From NCBI RefSeq assembly GCF_002161065.1, contig NZ_NFLV01000009.1, positions 1 to 64,000 of the forward strand: a stretch of DNA of 64,000 bases, written 5' to 3'. Below the pieces are notes generated by a model that was given only the letters and a program-made list of their open reading frames with translations, did no database searches and was not told the origin of the DNA. Shown in pieces: positions 1 through 64,000 of this stretch (within the stretch, counting starts at the first letter, position 1; each line of letters starts with the position of its first letter). The DNA is from Eubacterium sp. An11. Lineage in GTDB: Bacteria > Bacillota > Clostridia > Lachnospirales > Lachnospiraceae. A program made the position numbers and the translations under genes.

Positions 1-475
1 ACAAGGCATTGATAAAAGTTCTCCTCCTCCACTTCGGCAGACTGGTACCTGGCTGTATTTCGTCAATATAAATCAGACGCCTGCGCTCACAGTCGTCGTC
101 AAACCATATCAATACCTCGCCTTCTCCAAATGCAGTCTGCGTGCATAGAGATTTACAAAGAATCCTGGCTACCCTGGCGAAACAACAGATTGTGGCAGTT
201 TTTGACTGTTAAACGGTCCCATCGATGATAACAAAAATACCTGATTCAAACCGACAGAAGCGCTGCCTGTGTGGCTTGCTCTGCAGGTTCATGCCAGACA
301 GACGCGACCGCCAATTTTGGTATCCGCTGATTCCTCTGTAGCCATAACCTGCTGTTTCGCCAGCGTAGCACAGGATTTTTGTAAAGGTGGAACAGAGGCT
401 TTTCAACAGGCAGATGACGTTTCGGACACATACGGCTTTCGACCGCGAGCTGTGAGGGAGGACTGATATAGTCAT
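1..475 (-). other. unassigned minus-strand reading frames, possibly a decayed gene
   Basis: On the minus strand an 88-codon open frame (475-209) ends at a TAA. The same frame then stays open for 69 more codons to the window edge, with plausible protein-like composition (for example EVLIWFDDDC and LIYIDEIQPG). I do not recognise either part. The single in-frame stop suggests a broken gene, or a chance open frame next to a real gene outside the window. Other frames here are also open, so coding status is uncertain. Bases 476-599 hold no gene that I can support. Confidence 0.25.
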
Positions 476-599
476 TTTACAATGATACCCCCGGTCAGTC
501 CGACTGAGGGCCGAGTCGGCGAATCCGTATGTGCCCTTACGTCATTATCTGTCTGAGCAGATAGCTGTTACCGCCTTTACAAATCCCAATTTGATAGTA

Positions 600-635
600 A
601 AACAAAACAGCCGCCTCCAAACTGGAAGCGGCTGA
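600..635 (-). terminator. intrinsic terminator after tuf
   Basis: Arms CAGCCGCCTCCA and TGGAAGCGGCTG (609-620 and 624-635) form a GC-rich stem with a 3-nt loop and one mismatch. On the minus strand they are followed by a T-rich tract (608-600). This lies about 70 bp downstream of the tuf stop codon and closes the ribosomal operon. Confidence 0.85.
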
Positions 636-704
636 ATCATTTAAAGTTTATTCTACTCTGCGAGTATTTTATTCGATTAGTTTAGGATAAGATACCTGCC
701 CGAA

Positions 705-1898
705 TTACTCGATGATAGAAGCAACACGGCCTGATCCAACAGTACGTCCACCTTCACGGATAGCGAATGTAAGACCCTGCTCCATAGCTACTGGGTGAAT
801 CAGCTCGATTGTCATTTCTACGTTGTCACCAGGCATGCACATTTCTGTTCCTTCTGGAAGAGTGATAACACCTGTAACGTCAGTTGTACGGAAGTAGAAC
901 TGAGGTCTGTAGTTGTTGAAGAAAGGAGTATGACGTCCACCCTCATCTTTTGTTAATACGTAAACCTGAGCGGTAAATTTGTGATGGCATGTAACACTGC
1001 CTGGCTGAGCCAGAACCTGTCCACGCTGAATCTCTGTTCTCTGAACACCACGAAGAAGAGCACCGATGTTGTCACCAGCCTGAGCTTCGTCAAGAAGTTT
1101 ACGGAACATCTCAACACCTGTTACGACAACTTTACGTGTCTCATCTGTGATACCAACGATTTCAACTTCATCGGATACGTGAAGTACACCACGCTCTACT
1201 CTACCAGTAGCAACTGTACCACGACCTGTGATGGAGAAGATATCCTCGATAGGCATCAGGAATGGCTTATCTGTATCACGCTGTGGATCTGGGATCCATT
1301 CGTCAACAGCATCCATAAGCTCAAGGATCTTGTCGCCCCATTCGCTGTTAGGATCTTCCAGAGCCATAAGAGCGGATCCCTGGATGATTGGAGTGTCATC
1401 TCCTGGGAAGTCGTACTCATTTAAGAGCTCACGGATTTCCATATCTACTAACTCTAATAACTCTTCGTCGTCTACCATGTCACATTTGTTCATGAATACA
1501 ACGATGTAAGGAACACCTACCTGACGGGACAGAAGGATATGTTCTTTTGTCTGAGCCATAACACCGTCTGTAGCAGCTACAACAAGGATAGCACCGTCCA
1601 TCTGAGCAGCACCTGTGATCATGTTCTTAACGTAGTCGGCATGACCTGGGCAGTCAACGTGTGCGTAATGTCTTTTCTTTGTCTCGTACTCTACGTGAGC
1701 TGTGGAGATTGTGATTCCACGTTCTCTCTCTTCCGGAGCTTTGTCGATGTTATCGAATGCTACGTACTCACCAAGACCTAATCTCTCATGAAGAGTCTTT
1801 GTGATAGCAGCTGTTAATGTTGTTTTACCATGGTCAACGTGTCCGATGGTACCAATATTACAATGTGGTTTAGTTCTTTCAAACTTAGCTTTAGCCAT
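705..1898 (-). CDS. tuf: elongation factor Tu
   Basis: This 397-residue translational GTPase delivers aminoacyl-tRNA to the ribosome in the cytoplasm. The N-terminus carries the P-loop GHVDHGKT, then DCPGHADYV and NKCD (the G1, G3 and G4 motifs), followed by the two beta-barrel domains expected for EF-Tu. The length is normal. The ATG is preceded by AAGGAGG at good spacing. It is the last gene of the rpsL-rpsG-fusA-tuf group, but it also has its own promoter in the 206-bp gap after fusA, which fits the high expression of EF-Tu. A terminator follows. Identification is certain. Confidence 0.98.
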
Positions 1899-2025
1899 TT
1901 GAATTTCCTCCTTAAATATACGCCCCGACGGGCTGATTTAATATTACACATTCTGCCGCTCGGCCTGTCTGACCGAGCAGGCTCTGGTCATAGCCAAGCC
2001 GCGGCTCAATGCCGCACCTGCTATG

Positions 2026-2054
2026 ATTATATTTCATTTTAAGTTGATTTGCAA
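2026..2054 (-). promoter_or_regulatory. sigma-A promoter of tuf
   Basis: On the minus strand TTGCAA (2054-2049) is followed after 17 bp by TATAAT (2031-2026). The transcript would start near 2020 and carry a GC-rich, structured leader of roughly 120 nt before the tuf ribosome binding site. Confidence 0.7.
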
Positions 2055-2104
2055 GTAAAAATTACCTCTTATTTGTATAATCTACTTACATAATTCTTAC
2101 AAAA

Positions 2105-4222
2105 TTATTTGCCCCTTGCGTCCAGGATCTTCTCCTGTACGTTTTTCGGAACTTTTTCATAGTGATCGAAGAACATGGAGTAGTTACCACGGCCCTGTGT
2201 TCTGGAACGCAGGTCTGTGGAGTAACCGAACATCTCGGATAACGGAACATAACCGTGTACGATACGTCCGCCGCCCACATCTTCCATACCTTCGATACGT
2301 CCACGACGGGAGTTGATATCACCGATAACATCGCCCATGTATTCCTCAGGCATAGTTACGTCAACCTTCATGATAGGCTCCAGTAATACAGGATCTGCTT
2401 TCTTCATGGCATCCTTGAACGCCAGAGAACCTGCTACTTTGAAGGCCATCTCGGAAGAGTCGACTTCATGGTAGGATCCGTCGTAAACAGTAGCGTGTAC
2501 GCCGACTACAGGGAATCCGCCAAGGATACCTGCTTTGGCAGCTTCTTCGATACCAGCGCCGACAGCCGGAATGTATTCTTTCGGAATAGCACCGCCGACA
2601 ACCTCGGAATCAAATTTGAATGTCTCTTCACCGTTGACATCCATCGGCTCGAAACGTACTTTACAGTGACCGTACTGACCACGTCCACCGGACTGTTTTG
2701 CATACTTGGAATCTACATCCACAGCTTTTGTGAAGGACTCTTTGTAAGCAACCTGTGGAGCACCAACATTTGCTTCTACCTTAAATTCACGAAGCAGACG
2801 GTCTACGATGATCTCCAGATGGAGCTCACCCATACCGGCGATGATGGTCTGTCCTGTTTCTGTATTGGTATGAGCACGGAAGGTTGGGTCCTCTTCGGCA
2901 AGTTTTGCCAGAGCCTCGCCCATCTTGCCCTGTCCTGCTTTTGTCTTAGGCTCGATAGCCAGCTCGATAACCGGTTCCGGGAATTCCATGGACTCAAGGA
3001 TGACCGGATGCTGTTCGTCACAGATGGTATCACCGGTGGAAGTAATCTTAAATCCTACTGCCGCAGCGATATCTCCTGCGTAAACTTTATCAAGCTCTGT
3101 ACGTTTGTTGGCATGCATCTGAAGGATACGTCCAACACGCTCTTTTTTGCCTTTTGTGGCATTTAAAATGTAGGAACCGGAATTCATAGTACCGGAATAT
3201 ACACGGAAGAATGCCAGTTTACCTACGAACGGGTCTGTCATGATCTTGAATGCCAGAGCTGCGAACGGAGCATCGTCAGAAGATTTTACGGATACTTCGT
3301 TGCCGTCCAGGTCAACACCTTTGATGTCTTCTACATCGGTAGGTGCCGGTAAATATTCGATGACTGCGTCCAGAAGTTTCTGAACACCTTTGTTTCTGTA
3401 TGCTGTACCGCAGCATACCGGAACCATGGTACAATCACAGGTTCCTTTACGAAGAACAGCTTTCAGCTCTTCTACGGAAGGTTCTTCCCCTTCAAGGTAA
3501 GCCATCATCAGATCATCGTCTGCTTCGCAGATCTTTTCTACCATATCTGTATGGTAAAGTTCTGCGTCTTCTTTCATATCTTCCGGAATATCTACGATAT
3601 CGATATCCTCGCCTTTCTCATCATTGTAGATGTAGGCTTTCATTTCCATCAGGTCGATGATTCCCTTGAAGTCATCTTCTTTACCGATTGGAAGCTGAAT
3701 CGGGATCGCATTTTTTCCTAATCTTGTCTTAATCTGCTCTACTGCACCGTAGAAATCCGCACCCATGATATCCATCTTGTTGATGAATGCCATACGAGGT
3801 ACGTTGTATGTGTCTGCCTGACGCCATACATTTTCGGACTGTGGCTCAACACCGCCCTTGGCACAGAATACACCAATTGCACTGTCCAGTACACGAAGAG
3901 AACGCTCTACCTCAACGGTAAAGTCCACGTGTCCCGGAGTATCGATAATATTGATACGATGCTCTAATGCACCTGGTTTTGGTTTGCAGTTTTCCTGTAA
4001 AGTCCAGTGACATGTCGTGGCAGCGGAAGTGATCGTAATACCTCTTTCCTGCTCCTGCTCCATCCAGTCCATGGTAGCAGTACCTTCATGAGTGTCACCA
4101 ATCTTGTAATTTACACCAGTGTAATAAAGGATACGCTCTGTTAATGTGGTCTTACCAGCATCAATATGAGCCATGATACCAATATTTCTGGTTCTCTCAA
4201 GTGGATATTCTCTTCCAGCCAA
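2105..4222 (-). CDS. fusA: elongation factor G
   Basis: This 705-residue GTPase drives ribosomal translocation and, with RRF, ribosome recycling. The N-terminal G domain shows [17 protein letters not shown] and NKMD. The remaining EF-G domains follow at normal length, ending in the domain IV/V region ([14 protein letters not shown]). It lies 15 bp downstream of rpsG in the same orientation, so the two are almost certainly co-transcribed. Nothing is unusual in the sequence. Confidence 0.98.
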
Positions 4223-4237
4223 GTCTCTTTCCTCCTA

Positions 4238-4708
4238 TTAGAATCTGTAATGTGCGAAAGCTTTGTTAGCTTCTGCCATCTTATGCATATCTTCTTTCTT
4301 CTTTACAGATGCGCCTGTGTTGTTAGCTGCATCCATAATCTCTTTTGCCAGTCTTTCTTCCATGGTTCTCTCGCCTCTCTTACGGGAGTAAAGAGTGATC
4401 CAGCGAAGAGCCAGTGTCTGACGTCTGTCTGGTCTTACATCGATAGGTACCTGATAAGTAGCACCACCGATACGTCTGGATTTTACTTCCAGAGCCGGCA
4501 TAATGTTGTTCATGGCATCATTGAACACTTCAAGAGCATCCTTGCCTGTCTCCTGTGCTACGCGCTCAAATGCACCGTAAACGATTCTCTGAGCAACGCC
4601 TTTCTTACCATCTAACATAATGTTATTGATAAGCTTTGTAACCACTTTGTTATTATAAATAGGATCTGGTAATACATCCCTTTTTGCAATATGTCCTTTA
4701 CGTGGCAC
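4238..4708 (-). CDS. rpsG: 30S ribosomal protein S7
   Basis: This is the S7 protein of the small-subunit head, 156 residues, starting [11 protein letters not shown] and containing the conserved [13 protein letters not shown] region. The chosen start is a GTG at 4708 with AAGGAGG upstream; an in-frame ATG further upstream would add an unusual N-terminal extension and has no comparable ribosome binding site. The gene lies between rpsL (222-bp gap without visible features) and fusA, the classical str operon order. Confidence 0.96.
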
Positions 4709-4930
4709 GGTTCTTCCCTCCTTAATTAAATCTTTCTGATTTGCATCAGATATTAAATCATCGGTACTCACGGAGAAATCTTTCTCCAATGTTCATGCTC
4801 GGACTGCGATCTATATTTACCTGCAACCAACAGAGAAAATATTGCTATTCCGGCATTGATTCTATCTGTCTTACCATAACCGGCAGTCAGCAGTGCTTTT
4901 CACGCACTGACGGACAACGTCTGATAAGTC

Positions 4931-5344
<414 letters not shown>

Positions 5345-5477
5345 TCTGAATTTCACCTCCATACATATTTTCTAATGTGGTTGCCTGATAGTTTCTTCTT
5401 GGCATATTGCCTCATGGACAAATCATTTTGATTATATCCATATGCGGACATAGTTATACATCCGCAGACAATTCTAG

Positions 5478-5506
5478 ATTATATCTTCATTCCCATTCTT
5501 TGTCAA
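5478..5506 (-). promoter_or_regulatory. consensus sigma-A promoter of rpsL
   Basis: On the minus strand TTGACA (5506-5501) and TATAAT (5483-5478) are separated by 17 bp. Both hexamers match the consensus fully. It lies between the rpoC terminator and rpsL. Confidence 0.9.
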
Positions 5507-5525
5507 GGCTTTTCTCGCACAGAAA

Positions 5526-5557
5526 AGACAGAAAGACCGCAGATTTTCACTGCGGTC
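5526..5557 (-). terminator. intrinsic terminator after rpoC
   Basis: Arms GACCGCAG (5535-5542) and CTGCGGTC (5550-5557) form a perfect 8-bp stem followed on the minus strand by a T-rich stretch. It separates the rpoBC unit from the rpsL unit. Confidence 0.85.
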
Positions 5558-5584
5558 TCTGTATCATATCTCATTGGACATCTG

Positions 5585-8500
5585 TTATTCTTCCGGTTTC
5601 TCCTCATCCAGAGACAGAACGGCTTCTTCTGCCATATTGTCCTTCATCTCATCTTCCAGAGAAGTGTATCCCTCTTCGTAATCGAATTCGTCCGGTTCCT
5701 CTTCCGCAATCTGCTGGGAAGCGCTGGAACTCAGATGAAGATTACGATATTTCTTAAGACCGGTACCGGCCGGAATCAGTTTTCCTAACAGTACATTTTC
5801 TTTCAATCCGATCAGCGGGTCAATCTTTCCTTTGATGGCCGCGTCAGTCAGAACCTTGGTGGTCTCCTGGAAGGATGCGGCTGACAGGAAGGAGTTGGTT
5901 GCCAGGGAAGCCTTTGTGATACCAAGAAGCGTCTGCTCGGCAGTTGCCGGCTCTTTGCCCTCAGCCACAAGTTCTTTGTTGGTCTTCTCCAGTTCCAGGA
6001 TATCTACCAGAGAACCTGGCAGGTACTGGCTGTCTCCCACCTCATCAATACGGACTTTCTTAAGCATCTGACGGACAATGATCTCAATGTGTTTGTCGTT
6101 GATATCAACACCCTGCAGACGGTATACTCTCTGTACCTCGCGCATCATGTAATCCTGCACGGCACGGACACCTTTAATTCTCAGGATATCATGCGGATTG
6201 ACAGAACCTTCTGTCAGTTCATCACCGGCTTCCAGATACGTTCCGTCCAGGACTTTGATTCTTGCTCCGTACGGAATGGCATAAGTTTTGGATTCGCCTG
6301 TGTCATTGTTTGTCACGATGATCTCACGTTTTTCCTTGCTTTCTTTTACTTCTGCGTATCCGCCGATTTCAGTGATAATAGCAAGACCCTTCGGCTTACG
6401 TGCCTCAAAAAGCTCCTCCACACGAGGAAGACCCTGTGTGATATCATCACCGGCTACGCCGCCGGCATGGAACGTACGCATGGTAAGCTGTGTACCAGGC
6501 TCACCGATGGACTGTGCGGCGATAATACCGACTGCCTCACCTACCTGAACAGCCTGACCGGTTGCCAGGTTGGCGCCGTAACATTTGGAGCAGGCGCCTG
6601 TGTGAGACTTACAGGTAAGCATCGTTCTGATTTTTACCTTGGTATAGCCTGCCTTTACGACTTCTGCAGCACGTTTTGCTGTGATCATGCAGTTGGCAGC
6701 CACGATCATATTGCCATCTGCGTCTTTATAATCTTCTGCAGCATACCGTCCGGTGATTCGCTCTTCCAGCGTCTCGATCGTCTCTTTTCCATCCATGATG
6801 GATTCCACATACATACCCGGAATCTCATCGGAGCCTTCACAGCAGTCCTGCTCGCGGATAATGAGCTCCTGAGATACATCGACCATTCGACGGGTCAGGT
6901 AACCGGAGTCGGCAGTTCGAAGGGCTGTATCGGACAGACCTTTACGGGCTCCGTGGGCGGAGATGAAGTACTCCAGTACGTCCAGACCTTCACGGAAGTT
7001 GGACTTGATCGGCAATTCGATGGTACGACCGGATGTATCGGCCATCAGACCACGCATACCGGCCAGCTGTTTGATCTGCTGGTTGGAACCACGGGCTCCG
7101 GAGTCAGCCATCATGTAGATGTTGTTGTATTTATCCAGACCGTTGATCAGCTTATCCGTCAGCTCCTCATCGGCCGCAAACCATGTCTGTACAACAGCTT
7201 TGTAACGCTCTTCCTCTGTCATGAAACCACGGCGGTACTGTTTGGTAATGTACTCAACCTGTTTCTGAGCATCCGCAAGGATCTGCGGTTTTTCTTTCGG
7301 CACAGTCATATCGGAAATAGATACGCTCAGAGCGCCGATGGTGGAATATTTATATCCTAACGCCTTGATGTCGTCCAGCACCTCGGCAGTCTTTGTGGTG
7401 CCATGAACGCTGATACAACGGTCAAGGATCTGTTTTAACTGTTTCTTTCCACACTGGAAATCAATCTCCAGCTTGAGGAAATTCTCCGGATCGGAACGAT
7501 CTACAAATCCCAGATCCTGCATGATGACTTCATTGAACAGGATCCGTCCCATGGTACAGTCGATAATACGGCTTCCCATGGTGCCGTCCGGTCTCTTTCC
7601 CCTTCTCTTTACTTTAATCTTGGAGTGAAGGGTGATCACTCCGTTTTCGTAAGCAAGAAATGCTTCGTTCTCTGATTTGAAGCATTTGCCTTCTCCCTTT
7701 TCTCCGTCCTTTTCCATGGTCAGATAGTATACACCGAGGACCATATCCTGAGAAGGAACGGCTACCGGAGCACCATCGGACGGTTTCAGAAGGTTGTTCG
7801 GAGACAGCAGAAGGAAACGGCACTCTGCCTGCGCTTCCACGGAAAGCGGCAGATGGACCGCCATCTGGTCACCGTCAAAGTCGGCGTTGAAGGCAGTACA
7901 AACCAGTGGATGAAGCTTGATGGCCTTACCTTCTACCAGGATAGGCTCAAAAGCCTGAATACCAAGACGATGCAGTGTAGGAGCACGGTTTAACATAACC
8001 GGATGCTCTTTGATGACATCTTCCAGCACATCCCACACGGCCGGCTGCAGTTTCTCTACCATCTTCTTGGCAGACTTGATATTATGGGCAAGTCCGTTGC
8101 TGACCAGTTCTTTCATAACGAACGGTTTGAACAGCTCGATGGCCATCTCTTTTGGCAGACCGCACTGATAAATCTTCAGCTCCGGTCCAACGACGATAAC
8201 GGAACGTCCTGAATAGTCCACACGTTTTCCCAGCAGGTTCTGACGGAAACGTCCCTGCTTACCTTTCAGCATATCAGAAAGGGACTTCAGTGCACGATTT
8301 CCAGGGCCGGTAACTGCTCTTCCTCTTCGTCCGTTGTCGATCAGGGCATCCACGGCCTCCTGAAGCATACGTTTTTCGTTGCGGATGATGATATCAGGCG
8401 CACCCAGCTCCAGAAGACGTTTCAGTCTGTTGTTACGGTTGATAATCCTTCTATATAAATCGTTCAAATCGGAAGTGGCAAAACGTCCGCCGTCCAGCTG

Positions 8501-9268
8501 AACCATCGGGCGGATATCCGGAGGAATGACCGGAACTGCATCCAGGATCATCCATTCCGGACGGTTGCCGGAGAGGCGGAACGCCTCCACAACTTCCAGA
8601 CGTTTGATATTTCTTGCTTTTTTCTGGCCGCTGGCATTCTTCAGGCTCTTCTTGAGCTCTGCGGACTCAGCCTCCAGATCAATCTCCATGAGAAGCTCTT
8701 TGATGGACTCTGCTCCCATACCCACACGGAAGCTTCCAAGGCCATCTTCCTCTGTACGGTACTCTTCGCAGATACGACGGTATTCCGCATCGGACAGCAC
8801 ATCTTTCTTGTTAAGATTGGTATTGCCCGGGTCCAGGACAACATAGGAAGCAAAGTACAATACCTTTTCCAGAGCTTTCGGAGACATATCAAGAATCAGT
8901 CCCATCCGGCTCGGAATTCCCTTGAAGTACCAGATATGGGATACCGGCGCCGCCAGTTCAATGTGTCCCATACGCTCTCTGCGGACGCTGGATTTGGTAA
9001 CTTCCACACCACATTTGTCGCAGACAACGCCTTTATAACGAATTTTCTTATATTTACCACAGTGACATTCCCAGTCCTTGCTCGGTCCGAAAATTCTCTC
9101 ACAGAACAGACCGTCCTTCTCCGGTTTCAGAGTACGGTAATTGATGGTTTCCGGTTTCTTTACTTCACCTCTGGACCATTTACGAATCATTTCCGGAGAT
9201 GCAAGTCCGATTTTGATGGCATCAAAATTGATTGGCTGTTCTGCTGGTTGATTATTCATATCAGACAT
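5585..9268 (-). CDS. rpoC: DNA-directed RNA polymerase subunit beta'
   Basis: This 1227-residue beta' subunit carries the catalytic Mg-binding motif NADFDGDQM, the N-terminal zinc-binding cysteines ([19 protein letters not shown]) and the second zinc site near [11 protein letters not shown]. The length is normal for Clostridia without large insertions. The C-terminus is acidic. It starts 22 bp after rpoB and is co-transcribed with it. Identification is certain. Confidence 0.98.
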
Positions 9269-9290
9269 AGGTTACTCCTTCCATATTATC

Positions 9291-12200
9291 CTAGGATTCA
9301 GAATCATCTGAATTCATCGTCGATGTTGCAAAGAACTCCTGAGGCGCTGACTCGCCAGCCTCCTCTTCCAGTGTACTTTCTTTATATCCGTAAGACTCCA
9401 GGTCTTCTTCTCCTTTATACTGATTGTCGTTCGGGCCGCTCTCGATCATCGGAGTCAGAGCGTCATTGACATGATCTGTGCTCTCCTGGATCTCGACCTC
9501 TGTCATATCCTCTTTCAGGACACGGACATCCAGCGCCAGAGACTGGAATTCCTTAAGCAGTACCTTGAAGGACTCCGGAATACCTGGCTCAGGAATATTT
9601 TCACCCTTGATGATCGCTTCGTATGTCTTCACACGACCCACCACATCATCGGACTTCACAGTCAGAATCTCCTGCAGGGTGTAAGATGCGCCGTAAGCCT
9701 CCAGGGCCCAAACCTCCATCTCACCGAAACGCTGGCCGCCGAACTGAGCTTTACCACCCAGAGGCTGCTGGGTTACCAGGGAGTATGGACCGGTGGAACG
9801 GGCATGGATCTTATCATCAACCAGATGGTGGAGCTTCAGGTAATGCATGAAACCGATGGCTACCGGAGAATCAAACTCTTCACCGGTACGTCCGTCACGG
9901 AGACGAACCTTTCCGGTACGGTCAATCGGAACACCCTTCCACTCTTCTCTGTGATCACGATTGTCATACAGGTACTGCATGATATCGTCGTTGACCTTAT
10001 CGCCCCAGATCTCGGAGAACTCTTCCCAGGTCTTATTGGCGTAATCGTTGGCCATCTCCAGGGTATCCATGATATCGTGCTCGTTGGCACCGTTAAAGAC
10101 CGGTGTTGCCACATTGAAGCCCAGCACTTTGGATGCGAGACTCAAGTGCAGCTCCAGCACCTGTCCGATATTCATACGGGAAGGCACGCCCAGCGGATTC
10201 AGCACGATATCCAGCGGACGTCCGTTCGGCAGGAACGGCATATCTTCCACAGGAAGGATACGGGAAACCACACCCTTGTTACCGTGACGGCCGGCCATCT
10301 TATCTCCCACGGAGATCTTACGTTTCTGAGCAATATATACACGAACAGATTTATTTACGGTCGGAGCAAGCTCGTCGCCGTTTTCTCTGGTAAATACTTT
10401 GGTATCCATAACGACACCGTAAGCGCCGTGAGGCACACGAAGAGATGTATCACGAACTTCTCTTGCCTTCTCACCGAAGATGGCACGGAGCAGTCTCTCC
10501 TCTGCGGTAAGCTCTGTCTCTCCCTTAGGAGTTACCTTACCTACAAGGATATCTCCGGCGTGAACTTCAGCGCCGATACGGATGATTCCGTTCTCATCCA
10601 GATCCTTTAATACATCTTCGCTTAAGCCCGCCAGGTCTCTTGTGATCTCTTCCTGACCAAGCTTTGTATCTCTGGCTTCCGCCTCATATTCTTCAATATG
10701 AACGGAAGTATATACGTCCTTCTGCACCAGTCTCTCACTGAGCAGTACGGCATCCTCGTAATTGTAACCTTCCCAGGTCATGAAACCGATGAGAGGGTTC
10801 TTTCCGAGAGCCATCTCGCCGCCGCAGGTAGATGCACCATCTGCCAGCACATCGCCCACTTCCACGCGGTCTCCCTTGTTGACGATCGGACGCTGGTTCA
10901 TACAGTTACCCTGATTGCTCCGGGAGAACTTGATGACATGATAGGTATCACGGATACCGTCGTCACGTTTTACCACGATCTCCTTGCTGGTGGAGTACTC
11001 TACCACACCGGCATGATGAGCCAGGATACATACTCCTGAGTCTCTGGCCGCCTTAGCTTCCATACCGGTTCCCACAACAGGCACCTCTGTCTTTAACAGC
11101 GGCACAGCCTGACGCTGCATGTTGGACCCCATCAGGGCACGGTTGGAGTCGTCGTTCTCCAGGAAAGGAATCATGGAAGTTGCCACGGAGAACACCATCT
11201 TCGGGGATACGTCCATGAGGTCTATTCTGGATTTCGGGAACTCGGATGTCTCTTCTCTGTAACGTCCGGATACGTTGGTATGGATGAAATGGCCTTCTTC
11301 ATCCAGAGGTTCGTTGGCCTGCGCCACTGTGTAGTTATCTTCTTCGTCGGCAGTCAGGTAAACAACCTCATCGGTTACCACCGGATTCTTCGGATCTGTT
11401 TTATCGACTTTACGATACGGAGCCTCGATGAATCCATATTCGTTGATTCTCGCGTAAGTGGCAAGAGAGTTGATCAGACCGATGTTCGGGCCCTCAGGAG
11501 TCTCGATCGGACACATTCTTCCGTAGTGAGAGTAATGTACGTCACGAACCTCGAAACCGGCACGGTCTCTGGACAGACCGCCAGGTCCCAATGCGGAAAG
11601 ACGTCTCTTGTGGGTAAGCTCGGACAGCGGGTTATGCTGATCCATAAACTGGGACAGCTGAGAACTTCCGAAGAACTCTTTGACTGCCGCCGTCACCGGC
11701 TTGATATTGATCAGGGTCTGCGGAGAAATAGACTCCATGTCCTGAGTGGTCATACGCTCGCGGACCACTCTCTCCATACGGGACAGACCGATCCGGTACT
11801 GATTCTGCAGCAGTTCACCGACTGCACGGATACGACGGTTGCCCAAATGGTCAATATCGTCGTCATTGCCGATGCCGTATTCCAGATGGATATTATAGTT
11901 GATGGAAGCCAGAATATCTTCCTTCGTAATATGCTTCGGAATCAGCTCGCTGATACTCTTGCGGATCGCCGTCTTGATCTCTTCTATATCGTCATAATCT
12001 TCCAGAATTTTTTCAAGGGATGGGTAATAAACTAACTCTGTCACACCAACTTCTTTCGGATCCACATCTACAAAACTGCGGATATCCACCATCATGTTGG
12101 AAAGGACCTTCACTTCCCGTTCTTCTGTTTCCAGATACACGAACGGAACAGCAGCATTCTGAATCTCATCAGCCTGCTCTTTTGTGACCTTAGTACCGGC

Positions 12201-13133
12201 CTCAAATAAAATCTCGCCGGTGGAAGGATCCACAACATCCTGGGACAGAACATGCCCTGCGATACGATTGCGGAACATCAGCTTTTTATTAAATTTATAG
12301 CGGCCGACCTTTGCCAGATCATACCGTCTTGCATCAAAGAACATGCTGTTGATCAGACTCTCGGCGCTCTCCACGGACAGAGGTTCACCCGGACGGATCT
12401 TCTCATAAAGCTTCTTGAGACCTTCCTGATAATTGGTAGCCGTATCTTTCTCAAGCGTCTTCAGGATCTTAGGCTCTTCTCCGAAGAGCTCCTTGATCTC
12501 GGCATTGGTTCCAATGCCCAGCGCACGGATTAAAACAGTGATCGGCACCTTTCTGGTACGGTCCACACGAACATAAAATACGTCGTTGGAATCGGTCTCG
12601 TACTCAAGCCATGCACCACGGTTTGGAATGACCGTACAGGAGAAAAGCTTCTTACCGGTCTTGTCATGGCTGATAGAGTAGTAGATACCAGGGGAACGGA
12701 CGAGCTGGCTGACGATAACACGTTCCGCGCCGTTAATCACGAAAGTTCCTGTCTCCGTCATCAGAGGCAGGTCACCCATAAAAATGTCATGCTGTTTAAA
12801 ATCGTCCGTCTCCTTATTGTGAAGTCGTACCTTCACCTTCAAAGGAGCTGCATAGGTGGTATCCCGTTCTTTACATTCTTCTATTGAATACTTTCTGTCT
12901 TCTCTGCAAAGCTGAAAATCAACAAATTCCAGACTGAGCTGTCCGCTGTAATCGGTAATCGGAGAGATGTCATCGAATACTTCTCTCAGTCCGTCTGTCA
13001 GAAACCACTGATAGGAATCCTTCTGCACCTCAATGAGATTCGGCATATCGAGTACATCTTTTTGTCTTGCATAGCTCATTCTGATATTTTTGCTTCCCGG
13101 AATTCGCATAGGTCGCAGTCTGTTCTTTTCCAT
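9291..13133 (-). CDS. rpoB: DNA-directed RNA polymerase subunit beta
   Basis: The 1280-residue beta subunit forms the other half of the polymerase active-site cleft. The rifampicin-binding region is visible ([29 protein letters not shown] is the characteristic block, here summarised in parts: [18 protein letters not shown]), with wild-type-looking residues. The ATG at 13133 is preceded by a short leader and a strong promoter. In most Firmicutes rplL lies directly upstream. Here a 44-kb conjugative element separates rplL from rpoB, and its junction lies just upstream of the rpoB promoter, which remains intact. Confidence 0.98.
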
Positions 13134-13228
13134 TGATGTTTCACCCCTTGAACAATCTTGCTGATAAACTTCTGGTTACTTCATTTCTTTTCATGTAGGC
13201 ACACAAGCCCATTGTGAATCAGTTTAAT

Positions 13229-13257
13229 ATGATATCATATTAAAAATATCATGTCAA
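13229..13257 (-). promoter_or_regulatory. rpoB sigma-A promoter, adjacent to the element junction
   Basis: On the minus strand TTGACA (13257-13252), a 17-bp spacer and TATCAT (13234-13229) form a strong promoter reading into rpoB through a leader of about 90 nt. The 17-bp repeat that marks the left element boundary begins only 11 bp upstream of the -35 box. The insertion therefore leaves the core promoter whole but replaces nearly everything upstream of it. Confidence 0.85.
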
Positions 13258-13268
13258 CTATTTTTTTC

Positions 13269-13285
13269 CTGTTTTATATAGATGT
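13269..13285. repeat. left boundary direct repeat of the element (att or target duplication)
   Basis: CTGTTTTATATAGATGT occurs here and, identically and in the same orientation, at 57467-57483. The bases on either side differ between the two copies. The outer flanks fit a single ancestral rplL-rpoB intergenic region: the rplL terminator on one side and the rpoB promoter on the other. Confidence 0.75.
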
Positions 13286-13528
13286 GCAAATGTCAAGTTT
13301 TTTTGCAACATTTTTTTTGAAAAATTTTAAAGATTTATGGGCCTATCCCTGTTTTATCCTTATTATAATGTACTTTTACACAAAAATCCATTACATCTAC
13401 GTGATAAGACGTTTTTTTCACATTGTCTCATAATATAATTTCCTCAATAATAAAAAAAGGTACGACAAAAAGGCTGTCTTTCGGCAGCCTATACGCATCT
13501 TTTTTGCTTTTTCTATCTCAATTATCAG
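13286..13528. other. left-end noncoding region of the element
   Basis: These 243 bp of AT-rich DNA lie between the boundary repeat and the transposase stop codon. They hold the transposase terminator and a TGCAAC motif about 19 bp inside the boundary, which is mirrored by an inverted TGCAAC about 20 bp inside the other boundary. I see no convincing gene. Confidence 0.5.
13466..13490 (-). terminator. intrinsic terminator after the transposase gene
   Basis: Arms AGGCTG (13471-13476) and CAGCCT (13485-13490) close over CTTTCGG-type loop bases, followed on the minus strand by TTTTT. It would protect rpoB from transcription coming out of the element. Confidence 0.7.
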
Positions 13529-14584
13529 CTAATTGACGCTGATTCCCAATTTTAATAATTCTTCCTGGAACAACTCTCCCGCCGATCGAAATCCGAACAA
13601 CTTTCTGGGATAGTTGTTTATCCAGTCTTCTACGTACTGAATTTCAGTACGGGGCATAAAGTCAAAATTAATGCCTTTGGGGATGTGCCGACGGATAAGG
13701 CGATTGTTGTTTTCATTACTTCCCCGTTCACAACTGCGGTATGGGTGACAGAAAAAGAGTTTCGTCCGCTTTTTTCGACTTCTTTTTGACCGTTCTATTC
13801 CTTTTACATCGCTAAACTCAGTCCCATTATCTACTGTGATTGTCTTAAATATTTTACGAAAAAGCGTTGTCCCCAACTTTCTTTCCAGCCCATCCAATGC
13901 TCTGACAACAGATGCGGCAGATTTATCTTTCATTTTTCGTATGATTTCTTCCCTTGTCTTCCGTTCAGTTAGGACTAATAGTATATTTTTTGATTCTTTC
14001 TGTGCCCCGACTACGGTATCCATTTCCCAGTTTCCAAACTCTTCTCTCTTATCTATATGTTTTGGCCGCAGGCTGATACTGGTTCCCGCCTGTGCCCGTT
14101 TCTGTACCTTGACACGCTTTTTCTTCTGCTTCTTTTTTCTAATCGGAAGGTCTTCCATCGTAAGATTTAAAAATATCCCCTTCCTGATATAAGAATATAA
14201 TGTATTCACACATATTGTCGTCTGGAATCCTTGGTCTGTATCTCTTTTTGCTGTGACAAGTGCTGCCTCCGGGGAATATTTATCTTCTATAATCTTCTTT
14301 TCCAAATAAGATGCATATTTCAAATCATTGCCTATTTTTAATTGTCTCCCCCGCTTCTGCAAATTTTCCTTATATTTTTCGTTCGCCACATATGGGTCAT
14401 ACACTTCTGATTCCGTCCAATCAGAGTTTCTTTTGGTAAATTTCCCCCGTTTTATCTCCCGATATATCGTTGTCTTCGCAACATGTAACAATTTTGCAAT
14501 GTCTGGCACTTTCATTTTCCCTTTAAGACATATATCTAATTGCAAGCGATCTTCATATTTTAATTGTCGCCATTTTTCTCCCAT
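13529..14584 (-). CDS. IS30-family DDE transposase
   Basis: The 351-residue protein has an N-terminal helix-turn-helix (about 8-48, with TTIYREIKRG) and an RNase H-like DDE core. The putative catalytic residues are D189 (WEMDTVVG), D252 (TVDNGTEF) and E291 (ERGSNENNNRL), followed by the IS30-typical WINNYPRK. The ATG has AAAGG upstream. It lies next to the left boundary, transcribed outward toward rpoB, and I could not find terminal inverted repeats that would make it a separate insertion sequence. As no other recombinase exists here, it may excise and insert the whole element, as the IS30-like transposase of ICE6013 does in Staphylococcus (recalled precedent). Residues 312-317 (RTEIQY) are encoded by a perfect copy of the 17-bp palindrome that punctuates the element. 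The alternative is a hitchhiking IS that has lost recognisable ends. Confidence 0.9.
   Translation of the reverse strand: MGEKWRQLKYEDRLQLDICLKGKMKVPDIAKLLHVAKTTIYREIKRGKFTKRNSDWTESEVYDPYVANEKYKENLQKRGRQLKIGNDLKYASYLEKKIIEDKYSPEAALVTAKRDTDQGFQTTICVNTLYSYIRKGIFLNLTMEDLPIRKKKQKKKRVKVQKRAQAGTSISLRPKHIDKREEFGNWEMDTVVGAQKESKNILLVLTERKTREEIIRKMKDKSAASVVRALDGLERKLGTTLFRKIFKTITVDNGTEFSDVKGIERSKRSRKKRTKLFFCHPYRSCERGSNENNNRLIRRHIPKGINFDFMPRTEIQYVEDWINNYPRKLFGFRSAGELFQEELLKLGISVN
13634..13650. repeat. dispersed palindrome, copy 1 (inside transposase gene)
   Basis: Perfect GTACTGAATTTCAGTAC. It is in frame and encodes part of RTEIQY close after the DDE glutamate, at a place where the family alignment appears to keep its normal length. 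Confidence 0.9.
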
Positions 14585-14609
14585 TATATTTTCCTTTATC
14601 TATAATAAA

Positions 14610-14639
14610 TTGGCCTGCTACATATACATAACAGGCCAA
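14610..14639 (-). terminator. hairpin between antitoxin and transposase genes
   Basis: Perfect 8-bp arms TTGGCCTG (14610-14617) and CAGGCCAA (14632-14639). On the minus strand it is followed by TTTATTATAG, so it could be a weak terminator of the toxin-antitoxin operon, just upstream of the transposase ribosome binding site. Confidence 0.5.
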
Positions 14640-14693
14640 CAAAATTTTCAATATATAACATATGGTAATATAATCATTAAGGTTCATTCCTTC

Positions 14694-14885
14694 TTATTCC
14701 CAATTAATAGCATCATGAGGAATCGTCCCATTCTTTTTTCTGTCTTCCCGTCCTTCCAAGAGGGCTTCCAGTTCTCCAGGTTCTGGCTCTACCTCTGGAA
14801 CGAATTTCACAATCACACGGTATAATACTTCAATATCATTTTCCGGCACTAATTCTATCAGATTTTTTAACATTTCTCTACTCAT
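14694..14885 (-). CDS. putative antitoxin of a RelE-type pair
   Basis: This 63-residue acidic protein starts at the ATG at 14885, which has AGGAGG seven bases upstream. A longer in-frame start exists but lies inside the toxin gene. The C-terminus (IPHDAINWE) resembles that of small Firmicute antitoxins. It starts 10 bp after the stop position of the toxin gene read in the same direction, so the order is toxin first, antitoxin second. The role is inferred from size and pairing. No DNA-binding motif is evident. Confidence 0.6.
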   Translation of the reverse strand: MSREMLKNLIELVPENDIEVLYRVIVKFVPEVEPEPGELEALLEGREDRKKNGTIPHDAINWE

Positions 14886-14895
14886 GTTTTGCCTC

Positions 14896-15135
14896 CTATA
14901 ATCTTTTATATGCCTGCCCTCTTGGGATGATATTATCAATATAAATTTTATCATCTTCCATTGTAAACAGGACTCTCAAATCACCAACACGGAGTCTATA
15001 ACCTTCTCCCGCCCCTTGCAACTTTTTAATATCTCCAAATGGTATTTTTTCAATTGCTTCTTTCAGCCTTTTTTTCGTCGGTTTATCTGCTGAATTAATG
15101 TATTTCACTGATTTCTTACTATATTCTATTTGCAA
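14896..15135 (-). CDS. RelE/ParE-family toxin
   Basis: The 80-residue protein has the RelE pattern: basic N-terminal helices, then YRLRVGDLRVLFTMEDD, then IIPRGQAYKR. RelE toxins cleave mRNA in the ribosomal A site. ParE relatives act on gyrase, and I cannot separate the two from sequence alone. I place the start at the TTG at 15135 because GGGAGGGG lies 8 bases upstream; the ATG at 15168 would add 11 residues and lacks such a site. Such pairs commonly stabilise mobile elements after integration. Confidence 0.75.
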   Translation of the reverse strand: MQIEYSKKSVKYINSADKPTKKRLKEAIEKIPFGDIKKLQGAGEGYRLRVGDLRVLFTMEDDKIYIDNIIPRGQAYKRL

Positions 15136-15177
15136 TTTCTTTTCCCCTCCCTTCTTTTTACTACACATATTTTATCA

Positions 15178-15447
15178 CTATTTTTTGTGATTGTCAACAT
15201 GTGTATCACAAATTTTTGAGAGATATTTTTCTCTGTCCTCATCTGTCTCTATATATTTTATAATGTCTCTTGGCTGCATTTCCAGAACTGCACACAATCG
15301 ATTAAGGTTATCTAATGATATTTTAGTGTCTCCATTACGGAATTTTCTCATTGTTTCTTGCCCAAAAATTCCTGTACTTTTAGCTTTTGTTGTATTTATA
15401 CCCACTTTTTCCAATTCACTGATTACATCTATTTTATATTGAAGCAT
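15178..15447 (-). CDS. XRE-family HTH regulator
   Basis: This 89-residue protein carries a Cro/CI-type helix-turn-helix (about 18-65: TKAKSTGIFGQETMRKFRNGD, shown in part as GIFGQETMRKF, then SLDNLNRLCAVLEMQPRDII). It is transcribed divergently from a small plus-strand gene. The shared intergenic region contains a perfect palindrome inside the plus-strand promoter, which makes this protein a likely local repressor. It lies 42 bp upstream of the toxin gene and may belong to the same transcript. Confidence 0.8.
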   Translation of the reverse strand: MLQYKIDVISELEKVGINTTKAKSTGIFGQETMRKFRNGDTKISLDNLNRLCAVLEMQPRDIIKYIETDEDREKYLSKICDTHVDNHKK

Positions 15448-15491
15448 TCTTTTTTCTCCTTTTCTATATTATATACTATTTTATTTTTTAT

Positions 15492-15521
15492 AGTTTATCA
15501 TTTTCTCACATATATAGTCAA
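15492..15521 (-). promoter_or_regulatory. promoter of the XRE regulator
   Basis: On the minus strand TTGACT (15521-15516) and TAAACT (15497-15492) are separated by 18 bp, followed by an AT-rich leader to the ATG at 15447. Confidence 0.55.
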
Positions 15522-15551
15522 GCATTTTCTCTATTTTTTGTGATTTTGCTA

Positions 15552-15580
15552 TTGACATTCTCTAATATTAGAGATATAAT
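15552..15580 (+). promoter_or_regulatory. consensus sigma-A promoter with a palindromic operator in its spacer
   Basis: TTGACA (15552-15557) and TATAAT (15575-15580) are 17 bp apart, both perfect. The spacer holds the perfect 16-bp palindrome TCTCTAATATTAGAGA (15559-15574), a strong operator candidate that would block polymerase when bound. It drives the plus-strand small cysteine-rich gene. Confidence 0.85.
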
Positions 15581-15608
15581 ATAGTCAGAAACACCGAAAG
15601 GAGATAAG

Positions 15609-15658
15609 TTTGGAAGTGAACTTCCAAATCTACCATTATTGACGCAGCAAATGCGTCA
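15609..15658 (+). other. two leader hairpins before the small cysteine-rich gene
   Basis: TTTGGAAGT/ACTTCCAAA (15609-15628, 2-nt loop) and TGACGCA/TGCGTCA (15640-15658, 5-nt loop) are perfect inverted repeats between the promoter and the ribosome binding site. They could stabilise the mRNA or bind a regulator. Confidence 0.55.
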
Positions 15659-15672
15659 GGAAAGAGGAAAAA

Positions 15673-15807
15673 ATGCAGGACAAAATAAAAGAATTAGAAA
15701 CATTACTGGAAAAAGAATGCCCGAAATATGAAAACGATTGTACCAAATGCCCGTATAATGAAGAATGCAACGAATATGCAAGAATCGTGCAAGGTATAGA
15801 AGAGTAA
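15673..15807 (+). CDS. 44-residue cysteine-rich small protein
   Basis: The ATG at 15673 has AAAGAGG upstream and follows a consensus promoter with an operator. The product (start MQDKIKELE, end VQGIEE) has four cysteines spaced C-X6-C-X2-C-X5-C, which could bind a metal. It is acidic and has no membrane segment. It is transcribed against nearly all other element genes and ends before a strong bidirectional hairpin. I do not recognise the family. The careful promoter, leader and terminator suggest that it is real. Confidence 0.6.
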   Translation: MQDKIKELETLLEKECPKYENDCTKCPYNEECNEYARIVQGIEE

Positions 15808-15818
15808 TCAAATATGAT

Positions 15819-15861
15819 ATTACACCGGAGACAATCAAACAAAGAACGTCTCCAGTGTAAT
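15819..15861. terminator. bidirectional hairpin between converging genes
   Basis: Arms ATTACACCGGAGAC (15819-15832) and GTCTCCAGTGTAAT (15848-15861) pair with one mismatch. It lies between the small plus-strand gene and the end of virD4, as expected for a shared terminator. Confidence 0.6.
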
Positions 15862-15878
15862 TACTTATACCGGAAGTC

Positions 15879-15895
15879 GTACTGAATTTCAGTAC
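15879..15895. repeat. dispersed palindrome, copy 2 (contains virD4 stop)
   Basis: Perfect GTACTGAATTTCAGTAC. The virD4 stop codon TGA (15891-15889) is part of the palindrome; the last codon is TAC. Confidence 0.95.
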
Positions 15896-18120
15896 GTTCC
15901 TTTTCCGGCTACAAGTGCCCGGCGGTACTGCCGCATCTTTACGGCGTCATGTAATGCAAAGTATGTCTTGATATCTTGATTACTAAGCCCGTCTTCCATA
16001 CCGCCAATAATCTCCTCGATTTCATCCGGTGGCAATAAGTCTGCATATCGCAGCAAACAATCGAAGATACTGCCGGACAAATCCCATGGGCCGTCTTCTT
16101 CCGGTTCCTGTTCGTAATCTTCCTCATCAAGGAGGGGATAGGCGTCCGGCGGCGGTTCCATGGCGGTCGTGTCCTTCCTCCCGATATCCTTTATCATCTC
16201 CTGCAGGTCTTCCTCCGTCGGGCGTGGGTCTTCGTTCCAGTTGGTGTATAAAAACTGCTGCATATCCATTTCAAAAGTCTTGATAGAATCATCGTTCTTC
16301 TCTGCTTCTTTGTAGAAATCAAATTCCTCTTTGGTGAGGATTCGGAGTTTTTCTTCCCCTTCCAGCGTTTTGTACTGTCCCGTCTTTTCGTTATAAACTA
16401 CGCGGACGGGGTTTTTATATCCCTGTTCTCCGGCTATTTCCTTTGCCTTTTTAAATTCGTCTGTGGCAAATGGCCATCTTTTCTGATCGTAAATCGGACG
16501 CCATCCCTCCACAAAAAGGATACAGTCATCCTTTGGCATCCGTGCCACTTGCCCTGGCGTCATAAGTTTGATGCCGCCCTTTTGCATCTGCAGATTGGAA
16601 TTATTATTAGAGCTAAACATATATCCCAAATGCTCCGACCGGCTGTCAATGGTCATATCTTCCAGCATATCCGATATCCATTGATGGGTGGTATGGGCGG
16701 CTGGTCCGGAACCCAGATAAACCATGACGGCACAGTTCCCGCAGAAAATCTCCCATTTATCATTAGGAAATAACGTTTTAATTTGCGCTACGTCTTGCAG
16801 GATCGGCGCCATGGACATATTCCGGCTCCGGATTTCTCCCAGGAGCATTTCGGAATCTGCCGGTTTAGGGCCTGCATAAAATTCATCCGCCCATAATCGG
16901 ACATGGATTGGCAATTTTCCGCCAGGACAGTCATTATCCGCGATATCCCGGAGTACCCGGAAGAGTTGGGTGTAAAACATGTTAATAAACAGGTTATAAG
17001 ATGTATCCCCGGAGCGCATGACCAAAAACAGCGCTGTCTTTCTCTCCGGGTTGCCGTCCACTCCCAGCCCTAAGGACGGGATATCAATGTCATCATCTTC
17101 AAAGATACGGCGGATTTCCGGCAATTCAAACAGTTTGAGCTGTGCATTTACCATAATGATAATAGAGCGGACAGTCTCTGTCGCTCCCTCCTTCAGTTTC
17201 CGGTAATCCCGCACCGGCGGATAGTCTTCCCCATATACCATCGCCAGGCTATCCATCTCCTGCTGCAGGGCGGTTGTCCCATCCTCATCAATCTTTTTCG
17301 TTTCCATGTTGACCAGTTTCAGGATGTTATTCATTGTCCCTATCCGGCCCTGTTTTTGAGAAATAAGCCATTCATATTCAAATAATGCTTGTAGATACAG
17401 GGCAACTCCATCATCCCAAAAGGGGTCTCCTTTCATAGCGTCCGGCGGCTTTACCGACTGTTGAATATTAGTAATGATGCCGATTAGGTCACTATAATTT
17501 TTTATATAGCGGAATGGGTTATACCGGTGGGATTCCAGCGGATTTTTAAAGTTCAAGGCTTTTACCGTCACACCAATACTTTTCAGATAACCGCCGTATT
17601 CTTTTAGCAGGTCGCCTTTGATGTCGAGGATGATATTACTCATATTAGCTTGAAATAAATTTGGTATCAGCTCCGAAGTAGTCTTTCCGGAACCAGAGCC
17701 ACCAATGATGAGCATGTTCATGTTGGATAACGCATCAAACCCAATCTTTACATTTTGGCTGACATAGGTATTTCTGTCCGGGTTTTTCTTATCACAAAGT
17801 ATTTTTGACGCCTTTTTTAAATCCGCCCAATCAGCAACGCCATGCTCCGCCTCCGGGTGGAAGTTTCGGTGATAGGTGATGTAGTAAGAGACGACCAAAA
17901 CCCACACAATCAGCCCCACCCCCATCACCGCCGGGGTATACTGGTTAAACCATGGGTATAGAGGATGCAGGATAACATACAATAACTTGTCCTGATAATT
18001 CTGCACAGTCACTCCATCCATGACAAATAAACCAGAGATAAAATAAGACAAGACTAAAAAAACAACCATGAGGGCAAACAAAGCTCCCCATGGCGTCTTC
18101 TTTTTCTGTGTTTCAGGCAT
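15889..18120 (-). CDS. virD4: VirD4/TraG-type conjugation coupling protein
   Basis: The 743-residue ATPase links the relaxase-DNA complex to the type IV secretion channel at the membrane. Two N-terminal membrane segments (about 12-35 and 64-85) are followed by the Walker A motif GGSGSGKT (about 140-147) and a Walker B region in LWADEFYAG. The C-terminal tail is acidic. The ATG has AGGAGGG upstream. It is the last gene of the long minus-strand conjugation unit and follows the PcfB-like gene by 14 bp, the arrangement seen in Gram-positive elements where PcfB and PcfC work together. Its stop codon lies inside the dispersed palindrome. Confidence 0.93.
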   Translation of the reverse strand: MPETQKKKTPWGALFALMVVFLVLSYFISGLFVMDGVTVQNYQDKLLYVILHPLYPWFNQYTPAVMGVGLIVWVLVVSYYITYHRNFHPEAEHGVADWADLKKASKILCDKKNPDRNTYVSQNVKIGFDALSNMNMLIIGGSGSGKTTSELIPNLFQANMSNIILDIKGDLLKEYGGYLKSIGVTVKALNFKNPLESHRYNPFRYIKNYSDLIGIITNIQQSVKPPDAMKGDPFWDDGVALYLQALFEYEWLISQKQGRIGTMNNILKLVNMETKKIDEDGTTALQQEMDSLAMVYGEDYPPVRDYRKLKEGATETVRSIIIMVNAQLKLFELPEIRRIFEDDDIDIPSLGLGVDGNPERKTALFLVMRSGDTSYNLFINMFYTQLFRVLRDIADNDCPGGKLPIHVRLWADEFYAGPKPADSEMLLGEIRSRNMSMAPILQDVAQIKTLFPNDKWEIFCGNCAVMVYLGSGPAAHTTHQWISDMLEDMTIDSRSEHLGYMFSSNNNSNLQMQKGGIKLMTPGQVARMPKDDCILFVEGWRPIYDQKRWPFATDEFKKAKEIAGEQGYKNPVRVVYNEKTGQYKTLEGEEKLRILTKEEFDFYKEAEKNDDSIKTFEMDMQQFLYTNWNEDPRPTEEDLQEMIKDIGRKDTTAMEPPPDAYPLLDEEDYEQEPEEDGPWDLSGSIFDCLLRYADLLPPDEIEEIIGGMEDGLSNQDIKTYFALHDAVKMRQYRRALVAGKGTY

Positions 18121-18134
18121 GTTTTCCCTCCTGC

Positions 18135-19544
18135 TTACCGCCTCAATACTGGCGGCGGTATGATATGCTCTGGCCGTTTTGCCGGATCCGGTTTATATCT
18201 GACTGTGATATCCGATGTGCCCTTGGTCTTTTCCCTGGCAGATTCCGGCCCTTTTTCCGACTGCCGGCTGTCTTTTCTGACCGGGGAAGCTTTTTGTTGC
18301 TGACGGATATCCATTCTCTCCATATCCATTCCCTGTCGGTTGACAGCCTTCCCTCTCGCCAGACTTTGCGACTGGTCAAGATGCAGCGCGCCATCTCCGA
18401 CTGTGTCAAAATACTGTCTGGCAAAATCACTCCCCGGCAGGTCTCCCCAGGCTTTTTTTCCTGTCGCCGCACCGATGACCTGCGGCGGCTCATCCTTCTT
18501 GATAAATGCCAGATAGGACTCTCCATCCTGTCTGACAAACACCTGCGATAATGGAAGGATGAGCAGGCGTTCCTTATCTTTGCCGCCCCACGTTCCTGGT
18601 ACACGGCAAGCAAACTGTCCCTTTTCCCAAAAATCCTGCAGATGGCGGGAGGAATTTTCTACCAATGTCTCATGGTCGATACTAAGTGGCAGATACGCCG
18701 GGTCATTGGCATAGCTCTCAAAAGATGCTGCCGTCTCATTTTTCAATATCTGATTTTCCTGTACCGCCTTTTCTACCTCGCCTTTTTCTTTTCCTTCATA
18801 TTTCTGGTTGGCTTCCTGATATTCTTTATCCGCTCCGTTGATATAGGACTGCTCTGTCATCTGACCGGTTTGCGCATATTCTGTCATACTGATCGTATTA
18901 TAGTCCTCGATAACTGTCCCGTCTTTTGCTAAGTCATCTTTCATCAGCTTGTACCAATGTTCTACCTGCGGCAGATCGCTATTGGCAACAATGACCTGTA
19001 CCTGTCCATCTCCGACCCGCAGGTCTGGTAGTGTGGCAAAATTGATCCCCATGGCTTTGAAATCATCCTGCCATTCTCCTTTCATTGCTTCCAGTGGTAA
19101 AGACAGGATGCTTGTCCGGCCATTTGTCAGGTTTCGCAAGTCCCGGATGCCTTTTTCACCACCCTTCATCTCATTTAAGATATGCCTTTGGTACCATGCG
19201 CCAAACTTATCTTTGTCCGATTGGTAGACGGCCACCTGCAGCATCCCGTCATCTTTATTGAGATCCGGTAAGACCATATGCCGGACACCTAAGTCCTGCA
19301 GCTCCTTTGTGATCTGCTCCGTATCCATCGTCGGGATGTTCATGATATCGTATTTTCCTTCCGTCAATCTGATAAACTCCGAAAAATCTTTCACTGTCCC
19401 CGACCGGAGTTTCTTCTCTGTAGCCTGACGGGCAAAATACTGCAATAGCATGATACCTCCCATTGTCGTCAGTTTAAAAAATGGGTCCATCCACCGGGCT
19501 GCCTGCTGGATACTCAGAAATACATCGCGGGTTTCCCGTTCCAT
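18135..19544 (-). CDS. PcfB-like (DUF3801) conjugation accessory protein
   Basis: This is a roughly 469-residue protein whose N-terminal region resembles DUF3801/PcfB, a factor that delivers the relaxosome to the coupling protein. Two copies of a similar unit can be seen: IMNIPTMD with VLPDLNKDDGMLQVAV, and ILSLPLEAM with TLPDLRVGDGQVQVIV. A charged low-complexity C-terminus follows. I prefer the ATG at 19544, six bases after GGAGGG, over one six codons upstream. It is directly upstream of virD4. Family assignment is moderately sure. Confidence 0.7.
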   Translation of the reverse strand: MERETRDVFLSIQQAARWMDPFFKLTTMGGIMLLQYFARQATEKKLRSGTVKDFSEFIRLTEGKYDIMNIPTMDTEQITKELQDLGVRHMVLPDLNKDDGMLQVAVYQSDKDKFGAWYQRHILNEMKGGEKGIRDLRNLTNGRTSILSLPLEAMKGEWQDDFKAMGINFATLPDLRVGDGQVQVIVANSDLPQVEHWYKLMKDDLAKDGTVIEDYNTISMTEYAQTGQMTEQSYINGADKEYQEANQKYEGKEKGEVEKAVQENQILKNETAASFESYANDPAYLPLSIDHETLVENSSRHLQDFWEKGQFACRVPGTWGGKDKERLLILPLSQVFVRQDGESYLAFIKKDEPPQVIGAATGKKAWGDLPGSDFARQYFDTVGDGALHLDQSQSLARGKAVNRQGMDMERMDIRQQQKASPVRKDSRQSEKGPESAREKTKGTSDITVRYKPDPAKRPEHIIPPPVLRR

Positions 19545-19570
19545 TCTGTTCCCTCCTTCCAAAAACCTTT

Positions 19571-19587
19571 GTACTGAAATTCAGTAC
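19571..19587. repeat. dispersed palindrome, copy 3
   Basis: Perfect GTACTGAAATTCAGTAC, 27 bp upstream of the PcfB-like start codon, in the 155-bp gap after the DUF5688 gene. Confidence 0.95.
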
Positions 19588-19668
19588 ATCTTCTGTCGTA
19601 GGTTTTTATGAAACTCCATAGTCTATCATTATGCTGGATTCCCATATCACCTAAGCAATATTACCCGC

Positions 19669-19685
19669 GTACTGAAATTCAATAC
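19669..19685. repeat. dispersed palindrome, copy 4 (one mismatch, GC-extended)
   Basis: GTACTGAAATTCAATAC differs from the consensus by one base. Flanking CCCGC and GCGGG extend the dyad to 27 bp (19664-19690), giving a hairpin of useful stability 10 bp after the DUF5688 stop codon; it may act as a terminator. Confidence 0.85.
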
Positions 19686-19699
19686 GCGGGCAGTATCCC

Positions 19700-20935
19700 T
19701 TACAGGCTCTTTCCCTGTTCTGGCGGTCGTCTCGACTCTTCCCTCTTTGTTTTTTCTGTTTGCGGCCGCATATCAAACCGCTCTGTGATACTTTTCTGAC
19801 AGATGGCATCATAGGCCGGATCAGAAAAATCCATATAAGCTTCTAATCTGTTCTCCCGACATTCCTGTTTCAATGCTTCCAGGACCCCAAATGGCAGTGT
19901 GCCCTTATCAACAGCGTAAACGCTGCTGGCAGACGCCGCGCTCACTGCCACCATTCCCCGCAGGGCAGGGCTGACTGTATTGATATTGATTTGATGCGCC
20001 GCCAGCCATTTTTCTGCATTTACCAAGGCTTTGACCTGGCTGTCGTAAAACTGTACCTGATCGGACAAGCGATCCTCCACGTCCACATGTTCCCGATTAA
20101 CGGTATGTACCATGTCCGACAGTTCTGCCACTGATATCTGCGTTGGTACAATGATGACCTCATGGATAGATGACGGCAGGACATAGTAGTCGCCGCCCAT
20201 CAATTCTGATATCTTCTCTTTCATACCATCGTGAAATAGGATCCCTGCCCCATTATGCATTTTTTTGTTCGTCAAAATAAACATGGGGATCATCCCACTA
20301 TCCAAATCCAATGCCCCATCTTTCCAGAGAAGGTTTTGGTATCCAGGCTGACCTGTCATGAGATAAATCGTATCTTCCATGTTTACTAAAACCGGCTCCC
20401 TTCTTTGATCTGCCAGAAGGGCGTCCTGATGTACTGTCTCTTCATCCACACCCCATACTGACAGGATATCGTTTGTGACCTGGAAATTCGCAGACGATTC
20501 CCCCATATCATATTCGATATGGTAGGTCAGGGCAAAATCCCCTTCCCGCCGATATAGCTTTCCCTGCAGGCGGTCTCTGTTTTGTTCGTAATCACAGGCA
20601 CGGATCTGCAGGTGAGCTTTGACCGCATCATACCGGCTGATATTTGAAAACAGTTCTTCCCGTTCGTTTTCAACATTCGCCTGTACCCGGACTTCTGCCA
20701 GTTCCGACAGGCATTCTTCTGCCGGTTTTCCCCGGCGGTATGCATCATACAGATTATCCAGGTAGATTGCAGGGATCATTGTCTCTCCCGGACGGCGGAT
20801 AAGCAGCGTTGTCAAGTGAATATCATTCAGCTTGACGTTTTCCGCCAGACTGATATCCGCGTATTGATAAGATTCCGGAAGATATTCCCGGATATTGTCC
20901 CTGATATAAACAAAAAATTCTTCCTTCCCCATCAT
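19700..20935 (-). CDS. DUF5688 family protein
   Basis: The 411-residue cytoplasmic protein shows the conserved block of DUF5688 (FILTNKKMHNGAGILFHDGM, then YYVLPSSIHEVIIVP), a family common in Lachnospiraceae mobile elements and of unknown function. It has no membrane segment and no recognised catalytic motif. Its ATG overlaps the stop codon of the upstream 43-residue gene (ATGA), so translation is probably coupled. Confidence 0.75.
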   Translation of the reverse strand: MMGKEEFFVYIRDNIREYLPESYQYADISLAENVKLNDIHLTTLLIRRPGETMIPAIYLDNLYDAYRRGKPAEECLSELAEVRVQANVENEREELFSNISRYDAVKAHLQIRACDYEQNRDRLQGKLYRREGDFALTYHIEYDMGESSANFQVTNDILSVWGVDEETVHQDALLADQRREPVLVNMEDTIYLMTGQPGYQNLLWKDGALDLDSGMIPMFILTNKKMHNGAGILFHDGMKEKISELMGGDYYVLPSSIHEVIIVPTQISVAELSDMVHTVNREHVDVEDRLSDQVQFYDSQVKALVNAEKWLAAHQININTVSPALRGMVAVSAASASSVYAVDKGTLPFGVLEALKQECRENRLEAYMDFSDPAYDAICQKSITERFDMRPQTEKTKREESRRPPEQGKSL

Positions 20936-21063
20936 GACTGCTCACCCTCTTCCTGCTCTTTTTCTGCTTTTTTTGCTTCCATCGCTTCTTTATAAGCGTC
21001 CATCCGTGCTTTCCCTTTCTCTTTGCTCTCCTGTACATTTTCCATATCATAGATATATTGCAT
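20932..21063 (-). CDS. 43-residue small charged protein
   Basis: The ATG at 21063 follows AGGAGG at ideal spacing. The product (start MQYIYDMENVQE) is almost entirely charged and helical, rich in Lys, Glu and Ala. Its stop overlaps the start of the DUF5688 gene. I do not recognise it. The ribosome binding site and coupling support expression, perhaps partly to feed ribosomes to the next gene. Confidence 0.55.
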   Translation of the reverse strand: MQYIYDMENVQESKEKGKARMDAYKEAMEAKKAEKEQEEGEQS

Positions 21064-21074
21064 CCTATTTCCTC

Positions 21075-21503
21075 CTATAATTTTGGCCCGTACTGAATTT
21101 CAGTACGTTTCTCTTTCTCTTGTGTCTGTTCCGGTTTCCTTTCCTTCTCCATAACGTCAAGCTCTTTCTGTAAAGCGGAATCATATTCCTGGAGCTGGCC
21201 GTTCTTTTCCTTTATCTTTTCCAGATAGCTGAGGATCTGTTTTGCCTGCTCCATGAACTCCGTGTCGGTTTTCCTTTTTACAATACTACCGGACGCCAGT
21301 GCATCCGGATAAACACCAAACACATACCCCGCCAGTGCCAATGTCATCTCATCGGGCGGGATACGTCCGGATTCCATGGCTGTGAGCTGCTTTGGCGTCA
21401 GCAGGAGCAGCCCGGCCATTGCGTCCACATCATACTCTTTTTCTTCCCGGAGCTGACGGATACAGTCCCCCGCGTTCCGTTCTTCTTTTCCATTTACAGG
21501 CAT
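21075..21503 (-). CDS. putative HTH-domain protein
   Basis: The 142-residue protein has an XRE-like N-terminal segment (about 14-65: IRQLREEKEYDVDAMAGLL, LLTPKQLTAMESGRI) and then a coiled, charged C-terminal half. The ATG follows GGAG and overlaps the end of the ArdC-like gene by 10 bp. The C-terminal residues KRTEIQYGPKL are encoded by a perfect copy of the dispersed palindrome, read in the open TEIQY frame. DNA binding is inferred from weak similarity only. Confidence 0.6.
   Translation of the reverse strand: MPVNGKEERNAGDCIRQLREEKEYDVDAMAGLLLLTPKQLTAMESGRIPPDEMTLALAGYVFGVYPDALASGSIVKRKTDTEFMEQAKQILSYLEKIKEKNGQLQEYDSALQKELDVMEKERKPEQTQEKEKRTEIQYGPKL
21090..21106. repeat. dispersed palindrome, copy 5 (end of coding region)
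   Basis: Perfect GTACTGAATTTCAGTAC inside the last codons of the HTH-like gene, 15 bp before its stop codon. Confidence 0.95.
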
Positions 21504-22588
21504 CGTACCATCTCCTTCCCTTTCTCCGGTTCTCCTGGCTTTCCTTTCGATATACCAGCTTCCGGCTCTTCCTGTTTTATTTCCCTTTGCTCCATTTCCG
21601 GGCTTTCCTTTTCGTATTCCCGACGCAGAGACAACTGATGGTCTATGGCTGTTATAGTGTCCCTTGCCGTATTCCGTATAACATCCAACGATGCCCGAAG
21701 TTCCGGCATCTCCTTCCCACTGCTCCAGCCGGCGACATACGCAAAGGAGTAATCAGACGTATCCAACCCGTAATGCTGGCAGACCACGTAGGCGACGCTC
21801 TCTGCCTGCACCTCCCTGGTAGACTGATTCGGCTGATCGGCGCGTTCTTCTTCCGGGGCTGCCGGGTCGATCGCGTGCAGTCTGGCATGGGCGGTCTCAT
21901 GGATCAGCGTCTTGATGTTCTGCAATTCGCTCATTCCTTCCTGCAGGGCAATGCGCTTTTCTACCTGGTGGTAATAGCCATGAGCTTCCCCAGGGATATT
22001 CTCGAACCCCACCGGCACCGGGGAAGTCTCCCGGACTGCCGCAAAGAGATCTGCGTAACCTTCCACATCCCCGGATAATTCTTCCGCCCCATAATATTCC
22101 GGAAGTTCCTTCCCTTCTGTCTGGGAGATATCAAAAACAGAGACAACTTTAAAACCGGTGATGATTTTCCTTGTCCCTGTTTTCTGCTCTGAATCTTCTG
22201 CTTTTCCTGTATTCTCATTTTGTGAGCCTTCCTCCCTTTTTTCTTCTGCCTTGACTTTCCGGGAAATAGGAGCCATGATCTTGATTCCTTTTTCCCCTTT
22301 TTTTACGTGTCTGCCAAAATGATTTTTCCACGCAGAGAAACCGGCCACCAAAGAGGCGTCCGGTTTCTGCATGGCGATTAACAGTACGTTGTTAAAACTA
22401 TAGTTATAAAATTTTGACATGACCGTCAGATATTCTTTATACTGACTGCTGCTAAAGACATCTTTCACCCCCTGCTCCAGTTTTTCCATCAGCTCCTGCA
22501 TCTTATCAGCCGGATGCCCCGATGACAGGATGATCGGGCGCACCGGTTTCGATTCCGGTATCTGCGCATGTTCTGTTTCCGTTGCCAA
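21494..22588 (-). CDS. ArdC-like ssDNA-binding protein with metallopeptidase motif
   Basis: The 364-residue protein has an N-terminal ArdC-like region (SQYKEYLTVMSKFYNYSFNN, AGFSAWKNHFGRHVKKGEKG) and a zinc-peptidase motif IHETAHARLH near residue 230. ArdC proteins of plasmids bind single-stranded DNA and protect incoming DNA from restriction. That role would fit a gene entering the recipient early. The start is a TTG at 22588 with GGAGGG seven bases upstream. It lies in the region between the relaxase and virD4. Confidence 0.8.
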   Translation of the reverse strand: MATETEHAQIPESKPVRPIILSSGHPADKMQELMEKLEQGVKDVFSSSQYKEYLTVMSKFYNYSFNNVLLIAMQKPDASLVAGFSAWKNHFGRHVKKGEKGIKIMAPISRKVKAEEKREEGSQNENTGKAEDSEQKTGTRKIITGFKVVSVFDISQTEGKELPEYYGAEELSGDVEGYADLFAAVRETSPVPVGFENIPGEAHGYYHQVEKRIALQEGMSELQNIKTLIHETAHARLHAIDPAAPEEERADQPNQSTREVQAESVAYVVCQHYGLDTSDYSFAYVAGWSSGKEMPELRASLDVIRNTARDTITAIDHQLSLRREYEKESPEMEQREIKQEEPEAGISKGKPGEPEKGKEMVRCL

Positions 22589-22622
22589 TCCAGTTCCCTC
22601 CTCTCTATCTTTTCCTTATGCG

Positions 22623-23600
22623 TTATCGGCTGTTCAGCCGGCGCATCCGTTCCATCTGCTCCACCGTTAGTTTCGGAGAAGCGAACTGCTGGATTTCCCG
22701 AACGCTGTCCCCTTCTTCCAGACACCGGAGCAGATACTCCCGTTGTTCCTGGCTGTACTCCTTATCGCTTAAAAATGTTTTGATAAATTCCCGGGATTCT
22801 TTTTCCCGCCGGCTCTTCCGGAAAAATGCCCGGAAGCCATTCCGGCGTGGTGGCTCTGCCTGTTCCTTGAGGACATCAGCCCTTTTTTCTGGCTTTTGGC
22901 TGGCAGAAGTTTCTCTTTTCTGATACAGAAGCGTCTCTTCTTTTTCTGTAGGAGCAACCGATTTTTCGGTTTCCTGTTCCAGAAGTTTTTGCCGTATCTG
23001 CCGGTTTTCTTCCCGGAGGGAAATTTCGGTTTCCTGCAGGGATTTTACTTCCTGCTCCAACCTTTGTATCTGCTTTTCCTTTTCCTGGATGACCTCCTTT
23101 TTGCTGGACAGTGCAATTTTATTGGATTCCTTTTGTTCTTCCAGCAACGTTTTCTGCATCTCTAAGGTATACGTCATGTGCTTTTCTACTGATTTCTGTA
23201 TTTTTTCGCTCTCCAAAAAAACTTGTTTTGCTTCTTGATACAGTTTGTCGATCTGTGCCCCCATCACAGAAGTCTCTCCATAGAGTTTTTGCAGATAGCG
23301 CTGTCGTTCCTGTAAGACAGTCTCTGCTTTTTCCCGGCTGCTCCCTTCTAATGAAGTACAGATCTTTTGCAGGTCAGAAAACGGCATCCCGTCGATCACA
23401 CAGAGGTACAGACACTCACAGACCAGGCCGTCCGGGATCTTTTCAATAAACTGCACGGTCTCACCGGAAACACGCAGCCACGACAAGATGGCACGGTGGT
23501 GTTGCCGAGCCGTCAGTTTTTCCAGTGTCTCTCCGTTTTTTTCTTCTGCTACAAGGACAGTTTCTCCCATCCTGTTCTCTTTTTTATTTGTATTTTCCAT
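22623..23600 (-). CDS. coiled-coil protein of unknown function
   Basis: The 325-residue protein has a compact N-terminal domain (about 30-110) and a long coiled coil (about 115-215, with repeated KEKQIQRLEQEVKSLQ-type heptads). A basic segment (about 248-265, RRNGFRAFFRKSRREKE) follows, then a short helical C-terminus. No membrane segment is present. Its place between the relaxase and ArdC-like genes suggests a relaxosome or DNA-processing role, but the family is not recognised. Confidence 0.6.
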   Translation of the reverse strand: MENTNKKENRMGETVLVAEEKNGETLEKLTARQHHRAILSWLRVSGETVQFIEKIPDGLVCECLYLCVIDGMPFSDLQKICTSLEGSSREKAETVLQERQRYLQKLYGETSVMGAQIDKLYQEAKQVFLESEKIQKSVEKHMTYTLEMQKTLLEEQKESNKIALSSKKEVIQEKEKQIQRLEQEVKSLQETEISLREENRQIRQKLLEQETEKSVAPTEKEETLLYQKRETSASQKPEKRADVLKEQAEPPRRNGFRAFFRKSRREKESREFIKTFLSDKEYSQEQREYLLRCLEEGDSVREIQQFASPKLTVEQMERMRRLNSR

Positions 23601-23617
23601 AAATCTTTTCCGCCGAC

Positions 23618-23634
23618 GTACTGAAATTCAGTAC
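23618..23634. repeat. dispersed palindrome, copy 6
   Basis: Perfect GTACTGAAATTCAGTAC in the 38-bp gap between the relaxase stop and the next start codon. Confidence 0.95.
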
Positions 23635-23638
23635 ACTG

Positions 23639-25030
23639 TCATCTTACCGGCTTCTGCTCCACCTCCTCTGTCTTTGTTGATCTCTTTCGTTTCTCTATTT
23701 CTTCTTTCATCATCCGATTGACCATCCGTTTTTCCCGGCGGACCGCCCGCAGTCTTTCCTCCAGTGACCGCTTTTCTTTGTTATATTCACAGAAAAACCC
23801 TTCTGGCATTTTTTCTTCTATCTGTGAAATCTCTTCCTGCAACGATTCAAAGCGGTCATCCCAGTCAGGGAGGGAATCCATCTCTTTTTTTAATCGCTGA
23901 TATTTTTCCATCAGTCCTTTATCACATACAGATGTCAATGCGTTTTTTCTATTCCGGAGCGCTGTTTCTTCTTTTTTAAGCTCCGTCATACGCTTTTGTA
24001 GGTCATCCGAATTTTTGATCCCGGTCTTTAACATATACCGGCACTCTTCGTAGAGCCGGTCGATATGGATAGCATTTTTCCGGACATCCGCCTGCCGCAT
24101 GGCGTAAGGGTTTTTCTCCTCAAGATAATGACCGGCCCGATAAAAAATGCCGAGCTTTTTCTTTTGATACGACGACAACGGAGCTACAAGATATTTTTCC
24201 AGCCCCGCCTGATAGGACCTGGAAAGTCGTGAAGATAATGGTGGCTCTCCAGCTAATTCCTTCTCTTTATGAGCGATCCTTTTTATGATGTCTTCCTTTG
24301 TATATCCTGGCCCCAGCCGGTAGTCCCGGCGTCCATTTCCATAGCCTGGCGCTTTGTACGTCACATATTTTTTCTGCCGGATCTCATATCCGCACATCTG
24401 CATCTGTTCGACAAGATCATCCCAACTGACGGCGCGTTTGATAAAATAATCAATATCCGCTTTGATGATCTTCGTTTCTGTGGGACGGCCTTCTTTTTCT
24501 GCGTAATGTTCCGCATAGGACTTCCCTTCCCTCCGTCCTTTTTTCTCATATGTGAGAGGCGGTAGGTCGTACCGTTCACAGATCCGGTCTGTGATGGGCT
24601 GGATAAATTTTTCCCAATCTCTTTTTTCGTACCGATATTTATATCCACTCATTCGGTTTACCGAATTAAAAATGATGTGCCCATGCATATGCGCCTGATC
24701 CGTATGGATGGCAAACACATAGTCATAGTTTTCTCCCAGATATTCCTCACAGAAATCCCGGATGACAGCATATGCCTGTTCCGCTGTGGCTTCCCCCGGC
24801 GGGAAAGAGATGACAAAATGATAGCCTTGTCGGCCGCCTTCTTTGTCCCATTCTCGCTTTGTATCCATCATAATCTGATAGACCTCTCCCGGCATATCTC
24901 CGGCGTTACCGCCAACCCACACATCCCCTTCTGTTTTATCTGGGTTCAGGATATAGGCGATGGCATTTTTCAGATGGGCAGCCCCGCCGCCTTTCGGCGT
25001 CCCGATGTAGTTTATTTTTGTGATGGCCAT
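23639..25030 (-). CDS. MobP/VirD2-type relaxase
   Basis: The 463-residue relaxase would nick at oriT and pilot the strand to the recipient. The N-terminus has a candidate catalytic tyrosine in AIAYILNPDKT and the metal-binding histidine motif in DQAHMHGHIIFNSVNR (about 107-124), typical of the MobP class. The C-terminal half is helical and basic. Its ATG overlaps mobC by 19 bp. The expected partner site lies about 1.1-1.4 kb upstream, where the iteron-like array and hairpins are found. Confidence 0.9.
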   Translation of the reverse strand: MAITKINYIGTPKGGGAAHLKNAIAYILNPDKTEGDVWVGGNAGDMPGEVYQIMMDTKREWDKEGGRQGYHFVISFPPGEATAEQAYAVIRDFCEEYLGENYDYVFAIHTDQAHMHGHIIFNSVNRMSGYKYRYEKRDWEKFIQPITDRICERYDLPPLTYEKKGRREGKSYAEHYAEKEGRPTETKIIKADIDYFIKRAVSWDDLVEQMQMCGYEIRQKKYVTYKAPGYGNGRRDYRLGPGYTKEDIIKRIAHKEKELAGEPPLSSRLSRSYQAGLEKYLVAPLSSYQKKKLGIFYRAGHYLEEKNPYAMRQADVRKNAIHIDRLYEECRYMLKTGIKNSDDLQKRMTELKKEETALRNRKNALTSVCDKGLMEKYQRLKKEMDSLPDWDDRFESLQEEISQIEEKMPEGFFCEYNKEKRSLEERLRAVRREKRMVNRMMKEEIEKRKRSTKTEEVEQKPVR

Positions 25031-25383
25031 GATTTTTGTTCCTTCAGATTTTTTTCCAGCCGGAGGAACTCTTCCTCTACTTTTTTCAGATAGAAGAGCA
25101 GGTTCTCCATATCCACTGGGGTTGCATAACCGGCGTTGACTTTGGCCGCCACCTGATTGATGTTGACGCCGATCTTCCGCACCTGGTAGGCCAGCCCTTT
25201 CAGTTCTTTTTGGATGGCTGCCGGATTGTTACTCTGCTCAAAGATACATTTACGAATATACGCGGAGACATTTTTCTCCTGCGTTTTTCTTCTCTTTGTT
25301 CCAACGTCCTTCTCCGCCAAACGCACAATCTCCCGATACTCTTCCGGTGTAAAACGGATTAAAAATGTTCGGTCCCTTGCCAG
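25012..25383 (-). CDS. mobC: MobC-family relaxosome accessory protein, CTG start
   Basis: The C-terminal MobC signature is clear (NNPAAIQKELKGLAYQVRKI then GVNINQVAAKVN). The first ATG/GTG (25326) would cut away a conserved ribbon-helix-helix N-terminus. The frame continues upstream as ARDRTFLIRFTPEEYREIVR to a stop, and the only well-placed initiator is CTG at 25383, six bases after AAAGGGGTGG. I therefore call a CTG start, giving about 123 residues. It overlaps the upstream coiled-coil gene by 25 bp and the relaxase by 19 bp, indicating tight coupling. MobC proteins help melt and position oriT DNA. Confidence 0.8.
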   Translation of the reverse strand: MARDRTFLIRFTPEEYREIVRLAEKDVGTKRRKTQEKNVSAYIRKCIFEQSNNPAAIQKELKGLAYQVRKIGVNINQVAAKVNAGYATPVDMENLLFYLKKVEEEFLRLEKNLKEQKSWPSQK

Positions 25384-25802
25384 CGGTATCCACCCCTTTC
25401 TGCTTTATTTGCTCCAGAAGTTTCCGGATTATTTTCCAGGGAAGACTTTCTCTCTTCCGAAAAATTTTCTGGCTCTGCAAATTTTGTCTCTGCAAATTTT
25501 TCTTCTGTTCGGGTCTCCTCCTCCGGAAAATTTTTCTCTTCTTCTACAAATTCCCCAGCGTGCCTGGCGAGGAAACTTTTAAGCGCCTGTAATTTCGATT
25601 CGCTCATTTCCCCAAGCTGCTCTTCTACCATCGCCATCAATTTCCGGTTATCATCTTCTTCTTTTTTCTGTCTGGCATTTTTTAATTTTTCCAAAAGCTC
25701 TTTTTCATCTTCCAGGATTTTTTTCTTTTTCTCTCTGACCTTATAGAGCTTTTCTTCCAGTTTATTGATCTGCTCCTGCCAATCCATCGGCATCACCTCC
25801 AT
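25359..25802 (-). CDS. small coiled-coil protein before mobC
   Basis: This 147-residue protein starts with a long, strongly charged helix (WQEQINKLEEKLYKVREKKK) followed by a KLMAMVEEQLGEMSESKLQA-type helix and an acidic low-complexity tail. It loosely resembles the small DUF4315-type proteins seen next to mobilisation genes, without a firm match. The ATG or the internal one four codons later could be used. Its end overlaps the mobC start. Confidence 0.6.
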   Translation of the reverse strand: MEVMPMDWQEQINKLEEKLYKVREKKKKILEDEKELLEKLKNARQKKEEDDNRKLMAMVEEQLGEMSESKLQALKSFLARHAGEFVEEEKNFPEEETRTEEKFAETKFAEPENFSEERKSSLENNPETSGANKAERGGYRWQGTEHF

Positions 25803-25816
25803 CTATCCATCCATCA

Positions 25817-26056
25817 TTAATACGAAAAATTTTCTCCATATGAATCATCAATGGCAAACTCTTTTTTGCAGAGTGCATGAAGTTCTTTTAGTTCCTGCTG
25901 GATATTTTCCAGTTTCTTTTCAATCTTTTCCTGTTCCGTAAAATGCAGGATTGCTGCATTAACATAACTGGCTTCTGTGGGATATTTTACGCTATCCCTT
26001 TTTTCCAGTTGCTCCACTGTTTCTTCCGGAAGGCGAAAATGTTTTTGTATCAACAT
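25817..26056 (-). CDS. ribbon-helix-helix-like DNA-binding protein
   Basis: This 79-residue protein begins MLIQKHFRLPEETVEQLEK, a strand followed by helices typical of CopG/RHH proteins, with SYVNAAILHFTEQ as the second helix, then a charged C-terminal helix. The ATG follows AGGAGG. It is the first gene of the mob operon. The eight-unit palindrome array begins about 35 bp upstream, so it is the obvious candidate to bind that array, both as autorepressor and as oriT accessory factor. Confidence 0.7.
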   Translation of the reverse strand: MLIQKHFRLPEETVEQLEKRDSVKYPTEASYVNAAILHFTEQEKIEKKLENIQQELKELHALCKKEFAIDDSYGENFSY

Positions 26057-26091
26057 CTATTTTCCTCCTGATCTTCTTATATTTTTTTTGT

Positions 26092-26257
26092 GTACCATTC
26101 AGGTATTTTGTGTACCTAACCGGTAGTTTTTTGTGTACCACTCAGGTATTTTGTGTACCACTTTGGTATTTTTCTATGTACCACATCGGTCATTTATTGT
26201 GTACCCATGTGGTAAATTGTGTACCACATAGGTATCTATTTGTGTACCTGACCGGTA
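26092..26257. repeat. eight-unit iteron-like array, TACC-N5-GGTA
   Basis: Eight units GTACC-N5-GGTA start at 26092, 26112, 26135, 26155, 26178, 26201, 26221 and 26244. Start-to-start spacing is 20, 23, 20, 23, 23, 20, 23 bp. Each has inverted 4-bp arms TACC/GGTA around five variable bases; unit 5 ends GGTC. Most are preceded by TTGTG. The centre bases vary while the arms and spacing hold, the mark of a cooperatively bound protein site. It sits immediately upstream of the RHH gene and the mob operon. Confidence 0.9.
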
Positions 26258-26269
26258 GTTTTATCAGGT

Positions 26270-26288
26270 AAAAAGCCGCAGGCTTTTT
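26270..26288. terminator. bidirectional terminator-like hairpin
   Basis: AAAAAGCC-GCA-GGCTTTTT is a perfect 8-bp inverted repeat with A and T tracts that could terminate transcription in both directions. It separates the 102-codon gene unit from the iteron array. Confidence 0.75.
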
Positions 26289-26298
26289 GCAAGATACG

Positions 26299-26376
26299 CA
26301 TTTTGTATATACAAATGCTCTCTTGTCAGGGGAGACCCCTGAAACCCCGGCATCAAAGGGACGCAAGAAGCGTCCC
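26299..26376. other. candidate oriT: three clustered inverted repeats
   Basis: Within 78 bp lie GCATTTTGTAT/ATACAAATGC (26299-26319), CAGGGG-AGA-CCCCTG (26327-26341) and GGGACGC-AAGAA-GCGTCCC (26358-26376). With the iteron array, the RHH protein, mobC and relaxase genes next door, this is the best oriT candidate. The exact nick site cannot be read by eye. A simple alternative is a group of terminators. Confidence 0.55.
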
Positions 26377-26377
26377 C

Positions 26378-26686
26378 TCATACAACACCTGTATCCGGGA
26401 CATTCCCGAAGTTCTTTTGCATCCATTCTGTTGCAGCGTTTTCATAAAGGGCCTGCAATTTCTCCCTGTAATTGTCCAGGAAGAAGAGATAGAACCGGTC
26501 GGCGGCTTCCGCCGCCTGCCACAGATACTCTTCCTTCTCCGGGAACGTCCCTTTATCTTTCATGTACTGGAAAAACTGACGCTTGCAGGTGATCTCCTCT
26601 GCGCGGGTATAAAGGTTCGTCTTGCTCTCTTTCATCAAATTGAGATAAAACTTATGGTACTCGTAGGCAAAGTCTTCTTTATTGAT
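26378..26686 (-). CDS. small protein of unknown function, possible ATC start
   Basis: The frame is open with protein-like content from about 26686 (INKEDFAYEYHKFYLNLMKE) to 26378. The first standard start is ATG at 26635, which lacks a ribosome binding site. AGGAGG sits eight bases before an ATC codon at 26686, so either ATC initiates (rare) or an ATG has mutated. The product is helical, about 102 residues if started there. It has no membrane segment and no recognised domain. It lies beside the candidate oriT. Confidence 0.5.
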   Translation of the reverse strand: MNKEDFAYEYHKFYLNLMKESKTNLYTRAEEITCKRQFFQYMKDKGTFPEKEEYLWQAAEAADRFYLFFLDNYREKLQALYENAATEWMQKNFGNVPDTGVV

Positions 26687-26731
26687 AGTATCCGCCTCCT
26701 CTCTGTTTCTTCATTTTTTTTTCATGTCCTG

Positions 26732-27559
26732 TTAATCTACCAGAGAAAAATAATACTTTCCGCCTTCGTAGATAACCTCGATTTTTTTCCGGTCGATGCG
26801 GGCTGTTTCAAACTCCAGGATGGTTTTATAACCAGTCTCCGTTTTTTCTACAGAAGAAACAAACAGGTTCCTTCGCTCTTCCCCATTTTCATTTAGAAAA
26901 ATTCCCAGGTCATGCTGCAGCGTTGCCATGTCTGCCACACTGGATAACGCCTGGTCCACATCTGTGATGTTGGCGTCGCCAAAATTAATGATCTCTGTTC
27001 CTTCACTGGAATATTCCGGTTCTGTTCCAGATACATTTTGGTTGGCTTCCGTTGTTGCAGCGCCGCCATATTTTTCCACATCCGGGATTGGAGCAGAGAC
27101 AGACAAAGTAAATGTTTTTGTTTTTTTATCATAAGCTGCCTGGAGGATTGTTCCCGCCGCATCATCAAGCTGGAGAAAAAAATTTGCCGTTCCATCGGCG
27201 TCTTCTTTATCATCTTCTATTTTTCCCAGCGCCAATACCGTTGTGGCGGTCAAATGGTTATTTGCAATAAATGCCGCCACCTGGTTTTTGAAATCCGTTG
27301 TATCCAGCGGGAGATAATAAATCTTCCCCAGATTTAAAAACGTAAGTTCACTTTCGATTTCTTCCGTAGCGGCTTCCGGTGCTGTGGCGGCTTCTGTCAT
27401 CTCTTCTTCCGTATCTGTCTGTGTTGTTCCTGTTGTTATCTCCATCCTGTCTGTTTCCCCATTGCCATCCTGCCGCAACAAAAAAAGCCCCAGACAGATG
27501 CACAGGGCGGCAAGGAGAAAGGCGGCCAGAAGTCCAAACAGGAGCGCTTTTTTTCTCAT
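26732..27559 (-). CDS. membrane-anchored extracytoplasmic protein of the transfer operon
   Basis: The 275-residue protein has one N-terminal membrane segment (about 6-28), then a Thr/Glu-rich linker (about 33-70) and a globular extracellular part. The position after the CHAP gene suggests a channel-assembly or TcpC-like role. I do not recognise conserved motifs, so the role is inferred from topology and neighbours only. The ATG follows GAGG at longer-than-ideal spacing. Confidence 0.6.
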   Translation of the reverse strand: MRKKALLFGLLAAFLLAALCICLGLFLLRQDGNGETDRMEITTGTTQTDTEEEMTEAATAPEAATEEIESELTFLNLGKIYYLPLDTTDFKNQVAAFIANNHLTATTVLALGKIEDDKEDADGTANFFLQLDDAAGTILQAAYDKKTKTFTLSVSAPIPDVEKYGGAATTEANQNVSGTEPEYSSEGTEIINFGDANITDVDQALSSVADMATLQHDLGIFLNENGEERRNLFVSSVEKTETGYKTILEFETARIDRKKIEVIYEGGKYYFSLVD

Positions 27560-27607
27560 CGGATTCTCACTTCCTCTCTGATTTTTTTATTGCAGATGTT
27601 CTCCTGC

Positions 27608-27624
27608 GTACTGAATTTCAGTAC
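27608..27624. repeat. dispersed palindrome, copy 7
   Basis: Perfect GTACTGAATTTCAGTAC; first unit of the 77-bp array. Confidence 0.95.
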
Positions 27625-27684
27625 GTTCTTTTCGTTGGCTTCTGAAAAATCCTCTCTATAATTTCAGCACAAACATTTTCCCGT

Positions 27685-27701
27685 ATACTGAATTTCAGTA
27701 C
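27685..27701. repeat. dispersed palindrome, copy 8
   Basis: ATACTGAATTTCAGTAC; the outermost base differs, the 15-bp core is intact. Second unit of the array. Confidence 0.92.
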
Positions 27702-27762
27702 ATTTTTTTCGCTGGACTTTGAAAAAATCTTCTCAAAATTTTCAAGTCTGATATTTTCCCGC

Positions 27763-27779
27763 GTACTGAATTTCAGTAC
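27763..27779. repeat. dispersed palindrome, copy 9
   Basis: Perfect copy; third unit of the array. Confidence 0.95.
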
Positions 27780-27838
27780 ATTTTCTCACTTGTCTTCGGA
27801 AAAACTTTTCAAAATTTTCCACACGGATGTCTTTCCGT

Positions 27839-27855
27839 GTACTGAATTTCAGTAC
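27839..27855. repeat. dispersed palindrome, copy 10
   Basis: Perfect copy; fourth unit of the array, 15 bp downstream of the CHAP gene stop codon. Confidence 0.95.
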
Positions 27856-27869
27856 ATCCTTCTATGCCG

Positions 27870-30275
27870 TCAGTCATCAAAAAAGTTCTTCTGCAGGTTG
27901 ACGGCTTTCACAACAGTCGTGTTTGCCCACTCCGGATGATACCTGGTGATGCTCTTTCCGGAGCCATACCATAACGCTTTGTTGACGCAAAATTCCACGA
28001 CACAGTGGCCGTATTCATGGCCCCAGGTATTACAGTCAGGATCATCAAAACTTTTGTATTCTCCGATAATGGCATGGATGACCTTTCCATTGCCCAGGAC
28101 AAAATCTACTTCATCCCCGATTTCCCCAAAGGTAGAAGTACAGGCGATCACATACCGGCCGTTGATGACACCAAATCCATTCCGGTCATAGGGTTCCCCG
28201 CTCTGAATACGCAGCTCATACTGCCTTGTCCCGCGATAGGTGATCATCTCCCATCCCATATAGGAATACACATCACCCAATCCCTTGGGCAGATTGATCG
28301 TCTTACCGGAACCGTAGGAATCCTGATCTTTCAATCGAAGGACAGTTGTAAGTTCTGTCCATCCCATGTTCCCAACGCGGATACCGCGGACAAACGGTCC
28401 GCTCTCTGCTTTATTGTCTGACGTTTGGTTATGTCCCAAATCATACCAGAGTTTCTTCCCCTGGCTGTCTTTCCCGGCATAGACATTGGTATGCCCTTTC
28501 CACAGACAGATATCCCCGGGTTTGATATCTTTTTCAGAAAAATCTTTCCCGATCTGATAGATGTCATAATATCTCTCCAGACGTTCTCTCACGCTGCTAC
28601 TGCAGGTAAGCTTCCCATCCCAGTTGCTGTAAAAATACTGTCCTTTTTTCAGTGTCCCAAACTCCTGCATACACCAGGCGACATACATCGCACAGTTTGT
28701 CTTCCTTGCTTCCTGCCTTGCTTCTTTGAAAGTATTTTTCAGATTGGAATTAGAATAGATCCAGTCCCCGTCTCCAACGATGGTATCCGCAATCTCCTTA
28801 CATTCTGCTAAAAATTCAGAGGCTGTCCCGTATTCGCTGACACCGGTATCCGGATAAGCCGGCTGCCCGTATCCCATGATGCCGGCGTAATTTAAGTCAT
28901 AGTGTGCCCGCATGACCTGGTCGTTTTTATTTCCTTCGATGGTATGTACCACGCCGTTTTCCGTATATTCCACGATACCGACATGATGGGAAACACCCAC
29001 GTGGTCGTAATCAAAGTAGATGATATCTCCCGGCTGTGGTTCATAGGTTCCATCCGACGCCTGGTATTCCTGATGACTGATAAACCATTGCCGGCCGGTC
29101 TCACAAGATGCTGTCTTTGGAAAAATACCCATATCAACAAACCCGCACTCATTGGCGCACCAGCTCACAAAGGCGTGACACCAGGACATACCGTTGGTAC
29201 CAGTGTACTCCCCATACTTTGTCTGGTTCCCAGAACCTTCGTGATAGCCAATCTCCCCGATGGCGACAGCGACGATACTCTCGCCAGTTCCATACGCATA
29301 GGTCGTATCTACCGCAGAAAAGATACTGGTAAGCAATGCAATGACCGTCGTAATAAGGACTGCCAGGACAAGAAGCGGGATCAGGATCAATAAAAATACA
29401 GACAGGACGGCGGCAAACGCCTGAACAGCTATCACAGCAACTGCTAATAAACCTGTGGCGGCTACCGCCGCCGTATAGGCAAGAACATCTGCCGGCTTTT
29501 CCATCTGCTGATGAGATTCTTTCACATTATCAATTTTTGATTGCAGACGGATTCTCTGGTTTTCTACTGCAGCATTTTGGAACCGGATTCGTTCTGCGAA
29601 CATACCGGCGGCTTTCTTTGCTGCCGCCCCAGTGATACTGGCCTGCAGGGGGATAGAAGCTGCCTGCACTGCCGACTTTCCAGCAGTACCGATCGAACCC
29701 ATAGCTGGCTGTCCGAACGAGCGCACGGCTGACTGGCTGTTCTCGCCCTCGGCTGCTATCCTGCCGGCTGTCTCCTGCCCATGGCTTATGTCTTTCCCTG
29801 GCACCTGTTTTTTTGTGTCGGCCACCGCCGCCGTGCCTGTCCTCTTTCTGGCGGTCTGTCCCGGCAGTCCGCCTTCCCCGATGATCTTTTTATCTTTTGG
29901 CCTGCGCCATCCATGCGTCAAATAGGTCTCATCCTTTACAAAGAGCCGGGCGGTTTCCTGTCCGGTCTCCCTGCCGGATATGCCGGACAGCTCCTCACTG
30001 ATTGCCGGCCCCTTCTTCCCGGCTTTCCTGTGGACGGCACGCACCGCCTGCTCTTTATAATATTGCTTTTTAGCTTCGGGCAGCTTCTCCCACTTTTTCT
30101 GCAGCTTTCTCGGCAGGAACTGGGCCGGGTCCTGCCCCTGTTCTTCCTCCTCTTTTCCCTGTCCCATGGGGTCTGCATATTTCCCGGCGCGTCGGATACC
30201 ATCTTTCGAAACCTGGAACCCGCTCTTTACGACTGTAAACGTGGAATCTCTTCTTTTTTTAATTCCCATACTCAT
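27870..30275 (-). CDS. double-CHAP cell-wall hydrolase of the transfer apparatus
   Basis: The 801-residue protein starts with a long basic cytoplasmic region (1-260), then a strongly hydrophobic stretch (about 268-318), then an extracellular part. Two CHAP-like modules carry the catalytic cysteine motif: SWCHAFVSWCANECG with its later histidine in DHVGVSHHVGIVE, and NCAMYVAWCMQEFG with GHTNVYAG. A third C-terminal domain has HEYGHCVVEFC. Such enzymes open peptidoglycan for the conjugation channel. Its ATG overlaps the VirB4 stop region by 4 bp. The basic N-terminus is unusually long for the role. Confidence 0.85.
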   Translation of the reverse strand: MSMGIKKRRDSTFTVVKSGFQVSKDGIRRAGKYADPMGQGKEEEEQGQDPAQFLPRKLQKKWEKLPEAKKQYYKEQAVRAVHRKAGKKGPAISEELSGISGRETGQETARLFVKDETYLTHGWRRPKDKKIIGEGGLPGQTARKRTGTAAVADTKKQVPGKDISHGQETAGRIAAEGENSQSAVRSFGQPAMGSIGTAGKSAVQAASIPLQASITGAAAKKAAGMFAERIRFQNAAVENQRIRLQSKIDNVKESHQQMEKPADVLAYTAAVAATGLLAVAVIAVQAFAAVLSVFLLILIPLLVLAVLITTVIALLTSIFSAVDTTYAYGTGESIVAVAIGEIGYHEGSGNQTKYGEYTGTNGMSWCHAFVSWCANECGFVDMGIFPKTASCETGRQWFISHQEYQASDGTYEPQPGDIIYFDYDHVGVSHHVGIVEYTENGVVHTIEGNKNDQVMRAHYDLNYAGIMGYGQPAYPDTGVSEYGTASEFLAECKEIADTIVGDGDWIYSNSNLKNTFKEARQEARKTNCAMYVAWCMQEFGTLKKGQYFYSNWDGKLTCSSSVRERLERYYDIYQIGKDFSEKDIKPGDICLWKGHTNVYAGKDSQGKKLWYDLGHNQTSDNKAESGPFVRGIRVGNMGWTELTTVLRLKDQDSYGSGKTINLPKGLGDVYSYMGWEMITYRGTRQYELRIQSGEPYDRNGFGVINGRYVIACTSTFGEIGDEVDFVLGNGKVIHAIIGEYKSFDDPDCNTWGHEYGHCVVEFCVNKALWYGSGKSITRYHPEWANTTVVKAVNLQKNFFDD

Positions 30276-32905
30276 CCCGCCTTTTTGTATCGTGGGATTC
30301 CCTCTGCCTGGGTCTCCACAAGTTTTCCCTGCTCTACTAAATAGGCAAGCTGTGCTTCTGCTTCGTCTTGTGTGATATCTAATACCGATAAGATATCCCT
30401 TGCACTGATTTCAGCGAAATCTGCCATTTGCAAAATAATCTGCTCCGTCCGGTCAGTTTCTGTATATTCTTCCGCAGGCTCTTGTCCGGCCTTCTCTACT
30501 TGTTGCGCTGCCCGCTCATGGAAGTTCGTAGAAATCAAAGAATACAAAGGGTTTTCTTTTGCAATACGCATATCAAACAGGACGACTTTTTTCCCCCAGA
30601 CCATGACGCCCTGCCCTACCTGGTCGGTACTTAATGCATCAAACTCCGTCTGGGACAATTCCTGTATTTCCCGAAGGGCGTTGGCATCCACGCCGCCCTG
30701 ATCGAGAAAACACTTGTAATCGCAGTTACTAAATAGCTCTGTCAGTTTTTCATCATTGAGCGCCGCCGTCAGGTTCTGCATCGACATGGTACAGATTCCG
30801 CCGAATTTCCGGTAAGTTGTGACCGCCGTATTGAGCTGTGCGGCCGATGTCCCTTTCTGGCAGATGACCTGTGTCTCGTCCACTACGAAATGGACGGCTC
30901 GCTGAAACGCCTGGTTGTATTCAATCCGGGAAGAAGTATAGTGCATGACTGTCAGCATGACCGCCTCCCAGTTATCCTCCGGAACATTCTTAAGGCCAAA
31001 CCCCACCAGCCGGTTATCCAGACGGATAGTGGATGGATGGGCCAGCATGTCACAGCTTCCTTCCGTATATTCTTCCAGGCAGTTATAAATGGTCTGCAGG
31101 ATTTCCCGGTTATGGCTGTCCTGCCCGGCCTCCCCGGACAAGATGGTATAGATCTCTTCCCGGAGCATCTTTAAGGTAGGCTGTTTCTTAAGCTTCTTCT
31201 GTGCAAAAATCTTTCCATACATGATGGATGTAGCCCGGCTCACATAAGTAGCATGTTCCTGTGTAAACAGGATGTTGTTCATCGTAGCCGCCACAAGGCT
31301 TTTGGCGTAAGCAGTCTGGGTCGCCACAAATTTTTCCTTCGTCTTTTTATCGGCATAGAAAACTTCCTCTGTCACCTCGAATCCGTTCAAATTCATCCCG
31401 CTTTTCGGCGTCAAGTCAAAGTAAGCGCCGCCCAGTGCGCGGATAATCTCTTCAAACTCGTTCTGCGGGTCTAAGACCAGCACATCATCATCGGTGGCAA
31501 TGAGGGTCTGTAAGATTTCCGTCAGCTTGATGATGACCGATTTCCCGGACCCTGTATGGCCGATGATGATACCGTGGGGATTCTTTAACAATTTCCGGTT
31601 GCCGAAAATTAACCGTTTAGTCGTTCGGTTAATTCCCATAAAATATCCACCCAGGTCGATGATATCCTGTGCATAGTATGGCTGCAGGGCGACCACAGAG
31701 GATGCCAGAAAGAAACGCATATAGTCCACCTGCCGCCCGCCATACGGAAGGGCGGTATTCAGAGCTTTCAACTGGAACCAGTCTGCGGTCTCAATGACCA
31801 CACCTTCTTTCCGTCCGATGGCCTCCATTTGGCCGACACGTTCCGCCAGTGTCTCTTCATCCGGCGCGGTGACGACCAACAAAAAGTTGACAAAGAAGCC
31901 GGTCTCATCGTTGTCATTGATCTGGTCGGCGTATTCTTCGATCTTTTCCTTCCGTTTCTGCAGGCGGTAGGATGGACCGGTAGAGATCTGGTTCCGTTTT
32001 CGCTTTTTTTCTTCCTCGTTGCTGATGGCACGCTCATTGTTCATGGACGCAGACCCCAGCTTGTCCTCGATAATGTCCGGAAGCACCGGCGCATAGTCCA
32101 GCGTCAAAAAAGACGGGAACTCCATATGGGAAAAGCTCCGGATAAAACTGTCCGCGTCGATGGATCCCCGGTATTTATGCCCGAACAGGACAGACACATA
32201 GGTATCGTCCAAAACAAGAAAGTTGCTTTTCTGACGGATGGTCCGGGGCAGGATGTCATTCTTCCAGTCGTGTCCTTTCCCAAAAGACAGATAGGCTTCC
32301 TCCTCCTTTTTTCCCGGGCGGAGCAGGGAATGGAGACAGAAAAGCCGTTCTTTGGCTGACAGCCGCATGACTTGTCCCCGCCATGCCCGGAACATGTCGT
32401 GGATGACCGTGTCGATGGCATTTAGCAGGATGACCGCCTCCGCCTGGGTCTCCGCCCGGCAGGAGACGGTCAGATACCGATAGGTGGTCACGTTGGGGTT
32501 GGATTCCCCCATTTTTTCCTCGATCCAGTCCCGGATCCCTTTTTCCGTCTCCGGATAGCTTTCTTTATTTTTGTTGGATCGGTATTTCCGGATAAAATCT
32601 GCCGCAGATTGATACTCATTAGCGACTGTCATTTTAAAATCCACGTTCATGGCCTTCAACCAAGCCATAAACTGGTTTAAAAAACGGGTCTTTTCCCCAT
32701 CATCCTTGTTGATGTAATTGATCTCCTCAAACAGATAACATCGGTCATACAGGCAATTCTTCTTTCCCTTTTCCAGTTTGGCGATACCATTCTCATAGAG
32801 CATGTCAATGTGAAAGGCTTCCCGGACATTTTTCGGGACTTTGACAACCGGCAGGCTCATCCGTTTCTGGTCCCTGAACCGGACGTCCGCATTAAATATG
32901 GCCAT
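30272..32905 (-). CDS. virB4: VirB4-type conjugation ATPase
   Basis: The 877-residue ATPase powers type IV secretion channel assembly and substrate passage at the membrane. The Walker A motif GHTGSGKS lies near residue 450, with DVLVLDPQNEF after it and the Walker B region in HFVVDETQVIC. The length is normal. It overlaps the PrgI-like gene (14 bp) and the CHAP gene (4 bp), so the transfer genes are tightly coupled. The C-terminal 60 residues form a short helical extension (AEAQLAYLVEQGKLVE) resembling a winged-helix tail. Confidence 0.93.
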   Translation of the reverse strand: MAIFNADVRFRDQKRMSLPVVKVPKNVREAFHIDMLYENGIAKLEKGKKNCLYDRCYLFEEINYINKDDGEKTRFLNQFMAWLKAMNVDFKMTVANEYQSAADFIRKYRSNKNKESYPETEKGIRDWIEEKMGESNPNVTTYRYLTVSCRAETQAEAVILLNAIDTVIHDMFRAWRGQVMRLSAKERLFCLHSLLRPGKKEEEAYLSFGKGHDWKNDILPRTIRQKSNFLVLDDTYVSVLFGHKYRGSIDADSFIRSFSHMEFPSFLTLDYAPVLPDIIEDKLGSASMNNERAISNEEEKKRKRNQISTGPSYRLQKRKEKIEEYADQINDNDETGFFVNFLLVVTAPDEETLAERVGQMEAIGRKEGVVIETADWFQLKALNTALPYGGRQVDYMRFFLASSVVALQPYYAQDIIDLGGYFMGINRTTKRLIFGNRKLLKNPHGIIIGHTGSGKSVIIKLTEILQTLIATDDDVLVLDPQNEFEEIIRALGGAYFDLTPKSGMNLNGFEVTEEVFYADKKTKEKFVATQTAYAKSLVAATMNNILFTQEHATYVSRATSIMYGKIFAQKKLKKQPTLKMLREEIYTILSGEAGQDSHNREILQTIYNCLEEYTEGSCDMLAHPSTIRLDNRLVGFGLKNVPEDNWEAVMLTVMHYTSSRIEYNQAFQRAVHFVVDETQVICQKGTSAAQLNTAVTTYRKFGGICTMSMQNLTAALNDEKLTELFSNCDYKCFLDQGGVDANALREIQELSQTEFDALSTDQVGQGVMVWGKKVVLFDMRIAKENPLYSLISTNFHERAAQQVEKAGQEPAEEYTETDRTEQIILQMADFAEISARDILSVLDITQDEAEAQLAYLVEQGKLVETQAEGIPRYKKAG

Positions 32906-33281
32906 GGCCTTTCCTCCTTCCTTTCTTCCTTTTGGGCAGGTTCCTCTTCATGGTAAATACCCGGCCTATATTTTCCGGCTGCTCCGCCGCCTGATAGGTC
33001 AGGCGCTCCGTCTGATGGACGAACCATATCTCTTTTAAAATTTTTACAGGAGATTTTCCCTGATATGTGAAAAAGCCAGCCGCACAAAACGGTACCATTA
33101 CAGGCACTACGATATAGGTACACTGAACGATCGGAAGGCCCGTATAATGATACAAAGCAATCGCGGAACCAAACCCGGCCACCAGCCCAATACCTGCAGC
33201 AACGCACTGTTTGAGTGTAAATCCGGCAAATATTTCATTCTGAAACGTCGTATCAAAATCATCGTTTATGTCAATCTTCAT
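32892..33281 (-). CDS. PrgI family membrane protein
   Basis: This 129-residue protein has two membrane segments (about 26-47 and 52-74) after an N-terminal motif DINDDFDTTFQNEIFAGFTLKQ, split here as DDFDTTFQNEIFAG and FTLKQ. It ends in a very basic tail. This matches the PrgI/VirB3-like inner-membrane component found next to VirB4 in Gram-positive elements. Confidence 0.8.
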   Translation of the reverse strand: MKIDINDDFDTTFQNEIFAGFTLKQCVAAGIGLVAGFGSAIALYHYTGLPIVQCTYIVVPVMVPFCAAGFFTYQGKSPVKILKEIWFVHQTERLTYQAAEQPENIGRVFTMKRNLPKRKKGRRKGHGHI

Positions 33282-33314
33282 CGTATCTTCTCCCTTCTTT
33301 TCCTAATCAAAACT

Positions 33315-34139
33315 CTATAATGCCAGGGCTTTTGCCAGCAGGCTGTTTACTCCTTTCACACTGGCCGTCATAAAGATCATCGTAAACAGGGCGTTCAATG
33401 CATCCCAAAATCCATCGACTGCTTCCCCCATCAGGCCGGAGCCTTCAAAAACGGAGATGCCGGCATTGATGATCTTAAATGATATCGCCATGGTCAGGGC
33501 GATCGCCACGATCTCAAATGCATTTAACAAAAAAGTTTTTAGCCAGGCATAAAATGTCCGCTCCGTTTCCCTGCCACCGATGAGTGTCGGCAAGGCAAAT
33601 GGCGCCAGTACGATCAGCAGATAAATCTTGATATAGCGGCTATAGACCGTCAGTAGGAGCAGAAAACTGCAAACGATCGCCACCAGTACAAAGAAGATAC
33701 CGAAGAGCAGATAAAACAGTGTCGAACCGATATCCATCTCATCTACGATCAGATCTGCACTCTGTGTTGTGAATACTTCCCCCACCATAGCTGCCGCAAT
33801 CGACAGGATCAGCCGCATCAGAAGGAACAGGTTCAGGAAAATGACATTGGCAACCACGATCTTGACAAAGGCTTCAATCGTCATTTCCAGGGTGATGTTA
33901 TGGTGGAGGTCACTGACTGCCCGGCAAATGGCGATGAGAAAAAACAGGTTCAGCAGGGATACCCCAATGGATAGAGACCACGGATACAGCGTGCGTTCGA
34001 CAAAGTTCCAGGCATCCGGCGAGAAATCCTGCGGCGGCGTTCCTAATAGCCCACCGATTAGTGCCATGGCTGCCTTCCAGATTGTGTTTGCCAGCCCAAT
34101 AGAAAATCCACCAAAAAAGTTTGTCACCCAATCCGGCAT
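33315..34139 (-). CDS. VirB6/TrbL-like polytopic membrane protein
   Basis: The 274-residue protein has about six membrane segments (around 15-35, 55-75, 90-115, 140-165, 170-190, 205-225 and a C-terminal one). It begins MPDWVTNFFGGFSIGLANT. It is the channel scaffold expected between the VirB2-like and PrgI-like genes. Identification rests on topology and position. Confidence 0.75.
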   Translation of the reverse strand: MPDWVTNFFGGFSIGLANTIWKAAMALIGGLLGTPPQDFSPDAWNFVERTLYPWSLSIGVSLLNLFFLIAICRAVSDLHHNITLEMTIEAFVKIVVANVIFLNLFLLMRLILSIAAAMVGEVFTTQSADLIVDEMDIGSTLFYLLFGIFFVLVAIVCSFLLLLTVYSRYIKIYLLIVLAPFALPTLIGGRETERTFYAWLKTFLLNAFEIVAIALTMAISFKIINAGISVFEGSGLMGEAVDGFWDALNALFTMIFMTASVKGVNSLLAKALAL

Positions 34140-34156
34140 AAGGCCGCACCTCCTTT

Positions 34157-34498
34157 TTAGTTGGCTCCAGTATTAATGAGCGGGATGATCTGCGGGGCGA
34201 TACAGGCGATGAGGCCGCCGCCCACCCGTTTAAAAGCCGATGACTGCGCCATACCGTCCTGGGTGTTCATGCTGGCGGCCATCTCAAAGACACCCCATAA
34301 TAAAAATAACTGTCCGATATTAGATACGATAGACGCCACCACATCATACAGGGAATTAAAACCCGTCGTGATGATATTCCCATTGGTCGCCTGTACATGG
34401 ATAGAGATAAAAAATGCAGCCACACAAAGGGAGATCCCCATCCTGGCTGCTTCTCTTCCTACTTTTTTTATGTATCTCTTTATTTGTTCTTTCCGCAT
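34157..34498 (-). CDS. VirB2/Maff2-like small membrane protein
   Basis: The 113-residue protein has a basic N-terminus, a first membrane segment (about 18-36), and a second hydrophobic region (about 54-75) in the GFNSLYDVVASIVSNIGQLF block characteristic of Maff2-type proteins. In Tn1549-like elements such proteins sit directly before the VirB6-like gene and are thought to be pilin-like subunits. Confidence 0.7.
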   Translation of the reverse strand: MRKEQIKRYIKKVGREAARMGISLCVAAFFISIHVQATNGNIITTGFNSLYDVVASIVSNIGQLFLLWGVFEMAASMNTQDGMAQSSAFKRVGGGLIACIAPQIIPLINTGAN

Positions 34499-34711
34499 TT
34501 ATCTGTCCCTCCTGCTAAAAAAAACAATGAGTAGTACAATGACCACAGATACAACGATCTGGATCAATACTGCCAGAAGCCCTGTCATCGGCTGCAAACC
34601 AGCCGGGAGGATATGTGGTAATACCACTGTCCGTGCTGCCACATTTGCTATGATCCCGATGATAAATGCAATAATGACTGCTATGATCTGTATAAAGCTA
34701 TGTTTTCTCAT
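34499..34711 (-). CDS. 70-residue two-pass membrane protein
   Basis: Two hydrophobic segments (about 7-27 and 43-64) are separated by a short loop, with a basic end (FFSRRDR). It starts directly after the neighbouring gene and its stop is immediately before the VirB2-like gene. Function unknown; a small channel subunit is plausible from context. Confidence 0.6.
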   Translation of the reverse strand: MRKHSFIQIIAVIIAFIIGIIANVAARTVVLPHILPAGLQPMTGLLAVLIQIVVSVVIVLLIVFFSRRDR

Positions 34712-34720
34712 GAATGGCCT

Positions 34721-35131
34721 TCACTCCTTTTTCATAGGAAGCCCACGTTTTTTTTGGACTTCCAGTTCTATGATGTATGTAAACAATTTTTTGCAATCCG
34801 GAGAACCATCCGACGCAAAAAGATATAGCGCCGTCTCATAATCCCGGTAACGGCTGCCCTTTAGGTAACTCCCCGCCGCACGGAACCGTTTCCGTGCCTT
34901 TTTCTGGCGGCATTTCCGGGACGCAAGCAGCAGCATTCCCTCAATCGTCCCTGCTGCCCGGTAAGCACTCTGCAGGCACTGCACGGTCTCCTGATGATAC
35001 CGGACAGCCGGCAGGGGTCGTTTATATCCAGGCACTGCATCCCGCATCTGCTGTACCCAGAAAATAAACATGGTCAAAAACAGAGCAAATCCAAAAGACA
35101 AACCCAGGATGATAATAAGTTCCCGGCTCAT
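34721..35131 (-). CDS. 136-residue single-pass protein of the transfer operon
   Basis: An N-terminal membrane segment (about 5-24) is followed by a basic helical cytoplasmic domain (KCRQKKARKRFRAAGSYL). It overlaps the upstream coiled-coil gene by 4 bp (ATGA). I do not recognise a family. Confidence 0.6.
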   Translation of the reverse strand: MSRELIIILGLSFGFALFLTMFIFWVQQMRDAVPGYKRPLPAVRYHQETVQCLQSAYRAAGTIEGMLLLASRKCRQKKARKRFRAAGSYLKGSRYRDYETALYLFASDGSPDCKKLFTYIIELEVQKKRGLPMKKE

Positions 35132-36558
35132 TTCTCTTCCTTATTTTGATATCCAAAGTAAATGCGGGCTGCCTGATATACAGTATAAACAAGTTCGTCC
35201 GGGGACATAGAAAGCGAAAACTCCCCGGAACCAATGAACTCTTCTTCTGTCTCATCATAGGTAAATGTTAGCCCCGCCTTGTTCTCGTTATAGCGTTTTA
35301 ACAATTTCTTTATGCTCCAGCCGCTCTTTTGTTTTTTCCGGATATCAAACCGGGGCGGTTCCCAGAAGGAAAACATGATCTGTAAATTATCAGCAGTAAC
35401 AGCAACCAACTCCCCCGATCCGGAATGGAGCAGGCGGGTATCCGCGCCATTTTCCTCCAGATACTCCTGCAAAACTTCCGCCGTCAAAGGTTCTTCCACC
35501 GGCAGGACGTCCGCTTGTCCAGGCCCTTCCTCATCGGCGTCCCTGTCATCTTCTTCGATTTCTTCTGTATTTCGGGATGGCGTCACACCGTTTTTTTCTT
35601 CCCGGTCCCTTTTTTCCTGCCAGCCTTCTCTTTCCTGCGTTCCCGGCTGTGTACCTGCCATCAATTTTTTGAACAGTTCTCCCTTTTCTTCCTGTAGACG
35701 CCGGTTCTCTTCCATTAGACGTCTGTTTTCCTCCTCAAGGGCCTCTTTTTCCTCTGTCAGCTCCTTTGCCAGTGTATGGAGGGATTCCATATCCTGTTTC
35801 TGCTGTTCCGGCAGGATCTGGCTCAACTCTTCCAATTCCTGGTTGGTTTTCGTAAGGTATTCATTTTTTGCCTTTAACTGCCGGTTCTCTTCTTTGCCCT
35901 TTTCCAGTTCTTCCTTCTGTCTGCCCACCGTTCCCTGCAGGGCGGCGATCTGCACCTCACGGCCCTCGTTCTCCGCCTGCATCTCTGTGATCGTCTGTTC
36001 TTTTTGCCGGAGGGCTGTCTCCATCGCAGCAATCTTTTCTTTCATCTGTTTTCTAGCAGCCTGCCCGGCTGTCTCCTGCAGAACAGAAAGGTACGGGCTG
36101 TCCGCCGGAAGTTTCGATAACTTCTCCTCATACTCCCCGGCCAGGCGCTGGCTCCGGAGCTTTTCGTTCCGGGCCTCTTCCCGGAGCAGGGAGACTTTCA
36201 TCCACTGTTCCGTTTTTTCCTTCTCCAGCTCTGTTTGCGCTTCCTGCAGAGCAGCTTTTTCTTTTGTCAGACTCTGTAACGTCTCCTGCAGTTGCGTTTC
36301 TTTCTCCTGCACTTCTTCTTCCCGGGCAGTGACAACCGAAAGGCGGTCTTCCAGACCAGATAACGTCTCCAGCAGGGACGCTTCTTTCGCGTCCAGGATC
36401 TCTTTTCTTTTCTGGTACGCTTGTTCCATCCGGGTATACTCTGCGTCCCGGTCGGCAAAGATCTGCCGCATCTGCTCCAGCATATCCGGCATAGTGGCTG
36501 CCTGGGGCTGTCCCCCGCCGGCGGCCTGCCCTTCCTGATACATCTTCATCTCATCCAT
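35128..36558 (-). CDS. long coiled-coil protein
   Basis: The 476-residue protein is dominated by heptad repeats from about 25 to 310 (for example LQEAQTELEKEKTEQWMKVS), then an acidic linker and a globular C-terminal domain of about 110 residues (ADNLQIMFSFWEPPRFDIRK). It has no signal peptide. It begins the run of transfer genes after the surface-protein genes. The role is unknown. Proteins of this shape in related elements sit at the same place. Confidence 0.65.
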   Translation of the reverse strand: MDEMKMYQEGQAAGGGQPQAATMPDMLEQMRQIFADRDAEYTRMEQAYQKRKEILDAKEASLLETLSGLEDRLSVVTAREEEVQEKETQLQETLQSLTKEKAALQEAQTELEKEKTEQWMKVSLLREEARNEKLRSQRLAGEYEEKLSKLPADSPYLSVLQETAGQAARKQMKEKIAAMETALRQKEQTITEMQAENEGREVQIAALQGTVGRQKEELEKGKEENRQLKAKNEYLTKTNQELEELSQILPEQQKQDMESLHTLAKELTEEKEALEEENRRLMEENRRLQEEKGELFKKLMAGTQPGTQEREGWQEKRDREEKNGVTPSRNTEEIEEDDRDADEEGPGQADVLPVEEPLTAEVLQEYLEENGADTRLLHSGSGELVAVTADNLQIMFSFWEPPRFDIRKKQKSGWSIKKLLKRYNENKAGLTFTYDETEEEFIGSGEFSLSMSPDELVYTVYQAARIYFGYQNKEEK

Positions 36559-36576
36559 CCATCAAACCTCCTATCT

Positions 36577-37149
36577 TTATCCAAAAACACACCGCCAGAG
36601 GAACAAGAGCAGGAACAAAAAGACCGAGACCAAAAACAGAACCGCATATTCCACAAATACTGTCCAGTCGCCAGTCTGCGGCGGCGTAGTGCGCACCGTC
36701 TCCTTTTTATCCGGCATGGTTTCTTTTTCCTGCCATCTGTTCGTCTCCTTTTCCCCACGGGTGTTTTCTCCTGTTTTTTCTTCCGGGCGTTGTACTGTTT
36801 CCGGGCTGTCTGCCGCCGTCACGGTGCAGGTAGTCTCTATCTCATGGGTCTCCCCCTGTACGTCAGTATAGCGGTAAATGATGGGATATTTCCCGGCTGT
36901 CCCGGTATCAACAGCACTGGTGTCGATCTCCACCCGTTCCACCGCGTCATCGACGCCCAGACCTTCCTTTAAGTCGGGCAACGTCTCTCCCACGCCGATG
37001 ACGACATCCCTGGTCCCCACCAGGCGGGCTGCTTCCTGCCTTACAGCCGGCTGTGGCTCCAGATGGAAAAAATAGCCGGCAATGCCAGCTCCGCAGAGTA
37101 GACATAAAAAAAGGAACAGGGCGCCGGGCAATACTTTTCTTATCTTCAT
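36577..37149 (-). CDS. sortase-anchored surface protein with PPQTGD motif
   Basis: The 190-residue protein has an N-terminal signal or anchor (about 7-30), an Ig-like fold region (about 40-115, containing GTAGKYPIIYRYTDVQGE), a charged linker, and a C-terminal sorting signal: PPQTGDW, a hydrophobic stretch and a short tail. The (P/S)PxTG type motif suits a class B sortase, and such a sortase is encoded at 51523-52278 in the same element. It probably decorates the cell wall together with the large adhesin. Confidence 0.8.
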   Translation of the reverse strand: MKIRKVLPGALFLFLCLLCGAGIAGYFFHLEPQPAVRQEAARLVGTRDVVIGVGETLPDLKEGLGVDDAVERVEIDTSAVDTGTAGKYPIIYRYTDVQGETHEIETTCTVTAADSPETVQRPEEKTGENTRGEKETNRWQEKETMPDKKETVRTTPPQTGDWTVFVEYAVLFLVSVFLFLLLFLWRCVFG

Positions 37150-37160
37150 ATTTCAATATC

Positions 37161-37187
37161 AGCCCGTACTGAAATTCAGTACGGGCT
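37161..37187. repeat. dispersed palindrome, copy 11, extended to 27 bp
   Basis: The perfect 17-mer at 37166-37182 is extended by AGCCC and GGGCT to a fully symmetrical 27-bp dyad upstream of the PPQTGD gene and downstream of the adhesin. With GC-rich outer arms it could also fold in RNA and act as a terminator. Confidence 0.95.
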
Positions 37188-37253
37188 GCCTCCTTTCCGG
37201 TTTTTGGGTACAAAAAAAGCAGGTCCTTACTTTCCTGCTGTATTGTCCCTTAT

Positions 37254-40200
37254 TTATTTCATTTTTTTCCGTCTTCTCCGGAGGAGGAAGATGCCGGTCC
37301 CGCCAAAGGCGGCTGCCGCCAGCGCGAACCATCCGGCATAGCTTGTAACGCCGGTCTTTGCCCCTTTCGGGCCACTTGTACCTTCATCATCATTGTCTTT
37401 AGACGAAGCTCCGTCTGGATGAAATGTTTTTTCCACTACCTTTTCCAGTGTGGACTTTGGAACCTTCACAGTGACAGTCGCTTCTTTTTCCGGTGTCTGG
37501 TCGGTGATGACAGTCGCCGTGTTATGGATCTTCTGGCCAGTCAGGTCTTCACTGGTAATGGTTGCGGTAAATGTAATTTCCGACTGTCCGGACAGAGTTG
37601 GGTAAACCACCTTGAATCCTCCGTCCGTGCGTACCATGTGGATTGTATCCGCGTCCATTTCCATCTCATCCTTTTCCGGTACGGCTGCGCCGTCCACCTG
37701 GATGGATGCATAATCAATGTCAACGCCTTCTGTCAGGTCTTTATCCTCCACAATGGCATTAGTAGCGGTTGCCCCTTCGGTATTCTGGCTCACCAGGATC
37801 GTGTACTGGATGGTCTCACCCACAGAATATACGGTGGCGTCGGCTTTCTTCTCAATAGAGACATCCGGAGTTCCCACGCCGACTTCATGTTCGGTCACGA
37901 CCCAGTTATCCATCGGATGAAGGGTCATGTTGGTATCGTGGAATTTATCACTGTTCCAGATTTCTTCCGGTACTGTGCCGTCCACCCCGACTTCATCCTC
38001 TGTCGGTTCATAAACCTGTGCCACGTTTTTGATAACCTCATCCTTATCCACATCTTCATTGACAGTCACGGAGAAGGAAACGTTCTGTTCTTCCCCGGCA
38101 GCGATGGACGGGATCACGAAGCGGACATACGGCTGTTCATCAATCGTAAACAGTTCTCCGCCACTTCCTTCCACGTAAGTAGTATTTTCCGGGATGGCGT
38201 CACGGACAAGGACATTCGTCTTCTCTTTATCAGAGGTATTTTTTACAGTGATCGTATACTGGATCGTCTCTCCGGCTTCTACGACGGTGCCGCTCACCGG
38301 ATCGGCTTCTTTTTTCGCTTCACGGCCATCCCCTACAGGTGTCAGCGGGACTTCATGGTCCGTTTCTGCATAGGCGTTATCAGCCTTCGCTTTTGCCGTG
38401 TTTGGCACCGTGCCGCCCATCAGACTTTCCGATACAAATACAACATCGTAAGTGACCTTGATGGCGTCGCTATCCGTAAGGTCCATGCCGGTATCGATCA
38501 GATAGCCTTTGCTGTCTGCGGTCACGGACACAGGCGTGATTTCTGTGTCATTGAAATGTACTTTGATGGTATCCGGCTGCATTTCGGCGCCATCTACCTG
38601 CAGATCATCTTTGACTACTACCTGTTTCGCCGTAAGGTCTTCTTTGGTCTGGGTAACAGTGACCGTATAGTGCCCGGTCTCTCCTACCTGATAGACGTCT
38701 TTATCTGACGTTTTTTCAATGGCCAATGCCGGGGATACCACATCGACTTCATGGTCAGTGATGACCCAGTCGTCCAGCGGATGGGTGATGGTGTTGGTGT
38801 CCTCAAACTTGTCGCTGTTCCAGATTTCTTCCGGAACGGCGCCATCCTCCCCGATCTCTTCTTCGGTCGGTTCATAGACCTGTGCAGTATTGCGGATGAC
38901 ATCATCTTCCGTCGCTTCTTCATTGACGGTCACAGAGAAAGAAACCTGCTGCGCTTCGCCTGCCGCAATAGATGGGATCACAAAGCGGACATATGGCTGT
39001 TCGTTGATCGTGAACAGTTCCCCGCCACTTCCCTCTACATAGGTCGTCAGTTCCGGGATCGCGTCACGGATGAGGACGTTCGTCTTTTCCTGATCGGAAA
39101 TGTTCTTAACAGTGATCGTATACTGGATGGTATCACCAGCCTTCACCACCGTGCCGCCTGCCGGGTCCGCCTCTTTTTTGGCTTCCAGGCCATCTCCCAC
39201 TGGAGTGAGCGGTACTTCCCGGTCGGTTTCTGTTTCCGTATTTTCGGCCTTTGCCTTTGCTGTGTTCGGCACGGTCTGTCCGTTCAGACGGCCAGACTCA
39301 AAGTAGACATCATAGGTGACTTTCAGGCTGTCTTTATCGGTCAGGTCTTTTCCAGTTTCAATGGTATAGCCGTTCACATCGGATGTGATTTTTGCCGGCG
39401 TGATCTCCACATCATTGAAATACAGCTTAATGGTGTCCACTTGGATCTTTGCGCCTTCCACCTGCAGGGCATCTTTGATCACGACCTGCTTTGCAGTCAT
39501 GTCTTCTGTTGTCTGGGTAACGGTAACGGTATAATGCCCAGTGTCCCCTACCTGATAGACTTCTTTATCTGACGTTTTTTCAATCGCCAGTTTCGGCACC
39601 TTTTTCTCCGGGATAAACGGTACACTGTCATACTTCCATTCCGGGTTATTGCTGCAACTTACACCGGCGGTATTCATCAATTCCACATCCCCGGCTTCCG
39701 GAAGCACCTTTGCCCGATAGGTTACTACGAGGGTATCATCTTCGGTCAGAGTAATGCCGGTATCAATGTCAAATCCATCCATCGTCTCATTGTAGGTGAT
39801 CTGTACCTGATCGGTGACATCCTCGTTATTCAGCTTCACAGACATGGAATTCTCATAGATCGTGACCATTCCGGTCTTATCCAGAGAATCCGTGATCTGT
39901 ATGTCTTCTGCCGTAGTATTCTGGTTTGGATTCGTAAAGGTCAGCGTGAATGTCACGTCTTTGCCTACTATCGGAGACGCGTTGTCGATCTCTTTTTCTA
40001 CCTTCGGGTTCGGGCCATCCGGGATGACCGTCTCATCTGTTGTGACCTTTAAAGCTTCATCGGATACGGCGGTCGCGGTATTCAGGATTTCCTTGCCTGC
40101 CAGGTCTTTATCCGTGATCTTCATGTCATATTTAATAGACATCTTTGTCTCGCTGGTGACATTCACATACGGCGGATTCCAGGTTCCCTGTTCCTCCGGG

Positions 40201-43200
40201 TTCTTGCCATTTTCCAGGTCATAGAGGTCATAATTGCCATCCACTACAAGGTGCTTATCAGAACGCAGGATAAACTCATCGACTTTGGCAGTCTTTGTGT
40301 AATCGTCTTCCCCGGCCAGGTCCGTACCTTCCCGCAGCTCATAGCCGTTGGTATCATACAGGGCGATCGTGCCGGTCAAAAATTCCACGCCTTCGGTTTC
40401 CAGTTTATCGGTAAAGACAAGGTTCCGGGCGATGGTTCCCTTATGGGTGTTGATCACGTCGATGGTATAGGAGACATTCTCCCCAATTTCATACTCATCA
40501 GAATCGGCTTCCTTCACGATCTGCAGACGAGGGGAATTGATGTAAACAGTGGTATCATCTTTTACCACTTTATAGCTGCCGTCTTCCTCTTTCTCCACGT
40601 TTGCCGCGGTCGCCTTTGCTGTATTGGTGATCTCTGTACCATTAACGTCCACTTCGTCATTCTCCAGGGCGTTGGCGTCATATTTGATGGTCAGAGACGC
40701 GCCTTTTTCCAGGTAGGTATCTTTGACGATAAAACCGTTCCCGGACTGCTCAATGGTGATGACCGGGGTACGTTCCTCCGTTTCATCATAAAGCTCCGGA
40801 TTCAATTTATTTGTCTCGTCTTCGGTGCCGGCGATCTTATACTGTATCGTCTTGCCGTTTCCACCGGACGATTTCTCAAAGGTAATGGTTGTCCCATCCG
40901 CAGCAGTCTCTGTGATGACGATATCCTCATAATTTAATGCCAGACCATCCGGCAAGGTCAGGTCATCAATGACCACATCCTTTGCCACGGTGCCATCAGC
41001 GCCAGCACTTGTTACGACGATCTGATACTGGACTTTCTCATAGCCCGTCTCTTCCTCGTAGATTCTGTATTCATTATCGCATCGATTATCGTTTTTCTCC
41101 GCTTTATACGGATTGATATAAGATTTGTCGATGGTGAGTTTCGCAGTATTGACGTAATACTCCGCCTCATCCTGCACCTTTGGCGCATTATCGGCGGTCA
41201 CGGTCACGATGTTCTGGGCTTCCTTGCCGTTGCCTTTCTCATTGGCTGTGGCTGTATAGGTGATGGTCGCTGTAGCTCCGGCCGGGAAATGGTTGATGGT
41301 ATACTTCCAGCCATTATCCCCGCTCTTTGCCTTGTCAGCAGTGACATTCCGGGTTTCTTTTTCATTCCGGTACTCCGGATTTAAGGCATTGGTCGGGTCT
41401 TTTGTTCCTGCCACCGGCACAACAACGGTTTCCGGCAGGCCGGAAATCGTTACAGAATCATAATCTAAAGTCATACCTTCCGGCACATCATCCGCGATGA
41501 CAACGGCATTAGCTGTACCTGTGCTTGTGTTAGCTATTTTTACCGTGAAGGTGGCAGTATCACCAACCTCATACTCATACTTGTCTACAATCTTATCTAC
41601 GGTTAGAACTGCGCTGTTGATATATGTCTCTGCATCATCATCAGCATGGCCGGATGGGTTCTTGATATTCCAACATGTTGAACTGGCTTGATTGTAAAGT
41701 TCTTTGGTGTTGCCTGATTCCAGTGCCTTACAAGTCACTTTTACGGTCAGTGTCTGGTTGGCTCCCAGGTTTACCCCTGTAACACGGACGTTCTGGCCAT
41801 CCACAGAGCCGGAGCCGGCACTCGGCGTCACGCCAGTCACCTGCAGATCTGACGGGATGGCGTCGGTCATGACCACATCGTAAGCGGTGGAATTGGCCGT
41901 TACATTTTTTACGGAAATCGTATACGTAACCGTATCGCCCACCTTATACTCATAGGCATCCGCCACCTTATCCAGGGTCAGCTCTGCCAGCGGGACGCGG
42001 ACCGTAACGGTATTGGAATCCGTACTCACAGCATCCTCTCCATCGTTGGTCGTCAGCGTACACTTATTATTGATGACAGCGTAATTCCTTGCCGCGTCAT
42101 AATATGGCGCGAGGTTCGCTCCATCCTTAATTTTCGTGGCTATATTGACAGAAAATGTCCCGGCCGGGTTTGTCGCCAGATACGAGGATTTCGCACTCAC
42201 CGTTACCGTCTGGCCATTGATACTGTAATCAAAGTTTCCGGATACATCCGCGCCGTCTTTGGTGATCGCCGTAATGGCAGTCGGCTGTAAAACACTATCC
42301 AGAGTATCGGTCACAGTAAACTGTGTTCCGCCTGTGGAACCGGCGTCAATGACAGCATTTAACGTATAGGTGAAGCTTTCCTTCGCATTGGACAGGACAG
42401 CATCCGTCGTCCCGTTAACCTGTTTGGATACACTGCCGGAAAAGAACGGGTCGTCTTCCACATCCAGGTCTAAGTTTCCATCAAAGGAGAAGAAGGCACC
42501 ATTTTTCTGTGTTCCAATCTCATCCACACCTCCAGAGTAATATCGTACCTTAAAGGTATTCTCCGCATTTGAGCCTGGGGTGAAACCTAATGTAAAGGTA
42601 TGGCGGGCGGCTGTCTTGTAATTAGCGGAACCTACTTTTGCCTGAATCCAGTCATCACGCACATCGGTTGGTCCATTGTACCATACGGTATTGCCATACT
42701 CAGCGCCGATCTCATCACACTTATTTTGACCCATCCAGGACAACTTGTTTCGTTTATACGCCCAATCAACACGGCTAGGTGTTAAAACCTCAATAGCCTG
42801 ATGACAGTCAATATCGATAAAACGCAGATGCATTTTTCCATCATCGCCAGTCACCAGATTTTTTGTACCATGTTCATATACAAAGATTTCACAATCTAAG
42901 CTTTTGTAACCACGAAAACGAACTGCGCCAAGCTGTCCGTCGAACACGGCAATATCTTTACCATAAGCACCGCTGATAGCTCCTTTTGGATTACTGAAAA
43001 CCACACGAACATCGTAAGTCCCCATTATAGTGGTCCCTTCTTTAAGTTCAATACCATTGTACTGAATCCAATAGTTGTCATCTTTCAGTTCCGCAATATA
43101 AGCATTGCCTAATCTTTCTTCTCCAATAGCTCCGGTTGCTCCCTGATCTCCCGGTTGCCAGATCCAGTCATTGCCGGAAGCTTTCGTAAGGTTTTTTGAA

Positions 43201-43418
43201 TGCTCAACACTGTACTGGGAGGCATTGGATTCTAAATCGAAAGCACCATAGCCCTTGACTGTGGCATCTTTCAAAGTGGTAACTTCTACATTTCCCTTTA
43301 GTGTATCTGCCGCATATACACTCACTGGCGTTATAGTCGCGGCTAGACTTGATATAGTTAAAAGGAATGTTGTAAGGAAAGACAACATCCGTTTTAACTT
43401 TGTTTTTAATCTACTCAT
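37254..43418 (-). CDS. giant DUF11-repeat surface adhesin, isopeptide-type
   Basis: The 2054-residue secreted protein has a signal peptide (1-38, ending VSVYAAD), a unique N-terminal region (about 40-330), and a long series of DUF11/isopeptide-forming domains with the recurring pattern EVGDTVTYTI...NTA. It ends with a linker, KGAKTGVTSY, a hydrophobic segment and RRRRKKMK. No LPxTG is present; the KTG resembles class B sortase signals. Residues near 1285-1860 hold two nearly identical 288-residue blocks, an 864-bp tandem duplication. Its ATG follows AGGAGG. The likely job is attachment to host or partner cells. Confidence 0.85.
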   Translation of the reverse strand: MSRLKTKLKRMLSFLTTFLLTISSLAATITPVSVYAADTLKGNVEVTTLKDATVKGYGAFDLESNASQYSVEHSKNLTKASGNDWIWQPGDQGATGAIGEERLGNAYIAELKDDNYWIQYNGIELKEGTTIMGTYDVRVVFSNPKGAISGAYGKDIAVFDGQLGAVRFRGYKSLDCEIFVYEHGTKNLVTGDDGKMHLRFIDIDCHQAIEVLTPSRVDWAYKRNKLSWMGQNKCDEIGAEYGNTVWYNGPTDVRDDWIQAKVGSANYKTAARHTFTLGFTPGSNAENTFKVRYYSGGVDEIGTQKNGAFFSFDGNLDLDVEDDPFFSGSVSKQVNGTTDAVLSNAKESFTYTLNAVIDAGSTGGTQFTVTDTLDSVLQPTAITAITKDGADVSGNFDYSINGQTVTVSAKSSYLATNPAGTFSVNIATKIKDGANLAPYYDAARNYAVINNKCTLTTNDGEDAVSTDSNTVTVRVPLAELTLDKVADAYEYKVGDTVTYTISVKNVTANSTAYDVVMTDAIPSDLQVTGVTPSAGSGSVDGQNVRVTGVNLGANQTLTVKVTCKALESGNTKELYNQASSTCWNIKNPSGHADDDAETYINSAVLTVDKIVDKYEYEVGDTATFTVKIANTSTGTANAVVIADDVPEGMTLDYDSVTISGLPETVVVPVAGTKDPTNALNPEYRNEKETRNVTADKAKSGDNGWKYTINHFPAGATATITYTATANEKGNGKEAQNIVTVTADNAPKVQDEAEYYVNTAKLTIDKSYINPYKAEKNDNRCDNEYRIYEEETGYEKVQYQIVVTSAGADGTVAKDVVIDDLTLPDGLALNYEDIVITETAADGTTITFEKSSGGNGKTIQYKIAGTEDETNKLNPELYDETEERTPVITIEQSGNGFIVKDTYLEKGASLTIKYDANALENDEVDVNGTEITNTAKATAANVEKEEDGSYKVVKDDTTVYINSPRLQIVKEADSDEYEIGENVSYTIDVINTHKGTIARNLVFTDKLETEGVEFLTGTIALYDTNGYELREGTDLAGEDDYTKTAKVDEFILRSDKHLVVDGNYDLYDLENGKNPEEQGTWNPPYVNVTSETKMSIKYDMKITDKDLAGKEILNTATAVSDEALKVTTDETVIPDGPNPKVEKEIDNASPIVGKDVTFTLTFTNPNQNTTAEDIQITDSLDKTGMVTIYENSMSVKLNNEDVTDQVQITYNETMDGFDIDTGITLTEDDTLVVTYRAKVLPEAGDVELMNTAGVSCSNNPEWKYDSVPFIPEKKVPKLAIEKTSDKEVYQVGDTGHYTVTVTQTTEDMTAKQVVIKDALQVEGAKIQVDTIKLYFNDVEITPAKITSDVNGYTIETGKDLTDKDSLKVTYDVYFESGRLNGQTVPNTAKAKAENTETETDREVPLTPVGDGLEAKKEADPAGGTVVKAGDTIQYTITVKNISDQEKTNVLIRDAIPELTTYVEGSGGELFTINEQPYVRFVIPSIAAGEAQQVSFSVTVNEEATEDDVIRNTAQVYEPTEEEIGEDGAVPEEIWNSDKFEDTNTITHPLDDWVITDHEVDVVSPALAIEKTSDKDVYQVGETGHYTVTVTQTKEDLTAKQVVVKDDLQVDGAEMQPDTIKVHFNDTEITPVSVTADSKGYLIDTGMDLTDSDAIKVTYDVVFVSESLMGGTVPNTAKAKADNAYAETDHEVPLTPVGDGREAKKEADPVSGTVVEAGETIQYTITVKNTSDKEKTNVLVRDAIPENTTYVEGSGGELFTIDEQPYVRFVIPSIAAGEEQNVSFSVTVNEDVDKDEVIKNVAQVYEPTEDEVGVDGTVPEEIWNSDKFHDTNMTLHPMDNWVVTEHEVGVGTPDVSIEKKADATVYSVGETIQYTILVSQNTEGATATNAIVEDKDLTEGVDIDYASIQVDGAAVPEKDEMEMDADTIHMVRTDGGFKVVYPTLSGQSEITFTATITSEDLTGQKIHNTATVITDQTPEKEATVTVKVPKSTLEKVVEKTFHPDGASSKDNDDEGTSGPKGAKTGVTSYAGWFALAAAAFGGTGIFLLRRRRKKMK

Positions 43419-43634
43419 AAATATACTTCCTCCTTCTACTTTTTGTTCTATTCGATTAATGGATTATTTATGGTGGCGATCTTTCCCTTTTGATAATATC
43501 ACTTCCCTTCTTTTAAATTTATATCAGATTTCAGCGACAATGACTTCTTTGTCACATCTCTGAAAAATAAAAGGAGAACTCCTCTTAGGTAACAATGATA
43601 AATTTACCTCTTTTAAGGTGTTCCCCTTCTAAAA
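43419..43634. other. intergenic region upstream of the adhesin
   Basis: This AT-rich leader holds a short perfect dyad AAGAGGAG/CTCCTTTT-like hairpin near 43574-43590 and TATAAA near 43519 on the minus strand, but I find no -35 box at good spacing. I cannot assign a firm promoter. Confidence 0.35.
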
Positions 43635-43666
43635 AGAAATCCCAGGATTTTACTCCCGGGATTTCT
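43631..43666 (-). terminator. intrinsic terminator after the Ig-like gene
   Basis: Arms AGAAATCCCAGG and CTCCCGGGATTTCT pair strongly and are followed on the minus strand by TTTTT. It lies 12 bp after the stop codon of the Ig-like protein gene and isolates the adhesin gene from it. Confidence 0.8.
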
Positions 43667-43678
43667 AGAATTATTTAA

Positions 43679-44755
43679 TTATTTTGATACTTCATAAATA
43701 CCAGTTTCAGGATAATAATAAATGAGTGCATCTTTACCATTGATGGAATAGGTTAAAGAGGTTCTATAAATATCTTTTTGTAATTCTACCCCACCTTTTT
43801 CAGTAAATCCATACCAAATAGTTTTAGAAGATTTTGCAGGAATTTCCACATCCTGATTATCTCTAGTTGGCCAATCATCCCAACCTCCAGTCTGTATACC
43901 GAACTTTTTACTTACAAAAATTTTCGTATCAGAGTTGTTAGTTACTGTAACATTTATATAGTTAAATGCATCTGGAGAATTATATCTAGGTAAATTGAGT
44001 TCAAGATATTTAGAATCCATATTTAATAAATCCCTATTCAATCCAAAAGACACTGTGTAGGAAACATCACCTACATTGACAACTTCAGCCTTGAGAGTAT
44101 TTGATTCTCTCCATTCTCCGGAACGATCTAAATATTTAAAGGAAAGATTAACCTTACCTTCTTTTTGGGGCGTGGCAACACCATACTTATCAATAGATAC
44201 AATTGAATTGTTGGAACTAGTCCATTTGTAACCTTTTACTTTTGCTTCATTAGACGGTGCGTTAATTCGTTTACCTGCATAGTAAACATAATCAAATAAA
44301 TTAGCAGGTTTTCCTACTGCCATTGTTTCCGGACCATTCAAAACACGGTACTGTTTAGCAGATGGCAATTCTTTTTCCACAGCTTTACTGATCTTATTGT
44401 TACCTTTATTTTTTCCATTTGATTTTTTCTTAGTATCGGCTTTTTTCACAACGACCTTACATTTCAGCTTCTTTTTACTGACTTTGGCAATAATCGTAGT
44501 TTTGCCTTTTTTCTTACCTACTACCTTGCCTTTCTTATTTACAGTTGCAATGGCCTTGTTTTTGGAAGACCATTTAATCTTTTTCTTTTTGACATTCTTC
44601 ACTTTCAGTTTCTTTTTCTGTCCGACTTTCAAGGTGATTTTTTTACTGGACAGCTTCGGTGCCGTCTTTGCACTAGCCGGGACTGCCGCGCCGATCAGGA
44701 AGACAGCCGCCAGCAGCATACAGGATTTTAGTATCGCAGATTTCCAATTCTTCAT
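43679..44755 (-). CDS. secreted Ig-like (BIG2-type) domain protein
   Basis: The 358-residue protein has a signal peptide (1-29, ending VPASAK), a very lysine-rich BIG2-like domain (about 34-105, WSSKNKAIATVNKKGKVVGK), a second similar domain (about 160-225, WTSSNNSIVSIDKYGVATPQ) and a C-terminal beta-rich domain. It has no sorting signal or membrane anchor, so it is probably released or held by charge. It is transcribed from a promoter that is duplicated at 46246. Two palindrome copies lie in its leader. Confidence 0.75.
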   Translation of the reverse strand: MKNWKSAILKSCMLLAAVFLIGAAVPASAKTAPKLSSKKITLKVGQKKKLKVKNVKKKKIKWSSKNKAIATVNKKGKVVGKKKGKTTIIAKVSKKKLKCKVVVKKADTKKKSNGKNKGNNKISKAVEKELPSAKQYRVLNGPETMAVGKPANLFDYVYYAGKRINAPSNEAKVKGYKWTSSNNSIVSIDKYGVATPQKEGKVNLSFKYLDRSGEWRESNTLKAEVVNVGDVSYTVSFGLNRDLLNMDSKYLELNLPRYNSPDAFNYINVTVTNNSDTKIFVSKKFGIQTGGWDDWPTRDNQDVEIPAKSSKTIWYGFTEKGGVELQKDIYRTSLTYSINGKDALIYYYPETGIYEVSK

Positions 44756-44777
44756 AACGATTCTCCTTTCTTCCCTC

Positions 44778-44794
44778 GTACTGAAATTCAGTAC
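44778..44794. repeat. dispersed palindrome, copy 12
   Basis: Perfect copy in the 5' leader of the Ig-like gene, 23 bp before its start codon. Confidence 0.95.
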
Positions 44795-44810
44795 GCTACA
44801 TATTTTTTCT

Positions 44811-44827
44811 GTACTGAAATTCAGTAC
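44811..44827. repeat. dispersed palindrome, copy 13
   Basis: Perfect copy 33 bp upstream of copy 12, also between promoter and gene. Confidence 0.95.
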
Positions 44828-44891
44828 ATACCACTTATTTTTACTCCCAGCAGGATTACCATTTTCCTCTGGCCATTCTTTTTCTGATTAT

Positions 44892-44945
44892 ATTGTAACA
44901 GCTCTGATTTTGACCTTCAAGTCCCACTTAGTTCCACCCTTTTTT
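44892..44945 (-). promoter_or_regulatory. promoter A with conserved upstream box
   Basis: On the minus strand TTGAAG (44920-44915), 17 bp, TACAAT (44897-44892). Upstream of the -35 lies GTGGAACTAAGTGGGAC, which is repeated exactly before promoter B at 46246-46274. It drives the Ig-like protein gene. The shared upstream block suggests a common activator or an UP-like element. Confidence 0.75.
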
Positions 44946-45119
44946 GTCATCAGGCTCAAAATAGAGTAATCTATTGTTCTTTTTCCTGAAAAGTGTTTTT
45001 TCTGTGTCTTGCAGGTGTATTTTTTTGCATTATCATTTTATGGATGTTCTGAGTGATATTTTCCGGGTCTCTTCCGGGTATTTTGTACTGAATTTCAGTA
45101 CGCGATTTTCCAATCCCAC
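44946..45119. other. intergenic region between Ig-like promoter A and membrane protein gene
   Basis: Apart from palindrome copy 14 and the partial promoter-box repeat I see no gene or strong hairpin in it. Confidence 0.4.
45085..45101. repeat. dispersed palindrome, copy 14
   Basis: Perfect copy 19 bp after the stop codon of the four-pass membrane protein gene. A partial third copy of the promoter upstream box lies beside it (45111-45132). Confidence 0.95.
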
Positions 45120-45671
45120 TTAAATCCACTTTTTTAGCCTATTCTCTAAATTTTGATATGTATGCTTCCTCATATCTGAAAGAACCCTGGCCATAAAATC
45201 TATTGCACTAAGATATTCTTTTTCCAATTTTTTCACCTTGATCCAATCTCTTATCATAACAATACACCCTATCCATGTAGTTATAGGAAAAAGAACTCTC
45301 AAAAACAAAATAAAGAAAAAGATTGAAAATATAATAATCACAGGCCATTTAGATATCCGCTTAAATATTGTTTTCACACCAAAAAAGAAACCTACACTTA
45401 ATATCATTACCACAACACAACTTACTTTTTCTGTTGTTTGACTTACAGCAGGCACTCTGGAAATAATAATTAAAATTACAGCTAAAATTATTCCCGCAAT
45501 CGTGAGATTACTCGTTGACTCAAGAAAACTCACATATTTCTCTCCTTTATGTACCGTATCATTATGCAGGCAGTCTACACATATCACTCCTTTATCAGTT
45601 CCAATTTTATAATCATTTGTTATATCTCTACTACAGTCATAACAATATACCGTTTTTTTATTTCCATCCAT
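45120..45671 (-). CDS. small membrane protein with N-terminal double CxxC motif
   Basis: The preferred ATG at 45671 has AAAGGGG upstream; a longer frame to 45791 would run through the palindrome. The 183-residue product starts MDGNKKTVYCYDCSRDI, with a second pair in VICVDCLHND, so a small zinc-ribbon-like head is likely. Four hydrophobic segments follow (about 55-75, 85-105, 112-140) before a basic C-terminus. Function unknown. It is co-oriented with the next membrane protein gene and both lie downstream of promoter B. Confidence 0.6.
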   Translation of the reverse strand: MDGNKKTVYCYDCSRDITNDYKIGTDKGVICVDCLHNDTVHKGEKYVSFLESTSNLTIAGIILAVILIIISRVPAVSQTTEKVSCVVVMILSVGFFFGVKTIFKRISKWPVIIIFSIFFFILFLRVLFPITTWIGCIVMIRDWIKVKKLEKEYLSAIDFMARVLSDMRKHTYQNLENRLKKWI

Positions 45672-45694
45672 CGTATACTTCCCCTTTGGAAACT

Positions 45695-46138
45695 CTACTT
45701 TGTACTGAATTTCAGTACATTTCCCACCTGACAGCAGATTGCATGTATTCCTTCCAGGATGAGAAAACAGCAGTATACGCTGAAAATCCATACAACTATT
45801 GTATAAATCAAAGATATCTTTCCACTGGCTGCTGTAACAATGGTTCCTTCAGCAACTGCCACAATGAACATGAGTAAGAAGCTGAGTTTTATCCCTGTTT
45901 TTCTATTTCTCACAATAAAGATTGGTGCCAGAAATAAACACACAATCCCTGCTGGCAGGATAATACTGAAAAAATAAATGGACGCCATATCCAAAGAGAT
46001 TTGTTCAACTTTGATAATCTCCTGTAATCTCCCCTGTGAAGACAAGAGCCAGTTCTGGCAAAGAATATATAGATAAAATGCCAGCACACTTCCCGACCCA
46101 AAACCTCCAAGAATCGTTCCTGCTTTTTTCATTGTCAT
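45695..46138 (-). CDS. four-pass membrane protein
   Basis: The ATG at 46138 (MTMKKAGTILGG) follows a purine-rich GGAGGGAGGGG. The ATG at 46162 lies directly beside the palindrome and would read through that ribosome binding site. The 147-residue product has four hydrophobic segments. Its C-terminus NVLKFSTK is encoded by a copy of the palindrome read in its third open frame. Function unknown; the first gene after promoter B. Confidence 0.6.
   Translation of the reverse strand: MTMKKAGTILGGFGSGSVLAFYLYILCQNWLLSSQGRLQEIIKVEQISLDMASIYFFSIILPAGIVCLFLAPIFIVRNRKTGIKLSFLLMFIVAVAEGTIVTAASGKISLIYTIVVWIFSVYCCFLILEGIHAICCQVGNVLKFSTK
45712..45728. repeat. dispersed palindrome, copy 15
   Basis: Perfect copy inside the last codons of the four-pass membrane protein gene (VLKFST frame) and 41 bp upstream of the next start codon. 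Confidence 0.95.
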
Positions 46139-46162
46139 GCTCTTTCTTTCCCCTCCCTCCAT

Positions 46163-46179
46163 GTACTGAAATTCAGTAC
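46163..46179. repeat. dispersed palindrome, copy 16
   Basis: Perfect copy between promoter B and the four-pass membrane protein gene. Confidence 0.95.
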
Positions 46180-46245
46180 GCGCTGTTTGATTTTCTTCTG
46201 TATGGAATCGATTCCCCCTATCCGTCCCATACTATTCCTGATTAT

Positions 46246-46300
46246 ACTGTACCATCCTCATTTTTTACCTTCAAGTCCCACTTAGTTCCACTTTTTTTGT
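46246..46300 (-). promoter_or_regulatory. promoter B, duplicate of promoter A
   Basis: On the minus strand TTGAAG (46274-46269), 17 bp, TACAGT (46251-46246), preceded by the same upstream box as promoter A. It drives the two small membrane protein genes. The sequence between the hexamers differs from promoter A while the flanking blocks are kept. Confidence 0.7.
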
Positions 46301-46311
46301 GTGTTCCCTGC

Positions 46312-46328
46312 GTACTGAATTTCAGTAC
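46312..46328. repeat. dispersed palindrome, copy 17
   Basis: Perfect copy upstream of promoter B, in the divergent region shared with the plus-strand XRE gene. Confidence 0.95.
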
Positions 46329-46346
46329 ATCCTTTTCCTCTCTTTC

Positions 46347-46380
46347 TTTCGTTATGGCGAAATAATTCTTTATAACGAAA
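46347..46380 (+). promoter_or_regulatory. operator-like inverted repeat before the XRE gene
   Basis: TTTCGTTAT (46347-46355) and ATAACGAAA (46372-46380) are perfect 9-bp arms separated by 16 bp, in the upstream region of the XRE gene. It is a plausible autoregulatory site. Confidence 0.55.
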
Positions 46381-46453
46381 CATAGGATTTATATCCATGC
46401 ATATAATCAATCTATATTCCGTATATTATTATCTAAAGGAAAGGGATCATCTC

Positions 46454-46690
46454 ATGCAGAAAATCCGGCCAGATATGGATATCGGCCATAACATCAGCCT
46501 TCTCCGTCAGCGTACCGGCTTGACACAGGATCAGGCCGTCGCCCGTCTCCAGCTTATGGGGATCAAGATATCAAAGAGCAGTTATGCAAAAATTGAAACG
46601 AACAGAATGAACATCAAGGTAAGCGAACTTGTTGCACTCTGTAAGATTTTCCATGCGGATATCTCTGAATTTTTTCAGGGGTTGCTGTGA
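46454..46690 (+). CDS. XRE-family HTH regulator
   Basis: This 78-residue protein starts MQKIRPDMDIGHNIS; GGAAAGGG lies eight bases upstream, so I prefer this ATG to one at 46397. The HTH is clear (LLRQRTGLTQDQAVARLQLM, then SKSSYAKIETNRMNIKVSEL). It is divergent from the membrane protein operon and convergent with the BlaI-like gene, overlapping its end by 16 bp. It is a candidate regulator of the nearby duplicated promoters. Confidence 0.8.
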   Translation: MQKIRPDMDIGHNISLLRQRTGLTQDQAVARLQLMGIKISKSSYAKIETNRMNIKVSELVALCKIFHADISEFFQGLL

Positions 46691-47091
46691 GTGATGGATT
46701 GCAGCTCTTCCTTCCTTTTCTCAACGGCGTCGGATAATTCCTCAAGGGTTTCCTCATCCGCCCCCTCGTTTATGATGGATTCCAATAGCTCTTTTAATAA
46801 CAGGCTCTCTTTTCGACTCTCCTGCTTCACCTGGTACAAGCTCCATTGTTCCCTTGTCATTGTCGGCTCAAAGGAACGCGCATAATTTTTCGTAGTCTTT
46901 TTAAACCCGGCAACACGGATCATCTCTTTTTTTAACAATGCATTGATCAGGATGTGGATATAACTGTCTTTCCATCTCCGGTCTACTGACAACCTTATAA
47001 TCTCGCTGGAGGTCAGTGGTTCTCCAGTATCCCACAGCAGGTTCATGACTTCCCATTCGCTGTCTGTAAGCTTTTTCCTCTTACTTTCCAT
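46675..47091 (-). CDS. BlaI/MecI/CopY-family repressor
   Basis: The 138-residue protein has the winged-helix pattern of BlaI proteins: LTDSEWEVMNLLWDTGEPLT at the N-terminus, HILINALLKKEMI as recognition region, then a C-terminal dimerisation helix. In other systems such repressors are cleaved by a membrane BlaR-type sensor. No sensor gene is present here, so its control is unknown. An inverted repeat lies 58 bp upstream. The 3' end overlaps the converging XRE gene. Confidence 0.8.
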   Translation of the reverse strand: MESKRKKLTDSEWEVMNLLWDTGEPLTSSEIIRLSVDRRWKDSYIHILINALLKKEMIRVAGFKKTTKNYARSFEPTMTREQWSLYQVKQESRKESLLLKELLESIINEGADEETLEELSDAVEKRKEELQSITHSNP

Positions 47092-47342
47092 GATCTTCTC
47101 CTTCCATCATTCATGATACTTTTCTATCCATGTCATTATGTTCCTATATGGATATATGTATAAATATCCATACACACCATTATAGCCTGGTATTTTCTAA
47201 AGCACAATATCCAAACAGGAATATCATAGACGTATCGTTTCAATATCCCTTATTACCATCTTATTGATATCCTATGTATCAATATTCGTACATACCGAAT
47301 TTCTGTACATACTCATATAATAAAACTGTATGAGGTGCAGGC
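47092..47342. promoter_or_regulatory. divergent control region between BlaI-like and XRE genes
   Basis: TGGATAT-N8-ATATCCA (47149-47170) is a 7-bp-arm dyad upstream of the BlaI-like gene. Several TATCC/GGATA half-sites recur between 47110 and 47280. A degenerate copy of the dispersed palindrome (ATACCGAATTTCTGTAC) lies at 47292-47308. No gene seen. Confidence 0.5.
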
Positions 47343-47546
47343 ATGATAAGTTACGAACCACTCTTTGAGACTATGAAGAAAAAGCATATCAGTTCTTATG
47401 AGCTTGAAAAACGGGGCTTTTCCCGTTCTACTTATTATGCCATGAAGTACGGAAAGAGCGTCACCGTCAATACCATCAACCAGCTCTGCGCCATCCTCGA
47501 TTGTGAGGTATCTGATATCATGAAATATGTAAGAGATACCGATTAA
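47343..47546 (+). CDS. small XRE-type HTH protein
   Basis: This 67-residue protein is a minimal Cro-like fold (KKKHISSYELEKRGFSRSTY then VNTINQLCAILDCEVSDIMK). The ATG follows GAGGTG. Proteins of this form are common in Firmicute elements as small repressors. It converges with the P-loop kinase gene; copy 18 of the palindrome lies between them. Confidence 0.8.
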   Translation: MISYEPLFETMKKKHISSYELEKRGFSRSTYYAMKYGKSVTVNTINQLCAILDCEVSDIMKYVRDTD

Positions 47547-47557
47547 CCTTTCATGGC

Positions 47558-47574
47558 GTACTGAAATTCAGTAC
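47558..47574. repeat. dispersed palindrome, copy 18 (contains kinase stop)
   Basis: Perfect copy between convergent genes. The kinase gene stop codon TGA (47570-47568) is part of it. Confidence 0.95.
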
Positions 47575-48065
47575 GTTTCTTTTCTATACCTGTAAAGTTG
47601 TTTCATGATATGTTTTTCTTCCATATCTCCATGTATTTTATAAATTTTTGCAAACCCTTCCGTTTCTGATGGCTCCGACAGCGTTTGATACATCATACAT
47701 ATCCCGATCATCGGGACATGGCGTTTTCGCCGCCGGTTATTTTTCAAGGCTGTCATAAGCGGAGTATCCAGATAGATTGCTGCCGCCCGGATCCCTGATG
47801 GCAGTTTATCCAGCAGCGCTTTCCGCCGGCGGCGGGTGATATTGGTGCAGTCGATGACAATATCATTTCCTGTAGATAGTGCCTCCTTCATCCGGTCATA
47901 AAGGATACGGCGCACTCTTTTCCTCCCCCGTAGGGTCAGTTCCCGTCCATACAGTTCTTTCCGGATGTTGTCTGTCCCTAGATAAACGGCATGGGACAGA
48001 TATTTTTTTGTAAAGGTTGTCTTCCCGGCTCCGGGAACACCAACCATGATATATATTGTCTGCAT
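47568..48065 (-). CDS. P-loop kinase of the AAA_33/polynucleotide-kinase type
   Basis: The 165-residue protein has a Walker A motif GVPGAGKTT (about 9-17), then LGTDNIRKELYG and VIDCTNITRRRRK, the pattern of small zeta-toxin or polynucleotide-kinase-like ATPases. Possible roles are RNA end repair or toxin-like phosphorylation. Nothing nearby identifies the substrate. The C-terminus (RKETY) ends inside the palindrome. Confidence 0.75.
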   Translation of the reverse strand: MQTIYIMVGVPGAGKTTFTKKYLSHAVYLGTDNIRKELYGRELTLRGRKRVRRILYDRMKEALSTGNDIVIDCTNITRRRRKALLDKLPSGIRAAAIYLDTPLMTALKNNRRRKRHVPMIGICMMYQTLSEPSETEGFAKIYKIHGDMEEKHIMKQLYRYRKETY

Positions 48066-48079
48066 GATACGCTCCTTAT

Positions 48080-48096
48080 GTACTGAATTTCAGTAC
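48080..48096. repeat. dispersed palindrome, copy 19 (contains stop)
   Basis: Perfect copy; the stop codon TGA (48092-48090) of the small membrane protein gene is part of it. It also lies 15 bp upstream of the kinase start codon. Confidence 0.95.
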
Positions 48097-48434
48097 GCAT
48101 TGTCTTCCTGCCGGTCTATCCTGACCATTTCCGAAGAAAGAATCGTGTTAAGAGGAATCTGATAGTTTTTCTCACTTACAGTAAAATAGAGCGTTTTATT
48201 CCGGGTGCGGAAAAAACGGTGATATCCGATCACATTTCCATGATAATTGGGATAATCCGAATACAGGAGATGTTCAATGACCATCCCATTCATAAGTGTG
48301 AGCCTGAAACGGTAAGTATATTTTCCATCTTTCTTTTTTGTACTTATGAATGTCATACTGTTCCCTTTCAGGTATAAATAGAGTAAAATAATTACTATCA
48401 ATATTACTACTATAACTGATAAGATTGTTTTCAT
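48090..48434 (-). CDS. single-pass membrane protein
   Basis: The ATG at 48434 is ten bases after AAAGG; a GTG two codons upstream is possible. The 114-residue product has one N-terminal membrane segment (about 3-24) and a soluble beta-rich part with several Tyr residues. It ends DNAY with its stop inside the palindrome. Function unknown. Confidence 0.6.
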   Translation of the reverse strand: MKTILSVIVVILIVIILLYLYLKGNSMTFISTKKKDGKYTYRFRLTLMNGMVIEHLLYSDYPNYHGNVIGYHRFFRTRNKTLYFTVSEKNYQIPLNTILSSEMVRIDRQEDNAY

Positions 48435-48440
48435 AATCAC

Positions 48441-48617
48441 TCATCCTTTCCGGCAGGGTGAACGCCGGACGACATTTTCTCTGCCTTTTCTGGTATCAGC
48501 AGGCTTTTTTGTTGACCTGTATTCATCCTGTGGGTCTGTGATTATGATTTCATCTTTCTGTAATTTATTCAGGATGTCCCGTATTTTTAACTGATAAGAC
48601 ATGGCTACTCTATTCAT
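48441..48617 (-). CDS. 58-residue small protein
   Basis: The ATG at 48617 follows GGAAAGGA at seven bases. The product starts MNRVAMSYQLKIRDILNKLQ and is basic at its end. Its stop codon lies just before the membrane protein gene, consistent with a two-gene unit. Family not recognised. Confidence 0.5.
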   Translation of the reverse strand: MNRVAMSYQLKIRDILNKLQKDEIIITDPQDEYRSTKKPADTRKGRENVVRRSPCRKG

Positions 48618-48631
48618 AATCCATCCTTTCC

Positions 48632-48648
48632 GTACTGAATTTCAGTAC
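48632..48648. repeat. dispersed palindrome, copy 20
   Basis: Perfect copy immediately upstream of the ribosome binding site of the 58-residue gene, in a divergent intergenic region. Confidence 0.95.
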
Positions 48649-48710
48649 AAATGGTTTGCTATCTTCTCCCCTGTCTGCTATACTTATCTCAAAAGTCAGG
48701 AGGTCTGCGT

Positions 48711-48872
48711 ATGGATAAAGATTTATCTCCGGAAGAAAAACAGCAGGTAGTCGAAGAGTTTGATAGGTTCATGAAAGAATCCATCCTTCAGATCGGTAAT
48801 GAAATCCGGGAAGAGGAAGGATTGCCGCCGTTGTCCATGGAGGACATGCTGGAAGGTTCCGGAAAAGACTGA
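48711..48872 (+). CDS. 53-residue acidic small protein
   Basis: The ATG at 48711 has AGGAGG seven bases upstream, so the longer frame is not used. The product (MDKDLSPEEKQQVVEEFDRF) is acidic and helical, without membrane segments. It is followed by a terminator-like hairpin. Family not recognised. Confidence 0.6.
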   Translation: MDKDLSPEEKQQVVEEFDRFMKESILQIGNEIREEEGLPPLSMEDMLEGSGKD

Positions 48873-48883
48873 TACTTTTTAAA

Positions 48884-48917
48884 GGGGCGCTCCCGTGCCG
48901 GGGAACGTCTCTTTTTT
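48884..48917 (+). terminator. terminator after the 53-residue gene
   Basis: GGGGCGCTCCCG and CGGGGAACGTCTC pair imperfectly (GU pairs and a bulge) and are followed by TTTTTT on the plus strand. Confidence 0.55.
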
Positions 48918-48934
48918 GTACTGAAATTCAGTAC
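48918..48934. repeat. dispersed palindrome, copy 21
   Basis: Perfect copy between the terminator and the AraC gene stop codon, between convergent genes. Confidence 0.95.
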
Positions 48935-48935
48935 A

Positions 48936-49793
48936 TTACCCTGTCAGGTAGTCGGACAATTCCATCTGCCGGTTCTCTTCTTTCATCTTCCGGGCTTTTT
49001 TCTCCCGGTACTGCCGGCGGTACTGAAGCGGCGTCGTCCCCATATATTTCTTAAAAGCCGGCACAAAATGAGAGTTTGAGTAGAAGCCGATATTTTCCGC
49101 GATCTCCTGGACAGGTAGATCTGTCTGCTCCAGCAGGGCTTTCCCTTCCTGCACGCGGCGCTGGTGATAATACTCGATCGGTGTCATACCATACGCCGCA
49201 CAAAATGCACGGTTTAACTCTTCCCGTTCCAGCCCACATCGTTCCATGAGTTCCGTGAGAAGGATCTTTTCCCGGAAATGCGCATTGATATAGTCCCGGA
49301 TGTCCCGAACAGCATCGTTCTGCTTTTCCGGGCAAAAACAGGCGGGTGTCCGTCCATACCGGGACAATTCCATCAAAAAGATCTGGATATATTTCTGACA
49401 CACCATTTCATACCCTTGCACTTTTTTCTGTATTTCCCGCCGGATGGCGGATAACGCCTGTTTTGCTGTCCCCGGCGGCACGGTATAGACCGTCTCATCG
49501 ATCCCGGAGACATGAGCCGCAACAGTCAGAAAGAGCAGCTCTGTTCCCGGCTGTACCAAAAGCGTTGTTTCCGTCCCTGTGCCAACAGCAAAATACTGGT
49601 TTTTTCCCACAGACTGGCTGCGTCCGTCCCTGTATCGCTTTCCCTGTCCAATGAGCAGGATAACAATCCCCGGCCCGTCAGCTGCATATAAGATTGCCCT
49701 GTCTTTTTTTAGGGGCCCATGGTAGCTTATTTTATCAACCACTATGGCAGCCTGTCCTGCACACAGGGGTTCCCGGATGATCATTTCGTCCAT
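48936..49793 (-). CDS. AraC-family transcriptional regulator
   Basis: The ATG at 49793 follows GAGGAGG at six bases. The 285-residue protein has an N-terminal cupin-like sensing region (about 1-150) and two C-terminal HTH motifs (LTELMERCGLEREELNRAFC and VQEIAENIGFYSNSHFVPAF) typical of AraC regulators. The effector is unknown. It may control the surface-protein or transfer genes. It lies beside the inverted-repeat array that follows repA. Confidence 0.85.
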   Translation of the reverse strand: MDEMIIREPLCAGQAAIVVDKISYHGPLKKDRAILYAADGPGIVILLIGQGKRYRDGRSQSVGKNQYFAVGTGTETTLLVQPGTELLFLTVAAHVSGIDETVYTVPPGTAKQALSAIRREIQKKVQGYEMVCQKYIQIFLMELSRYGRTPACFCPEKQNDAVRDIRDYINAHFREKILLTELMERCGLEREELNRAFCAAYGMTPIEYYHQRRVQEGKALLEQTDLPVQEIAENIGFYSNSHFVPAFKKYMGTTPLQYRRQYREKKARKMKEENRQMELSDYLTG

Positions 49794-49904
49794 AGCATCC
49801 TCCTCTGTTTGTTTTTCCACCCATCCATCGACTGCATCCTGTATTACCACGGATGGATGGATAGATTATATATATAAATATATTTATTTCTTTTGTATCT
49901 ATTT

Positions 49905-50044
49905 CTTTAGAATCGTCATTCCTGCGATTCTAAAATCGCAACTTTGACGATTCTTGAATCACAAGTTTAACGATTCTAAAAGCCGTTTGATAGGCTTTCC
50001 ACCTTATCTTTCTGTTTAAGAATCGCAACTTTTGCGATTCTTAA
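49905..50044. repeat. four inverted repeats with CGATTCT half-sites
   Basis: IR1 TTTAGAATCG/CGATTCTAAA (49905-49934), IR2 AATCGCAACTTTGACGATT (49934-49952), IR3 GAATCACAAGTTTAACGATTC (shown as halves GAATCACAAG and TTTAACGATTC; 49956-49976), and IR4 with perfect 13-bp arms TTAAGAATCGCAA/TTGCGATTCTTAA (50016-50044). They lie between the repA stop codon and the AraC start. They could be binding sites of the initiator or a copy-control site. No T tract follows IR4, so a pure terminator is less likely. Confidence 0.8.
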
Positions 50045-50053
50045 ATATGTATT

Positions 50054-51034
50054 TTATCCCCCTTTATCTGAGTCTTCCCAGTTGTTCCCGGCGGTGGGGG
50101 ATTCATTATCTGGATAACCTGCAAAGACACCACGGGACATATCATGGGCTGCCAGGGCATTATAGTACGTATTGATGGTAGCCGGGGCGTTATACAGGGC
50201 TGTCAGTAAAAATAGCGGCGGGTTCACGATCTTTTTCGTGCTTTCTTTCATGCATCGAAGGATGTATTCGATATGGCTGGCATCAATCCGTTTCAGTCGG
50301 TTCTGGACCTCGTTGACTTCCCGGTTATCCCCATTGACCCGCAGGTATTTTCGCTGTGTCGTAAAAGCATCCACCATAACAAACAGGATCTCATTGATAA
50401 GTTCCGCATCAAGAGGATGATTTTTTAGTAGATAAGAATAGCTGATCTGCTTCTCCAGGATATCTCGGTATATCTCTGTGACAGATATCTCGGTATTTTT
50501 ATCTGTTTTTTCTGTATGATCGCCTTTTTGCAGGGACATTTCCGGTCCGGTACTGGCCGGTTTCTCTGATCCTATACCATTGACATCCTCAGTTTCCTGC
50601 CGACTGTCTATTTTCTGCCCTTCTGCCTGCGGCTCTTCTTCCCCTGTCTCCTCTTTTTTTAGGTCGCTTTCCTTGTTGGCTTTCGCAGTTGTAAAATCCA
50701 TCACATACAGGATATCCGGCAGCCCCCGGCCCCTCCTGCGACGCCGGAGCAGGCCGGCTTCACATAACTCTTCCATGGCGCGGGTGATGGTATTTGCGCT
50801 GTGTCCAAGGCACTGTGCAAGATTCCTCAGATTATAATGGATATAGATTCTCCCGGTCTCCGGTTCCATCCACCCATTTTTTCTTGATAAGGAGAGCTGG
50901 GATAATAGGACGCCATACAGGAGTTTAGATGTATCCCGCAGTTTCCGATAACAGTCTTCTTCCAACAAAAGGGCTGGAATCTGATAAAACCGGAAATGTT
51001 CGCTGGCAGAACCATAAAAATAATCCAATTGCAT
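50054..51034 (-). CDS. RepA_N-type replication initiator
   Basis: The ATG at 51034 follows GGGAGAGG; a longer frame would overlap ssb. The 326-residue protein starts MQLDYFYGSASEHFRFYQIP, the hallmark of RepA_N initiators (large Firmicute plasmids and Tn1549-like elements), with the winged-helix region SKLLYGVLLSQLSLS and NLAQCLGHSANTITRAMEEL. RepA_N plasmids usually have their origin within or near repA. Its presence implies that the excised element can replicate as a circle. Confidence 0.8.
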   Translation of the reverse strand: MQLDYFYGSASEHFRFYQIPALLLEEDCYRKLRDTSKLLYGVLLSQLSLSRKNGWMEPETGRIYIHYNLRNLAQCLGHSANTITRAMEELCEAGLLRRRRRGRGLPDILYVMDFTTAKANKESDLKKEETGEEEPQAEGQKIDSRQETEDVNGIGSEKPASTGPEMSLQKGDHTEKTDKNTEISVTEIYRDILEKQISYSYLLKNHPLDAELINEILFVMVDAFTTQRKYLRVNGDNREVNEVQNRLKRIDASHIEYILRCMKESTKKIVNPPLFLLTALYNAPATINTYYNALAAHDMSRGVFAGYPDNESPTAGNNWEDSDKGG

Positions 51035-51047
51035 ATTTCCTCTCCCT

Positions 51048-51494
51048 TCATCTTCTTCCATAAAGGCCGGCTCCATCCAGCATCCCATAATCCGGGGATG
51101 GCGGCTGATTTTCAAACGGTGGCTGCTCTATCGGCGGCTGATAATCCCTCTCATCCAACTCCACATTTTTTTCCTTTTCCACATAGTCAATGACCTGCAG
51201 GTCTGTGACAAACAGTTCCACTGCGTATCCTTTTGTGCCATCTTTTCTTTCGTACTGCCGGCTCTGCATCCGTCCGCAGACAGCAACACGGCTGCCTTTT
51301 TTGGCGTAAGACGTCAAGTATCTTGCTTTTCCGCCAAAAGTGACACAATTAAAGAAATCCGTCTCTTCTTTCTGGGAAAATTCCCGGTTTACCGCGATTC
51401 GGAAACGGCACCAATAAGTCTGGCTGTCTGCTTTGTCCTTCATCTGCAATTCCGGCTCATGGGTGAGCCGTCCGATAAATATAGATTGGTTCAT
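51048..51494 (-). CDS. ssb: single-stranded DNA-binding protein without acidic tip
   Basis: The 148-residue protein has an OB fold of the SSB type (NQSIFIGRLTHEPELQ, FRIAVNREF, VAVCGRMQSRQYERKDGTKG). The C-terminus ends GLYGRR instead of the conserved acidic DDIPF-like tip that normally recruits host repair and replication proteins. It would coat transferred or replicating single strands. Its gene lies 13 bp upstream of the repA start codon, so the two are co-expressed. Confidence 0.88.
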   Translation of the reverse strand: MNQSIFIGRLTHEPELQMKDKADSQTYWCRFRIAVNREFSQKEETDFFNCVTFGGKARYLTSYAKKGSRVAVCGRMQSRQYERKDGTKGYAVELFVTDLQVIDYVEKEKNVELDERDYQPPIEQPPFENQPPSPDYGMLDGAGLYGRR

Positions 51495-51512
51495 AACATT
51501 TCCTCCTCCTTC

Positions 51513-51529
51513 GTACTGGGATTCAGTAC
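51513..51529. repeat. dispersed palindrome, copy 22 (two mismatches, contains stop)
   Basis: GTACTGGGATTCAGTAC. The outer arms are kept and two centre bases differ. The sortase stop codon TGA (51525-51523) is part of it. It is also just upstream of the ssb ribosome binding site. Confidence 0.8.
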
Positions 51530-52278
51530 ATTTTGATATTTTTTATCTTGCTGTGTACGACATACCGGGAATCTGCACTCCGCCCTGTAGAACAGGTAGA
51601 CAGGGTGATGACCCGGTCCCCCGCAGAAGGGATAGCAGTCCCTACATCGTAATAATTTTCTTCGATAGTCATGTTAAGCCAGTCCTGCCAGGCTTCCGGC
51701 GTCTGAAAATCCGTGATATAGGTCTCACTGGCATCCTTACAGTCATAGGTGCTGTAGATCTTTGCATGTATCGTCCGTCCCGGTTCATAGATGTAGACAT
51801 CCGGATGTTCCCTCCCAAAATCTTCGTCCTCGTAATCATGCAGGCTGCCGAACATGGACCGGCTGGCCATGTTGTGGCCATAGATGACGATGTGCTGGTC
51901 AGAAAAACTGGCGCCGGGCTGTATAAAGATCGAGCCGGGATAACTGTAGTTTCCCTCATGATCCTTGTGTAAATATTCATTCCATGTTGAACATTGCAGG
52001 ACAGGATAATCAATCTTTGTTCCAGGCACTGTGATCCACGCTACGATATCCGGGTTTTCTTCCTGCAGCTTTTCCCATTTGATATCCGGCATCGTCACGC
52101 CATCATCCAGAGTGTTCTCTTCTGCTGTCCCTTTGACTGCTTCCCGGAGCTTATGTACTTCCCAGTCACTTTTGATGAAAGGCAATGCATCACGCAATGC
52201 TAACGTCCCAAACGCCATGGCTGCTGCGAACAATCCCATGAGCATCAGATAAAACAGAAACCGTTTTAATATGTTCAT
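51523..52278 (-). CDS. srtB: class B sortase
   Basis: The 251-residue transpeptidase has an N-terminal membrane anchor (about 7-29) and the sortase triad H135 (IYGHNM), C229 (TLSTC) and R238 (SRYVV). The order and spacing fit class B. It should anchor the PPQTGD protein and the KTG-ending adhesin of this element to the cell wall. The gene lies 14 kb from its putative substrates, between replication and maintenance genes, as in Tn1549-like elements. Its ATG overlaps the preceding gene stop by 4 bp. Confidence 0.9.
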   Translation of the reverse strand: MNILKRFLFYLMLMGLFAAAMAFGTLALRDALPFIKSDWEVHKLREAVKGTAEENTLDDGVTMPDIKWEKLQEENPDIVAWITVPGTKIDYPVLQCSTWNEYLHKDHEGNYSYPGSIFIQPGASFSDQHIVIYGHNMASRSMFGSLHDYEDEDFGREHPDVYIYEPGRTIHAKIYSTYDCKDASETYITDFQTPEAWQDWLNMTIEENYYDVGTAIPSAGDRVITLSTCSTGRSADSRYVVHSKIKNIKMY

Positions 52279-52961
52279 TTTTCATCTATCATCCTTTCCA
52301 TTCCATATATCCGGACAGAATTAAGATACAGTAAAAGGGTCTCTGTAGCAGGAAAACTTTCTTCTATCTCTTCGCCTATCAGGTTGTAGAAAAGGGCATG
52401 GATTCCGTCCTCATCTTTCCGGAATCCGTTCTCCTCTGCTTCCGCCCACTCTTCTATGATATCTCCAAGGGACGTTATGATATCGTAAAGCCCATAGGTA
52501 AATGGCCCGTGTGTCTGGACCGTCTGGGATATATAGCGTTTCCATTCCATGTCAAGGACCAATAAGATCTCATAGTGATAAGTAAATCCTACATTCATGC
52601 AGGTATCCAGCGCATCGTCTGTGAGTGTAGGCTGCAGGGAGGAATGGCCGGCAACATCCCGTAGGATATAATGATCTTCACAATCATAGGTCTCTCCGGT
52701 TTTTCTGTCGTACATACTATGTACATGTGGATACGTCACATTTTTTGCGAGCATCTGGTCAAAAAGTTTGGTACCTCCCTGCTCCTGGTCTTTAACGAAA
52801 AAAGATTCTTTGCGGCCATCCAGATAGATCCGTCCCACCCGGTCACCGTATGAATGTCCATACCACGGTTTTTCTGACGTAAGTTTTTCTACCGGCTTCA
52901 ATGGAATATCTCCAGGTAGTTCCTGGCTTAATTCAAAATGATAGGTATATTTGTTTTCCAT
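52275..52961 (-). CDS. unknown conserved-looking cytoplasmic protein
   Basis: The ATG at 52961 follows AAGGAG; the frame to 53036 has no such site. The 228-residue product (MENKYTYHFELSQELPGDIP) has no membrane segment or recognisable domain. It is rich in aromatic and acidic residues (GHSYGDRVGRIYLDGRKESF). It is translationally coupled to the sortase. Confidence 0.55.
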   Translation of the reverse strand: MENKYTYHFELSQELPGDIPLKPVEKLTSEKPWYGHSYGDRVGRIYLDGRKESFFVKDQEQGGTKLFDQMLAKNVTYPHVHSMYDRKTGETYDCEDHYILRDVAGHSSLQPTLTDDALDTCMNVGFTYHYEILLVLDMEWKRYISQTVQTHGPFTYGLYDIITSLGDIIEEWAEAEENGFRKDEDGIHALFYNLIGEEIEESFPATETLLLYLNSVRIYGMERMIDEK

Positions 52962-53109
52962 GTATTTCTCCTTTTTAGTGACGGGAACATCCTGGAAAGG
53001 GACGTCCCGCCTGATATGAAAGTATACGTTGTACACAGTTCCCTGTGTACAGGCCCGCCTGTGCTTTTGCAGACCACGGCCCAGGATATCCTGTCCGCAG
53101 GCGGGCGTT

Positions 53110-53126
53110 GTACTGAAATTCAGTAC
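53110..53126. repeat. dispersed palindrome, copy 23
   Basis: Perfect copy in the 266-bp gap between two small genes, adjoining GCCCGCCTG/CAGGCGGGC arms (53053-53106). Confidence 0.95.
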
Positions 53127-53227
53127 GCTATTGAAAGATACTGTTCTTTTGTCTCATACAAGGGCTTCTCCGAACGCTGGAACCATTATTCCACAGGAAG
53201 ATACCCATTGTTTTGCTGTATCTTGCA

Positions 53228-53488
53228 TCACAACAACAGGTACGCGCTCCTTCTCCACCCTTTTTCAACTCTTTTCTTTCTCTTTGCAAACATACCGGAA
53301 AACCCATCTTCATAGGAAAGGTACAGGTTCCCATCTTTATCCATCCAGACATCGTGGATCTCCCCATGTATCCAGCTATCCAGATAACCGTTATGTTTTT
53401 TCCGGAACTCATCTGCCATTCCATGCATCAGGGCATAACACTGTTTATATTCCTCAATGGTCTCTACACCTTTGATGATGATATGCAT
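53228..53488 (-). CDS. 86-residue unknown protein
   Basis: The ATG follows AAGGAGAAG. The product (MHIIIKGVETIEEYKQCYAL; then GEIHDVWMDKDGNLYLSYED) looks like a small globular protein with a basic end. Another overlapping frame is open, but this one has the ribosome binding site. Family not recognised. Confidence 0.5.
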   Translation of the reverse strand: MHIIIKGVETIEEYKQCYALMHGMADEFRKKHNGYLDSWIHGEIHDVWMDKDGNLYLSYEDGFSGMFAKRKKRVEKGWRRSAYLLL

Positions 53489-53508
53489 CTTTTCTTCTCC
53501 TTTTTGGC

Positions 53509-53525
53509 GTACTGAATTTCAGTAC
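53509..53525. repeat. dispersed palindrome, copy 24 (contains stop)
   Basis: Perfect copy; the TGA stop (53521-53519) of the small membrane protein gene is part of it. It lies 21 bp upstream of the next start codon. It is the rightmost copy in the element. Confidence 0.95.
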
Positions 53526-53761
53526 AAGTCATCTTTCCCTTCCTGCCGGCTTTCCCCGGTCTTTTTCCCCTGTCCGATAAATCCCAGGAGATAAAGACCG
53601 GCAAACAGCCAGGCAAGGATAAGGATAACGTGGAGGAAACTTTTCAGGGTCAGGGACAGCTCTGGCGTCCCCGCCTGCTTCAGACATATTGACAGAAAAA
53701 GGAACAGCACAAATACCTTTATCTTGTTTCTTGCCTTCTTTGGCAATCTTTTCATTTTCAT
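53519..53761 (-). CDS. 80-residue two-pass membrane protein
   Basis: A basic N-terminus is followed by two hydrophobic segments (about 15-30 and 40-62) and a charged end (KDDLY) that terminates in the palindrome. It overlaps the upstream gene by 4 bp. Function unknown. Confidence 0.55.
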   Translation of the reverse strand: MKMKRLPKKARNKIKVFVLFLFLSICLKQAGTPELSLTLKSFLHVILILAWLFAGLYLLGFIGQGKKTGESRQEGKDDLY

Positions 53762-54003
53762 TCCTTGTCTCCTCTCTTTACCACGGTATGTTCCCCGGCC
53801 AGGAAAAAGATCCGGCGGAGCTGGGATGTAGTAAACGCAGCCTCTTCCCCTTCCCGGAGCGGTGGCGCTGTAAAGACACGTTTTGCCAGATATGCCGTCT
53901 GGTATAATGGGTCTATCCCCTGCTCCTGCATAGCATAGATATCCTTCATTAAGTCCTGCATGAAATCTTCCATCTGTCGGCTGTTACGTAGCATTGCGAT
54001 CAT
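53758..54003 (-). CDS. 81-residue unknown protein
   Basis: Start choice is uncertain: ATG at 54003 directly follows GTGGGAG, and ATG at 53994 has better spacing. The product (LRNSRQMEDFMQDLMKDIYA, then ALTTSQLRR-like ending AFTTSQLRRIFFLAGE) is a small helical protein. Family not recognised. It lies between the long inverted repeat and the two-pass protein gene. Confidence 0.5.
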   Translation of the reverse strand: MIAMLRNSRQMEDFMQDLMKDIYAMQEQGIDPLYQTAYLAKRVFTAPPLREGEEAAFTTSQLRRIFFLAGEHTVVKRGDKE

Positions 54004-54047
54004 ACTCCCACCTTCCTTCCCTTTTTTGTTCCTGGCTGGCTCTCCCA

Positions 54048-54180
54048 CTTTTCTCCCTCTTGCCCCAAGGGGTATATGGCTGTCTGTCCCCGGTAAAGGA
54101 TGCCTGCGGCACCGCTTCCGCGGCTACCGTCCTTGACAGGGGACAGACAGCCATATATCAGGCAGACAAGAGGGGAAAAG
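54048..54180. repeat. long inverted repeat (about 66-bp arms)
   Basis: Perfect 19-bp arms TATATGGCTGTCTGTCCCC (54073-54091) and its complement (54139-54157) are nested in a wider dyad. CTTTTCTCCCTCTTG (54048-54062) pairs with CAAGAGGGGAAAAG (54167-54180), and AAAGGA with TCCTT on the inner side. The symmetry makes both strands encode similar peptides. It could be a single-strand origin, a centromere-like site or a strong transcription barrier. Confidence 0.85.
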
Positions 54181-54426
54181 CTTTTTTGTGTCCCCGCAGG
54201 GGAGGACACAATGGCATGATATAGGGACAGGGTTCCGGCGCAGGCATTGGATGGCCGGAAATATACGGATAAAATATAATTCAGGGGACATTTTTGCCGG
54301 GTGAGCGTTGTAATCATCCCCATAAATATACTTTTATCATACTCCTTTTTTCCGAGCATACTTTTCCTGCAAAATATACCGGGATTTTTTCTGCAGGGGC
54401 TGGTCTCCCAGCCCCGTTTGCAGTAT
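54181..54426. other. noncoding region between the long inverted repeat and parB
   Basis: It holds two more hairpins: TTGTGTCC/GGACACAA (54186-54211) and GGGGCTGG-TCTC-CCAGCCCC (54396-54415), the latter 12 bp after the parB stop codon and probably its terminator. A frame open on the minus strand (54359-54000) runs through the hairpins and is not supported as a gene. Confidence 0.55.
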
Positions 54427-55779
54427 TTAGATTGCGATGGCCTGCCCTTCTCCGTCTACCTTTTCTAACAGCCATTTTTCTAATTCCTGCGGTGTCTTTA
54501 AGGTGACACCGGATAAATTATTTGATAAATATTGTGCCATTTCTTTTTCTGTCAATGTTTCCATATATTTTTTGCGGCTGACCTGCCATGGAACCGGTTT
54601 CTTTTCCGTTTCCGGCTCTTTTGGCATCTCGATAATCGTTGCTGTTGGTTCCGATGGTTCGGATTTTATTTCCGATTGTGCCGGTATCTCTTCTGACCGT
54701 TCTAGTTCTTTTGCGGCATTTTCAGTATTTTCCGACGCTTCTTTGAAGGATTCCTTTTTTTGTTCCCAGCGTTCCGTTGTTGGTATCGGCTCTGGCACTC
54801 CCTCTTTTGGTTCTGGTTCCTGGCTTGTCATTTTCGGGCAATGTTTATTGATAAGCTGTACAAACCGTTCCCATGTGACCTTTTTCCCGGATATCGTGAT
54901 GTGCTTTTTATTACACTGGATGGCAACCTGCCCCTGTACAGTCCCATAAAATGTCTGTCCGAAATTTTCTTTTAGGTATTTTGCTAAATCTTTACGGTCA
55001 ATATTGGCATTATCATAATCACTAATGTCTAAGATATGATATGATACACGGATAAGCACAGCGTCAGGCTCAAGATTTTCCTCTTTGAATTTTTTAATGT
55101 CCACATCTTTGGTCAATCCCTTTTCGATGACTTCCCTCTGTGCATCTTCCGGCATCCGGGAAATGGTGACTGCCGCCGACTTATCCAGCCGCCCCTGTTT
55201 AAATTCTTCCATGGCTTCATCAGTCAGATTTTTGGCGATAGACTGATATTCTCCTACGGTCGCCCGTTTCATGTTCATCTGCTTTGCGAGACGTTCTACC
55301 ATACGTCCGGTCTGCAGGTCTGGAAATTCTTCCGGGTAATTTGTCAGCAGGTACTCCATCTCTTCCAGCTCATGCATGATCTCATATGGTGTCTTTTCAT
55401 GATGGGTATTGCTGGAGTATACCTGAAACCGTGCCCGTACATCGCTTATATCTTTGACGATACACGGGAGCATAGCGAACTCCGGGCGGTTCCGCCTTTC
55501 TACAAGGAACTTACAGGCTTCCCGCCGTTTGTGGCCGCCGATGATTTCATATTCATCAGCATCTACTTTGCGGATAAGCAAGTCCTGAAGGACTTCCCCG
55601 TCCGCTTCTATCATGTCTGCCAATGCTTCTATTTCTTCCGGTGTAGCGTCACAATACTGGTGCGGGTTGCTCTTTAATTTGCTGTAATGTATCCATTTCG
55701 TGATACGTTTTGGATGTGTGTCCCTCTTCTTGATTTCCTCTTTGTTATCTTTACCAAAAACATTTGTCAGTTTTGCCAT
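54427..55779 (-). CDS. parB: ParB-family partition/DNA-binding protein
   Basis: The 450-residue protein has the ParB N-terminal nucleotide-binding fold with GGHKRREA (81-88), the counterpart of the CTP-binding GERR motif. A central HTH follows (about 160-182, RLAKQMNMKRATVGEYQSIA). The C-terminal half is long and includes a low-complexity acidic linker (about 320-395). ParB proteins load at palindromic sites and spread along DNA. KorB of RK2 is a relative that controls genes from dispersed operators. No parS site is obvious beside the gene. Copies of the 17-bp palindrome elsewhere in the element are therefore attractive targets, though unproven. Confidence 0.9.
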   Translation of the reverse strand: MAKLTNVFGKDNKEEIKKRDTHPKRITKWIHYSKLKSNPHQYCDATPEEIEALADMIEADGEVLQDLLIRKVDADEYEIIGGHKRREACKFLVERRNRPEFAMLPCIVKDISDVRARFQVYSSNTHHEKTPYEIMHELEEMEYLLTNYPEEFPDLQTGRMVERLAKQMNMKRATVGEYQSIAKNLTDEAMEEFKQGRLDKSAAVTISRMPEDAQREVIEKGLTKDVDIKKFKEENLEPDAVLIRVSYHILDISDYDNANIDRKDLAKYLKENFGQTFYGTVQGQVAIQCNKKHITISGKKVTWERFVQLINKHCPKMTSQEPEPKEGVPEPIPTTERWEQKKESFKEASENTENAAKELERSEEIPAQSEIKSEPSEPTATIIEMPKEPETEKKPVPWQVSRKKYMETLTEKEMAQYLSNNLSGVTLKTPQELEKWLLEKVDGEGQAIAI

Positions 55780-55791
55780 AACCTTTCCCCC

Positions 55792-56511
55792 TTATCCTTC
55801 CAAAAGCTCTTTTGCTAAGTCTATAAAATCTTCTGCTACCATACTGCCGGAACGGTGCTTTGCCACTGGTTTATAGAGCGACAATGCGTTATCTACGACG
55901 GCTGTGCGGCTGATACAGCTATCCATAAACGGATAATCATGTTTCGCCAGCAAATCCATTGAGGATACTCTCTGTGCCTTTGCATTGGCAGTCATGTTGG
56001 CAAATACCTTCCATTCCAGTTTTATATTTTCATCCATAATTTCATGGTAGGCATCCTCTACCATGGACAGATTATCCCGGCAGAAGTTATCAAATTTTAC
56101 CGGTGTGAGCAGGACATCCGCCGCATACAGGGCGTTTTTCGTCAGGCTGTCAAAGACTGGCCGGGTATCAATCAGGCAGATATCATAATCTTCTTTTATG
56201 ATATCCAGAGCAATCTTTAACCGGTCTGTCGCTTCCTCTTTCATTGACTTTGCAGAGCCTTTGATAATATCAATCAACAGATACCTTGTCTCATAGATTG
56301 CGTCACAGATACTGTCCGGTTCATCCAGCACATCCCTGACCGTATGGTCATACTCACTGGCTTTGGTAAAAAACGGGGTACAGTTTTTCTGCGGGTCAAG
56401 GTCAATGACTAAGACCTTTTTTCCCAATCTGGCAAAGCTATATGCCAGGTTCACAGTTGTGGTGGTTTTTCCAACGCCACCCTTGAGGTTTCCGATTGCG
56501 TATACTTTCAT
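55792..56511 (-). CDS. parA: ParA-family partition ATPase
   Basis: The 239-residue Walker-type ATPase has the deviant P-loop KGGVGKTT (10-17), the A' motif VIDLDPQ and a Walker B region in ICLIDTRPV. With ParB it would segregate the circular or replicating form of the element. It ends 12 bp before parB. The two genes form an operon with the two upstream small genes. Confidence 0.92.
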   Translation of the reverse strand: MKVYAIGNLKGGVGKTTTTVNLAYSFARLGKKVLVIDLDPQKNCTPFFTKASEYDHTVRDVLDEPDSICDAIYETRYLLIDIIKGSAKSMKEEATDRLKIALDIIKEDYDICLIDTRPVFDSLTKNALYAADVLLTPVKFDNFCRDNLSMVEDAYHEIMDENIKLEWKVFANMTANAKAQRVSSMDLLAKHDYPFMDSCISRTAVVDNALSLYKPVAKHRSGSMVAEDFIDLAKELLEG

Positions 56512-56535
56512 GTTGCATCTCCTTTGTTTTATATT

Positions 56536-57150
56536 TTACGGCGTTTTATCGCCGCAATTGGCACTGTCATCCAGCCCGAAGGATAACTGTTCATAGCTTT
56601 CCTGCTTTTTAGGGGCTGTCTTTTTCTTTTTCTGCTTTGATAAAAACTGTTTTAAGAGAAAATCATTGGAGAGGTCACTGTCATACATCCGTTTGATATC
56701 GGTTAATCCCCGGTTTATCGTCCGAAAAAATGTTGTTTTTGTCTTCCCCGATTCCAGCTCTACCTGTTTGCACATCTGCTTATTGATGTACACCTTCGTG
56801 ATAACCTGATATTCATTATCCGGCAATATCCGATAACACAGCCACACACGCCGGAGCATTTCTTCTTTCGCAAGGAGCAGGTCAATCTCATAAGAAATTT
56901 CCCTATACCATTTCTTTAGCTGTTTTTCATGCCGAAGGACAATGTCAGATAAATCTTTTTTACTGCTCCCGGGTGGCTTTGGCATCCTATCTATCTGTAT
57001 GCTTTTTGTCGATATGACACGGATTAATGTATCAGTATCAAACAAATCATTATAAAGGTCGATAATCTGCTGTTTCGTCTGCTCTTTGATAGTGTCATAG
57101 TCCATCAGGATTTTTTTAATATCGCTGATTTCCAGCTCATACATAAGCAT
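56536..57150 (-). CDS. ArpU-like small regulatory protein
   Basis: The 204-residue protein has a C-terminal segment (VITKVYINKQMCKQVELESG, then KTTFFRTINRGLTDIKRMY) that resembles the HTH of phage late regulators of the ArpU or RinA type. An N-terminal helical region precedes it, and the end is lysine-rich. The ATG at 57150 overlaps the stop of the upstream HTH gene by one base. Regulation of the leading operon is likely but unproven. Confidence 0.55.
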   Translation of the reverse strand: MLMYELEISDIKKILMDYDTIKEQTKQQIIDLYNDLFDTDTLIRVISTKSIQIDRMPKPPGSSKKDLSDIVLRHEKQLKKWYREISYEIDLLLAKEEMLRRVWLCYRILPDNEYQVITKVYINKQMCKQVELESGKTKTTFFRTINRGLTDIKRMYDSDLSNDFLLKQFLSKQKKKKTAPKKQESYEQLSFGLDDSANCGDKTP

Positions 57151-57353
57151 CACCTAAATAGATTTTGCTGGGCGAGTTCTGCGCTGTAAGTATGGGTTCT
57201 GTTGTCCACCCCCCTTTTGTAGTCCCGATATATCGTTGAGCGTGTAACGCCTAATTGTTCGGCCACCTGTGCGATACTCATGCCCGTTTTGTACATTTTT
57301 TCAGCTCTTAAACGGTCTTCATACGATAATCTTTTGTATTTCCGTCTCTCCAA
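57150..57353 (-). CDS. orphan IS30-like N-terminal HTH protein
   Basis: The start is most likely TTG at 57353, eight bases after GGAGGG; the ATG two codons upstream lies too close to that site. The 67-residue protein (LSYEDRLRAEKMYKTGMSIA then GVTRSTIYRDYKRG) closely resembles residues 8-48 of the transposase at the other end of the element (LKYEDRLQLDICLKGKM, TTIYREIKRG) but has no catalytic domain. It could compete with, regulate or assist the transposase, or simply control this operon. Confidence 0.75.
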   Translation of the reverse strand: MERRKYKRLSYEDRLRAEKMYKTGMSIAQVAEQLGVTRSTIYRDYKRGVDNRTHTYSAELAQQNLFR

Positions 57354-57410
57354 CTGCATCCCTCCAATCTCTCGATAACCGCTTAAATAGCGGATATTCA
57401 GGTAAAAAAA

Positions 57411-57451
57411 TAAATGCAACAAGAGTTTTTAAATATCTCTTGTTGCATTTA
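57411..57451. repeat. right-end hairpin
   Basis: Perfect 15-bp arms starting TAAATGCAACAAGAG (57411-57425) and ending CTCTTGTTGCATTTA (57437-57451) with an 11-nt loop, 15 bp inside the right boundary repeat. It may be a terminator-like insulator, or a recognition structure of the recombination enzyme. Confidence 0.8.
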
Positions 57452-57466
57452 ATTATACAATGTACG

Positions 57467-57483
57467 CTGTTTTATATAGATGT
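57467..57483. repeat. right boundary direct repeat of the element
   Basis: CTGTTTTATATAGATGT, identical to 13269-13285. Outside it lie the rplL terminator and rplL. Confidence 0.75.
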
Positions 57484-57519
57484 TTTCCAGTATTTTCACA
57501 TGCTAAACACCTGGATTGA

Positions 57520-57556
57520 CAAAAACGCCTGCTTTCCATAAAAGGAAAACAGGCGT
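57520..57556 (-). terminator. intrinsic terminator after rplL
   Basis: Arms ACGCCTGCTTTCC (57525-57537) and GGAAAACAGGCGT (57544-57556), with a small internal mismatch, are followed on the minus strand by TTTTT. It ends the rplJ-rplL transcript before the element boundary, so rpoB must depend on its own promoter. Confidence 0.85.
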
Positions 57557-57596
57557 CTTACAGTTATTTTTGTGGTTTTGCGTCGAAAAAGCCCAA

Positions 57597-57965
57597 TTAT
57601 TTGATTGTAACTTTTGCTCCAACTTCTTCCATCTGTTTCTTGATGTCTTCTGCTTCTTCTTTGGAAACACCTTCTTTGATGTTCTTAGGAGCGCCATCAA
57701 CAACAGCTTTTGCTTCTTTAAGTCCAAGACCAGTGATCTCACGAACAACTTTGATAACTTTAACTTTCTGTCCGCCAACCTCTGTCAGCTCAACGTCGAA
57801 CTCTGTCTTCTCTTCTGCTTCCTCAGCTGCTCCTGCTGCACCAGCTGCAACTACAACGCCTGCTGCTGCGGATACACCGAACTCTTCTTCACATGCTTTT
57901 ACTAAGTCATTTAATTCTAATACGGATAAACCTTTAATAACTTCAATGATTTCCTGAGTTGTCAT
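57597..57965 (-). CDS. rplL: 50S ribosomal protein L7/L12
   Basis: The 122-residue stalk protein starts [20 protein letters not shown], has the Ala/Gly-rich hinge ([19 protein letters not shown]) and the conserved C-terminal [20 protein letters not shown]. The ATG at 57965 has GGAGGG upstream. It normally precedes rpoB directly. Here the conjugative element follows 114 bp after the stop codon. Confidence 0.97.
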
Positions 57966-58054
57966 TTTAATTCCCTCCATGAATATTCTTGATATAATAC
58001 CGGACATCTCGTGTCCGCTTATGACTTTCTGTCAGTCAGTAAACTGTATGCAGA

Positions 58055-58582
58055 TTACTCTGCTGCTTCTTCAGCTGCCTCAGCTGCCGGAGCGTCGCCG
58101 CCCTTTTTCTCTGCGATCTGATTGATCACACGGGCAAAGTTGGCGATTGGGGACTGAATGCTTCCCATAAATTTGGCGATAAGTTCGTCTCTTGATGGGA
58201 TAGTAGCGATCACTTCGATACCTTTTGCATCGTAGTAAGTACCCTCAACAACACCACTCTTTAACTGGCAGACTTTTGCTTTTTTGATGAACTTGGAAAC
58301 AGTTCTTGCAGCCAGTGTTGCGTCTTCTTTGGAAATTGCAAAAGCGTTAGTTCCTTCCAGGTCTTTTACGATACCCTCGAACTCTGTTCCCTCAACAGCA
58401 CGTCTTACCATAGTGTTTTTATAAACTTTATAAACCACTCCTGCTTCACGACACTGTTTACGAAGCTCTGTCACATCAGCTACAGAAATTCCACGATAGT
58501 CAACAACAACCAAAGATTTCGCACCGTCTAACTGCGCTTTGATCTCGTCAACGATCGGCTGTTTTACTTCAACTTTAGCCAT
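58055..58582 (-). CDS. rplJ: 50S ribosomal protein L10
   Basis: The 175-residue protein starts MAKVEVKQPIVDEIKAQLDG and has the L10 core SLVVVDYRGISVADVTELRK, then an acidic Ala/Glu-rich C-terminus. The ATG at 58582 has AAGGAGGT upstream. L10 binds L7/L12 and the 23S rRNA and represses its own operon through the leader located at 58819-58905. Confidence 0.96.
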   Translation of the reverse strand: MAKVEVKQPIVDEIKAQLDGAKSLVVVDYRGISVADVTELRKQCREAGVVYKVYKNTMVRRAVEGTEFEGIVKDLEGTNAFAISKEDATLAARTVSKFIKKAKVCQLKSGVVEGTYYDAKGIEVIATIPSRDELIAKFMGSIQSPIANFARVINQIAEKKGGDAPAAEAAEEAAE

Positions 58583-58783
58583 TCTCCTGGTGCACCTCCT
58601 TAAAATATTGTGTGTACCGCCGCGACATCCCCTGATGTCTATATGCTTCCGCCGGATCACCTTTTCCCCACAGGCACTCCTTCTCAACAGCGAAGGATGT
58701 GCTGCTGTGCTGCTCTTATTGATCGTGTTACTCCTATTAATATAGAAGAAACACTTTCGAAGGCGGATCCCGGTCTTCCGGAA

Positions 58784-58818
58784 ACAAAAAGAAAACTCTC
58801 TGTCCAAAGACAGAGAGT
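58784..58818 (-). terminator. attenuator in the rplJ leader
   Basis: Arms ACTCTCTGTC (58795-58804) and GACAGAGAGT (58809-58818) with a 4-nt loop are followed on the minus strand by a T-rich run. It lies between the L10-leader motif and rplJ and can stop transcription when L10 is in excess. Confidence 0.85.
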
Positions 58819-58905
58819 GAGAAATATTCACTATCAGAATATAACTTCCTCGGCAGGCGTTCTCACTTTATGCCTCACGGCACCTGCTGTCTTCGGCGTT
58901 CATAC
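58819..58905 (-). ncRNA. ribosomal protein L10 leader
   Basis: On the minus strand the paired blocks CGAAGACAGCAGGTGCCGTG and GCCTGCCGAGG match the known L10 leader, which mimics the L10-binding site in 23S rRNA. A terminator follows directly and the promoter directly precedes. Confidence 0.8.
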
Positions 58906-58911
58906 TCTGGT

Positions 58912-58940
58912 ATACTATCATTCTGTACGCTGTATGTCAA
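58912..58940 (-). promoter_or_regulatory. sigma-A promoter of rplJ-rplL
   Basis: On the minus strand TTGACA (58940-58935), 17 bp, TAGTAT (58917-58912). The transcript begins immediately before the L10 leader. No rplK-rplA pair lies upstream in this window; yccF is found instead. Confidence 0.85.
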
Positions 58941-58969
58941 GCACTAATTTTCTTTTTCTGATACTTTTT

Positions 58970-59329
58970 CTAACGCACCTCGGCCCCAAACGGCATCAGT
59001 GCCAGCTTGGCCAGCTTAAAATGCTGCAGGCCGAACGGTATGCCAATGACAGTCACGCAGAGTACCGCGCCAAAGAAAAAATGTTCCAGCGCCAGCACCC
59101 AGCCAGATACAAGCAGCCAGATCACATTTACCACAAAAGAAACAGTTCCGCCGCCGTACACCACATCTTTTCCAAACGGGAAAAAACTTAAAGATGCAAA
59201 CTTAAAACACTGCAGCCCCACAGGGATCCCCACGATGGTAATGCACCAAAGGCATCCCGCCAGGCACCAGGTAATGCCGCTCACCGCTCCTCCGAATATA
59301 AACCATAAAATATTTCCCAGGCACCCCAT
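58970..59329 (-). CDS. yccF: YccF domain-containing membrane protein
   Basis: The ATG at 59329 follows AGGAGG. The 119-residue protein has the two YccF-type repeats, each with a hydrophobic stretch and the signature IPVGLQCFKFASLSFFPFGK or IPFGLQHFKLAKLALMPFGA. It is an inner-membrane protein of unknown function, found in many bacteria. Confidence 0.9.
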   Translation of the reverse strand: MGCLGNILWFIFGGAVSGITWCLAGCLWCITIVGIPVGLQCFKFASLSFFPFGKDVVYGGGTVSFVVNVIWLLVSGWVLALEHFFFGAVLCVTVIGIPFGLQHFKLAKLALMPFGAEVR

Positions 59330-59451
59330 ACTATTCCTCCTTTTCCTTTCTTTCATATTTTTCAGCAAATGTATCTTTTACTGAACTCCTCTTGCTGAAA
59401 CTACTATACTATGGTTCCTCAAAAGAAGGAAGAACGGAGGTTTCCCTGGTT

Positions 59452-60231
59452 TTACCTGTTTTTAAAATATTTATTGACGCCTTTCACGATGCCTTTGGCT
59501 ATCTTCTTCTGATAGCTGGCGGAATTCAGCTGCCGGTCTTCTGAAGCGTTGCTCATAAATCCGCACTCGAGAATCACCGTTGGAATCTCCGCCCAGTTGA
59601 TGGTAGTGTAATAATTGGACCGGATCGTCGCATTGGCCTTTTTCCCTGTGGACTTCGCCACCGCAGAGATCAGGCTGCTGCCCAGACGGCAGGACTTGTT
59701 ATAAATCTTCTTCCCCACATAGCGGGAACTTGCCGGCACGATGACCAGCGGTCCTTTGGCCCGGGAAGAACCTGCGTTACAGTGAATGCAAATGTGCAGG
59801 TTCGCACCGCTCTTGTTGGCTTTCCTGGTCCGCTGCTGATTGGACAGAGGACATTTATTGGTGGTGCGGAGCATGATCACCTTATAGCCGGCTTTTCTCA
59901 ATGCCTTTCTCGTGGCTTTTGCAATGGCCAGATTAGTTTTATATTCCGGGATACCGGTGCTCACACCGCTGGTGCCGGAAGTGAGCTTCGCTTTGGTGGC
60001 GGAAGAGCCCGGCGCCAGACGTTCCCTGGAAGAGATTCCCCTCTCCTGATGACCTGCCGCGATAAAAATTGTTTTTTTCTTTTTCCTGGTGCTTTGGCCG
60101 GCGCTGGCATCCACCGTCTGAGAATTCTCTGTTGTCTGCGCTTTTTCCGCTGCCGCTGCGGGAATCGATACCGGCGCAAGCAGGCTTAATATCAAAAGTC
60201 CGCCGACTGCCCAACGAAACATTTTTTTCAT
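59452..60231 (-). CDS. secreted N-acetylmuramoyl-L-alanine amidase
   Basis: The ATG at 60231 has AGGAGG upstream. The 259-residue protein has a signal peptide (about 1-28) and an Amidase_3 catalytic domain. The zinc ligands and catalytic Glu appear in FIAAGHQ, GIPEYKTN, ICIHCNAGSS and VILECGFMSN. It cuts the bond between muramic acid and peptide in peptidoglycan. It is monocistronic with its own promoter. Confidence 0.9.
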   Translation of the reverse strand: MKKMFRWAVGGLLILSLLAPVSIPAAAAEKAQTTENSQTVDASAGQSTRKKKKTIFIAAGHQERGISSRERLAPGSSATKAKLTSGTSGVSTGIPEYKTNLAIAKATRKALRKAGYKVIMLRTTNKCPLSNQQRTRKANKSGANLHICIHCNAGSSRAKGPLVIVPASSRYVGKKIYNKSCRLGSSLISAVAKSTGKKANATIRSNYYTTINWAEIPTVILECGFMSNASEDRQLNSASYQKKIAKGIVKGVNKYFKNR

Positions 60232-60264
60232 AAAAATTCCTCCTGTACATATACTTCTCCGCAT

Positions 60265-60294
60265 ATTATATATGATACCCCCGTCTTCGTTCAA
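60265..60294 (-). promoter_or_regulatory. promoter of the amidase gene
   Basis: On the minus strand TTGAAC (60294-60289), 18 bp, TATAAT (60270-60265). Confidence 0.65.
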
Positions 60295-60316
60295 CAACAA
60301 ATATTTTTAAAAACCA

Positions 60317-60345
60317 TTGACAGATTTTCGTTTCCCCGTTACAAT
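60317..60345 (+). promoter_or_regulatory. sigma-A promoter of the pfl operon
   Basis: TTGACA (60317-60322), 17 bp, TACAAT (60340-60345). It leads directly into the riboswitch-like leader. Confidence 0.85.
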
Positions 60346-60349
60346 GGGG

Positions 60350-60456
60350 GCAGTCATATGACTGACGGAACTGTGGAATTGACCACATGAAGTATGACCT
60401 TACCAAGCCGACCGTCTGGGCATTTTTGTCTGGACGGCCGGCTCTTTTTGTTTTTT
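60350..60456 (+). ncRNA. ZTP (pfl-motif) riboswitch with overlapping terminator
   Basis: The leader has a first hairpin with CTGTGG/CCACAT and the conserved 3' block CCGACCGTCTGGGCA. This matches the ZTP (pfl) motif as I recall it, which senses the purine intermediate ZMP/ZTP and often precedes pfl and folate genes. The 3' block also forms one arm of an intrinsic terminator (AGCCGACCGTC 60406-60416 with GACGGCCGGCT 60433-60443, then TTTTTG), so ligand binding would block termination. Confidence 0.7.
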
Positions 60457-60477
60457 ACGAAGAAATGGAGGATCACT

Positions 60478-61218
60478 ATGATATCAGGGAAGATTCATTC
60501 CTGGGAATCCATGGGTCTGGTGGACGGTCCAGGCATCCGAACCGTTGTGTTCCTGCAGGGCTGCCGCCTGCGCTGCCTCTACTGTCACAATCCTGACACC
60601 TGGGCAAAAGAAGGAGGCACCCTTGAAACAGTTGATGAAGTGATGGCCCGTCTGCGGCGTTTCCGTCCTTATTACGGAACGGAAGGCGGCGTGACATTTT
60701 CCGGCGGAGAACCTCTCCTGCAAAGGGAATTTCTGACAGAAATCCTCAGCCGCTGCCGCCAGGAAGGAATTCATACCTGCCTGGACACGGCCGGCTGCGG
60801 CGCGGGAGGCTATGAAGAGATATTAAAAAATACTGACCTGGTACTTTTTGATATCAAACATTACACGGAGGAAGGCTACCGCCGTATCACCGGCCGGTCA
60901 CCGGAAGAATCCCTGCATTTTCTGTCCCTGGTACAGGAAATGGGGATTCCGCTGTGGCTGCGGCATGTGGTGGTTCCCGGTCTCACAGACAACGAAGAAC
61001 ATCTGGAAGGACTTTGGAGCTATATCCAGACGCTCCGGGGTGTACAGCGGGTGGAACTGCTGCCGTATCACACTCTGGGCGTACACAAATATGCCCGCAT
61101 GCAGATCCCTTACCCTCTTAAGGATGTACCGCCGCAGGATGCCGAAGCACTGACCCGCTGGCAGGAACGCATGAACCCACACAAACCATGCAAGGAAAAC
61201 AAGGAGGAAAATCAATGA
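60478..61218 (+). CDS. pflA: pyruvate formate-lyase activating enzyme
   Basis: The ATG at 60478 has GGAGG upstream. The 246-residue radical SAM enzyme has the 4Fe-4S motif C29-X3-C33-X2-C36 (CRLRCLYC) and the [13 protein letters not shown] block. It makes the glycyl radical on PflB. The gene precedes pflB and overlaps it by 4 bp (ATGA), so the two are coupled. The more common order is pflB first. Confidence 0.93.
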
Positions 61219-63458
61219 GCATCGATGTAAACTGCACCGCCTGGCAGGGGTTTCGCACCGGAGAATGGCGTCACCTGGTAAACGTACGGAATTTTATTCA
61301 GAAAAATTACAGTCCTTACACCGGAGATGAATCTTTTCTGGCGGGCATCAGCCCACGCACGGAAAAGGTCTGGGAGAAAGCCAGTGCCCTGATCAAAGAA
61401 GAAATCAAGAAGGGAATCATTGACGTGGACACCTCGACGGTATCCGGCATTGACAATTTTGCTCCCGGCTACATTGACCGGGAAAATGAAGTGATTGTCG
61501 GATTACAGACCGACGCACCGCTCAAACGGATCGTCAATCCTTTCGGCGGCATGCGCATGGCCAAATCCGCCCTGGCGGAATACGGCTATCAGCTGGATCC
61601 TGACGTGGAAGAAAACTTCAGGCTTTACCGCAAGACCCACAACGAAGGCGTCTTTGACGCTTATCCTGAGAGGGTACGCGCCGCCCGTTCCACCGGTCTG
61701 CTCACCGGCCTGCCGGACGCCTACGGCAGAGGACGTATCGTCGGCGATTACCGCCGGGTACCCCTTTACGGCACTGATTTTCTGATCGAATCAAAAAAAG
61801 AAGACCTGCGAAATCTTGACGGTCCGATGACCGATGAGCGCATCCGTCTGCGGGAGGAGGTCAATGAACAGATCCGGGCTCTCCAGGCCATGAGCCGCAT
61901 GGCTGCCCGCTACGGCTGCGATATCACAAAACCCGCAGAAACCGCCCGGGAGGCAGTGCAGAATCTCTACATGGCCTACCTGGCAGGCATCAAGGAAAAC
62001 AACGGCGCCGCCACAAGCCTCGGCCGCACTTCCACATTTTTAGACATTTACATTCAGAGAGATCTGGACAAAGGTATCCTTGACGAAGAGGGAGCCCAGG
62101 AGCTGATCGATCAGTTCATCATCAAGCTCCGCCTGGTCCGCCATCTCCGCACTCCGGAATATAACGAATTGTTCGGCGGAGACCCCACCTGGGTCACCGA
62201 AAGTCTGGGCGGCATGGGCACCGATGGCAGAACTCTCGTCACCAAAAATACTTTTCGTTATCTCCACACTCTGACGAATCTCGGCACTGCGCCGGAACCG
62301 AACCTGACTGTGTTGTGGAGCCAGAATCTTCCGATGCCTTTTAAGGCATACTGTGCAAAAATGAGCATTGACACCGACTCCATCCAGTACGAGAACGACG
62401 ACATCATGCGTCCGATTTACGGGGATGACTACTGTATCGCCTGCTGCGTCTCCGCCATGGCCGTGGGATGCCAGATGCAGTTCTTCGGCGCCCGCGCCAA
62501 TCTGGCAAAGAGTCTTCTCTATGCCATCAACGGCGGCGTGGACGAGCTGAAAGGCACTCTCGTAGTTCCGGGCATTGAAAAAAATACCGAAGAGGTACTG
62601 GATTATTCTCATGTGCTCACTGACTATAAAAAAGTGCTTTCCTATGTGGCGGAACTTTACGTGGACGCCATTAACATCATCCACTATATGCACGACAAAT
62701 ACGCCTATGAGGCCAGCCAGATGGCTCTTCACAACACCCTGGTGGAACGGCTGGCCGCCTTCGGCGTCTCCGGTCTGTCCGTGGCGGCAGACTCTCTGTC
62801 AGCCATCAAATTCGCCAAAGTCTATCCTGTCCGCAACGAGCAGGGTATCGCCGTGGATTTCCGTGTGGAGGGCGACTTCCCGAAATACGGCAATGACATC
62901 GACGCTGTGGATGATATCGCCGTGGAGCTGGTCTCCTATTTCTCTGCGGAGCTGAAAAAACATCCGCTGTACCGGAACGCCATCCACACCCTTTCCGCCC
63001 TCACCATCACCAGCAATGTGATGTACGGTAAAAAGACCGGTACCACACCGGACGGACGAAAAGCCGGAGAACCTTTTGCCCCGGGTGCCAATCCGATGCA
63101 CGGACGGGACATCCACGGCGCGCTGGCTTCTCTGAATTCCGTGGCGAAGATCCCGTACCGGGCCGTATGTCAGGACGGAGTCTCCAACACATTTTCCATC
63201 ACGCCTCCTGCCCTTGGCAAAAACATGGAAGAACGGACCCGGAATCTCACGGCACTTCTGGACGGCTATTTTGTGCAGGGCGCCCATCACCTCAATGTCA
63301 ACGTGATGAACCGCGACCTGCTCATCGACGCCATGGAACATCCGGACAATTATCCGACGCTGACCATCCGGGTTTCCGGCTACGCCGTAAACTTCAACCG
63401 TCTGAGCCGTGAGCAGCAGATGGAAGTGATCATGCGTACCTTCCACGAGGCAGTGTAA
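61215..63458 (+). CDS. pflB: formate C-acetyltransferase (pyruvate formate-lyase)
   Basis: The 747-residue glycyl-radical enzyme converts pyruvate and CoA to acetyl-CoA and formate. Adjacent catalytic cysteines lie in [11 protein letters not shown] (near 410), and the radical glycine near 722 in [12 protein letters not shown]. The ATG at 61215 follows AAGGAGG. Length is normal. A strong terminator follows. With the riboswitch upstream, expression appears tied to formate-dependent purine synthesis. Confidence 0.96.
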
Positions 63459-63552
63459 CAGCGTGTCGGAAAGAGTTCGCAAAGCTGTGTGATCAGGCAT
63501 GGCACAAGACAGTTGAAATATTTCGCAAAACTGTGTAACTGCATATACCGGC

Positions 63553-63587
63553 AAAATGGGAACCGCTTACGATGCGGTTCCCATTTT
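63553..63587 (+). terminator. intrinsic terminator of the pfl operon
   Basis: Perfect 14-bp arms AAAATGGGAACCGC and GCGGTTCCCATTTT with a 7-nt loop. A-T ends allow termination in both directions. It lies 95 bp after pflB. Confidence 0.88.
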
Positions 63588-63679
63588 TATAACTTCATCG
63601 GCCACCTGCATGGTGGACTCCCTGTGGGAGATGAGAACAACAGTTATTATCCCCGTCAGCAAAAAAGTATATAAAAAGC

Positions 63680-63726
63680 AAAAAAGAGGCCTTATCTCTG
63701 CACCCTGAAGCACAGACGATAAGGCC
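63680..63726 (-). terminator. terminator-like hairpin facing the minus strand
   Basis: GGCCTTATC (63688-63696) and GATAAGGCC (63718-63726) with TTTTTT on the minus strand side. It may end a transcript that comes from beyond the window. Confidence 0.55.
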
Positions 63727-63768
63727 GTCTCAAATCATTATTGTAATCAGAAATATATTATGATACAA

Positions 63769-63882
63769 GCGTCAAAAGGTCATGCGGACCGCGCTTGCGT
63801 AGGCATGCATGACTTTAAGAGCGCGGAAGTGCGTCAGCACGTAACGATCCGTGTACATAGGCGTCAAAATACCTTTTGACGC
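63769..63882. other. structured intergenic region
   Basis: GCGTCAAAAGGT (63769-63780) pairs with ACCTTTTGACGC (63871-63882) around a 90-nt interior that holds several GC-rich dyads (for example GACCGCGCTTGCG and GAGCGCGGAAGTGCG). GCGTCAAAA is repeated at 63861, allowing an alternative short hairpin. It could be a small structured RNA or a repeat. No gene is supported between 63588 and the window end. Confidence 0.45.
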
Positions 63883-63949
63883 CCTCATCATATTATGGTA
63901 TTCTTTTTATGTGGAGAGCGGCGGCAGGTCCGCCCTCTCTGCTGTTCCT

Positions 63950-63980
63950 GACGGCTGTTTTACTCTGCCGTCTCTTTTTT
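63950..63980 (+). terminator. terminator-like hairpin at window end
   Basis: GACGGC (63950-63955) and GCCGTC (63967-63972) followed by a T-rich run on the plus strand. Confidence 0.5.
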
Positions 63981-64000
63981 CTTTGGTTTATATTGTTCTT

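Follow-up and report, generated by a model that had tools for sequence, protein, structure and literature searches.

The 64,000-nucleotide stretch of Eubacterium sp. An11 DNA analyzed here (the window) repeats one short palindrome many times, which raises the question of which protein recognizes it and what that protein does for the element concerned. A search for GTACTGAAWTTCAGTAC with ≤ 3 mismatches matched the window at 25 positions, with 21 perfect copies, two copies with one mismatch (19669 and 27685), one with two (51513), and one with three (47292). These are the 21 perfect and four near copies that a preceding sequence-only reading had reported, and 20 of its 21 coordinates for perfect copies were exact; the copy placed at 45712 is in fact at 45702. 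That reading had also excluded chance as the source of 21 identical 17-mers, and 100 dinucleotide shuffles, which served as the null, bear this out, with a mean of 0.14 copies and a maximum of 1. All 25 sites lie within 13634–53525, and the flanking chromosome in the window has none, as had been stated. The 3.91-Mb host genome contains 22 perfect copies, the 22nd belonging to a second conjugative element, on contig C9, and an exact copy was found in 2 of 397 genomes of the same family, own genome included. The palindrome is nearly restricted to such elements; an equal density of the 17-mer across the host core genome, which would have refuted the proposed operator network, was not found, with one copy outside the element. 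The palindrome in fact spans 19 bp, Y-GTACTGAAWTTCAGTAC-R: a pyrimidine precedes and a purine follows the 17-mer at all 21 perfect window copies, and across ten elements or fragments the added Y was present at 103 and the added R at 102 of 105 sites. These flanking bases played no part in the selection of sites.

The sites are carried by an element inserted between rpoB and rplL, with a 17-bp direct repeat at 13269–13285 and 57467–57483:

13269..57483, no strand, probable element extent, 17-bp direct repeat at both bounds

Its genes include those for a CD1110-family VirB4 (NCBIfam conju_CD1110, above the cut-off), TraG and a relaxase (both by Pfam; the MobP relaxase model stayed below its cut-off), RepA_N, SSB, and ArdC. 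The CD1110 family is what we take to be the marker of the Tn1549-like/CTn ICE group, and these genes are common to the element and the Tn1549-like/CTn ICEs of Firmicutes. It differs from them in the IS30-family transposase at one end. The integrase of Tn1549-like ICEs is a tyrosine or serine recombinase, and neither was found among the scanned proteins, which did not cover all ORFs.

The positions of the 25 sites relative to genes were determined with a gene list compiled from ORFs, in which a few starts were shifted inward. The putative operators, none of which is assigned a strand, are as follows:

13633..13651, perfect, inside the IS30-family transposase coding sequence
15878..15896, perfect, overlaps the TraG stop codon
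19570..19588, perfect, leader of gene 18135-19562
19668..19686, 1 mismatch, leader of gene 18135-19562, flanks extend the dyad
21089..21107, perfect, last codons of XRE gene 21075-21503
23617..23635, perfect, between the relaxase gene and gene 22623-23600
27607..27625, perfect, array between the CHAP gene and gene 26732-27559
27684..27702, 1 mismatch, same array
27762..27780, perfect, same array
27838..27856, perfect, same array
37165..37183, perfect, leader of gene 36577-37149, flanks extend the dyad
44777..44795, perfect, leader of gene 43679-44755
44810..44828, perfect, leader of gene 43679-44755
45084..45102, perfect, after gene 45120-45791
45701..45719, perfect, last codons of gene 45695-46162
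46162..46180, perfect, leader of gene 45695-46162
46311..46329, perfect
47291..47309, degenerate dyad resembling the operator, 3 mismatches, flanked by divergent XRE (47343-47546, plus strand) and BlaI-like (46675-47091, minus strand) genes
47557..47575, perfect, between convergent genes, overlaps the stop of 47568-48065
48079..48097, perfect, overlaps the stop of 48090-48440, before the Shine-Dalgarno (SD) sequence of 47568-48065
48631..48649, perfect, leader of gene 48441-48617
48917..48935, perfect, after AraC-type gene 48936-49850
51512..51530, 2 mismatches, between the sortase and SSB genes, overlaps the sortase stop
53109..53127, perfect
53508..53526, perfect, overlaps the stop of 53519-53761

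Gaps account for 11.6% of the element but contain the centers of 22 of the 25 sites (binomial P = 4.5e-18). The palindromes are therefore mostly intergenic, as had been described; the copies at 13634, 21090, and 45702 sit in coding sequence. Five of the 25 overlap the stop codon of the upstream gene. Among 99 sites, 49 had an SD sequence and start codon within 35 nt on the coding strand, against 18.7 expected, and two had them on the other side. Because the genes of the window element are almost all co-directional, every gap doubles as a leader. Junctions keep their sites despite diverged flanks, for example that between the CHAP gene and gene 26732 in the window, the C9 element, A. avicola, and A. 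hallii, and the positions shared across the window, G354, and G709 are suggestive, although their significance was not computed. Sites in coding sequence also occur elsewhere, in the TraG linker of G319 and G354 and in a giant helicase-like ORF of A. hallii.

Judging from sequence, without binding data, the palindromes are very probably operators of the element's own ParB, which is encoded together with a ParA 12 bp away:

54427..55779, minus strand, ParB-family protein of 450 aa, proposed palindrome binder, Pfam ParB_N 2e-7
55792..56511, minus strand, ParA ATPase directly upstream of ParB, Pfam AAA_31 5e-35

The pair has several features of a ParABS system, namely a ParA Walker ATPase beside ParB, a ParB with ParB_N and a helix-turn-helix (HTH), and palindromes matched to it by co-occurrence, not by binding. 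The recognition helix of the HTH is predicted at about residues 172–184, within KRATVGEYQSIAKNL. The structure model is weak overall (mean pLDDT 57.7, pTM 0.40), and helices 160–168 and 172–184 are predicted at a pLDDT of about 82–90. A profile search with ParB matched solved ParB/Noc/Spo0J structures, and the fold of the low-confidence model also matched Spo0J/ParB/Noc, including their DNA-binding domains. The match to KorB was weaker: KorB structures 8qa8/8qa9 matched the model only at E 0.03–0.09, and no KorB chain was among the 10 PDB profile matches at E ≤ 1. The protein thus resembles chromosomal ParB/Spo0J and Noc, which act at parS/NBS, in its ParB_N and helical DNA-binding domains and in its best fold and profile matches, but sequence similarity is weak, and the GERR motif of other ParBs, aligned on that of 7bnk, reads GHxR here. 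H83 and R85 are invariant in all seven ParBs of this kind. The GERR motif belongs to the nucleotide pocket of ParB and has a role in CTP binding. Given this substitution, clamp action may differ, but the variant motif alone is not enough to exclude nucleotide binding. The operator of this element, with its odd length, also differs from parS and NBS.

Support for this ParB comes from six other elements that encode it (SUG271, G057, G354, G308, G709, and G703; some contigs partial). ParA and ParB alone among the 61 window ORFs compared had homologues in all six, the next best having four; the ParA homologues were 49–71% identical, and palindromes were present in all six. No window-like VirB4, TraG, or relaxase was found on the fetched stretches of G308 and G703. 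For the two elements found by ParB only, palindromes were predicted beforehand, and G709 had 16 copies and G703 nine, in the versions GTTCCGAAWTTCGGAAC and GTGCCGRAWTYCGGCAC, respectively; two stretches of another G709 contig contained no palindromes. The motif was the commonest palindrome family in 8 of 10 stretches of elements with this ParB, and in 27 of 29 control stretches without it the commonest family had ≤ 3 copies. The two control exceptions were L117, which bears the motif itself, and L085, which has an unrelated local repeat. The G354 and G308 versions escaped a scan for perfect palindromes (arms of 6, three copies), and scans with shorter arms or mismatches recovered both. In the family survey, the motif occurred in all four genomes whose ParB is ≥ 56% identical and in 7 of 393 others (Fisher P = 3e-7). 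This supports the ParB link but is not an independent test, because the broadened pattern was shaped on the four ParB genomes. The motif was absent with all three homologues of 28–39% identity that have a different helix. A class-wide ParB search (341 genomes, E 1e-30) recovered only the own genome.

The half-site of the palindrome appears to shift in step with the recognition helix of ParB, insofar as this can be judged from few independent changes. At least four natural operator versions exist, with the half-sites GTACTG, GTACCG, GTTCCG, and GTGCCG. GTACTG is paired with the helix KRATVGEY (window and SUG271), GTACCG with KK(S/T)TVGEY (G057, G354, and G308, the last mixed with GTTCCG), GTTCCG with SKSTIGEY (G709), and GTGCCG with SRSTVSEY (G703). 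The link to ParB, which was only an inference in the sequence-only reading, has therefore gained support from co-occurrence, a palindrome prediction that came true, and matched changes of operator and helix, although binding data are lacking.

We propose that the palindromes would serve as parS-like loading sites, at which a ParB dimer would read, through its HTH, the two half-sites flanking the central A/T, 19 bp in all. With sites spread over the 44-kb element, mainly in gaps before genes, ParB would have many points from which to cover the element, and like other ParBs it is probably a nucleotide-dependent clamp. It most likely would have two jobs, like KorB on RK2: ParA and ParB would prevent loss of the element from the cell while it is excised or replicates, and ParB would damp the transfer and accessory genes of the resident element. 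Both functions, like binding and clamp action themselves, are inferred; we consider partition rather likely and silencing about evenly balanced, and the two overlap. By analogy, we infer that the dispersed sites of this Lachnospiraceae ICE may act like the KorB operators of RK2 or the dispersed parS of IncC plasmids. On the IncP plasmid RK2, KorB acts as a CTP clamp and silences replication and transfer genes (PMC11790492). Likenesses are a ParB-family protein, operators near and far from promoters, and a conjugative element; in contrast, the operator OB has 16 bp rather than 19 (PMC11790492), RK2 is an IncP plasmid and not an ICE, about half of the sites here lie directly before SD-like sequences, and our ParB is not a member of the KorB subfamily by sequence and shows only a weak fold match. 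The accessible part of a report on the IncC plasmid R55 describes 14 inverted-repeat parS motifs in the backbone and two more in SGI1, one of them before parA, and binding by ParB was demonstrated for all three motifs that were tested (PMC10954446). Dispersed inverted repeats are shared, and the site before parA has counterparts in four of the seven elements, but R55 is a gammaproteobacterial plasmid with 22-bp sites, and a family of element-specific, co-varying versions is not described for R55/SGI1 in that part (PMC10954446).

The same operators and binder might instead form purely a partition centromere without gene regulation, the gaps merely tolerating sites, and we regard this as possible without expecting it to hold. 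It agrees with the presence of ParA in all six other elements and with the sites in coding tails and linkers (the XRE C-terminus, the IS30 transposase, the TraG linker, and the A. hallii helicase-like ORF), and co-directional genes turn any gap into a leader. However, one cluster near parAB should suffice for partition, yet the 25 sites of the 44-kb element, many dispersed sites on one conjugative element, span 40 kb. Moreover, a site directly precedes parA in four of seven elements (SUG271, G354, G709, and G703, but not the window, G308, or G057), which is the usual place for autoregulation.

It is very unlikely that another regulator of the element, i.e., an XRE protein of 67, 97, or 142 aa (XRE67, XRE97, and XRE142), or the BlaI-like, AraC-type, or RepA_N protein, binds the sites, although the divergent XRE67 and BlaI genes flank the degenerate dyad, 10 of the 21 perfect sites cluster around these genes at 44.7–49 kb, and A. 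hallii has sites and homologues of BlaI (39%) and XRE142 (43%) while its ParB is unseen. BlaI, XRE97, and AraC were unmatched in all six other elements with this ParB, XRE67 and XRE142 were weakly matched in one of six (29 and 33%), and RepA_N in three of six, some contigs being partial. The HTH proteins, which had been put forward as alternative binders, thus lack a detectable homologue in most other elements with palindromes and ParB. BlaI and XRE67 were rejected as binders because most palindrome elements lack a homologue and elements having both genes, e.g., G409:C64, lack the network. A search of the XRE67/BlaI divergent region for dyads with 7 of 8 pairs found none in the window or A. 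avicola and one unrelated dyad in G319. The retention of both BlaI and XRE67 in A. avicola, G319, and another G409 element, like the degenerate dyad at 47292, had made them attractive candidates.

We give even less credence to RNA hairpins before each SD sequence that would be read after transcription by an RNA-binding protein or nuclease. The excess of sites near an SD sequence and start codon would suit such hairpins, but with mostly co-directional genes a gap is nearly always a leader. Two dyads are lengthened by their flanks, the two one-mismatch window copies would form G.U pairs in the transcript, and G.U changes outnumber A.C changes 27 to 18 in 99 sites. This difference lacks significance (P = 0.23), and a further 12 asymmetric pairs belong to neither class. 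Because the G.U and A.C counts do not differ significantly, recognition of DNA rather than RNA is favored, and the symmetry of the sites fits DNA. In addition, 9 of the 15 G308 sites have A.A or U.U at position 3/15, and the genes on either side of at least one site are convergent. A small mobile palindromic repeat spread by transposition without a regulatory role is scarcely credible despite the tandem array of four copies at 76–78-bp spacing and a G319 site in a TraG stretch inserted relative to the window, since copies share no flanks beyond one base per side, versions are element-specific and changed symmetrically in step with ParB, and the sole other perfect copy of the host genome is in another conjugative element.

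Work on dispersed ParB operators has dealt with proteobacterial plasmids, and the conjugative elements of gut bacteria described here have a similar layout. Tentatively, in a group of Lachnospiraceae mobile elements the clamp of the element's own ParB, loaded before many cistrons, may form a coat with which the element silences itself and which is removed for transfer, with drifting ParB-operator pairs defining recognition groups. If so, silencing, partition, and exclusion between elements that share a cell would depend on these groups. The natural pairs are ready material for studying the evolution of ParB specificity and for asking whether an entire ICE can be silenced by a sliding clamp. 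With the 19-bp motif, such elements can be searched for in metagenomes and sorted into groups.

Some sites occur without this ParB, which counts against it as the binder. G141 has seven, and searches of its assembly recovered neither ParA (E ≤ 1e-20) nor ParB (E ≤ 1e-3). A. hallii has 16 and no ParB of this kind was found; this ParB, although not seen, probably falls in an assembly gap, because both copies of the family ParA are truncated at a contig end. In A. avicola, T4SS genes are up to 96% alike those of the window, ParB is of a different, Spo0J-like type, and few sites are left (four, with up to two mismatches). The C9 element has one site, G409:C64 has one imperfect site, and G319 has one perfect site plus three two-mismatch matches versus one control match. 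In G057, which has the ParB, one site was found, on a 3.8-kb contig. Matches in the Oscillospiraceae G407 (one GTACTG and two GTACCG) were not counted, being terminator-like with extended arms and, in two of three, T runs. The single matches of the broad pattern in G110, G114, G165, G220, and G293 were judged chance-like; the reversed control matched seven genomes. G400–G406 and G408, partly fetched, had one match each, and G403 had a second with two mismatches. A profile search of viral contigs for ParB gave no match, and plasmids gave one distant match. Five single palindrome matches were found in viral contigs. In support of the ParB link, a 5.1-kb fecal record (MT838556.1) contained a 40% identical ParB and two such palindromes.

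In a mismatch scan of the window, the palindrome GTACTGAAWTTCAGTAC gave 25 matches, compared with 0.14 in shuffled sequence. Of these, 21 were perfect, the number claimed by the sequence-only reading (one coordinate listed there, 45712, was off by ten and should be 45702), two had one mismatch, one had two, and one had three. That reading would have been refuted by scatter at similar density through the host core genome, which is absent: the whole 3.91-Mb genome contains 22 perfect copies, and the only one beyond the window element lies on contig C9, which carries a second conjugative element; the two transfer genes that flank this copy are homologues of those around the window array at 27608-27855. 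All 21 perfect copies in the window have a pyrimidine directly before and a purine directly after them, amid otherwise purine-rich surroundings on the coding strand, and in ten elements or fragments these bases, which played no part in site selection, are kept at 103 and 102 of 105 sites, respectively. The true repeat unit is 19 bp. A search of 84,980 species genomes gave 58 stretches with the exact pattern; within the family, 2 of 397 genomes had it. Four contigs had at least two exact copies, namely those of Eubacteriaceae bacterium CHKCI004, whose element is apparently identical to that of the window, Candidatus Anaerobutyricum avicola, Anaerobutyricum hallii, and Eubacterium sp. SUG271; by matching coordinates, all four were assigned to one genus.

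We infer that the palindromes are very probably bound by the ParB of the element (54427-55779, minus strand), as had been proposed earlier; co-occurrence in six of six other elements and a prediction met in two genomes support this, in the absence of binding data. When the 397 family genomes were searched with the window ParB, 7 (its own included) passed E 1e-25, with identity over the matched part of at least 56% in four (its own, G057, G354, and G308) and 28-39% in three. A broadened pattern, GTDCYGAAWTTCRGHAC, matched in 11 genomes of the same draw: all four with a close ParB versus 7 of the 393 others (G319, G141, and five singles; Fisher P 3e-7). This comparison is not an independent test, because the pattern was broadened after the sites in those four genomes had been seen. 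An order-wide search (392 genomes) gave four ParB matches, in the host, G308, and two new genomes, G709 (57%) and G703 (49%). Before the DNA of the latter two was fetched, we recorded the prediction that several palindromes fitting GTNCYGNAWTNCRGNAC would be scattered over it. It was met in both, with 16 palindromes of the GTTCCGAAWTTCGGAAC type in 39 kb of G709 and 9 of the GTGCCGRAWTYCGGCAC type in G703, and is an independent test of the ParB link. The palindromes were absent from two stretches of another G709 contig, the control being limited to that genome. No such palindromes were found in the stretches fetched around the three ParB homologues of 28-39% identity, and GTDCYGAAWTTCRGHAC was absent genome-wide from those three genomes.

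To compare gene content, 61 window ORFs were searched by tblastn against six other elements (SUG271, G057, G354, G308, G709, and G703). Homologues of both ParA and ParB were present in all six, of sortase in four, of RepA_N, SSB, and gene 56536 in three, and of the remaining ORFs in two at most. The regulators BlaI, XRE97, and AraC had no homologue in any of the six by tblastn; absences weigh less than presences here because contig completeness differs (3.8 to 60 kb, with only about 6.5 kb element-like in SUG271). A 5.1-kb faecal record labelled bacteriophage (MT838556.1) encodes a ParB of 40% identity and contains two palindromes, one keeping the flanking pyrimidine and purine; the record could be a fragment of a conjugative element.

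A profile of seven ParBs matched solved structures of ParB, Noc, and Spo0J (best 3.7e-7). The AlphaFold model was weak overall (mean pLDDT 57.7, with 76-90 at residues ~130-240), and its fold matched Spo0J, ParB, and Noc, and KorB more weakly. The GERR motif of ParBs serves CTP binding; here, it is replaced by GHxR, with H83 and R85 invariant across the seven. Between elements, both dyad arms vary in concert, and the recognition helix changes together with the operator, a match that rests on few independent changes.

Helix segments of ParB and half-sites of the palindromes
Window and SUG271: NMKRATVGEYQ; GTACTG
G057: NMKKSTVGEYQ; GTACCG
G354: NMKKTTVGEYQ; GTACCG, mostly GTACCGGA
G308: NMKKSTVGEYL; GTACCG mixed with GTTCCG
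G709: QMSKSTIGEYR; GTTCCG
G703: HMSRSTVSEYR; GTGCCG

Most likely, ParB would load at the palindromes and then cover the element. KorB of plasmid RK2, of the same family, is a CTP clamp that silences replication and transfer genes from OB sites close to and distant from promoters (PMC11790492). The IncC plasmid R55 has 14 dispersed parS motifs with a partition role, one ahead of parA, and ParB binding was demonstrated for the three motifs tested (PMC10954446). Four of seven elements here have a site directly ahead of parA, which is consistent with autoregulation, itself inferred. For ParB and its sites, we infer a partition role to be somewhat probable and a silencing role to be an even call, the two overlapping. 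Among the titles and abstracts of open-access papers that the searches gave, none dealt with ParB operators scattered through an ICE of Gram-positive bacteria, subscription papers and preprints being outside the scope.

Judged from sequence comparison, recognition as DNA rather than RNA is favoured. In an RNA hairpin reading, the asymmetric pairs on the coding strand of 99 sites would be 27 G.U, 18 A.C, and 12 others, an excess of G.U over A.C that is not significant (binomial P 0.23), and 9 of 15 sites in G308 would carry an A.A or U.U stem mismatch; this reading was rejected.

Some sites occur without a ParB of the window kind. A. hallii has 16 sites, and no such ParB was found in its assembly; the ParB probably falls within a duplicated region missing from the assembly, because two ParA copies of the window family (~60% identity, residues 1-94) are each broken at a contig end at the same point (L133:1-285, L134:4612-4896) and contig C141 begins within RepA. 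In G141, where neither ParA nor ParB was detected, there are 7 sites, all close to the ends of two contigs (L117:190-3207, L118:9321-10583), by XRE genes and paralogous membrane-protein genes. The sites in A. avicola (four, with up to two mismatches), C9 (one), G409 contig C64 (one, imperfect), and G319 (one, perfect), all without the window-type ParB, may, we infer, have been left behind when the par module was exchanged; A. avicola has a Spo0J-like ParB in place of the window type. Separately, a 383-aa frame in G409 (C34:55071-55475) resembles ParB at the C-terminal part alone (residues 320-441, 47% identity) and is, by its sequence, another protein with this tail domain in common.

The copies had been described as mostly intergenic, at 3' ends, or in leaders, and 22 of 25 site centres in the window do lie in gaps, though gaps make up 11.6% of the element (P 4.5e-18, with a gene list that we drew up). 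Five window sites overlap the stop codon of the upstream gene. In nine elements or fragments, a Shine-Dalgarno-like sequence and start codon followed within 35 nt at 49 of 99 sites (expected 18.7) and lay on the opposite side at 2. This position is no proof by itself of a regulatory role because nearly all genes run in one direction. The following window sites were noted for their arrangement:

27607-27856, head-to-tail array of four operators, spacing 76-78 bp
19668-19686 and 37165-37183, operators whose dyads are lengthened 5-6 bp by the flanks, giving longer hairpins
47291-47309, dyad, degenerate and longer, flanked by the divergent XRE67 and BlaI-like genes

The junction that holds the four-operator array has just one operator in A. 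avicola, C9, and A. hallii. The degenerate dyad is perhaps an operator of XRE67 or the BlaI-like protein. An operator lies within the TraG coding sequence in two genera (L088:9897 and L121:12709, aligned residues 681 and 669), in a variable linker ahead of the WDLSGS motif, and the palindrome versions differ between the two.

The element sits between rplL and rpoB (Pfam), its probable ends marked by a 17-bp direct repeat (13269-13285 and 57467-57483), and keeps rplJL and rpoBC 44 kb apart. It encodes a CD1110-family VirB4, TraG, relaxase, RepA_N, SSB, ArdC, ParA, and ParB, and its ends carry the following genes:

13529-14584, IS30-family DDE transposase adjoining TraG
57150-57422, at the opposite end, small protein with an HTH similar to that of the IS30-family transposase

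The G709 element has the same end layout (L125:276-1256, L126:18325-18501). The transposase may be the integrase of the element, a role for which ICE6013 of S. aureus is a precedent. The element also encodes a repeat surface protein of 2054 aa with DUF11 domains (37254-43418) and a sortase (51523-52278).
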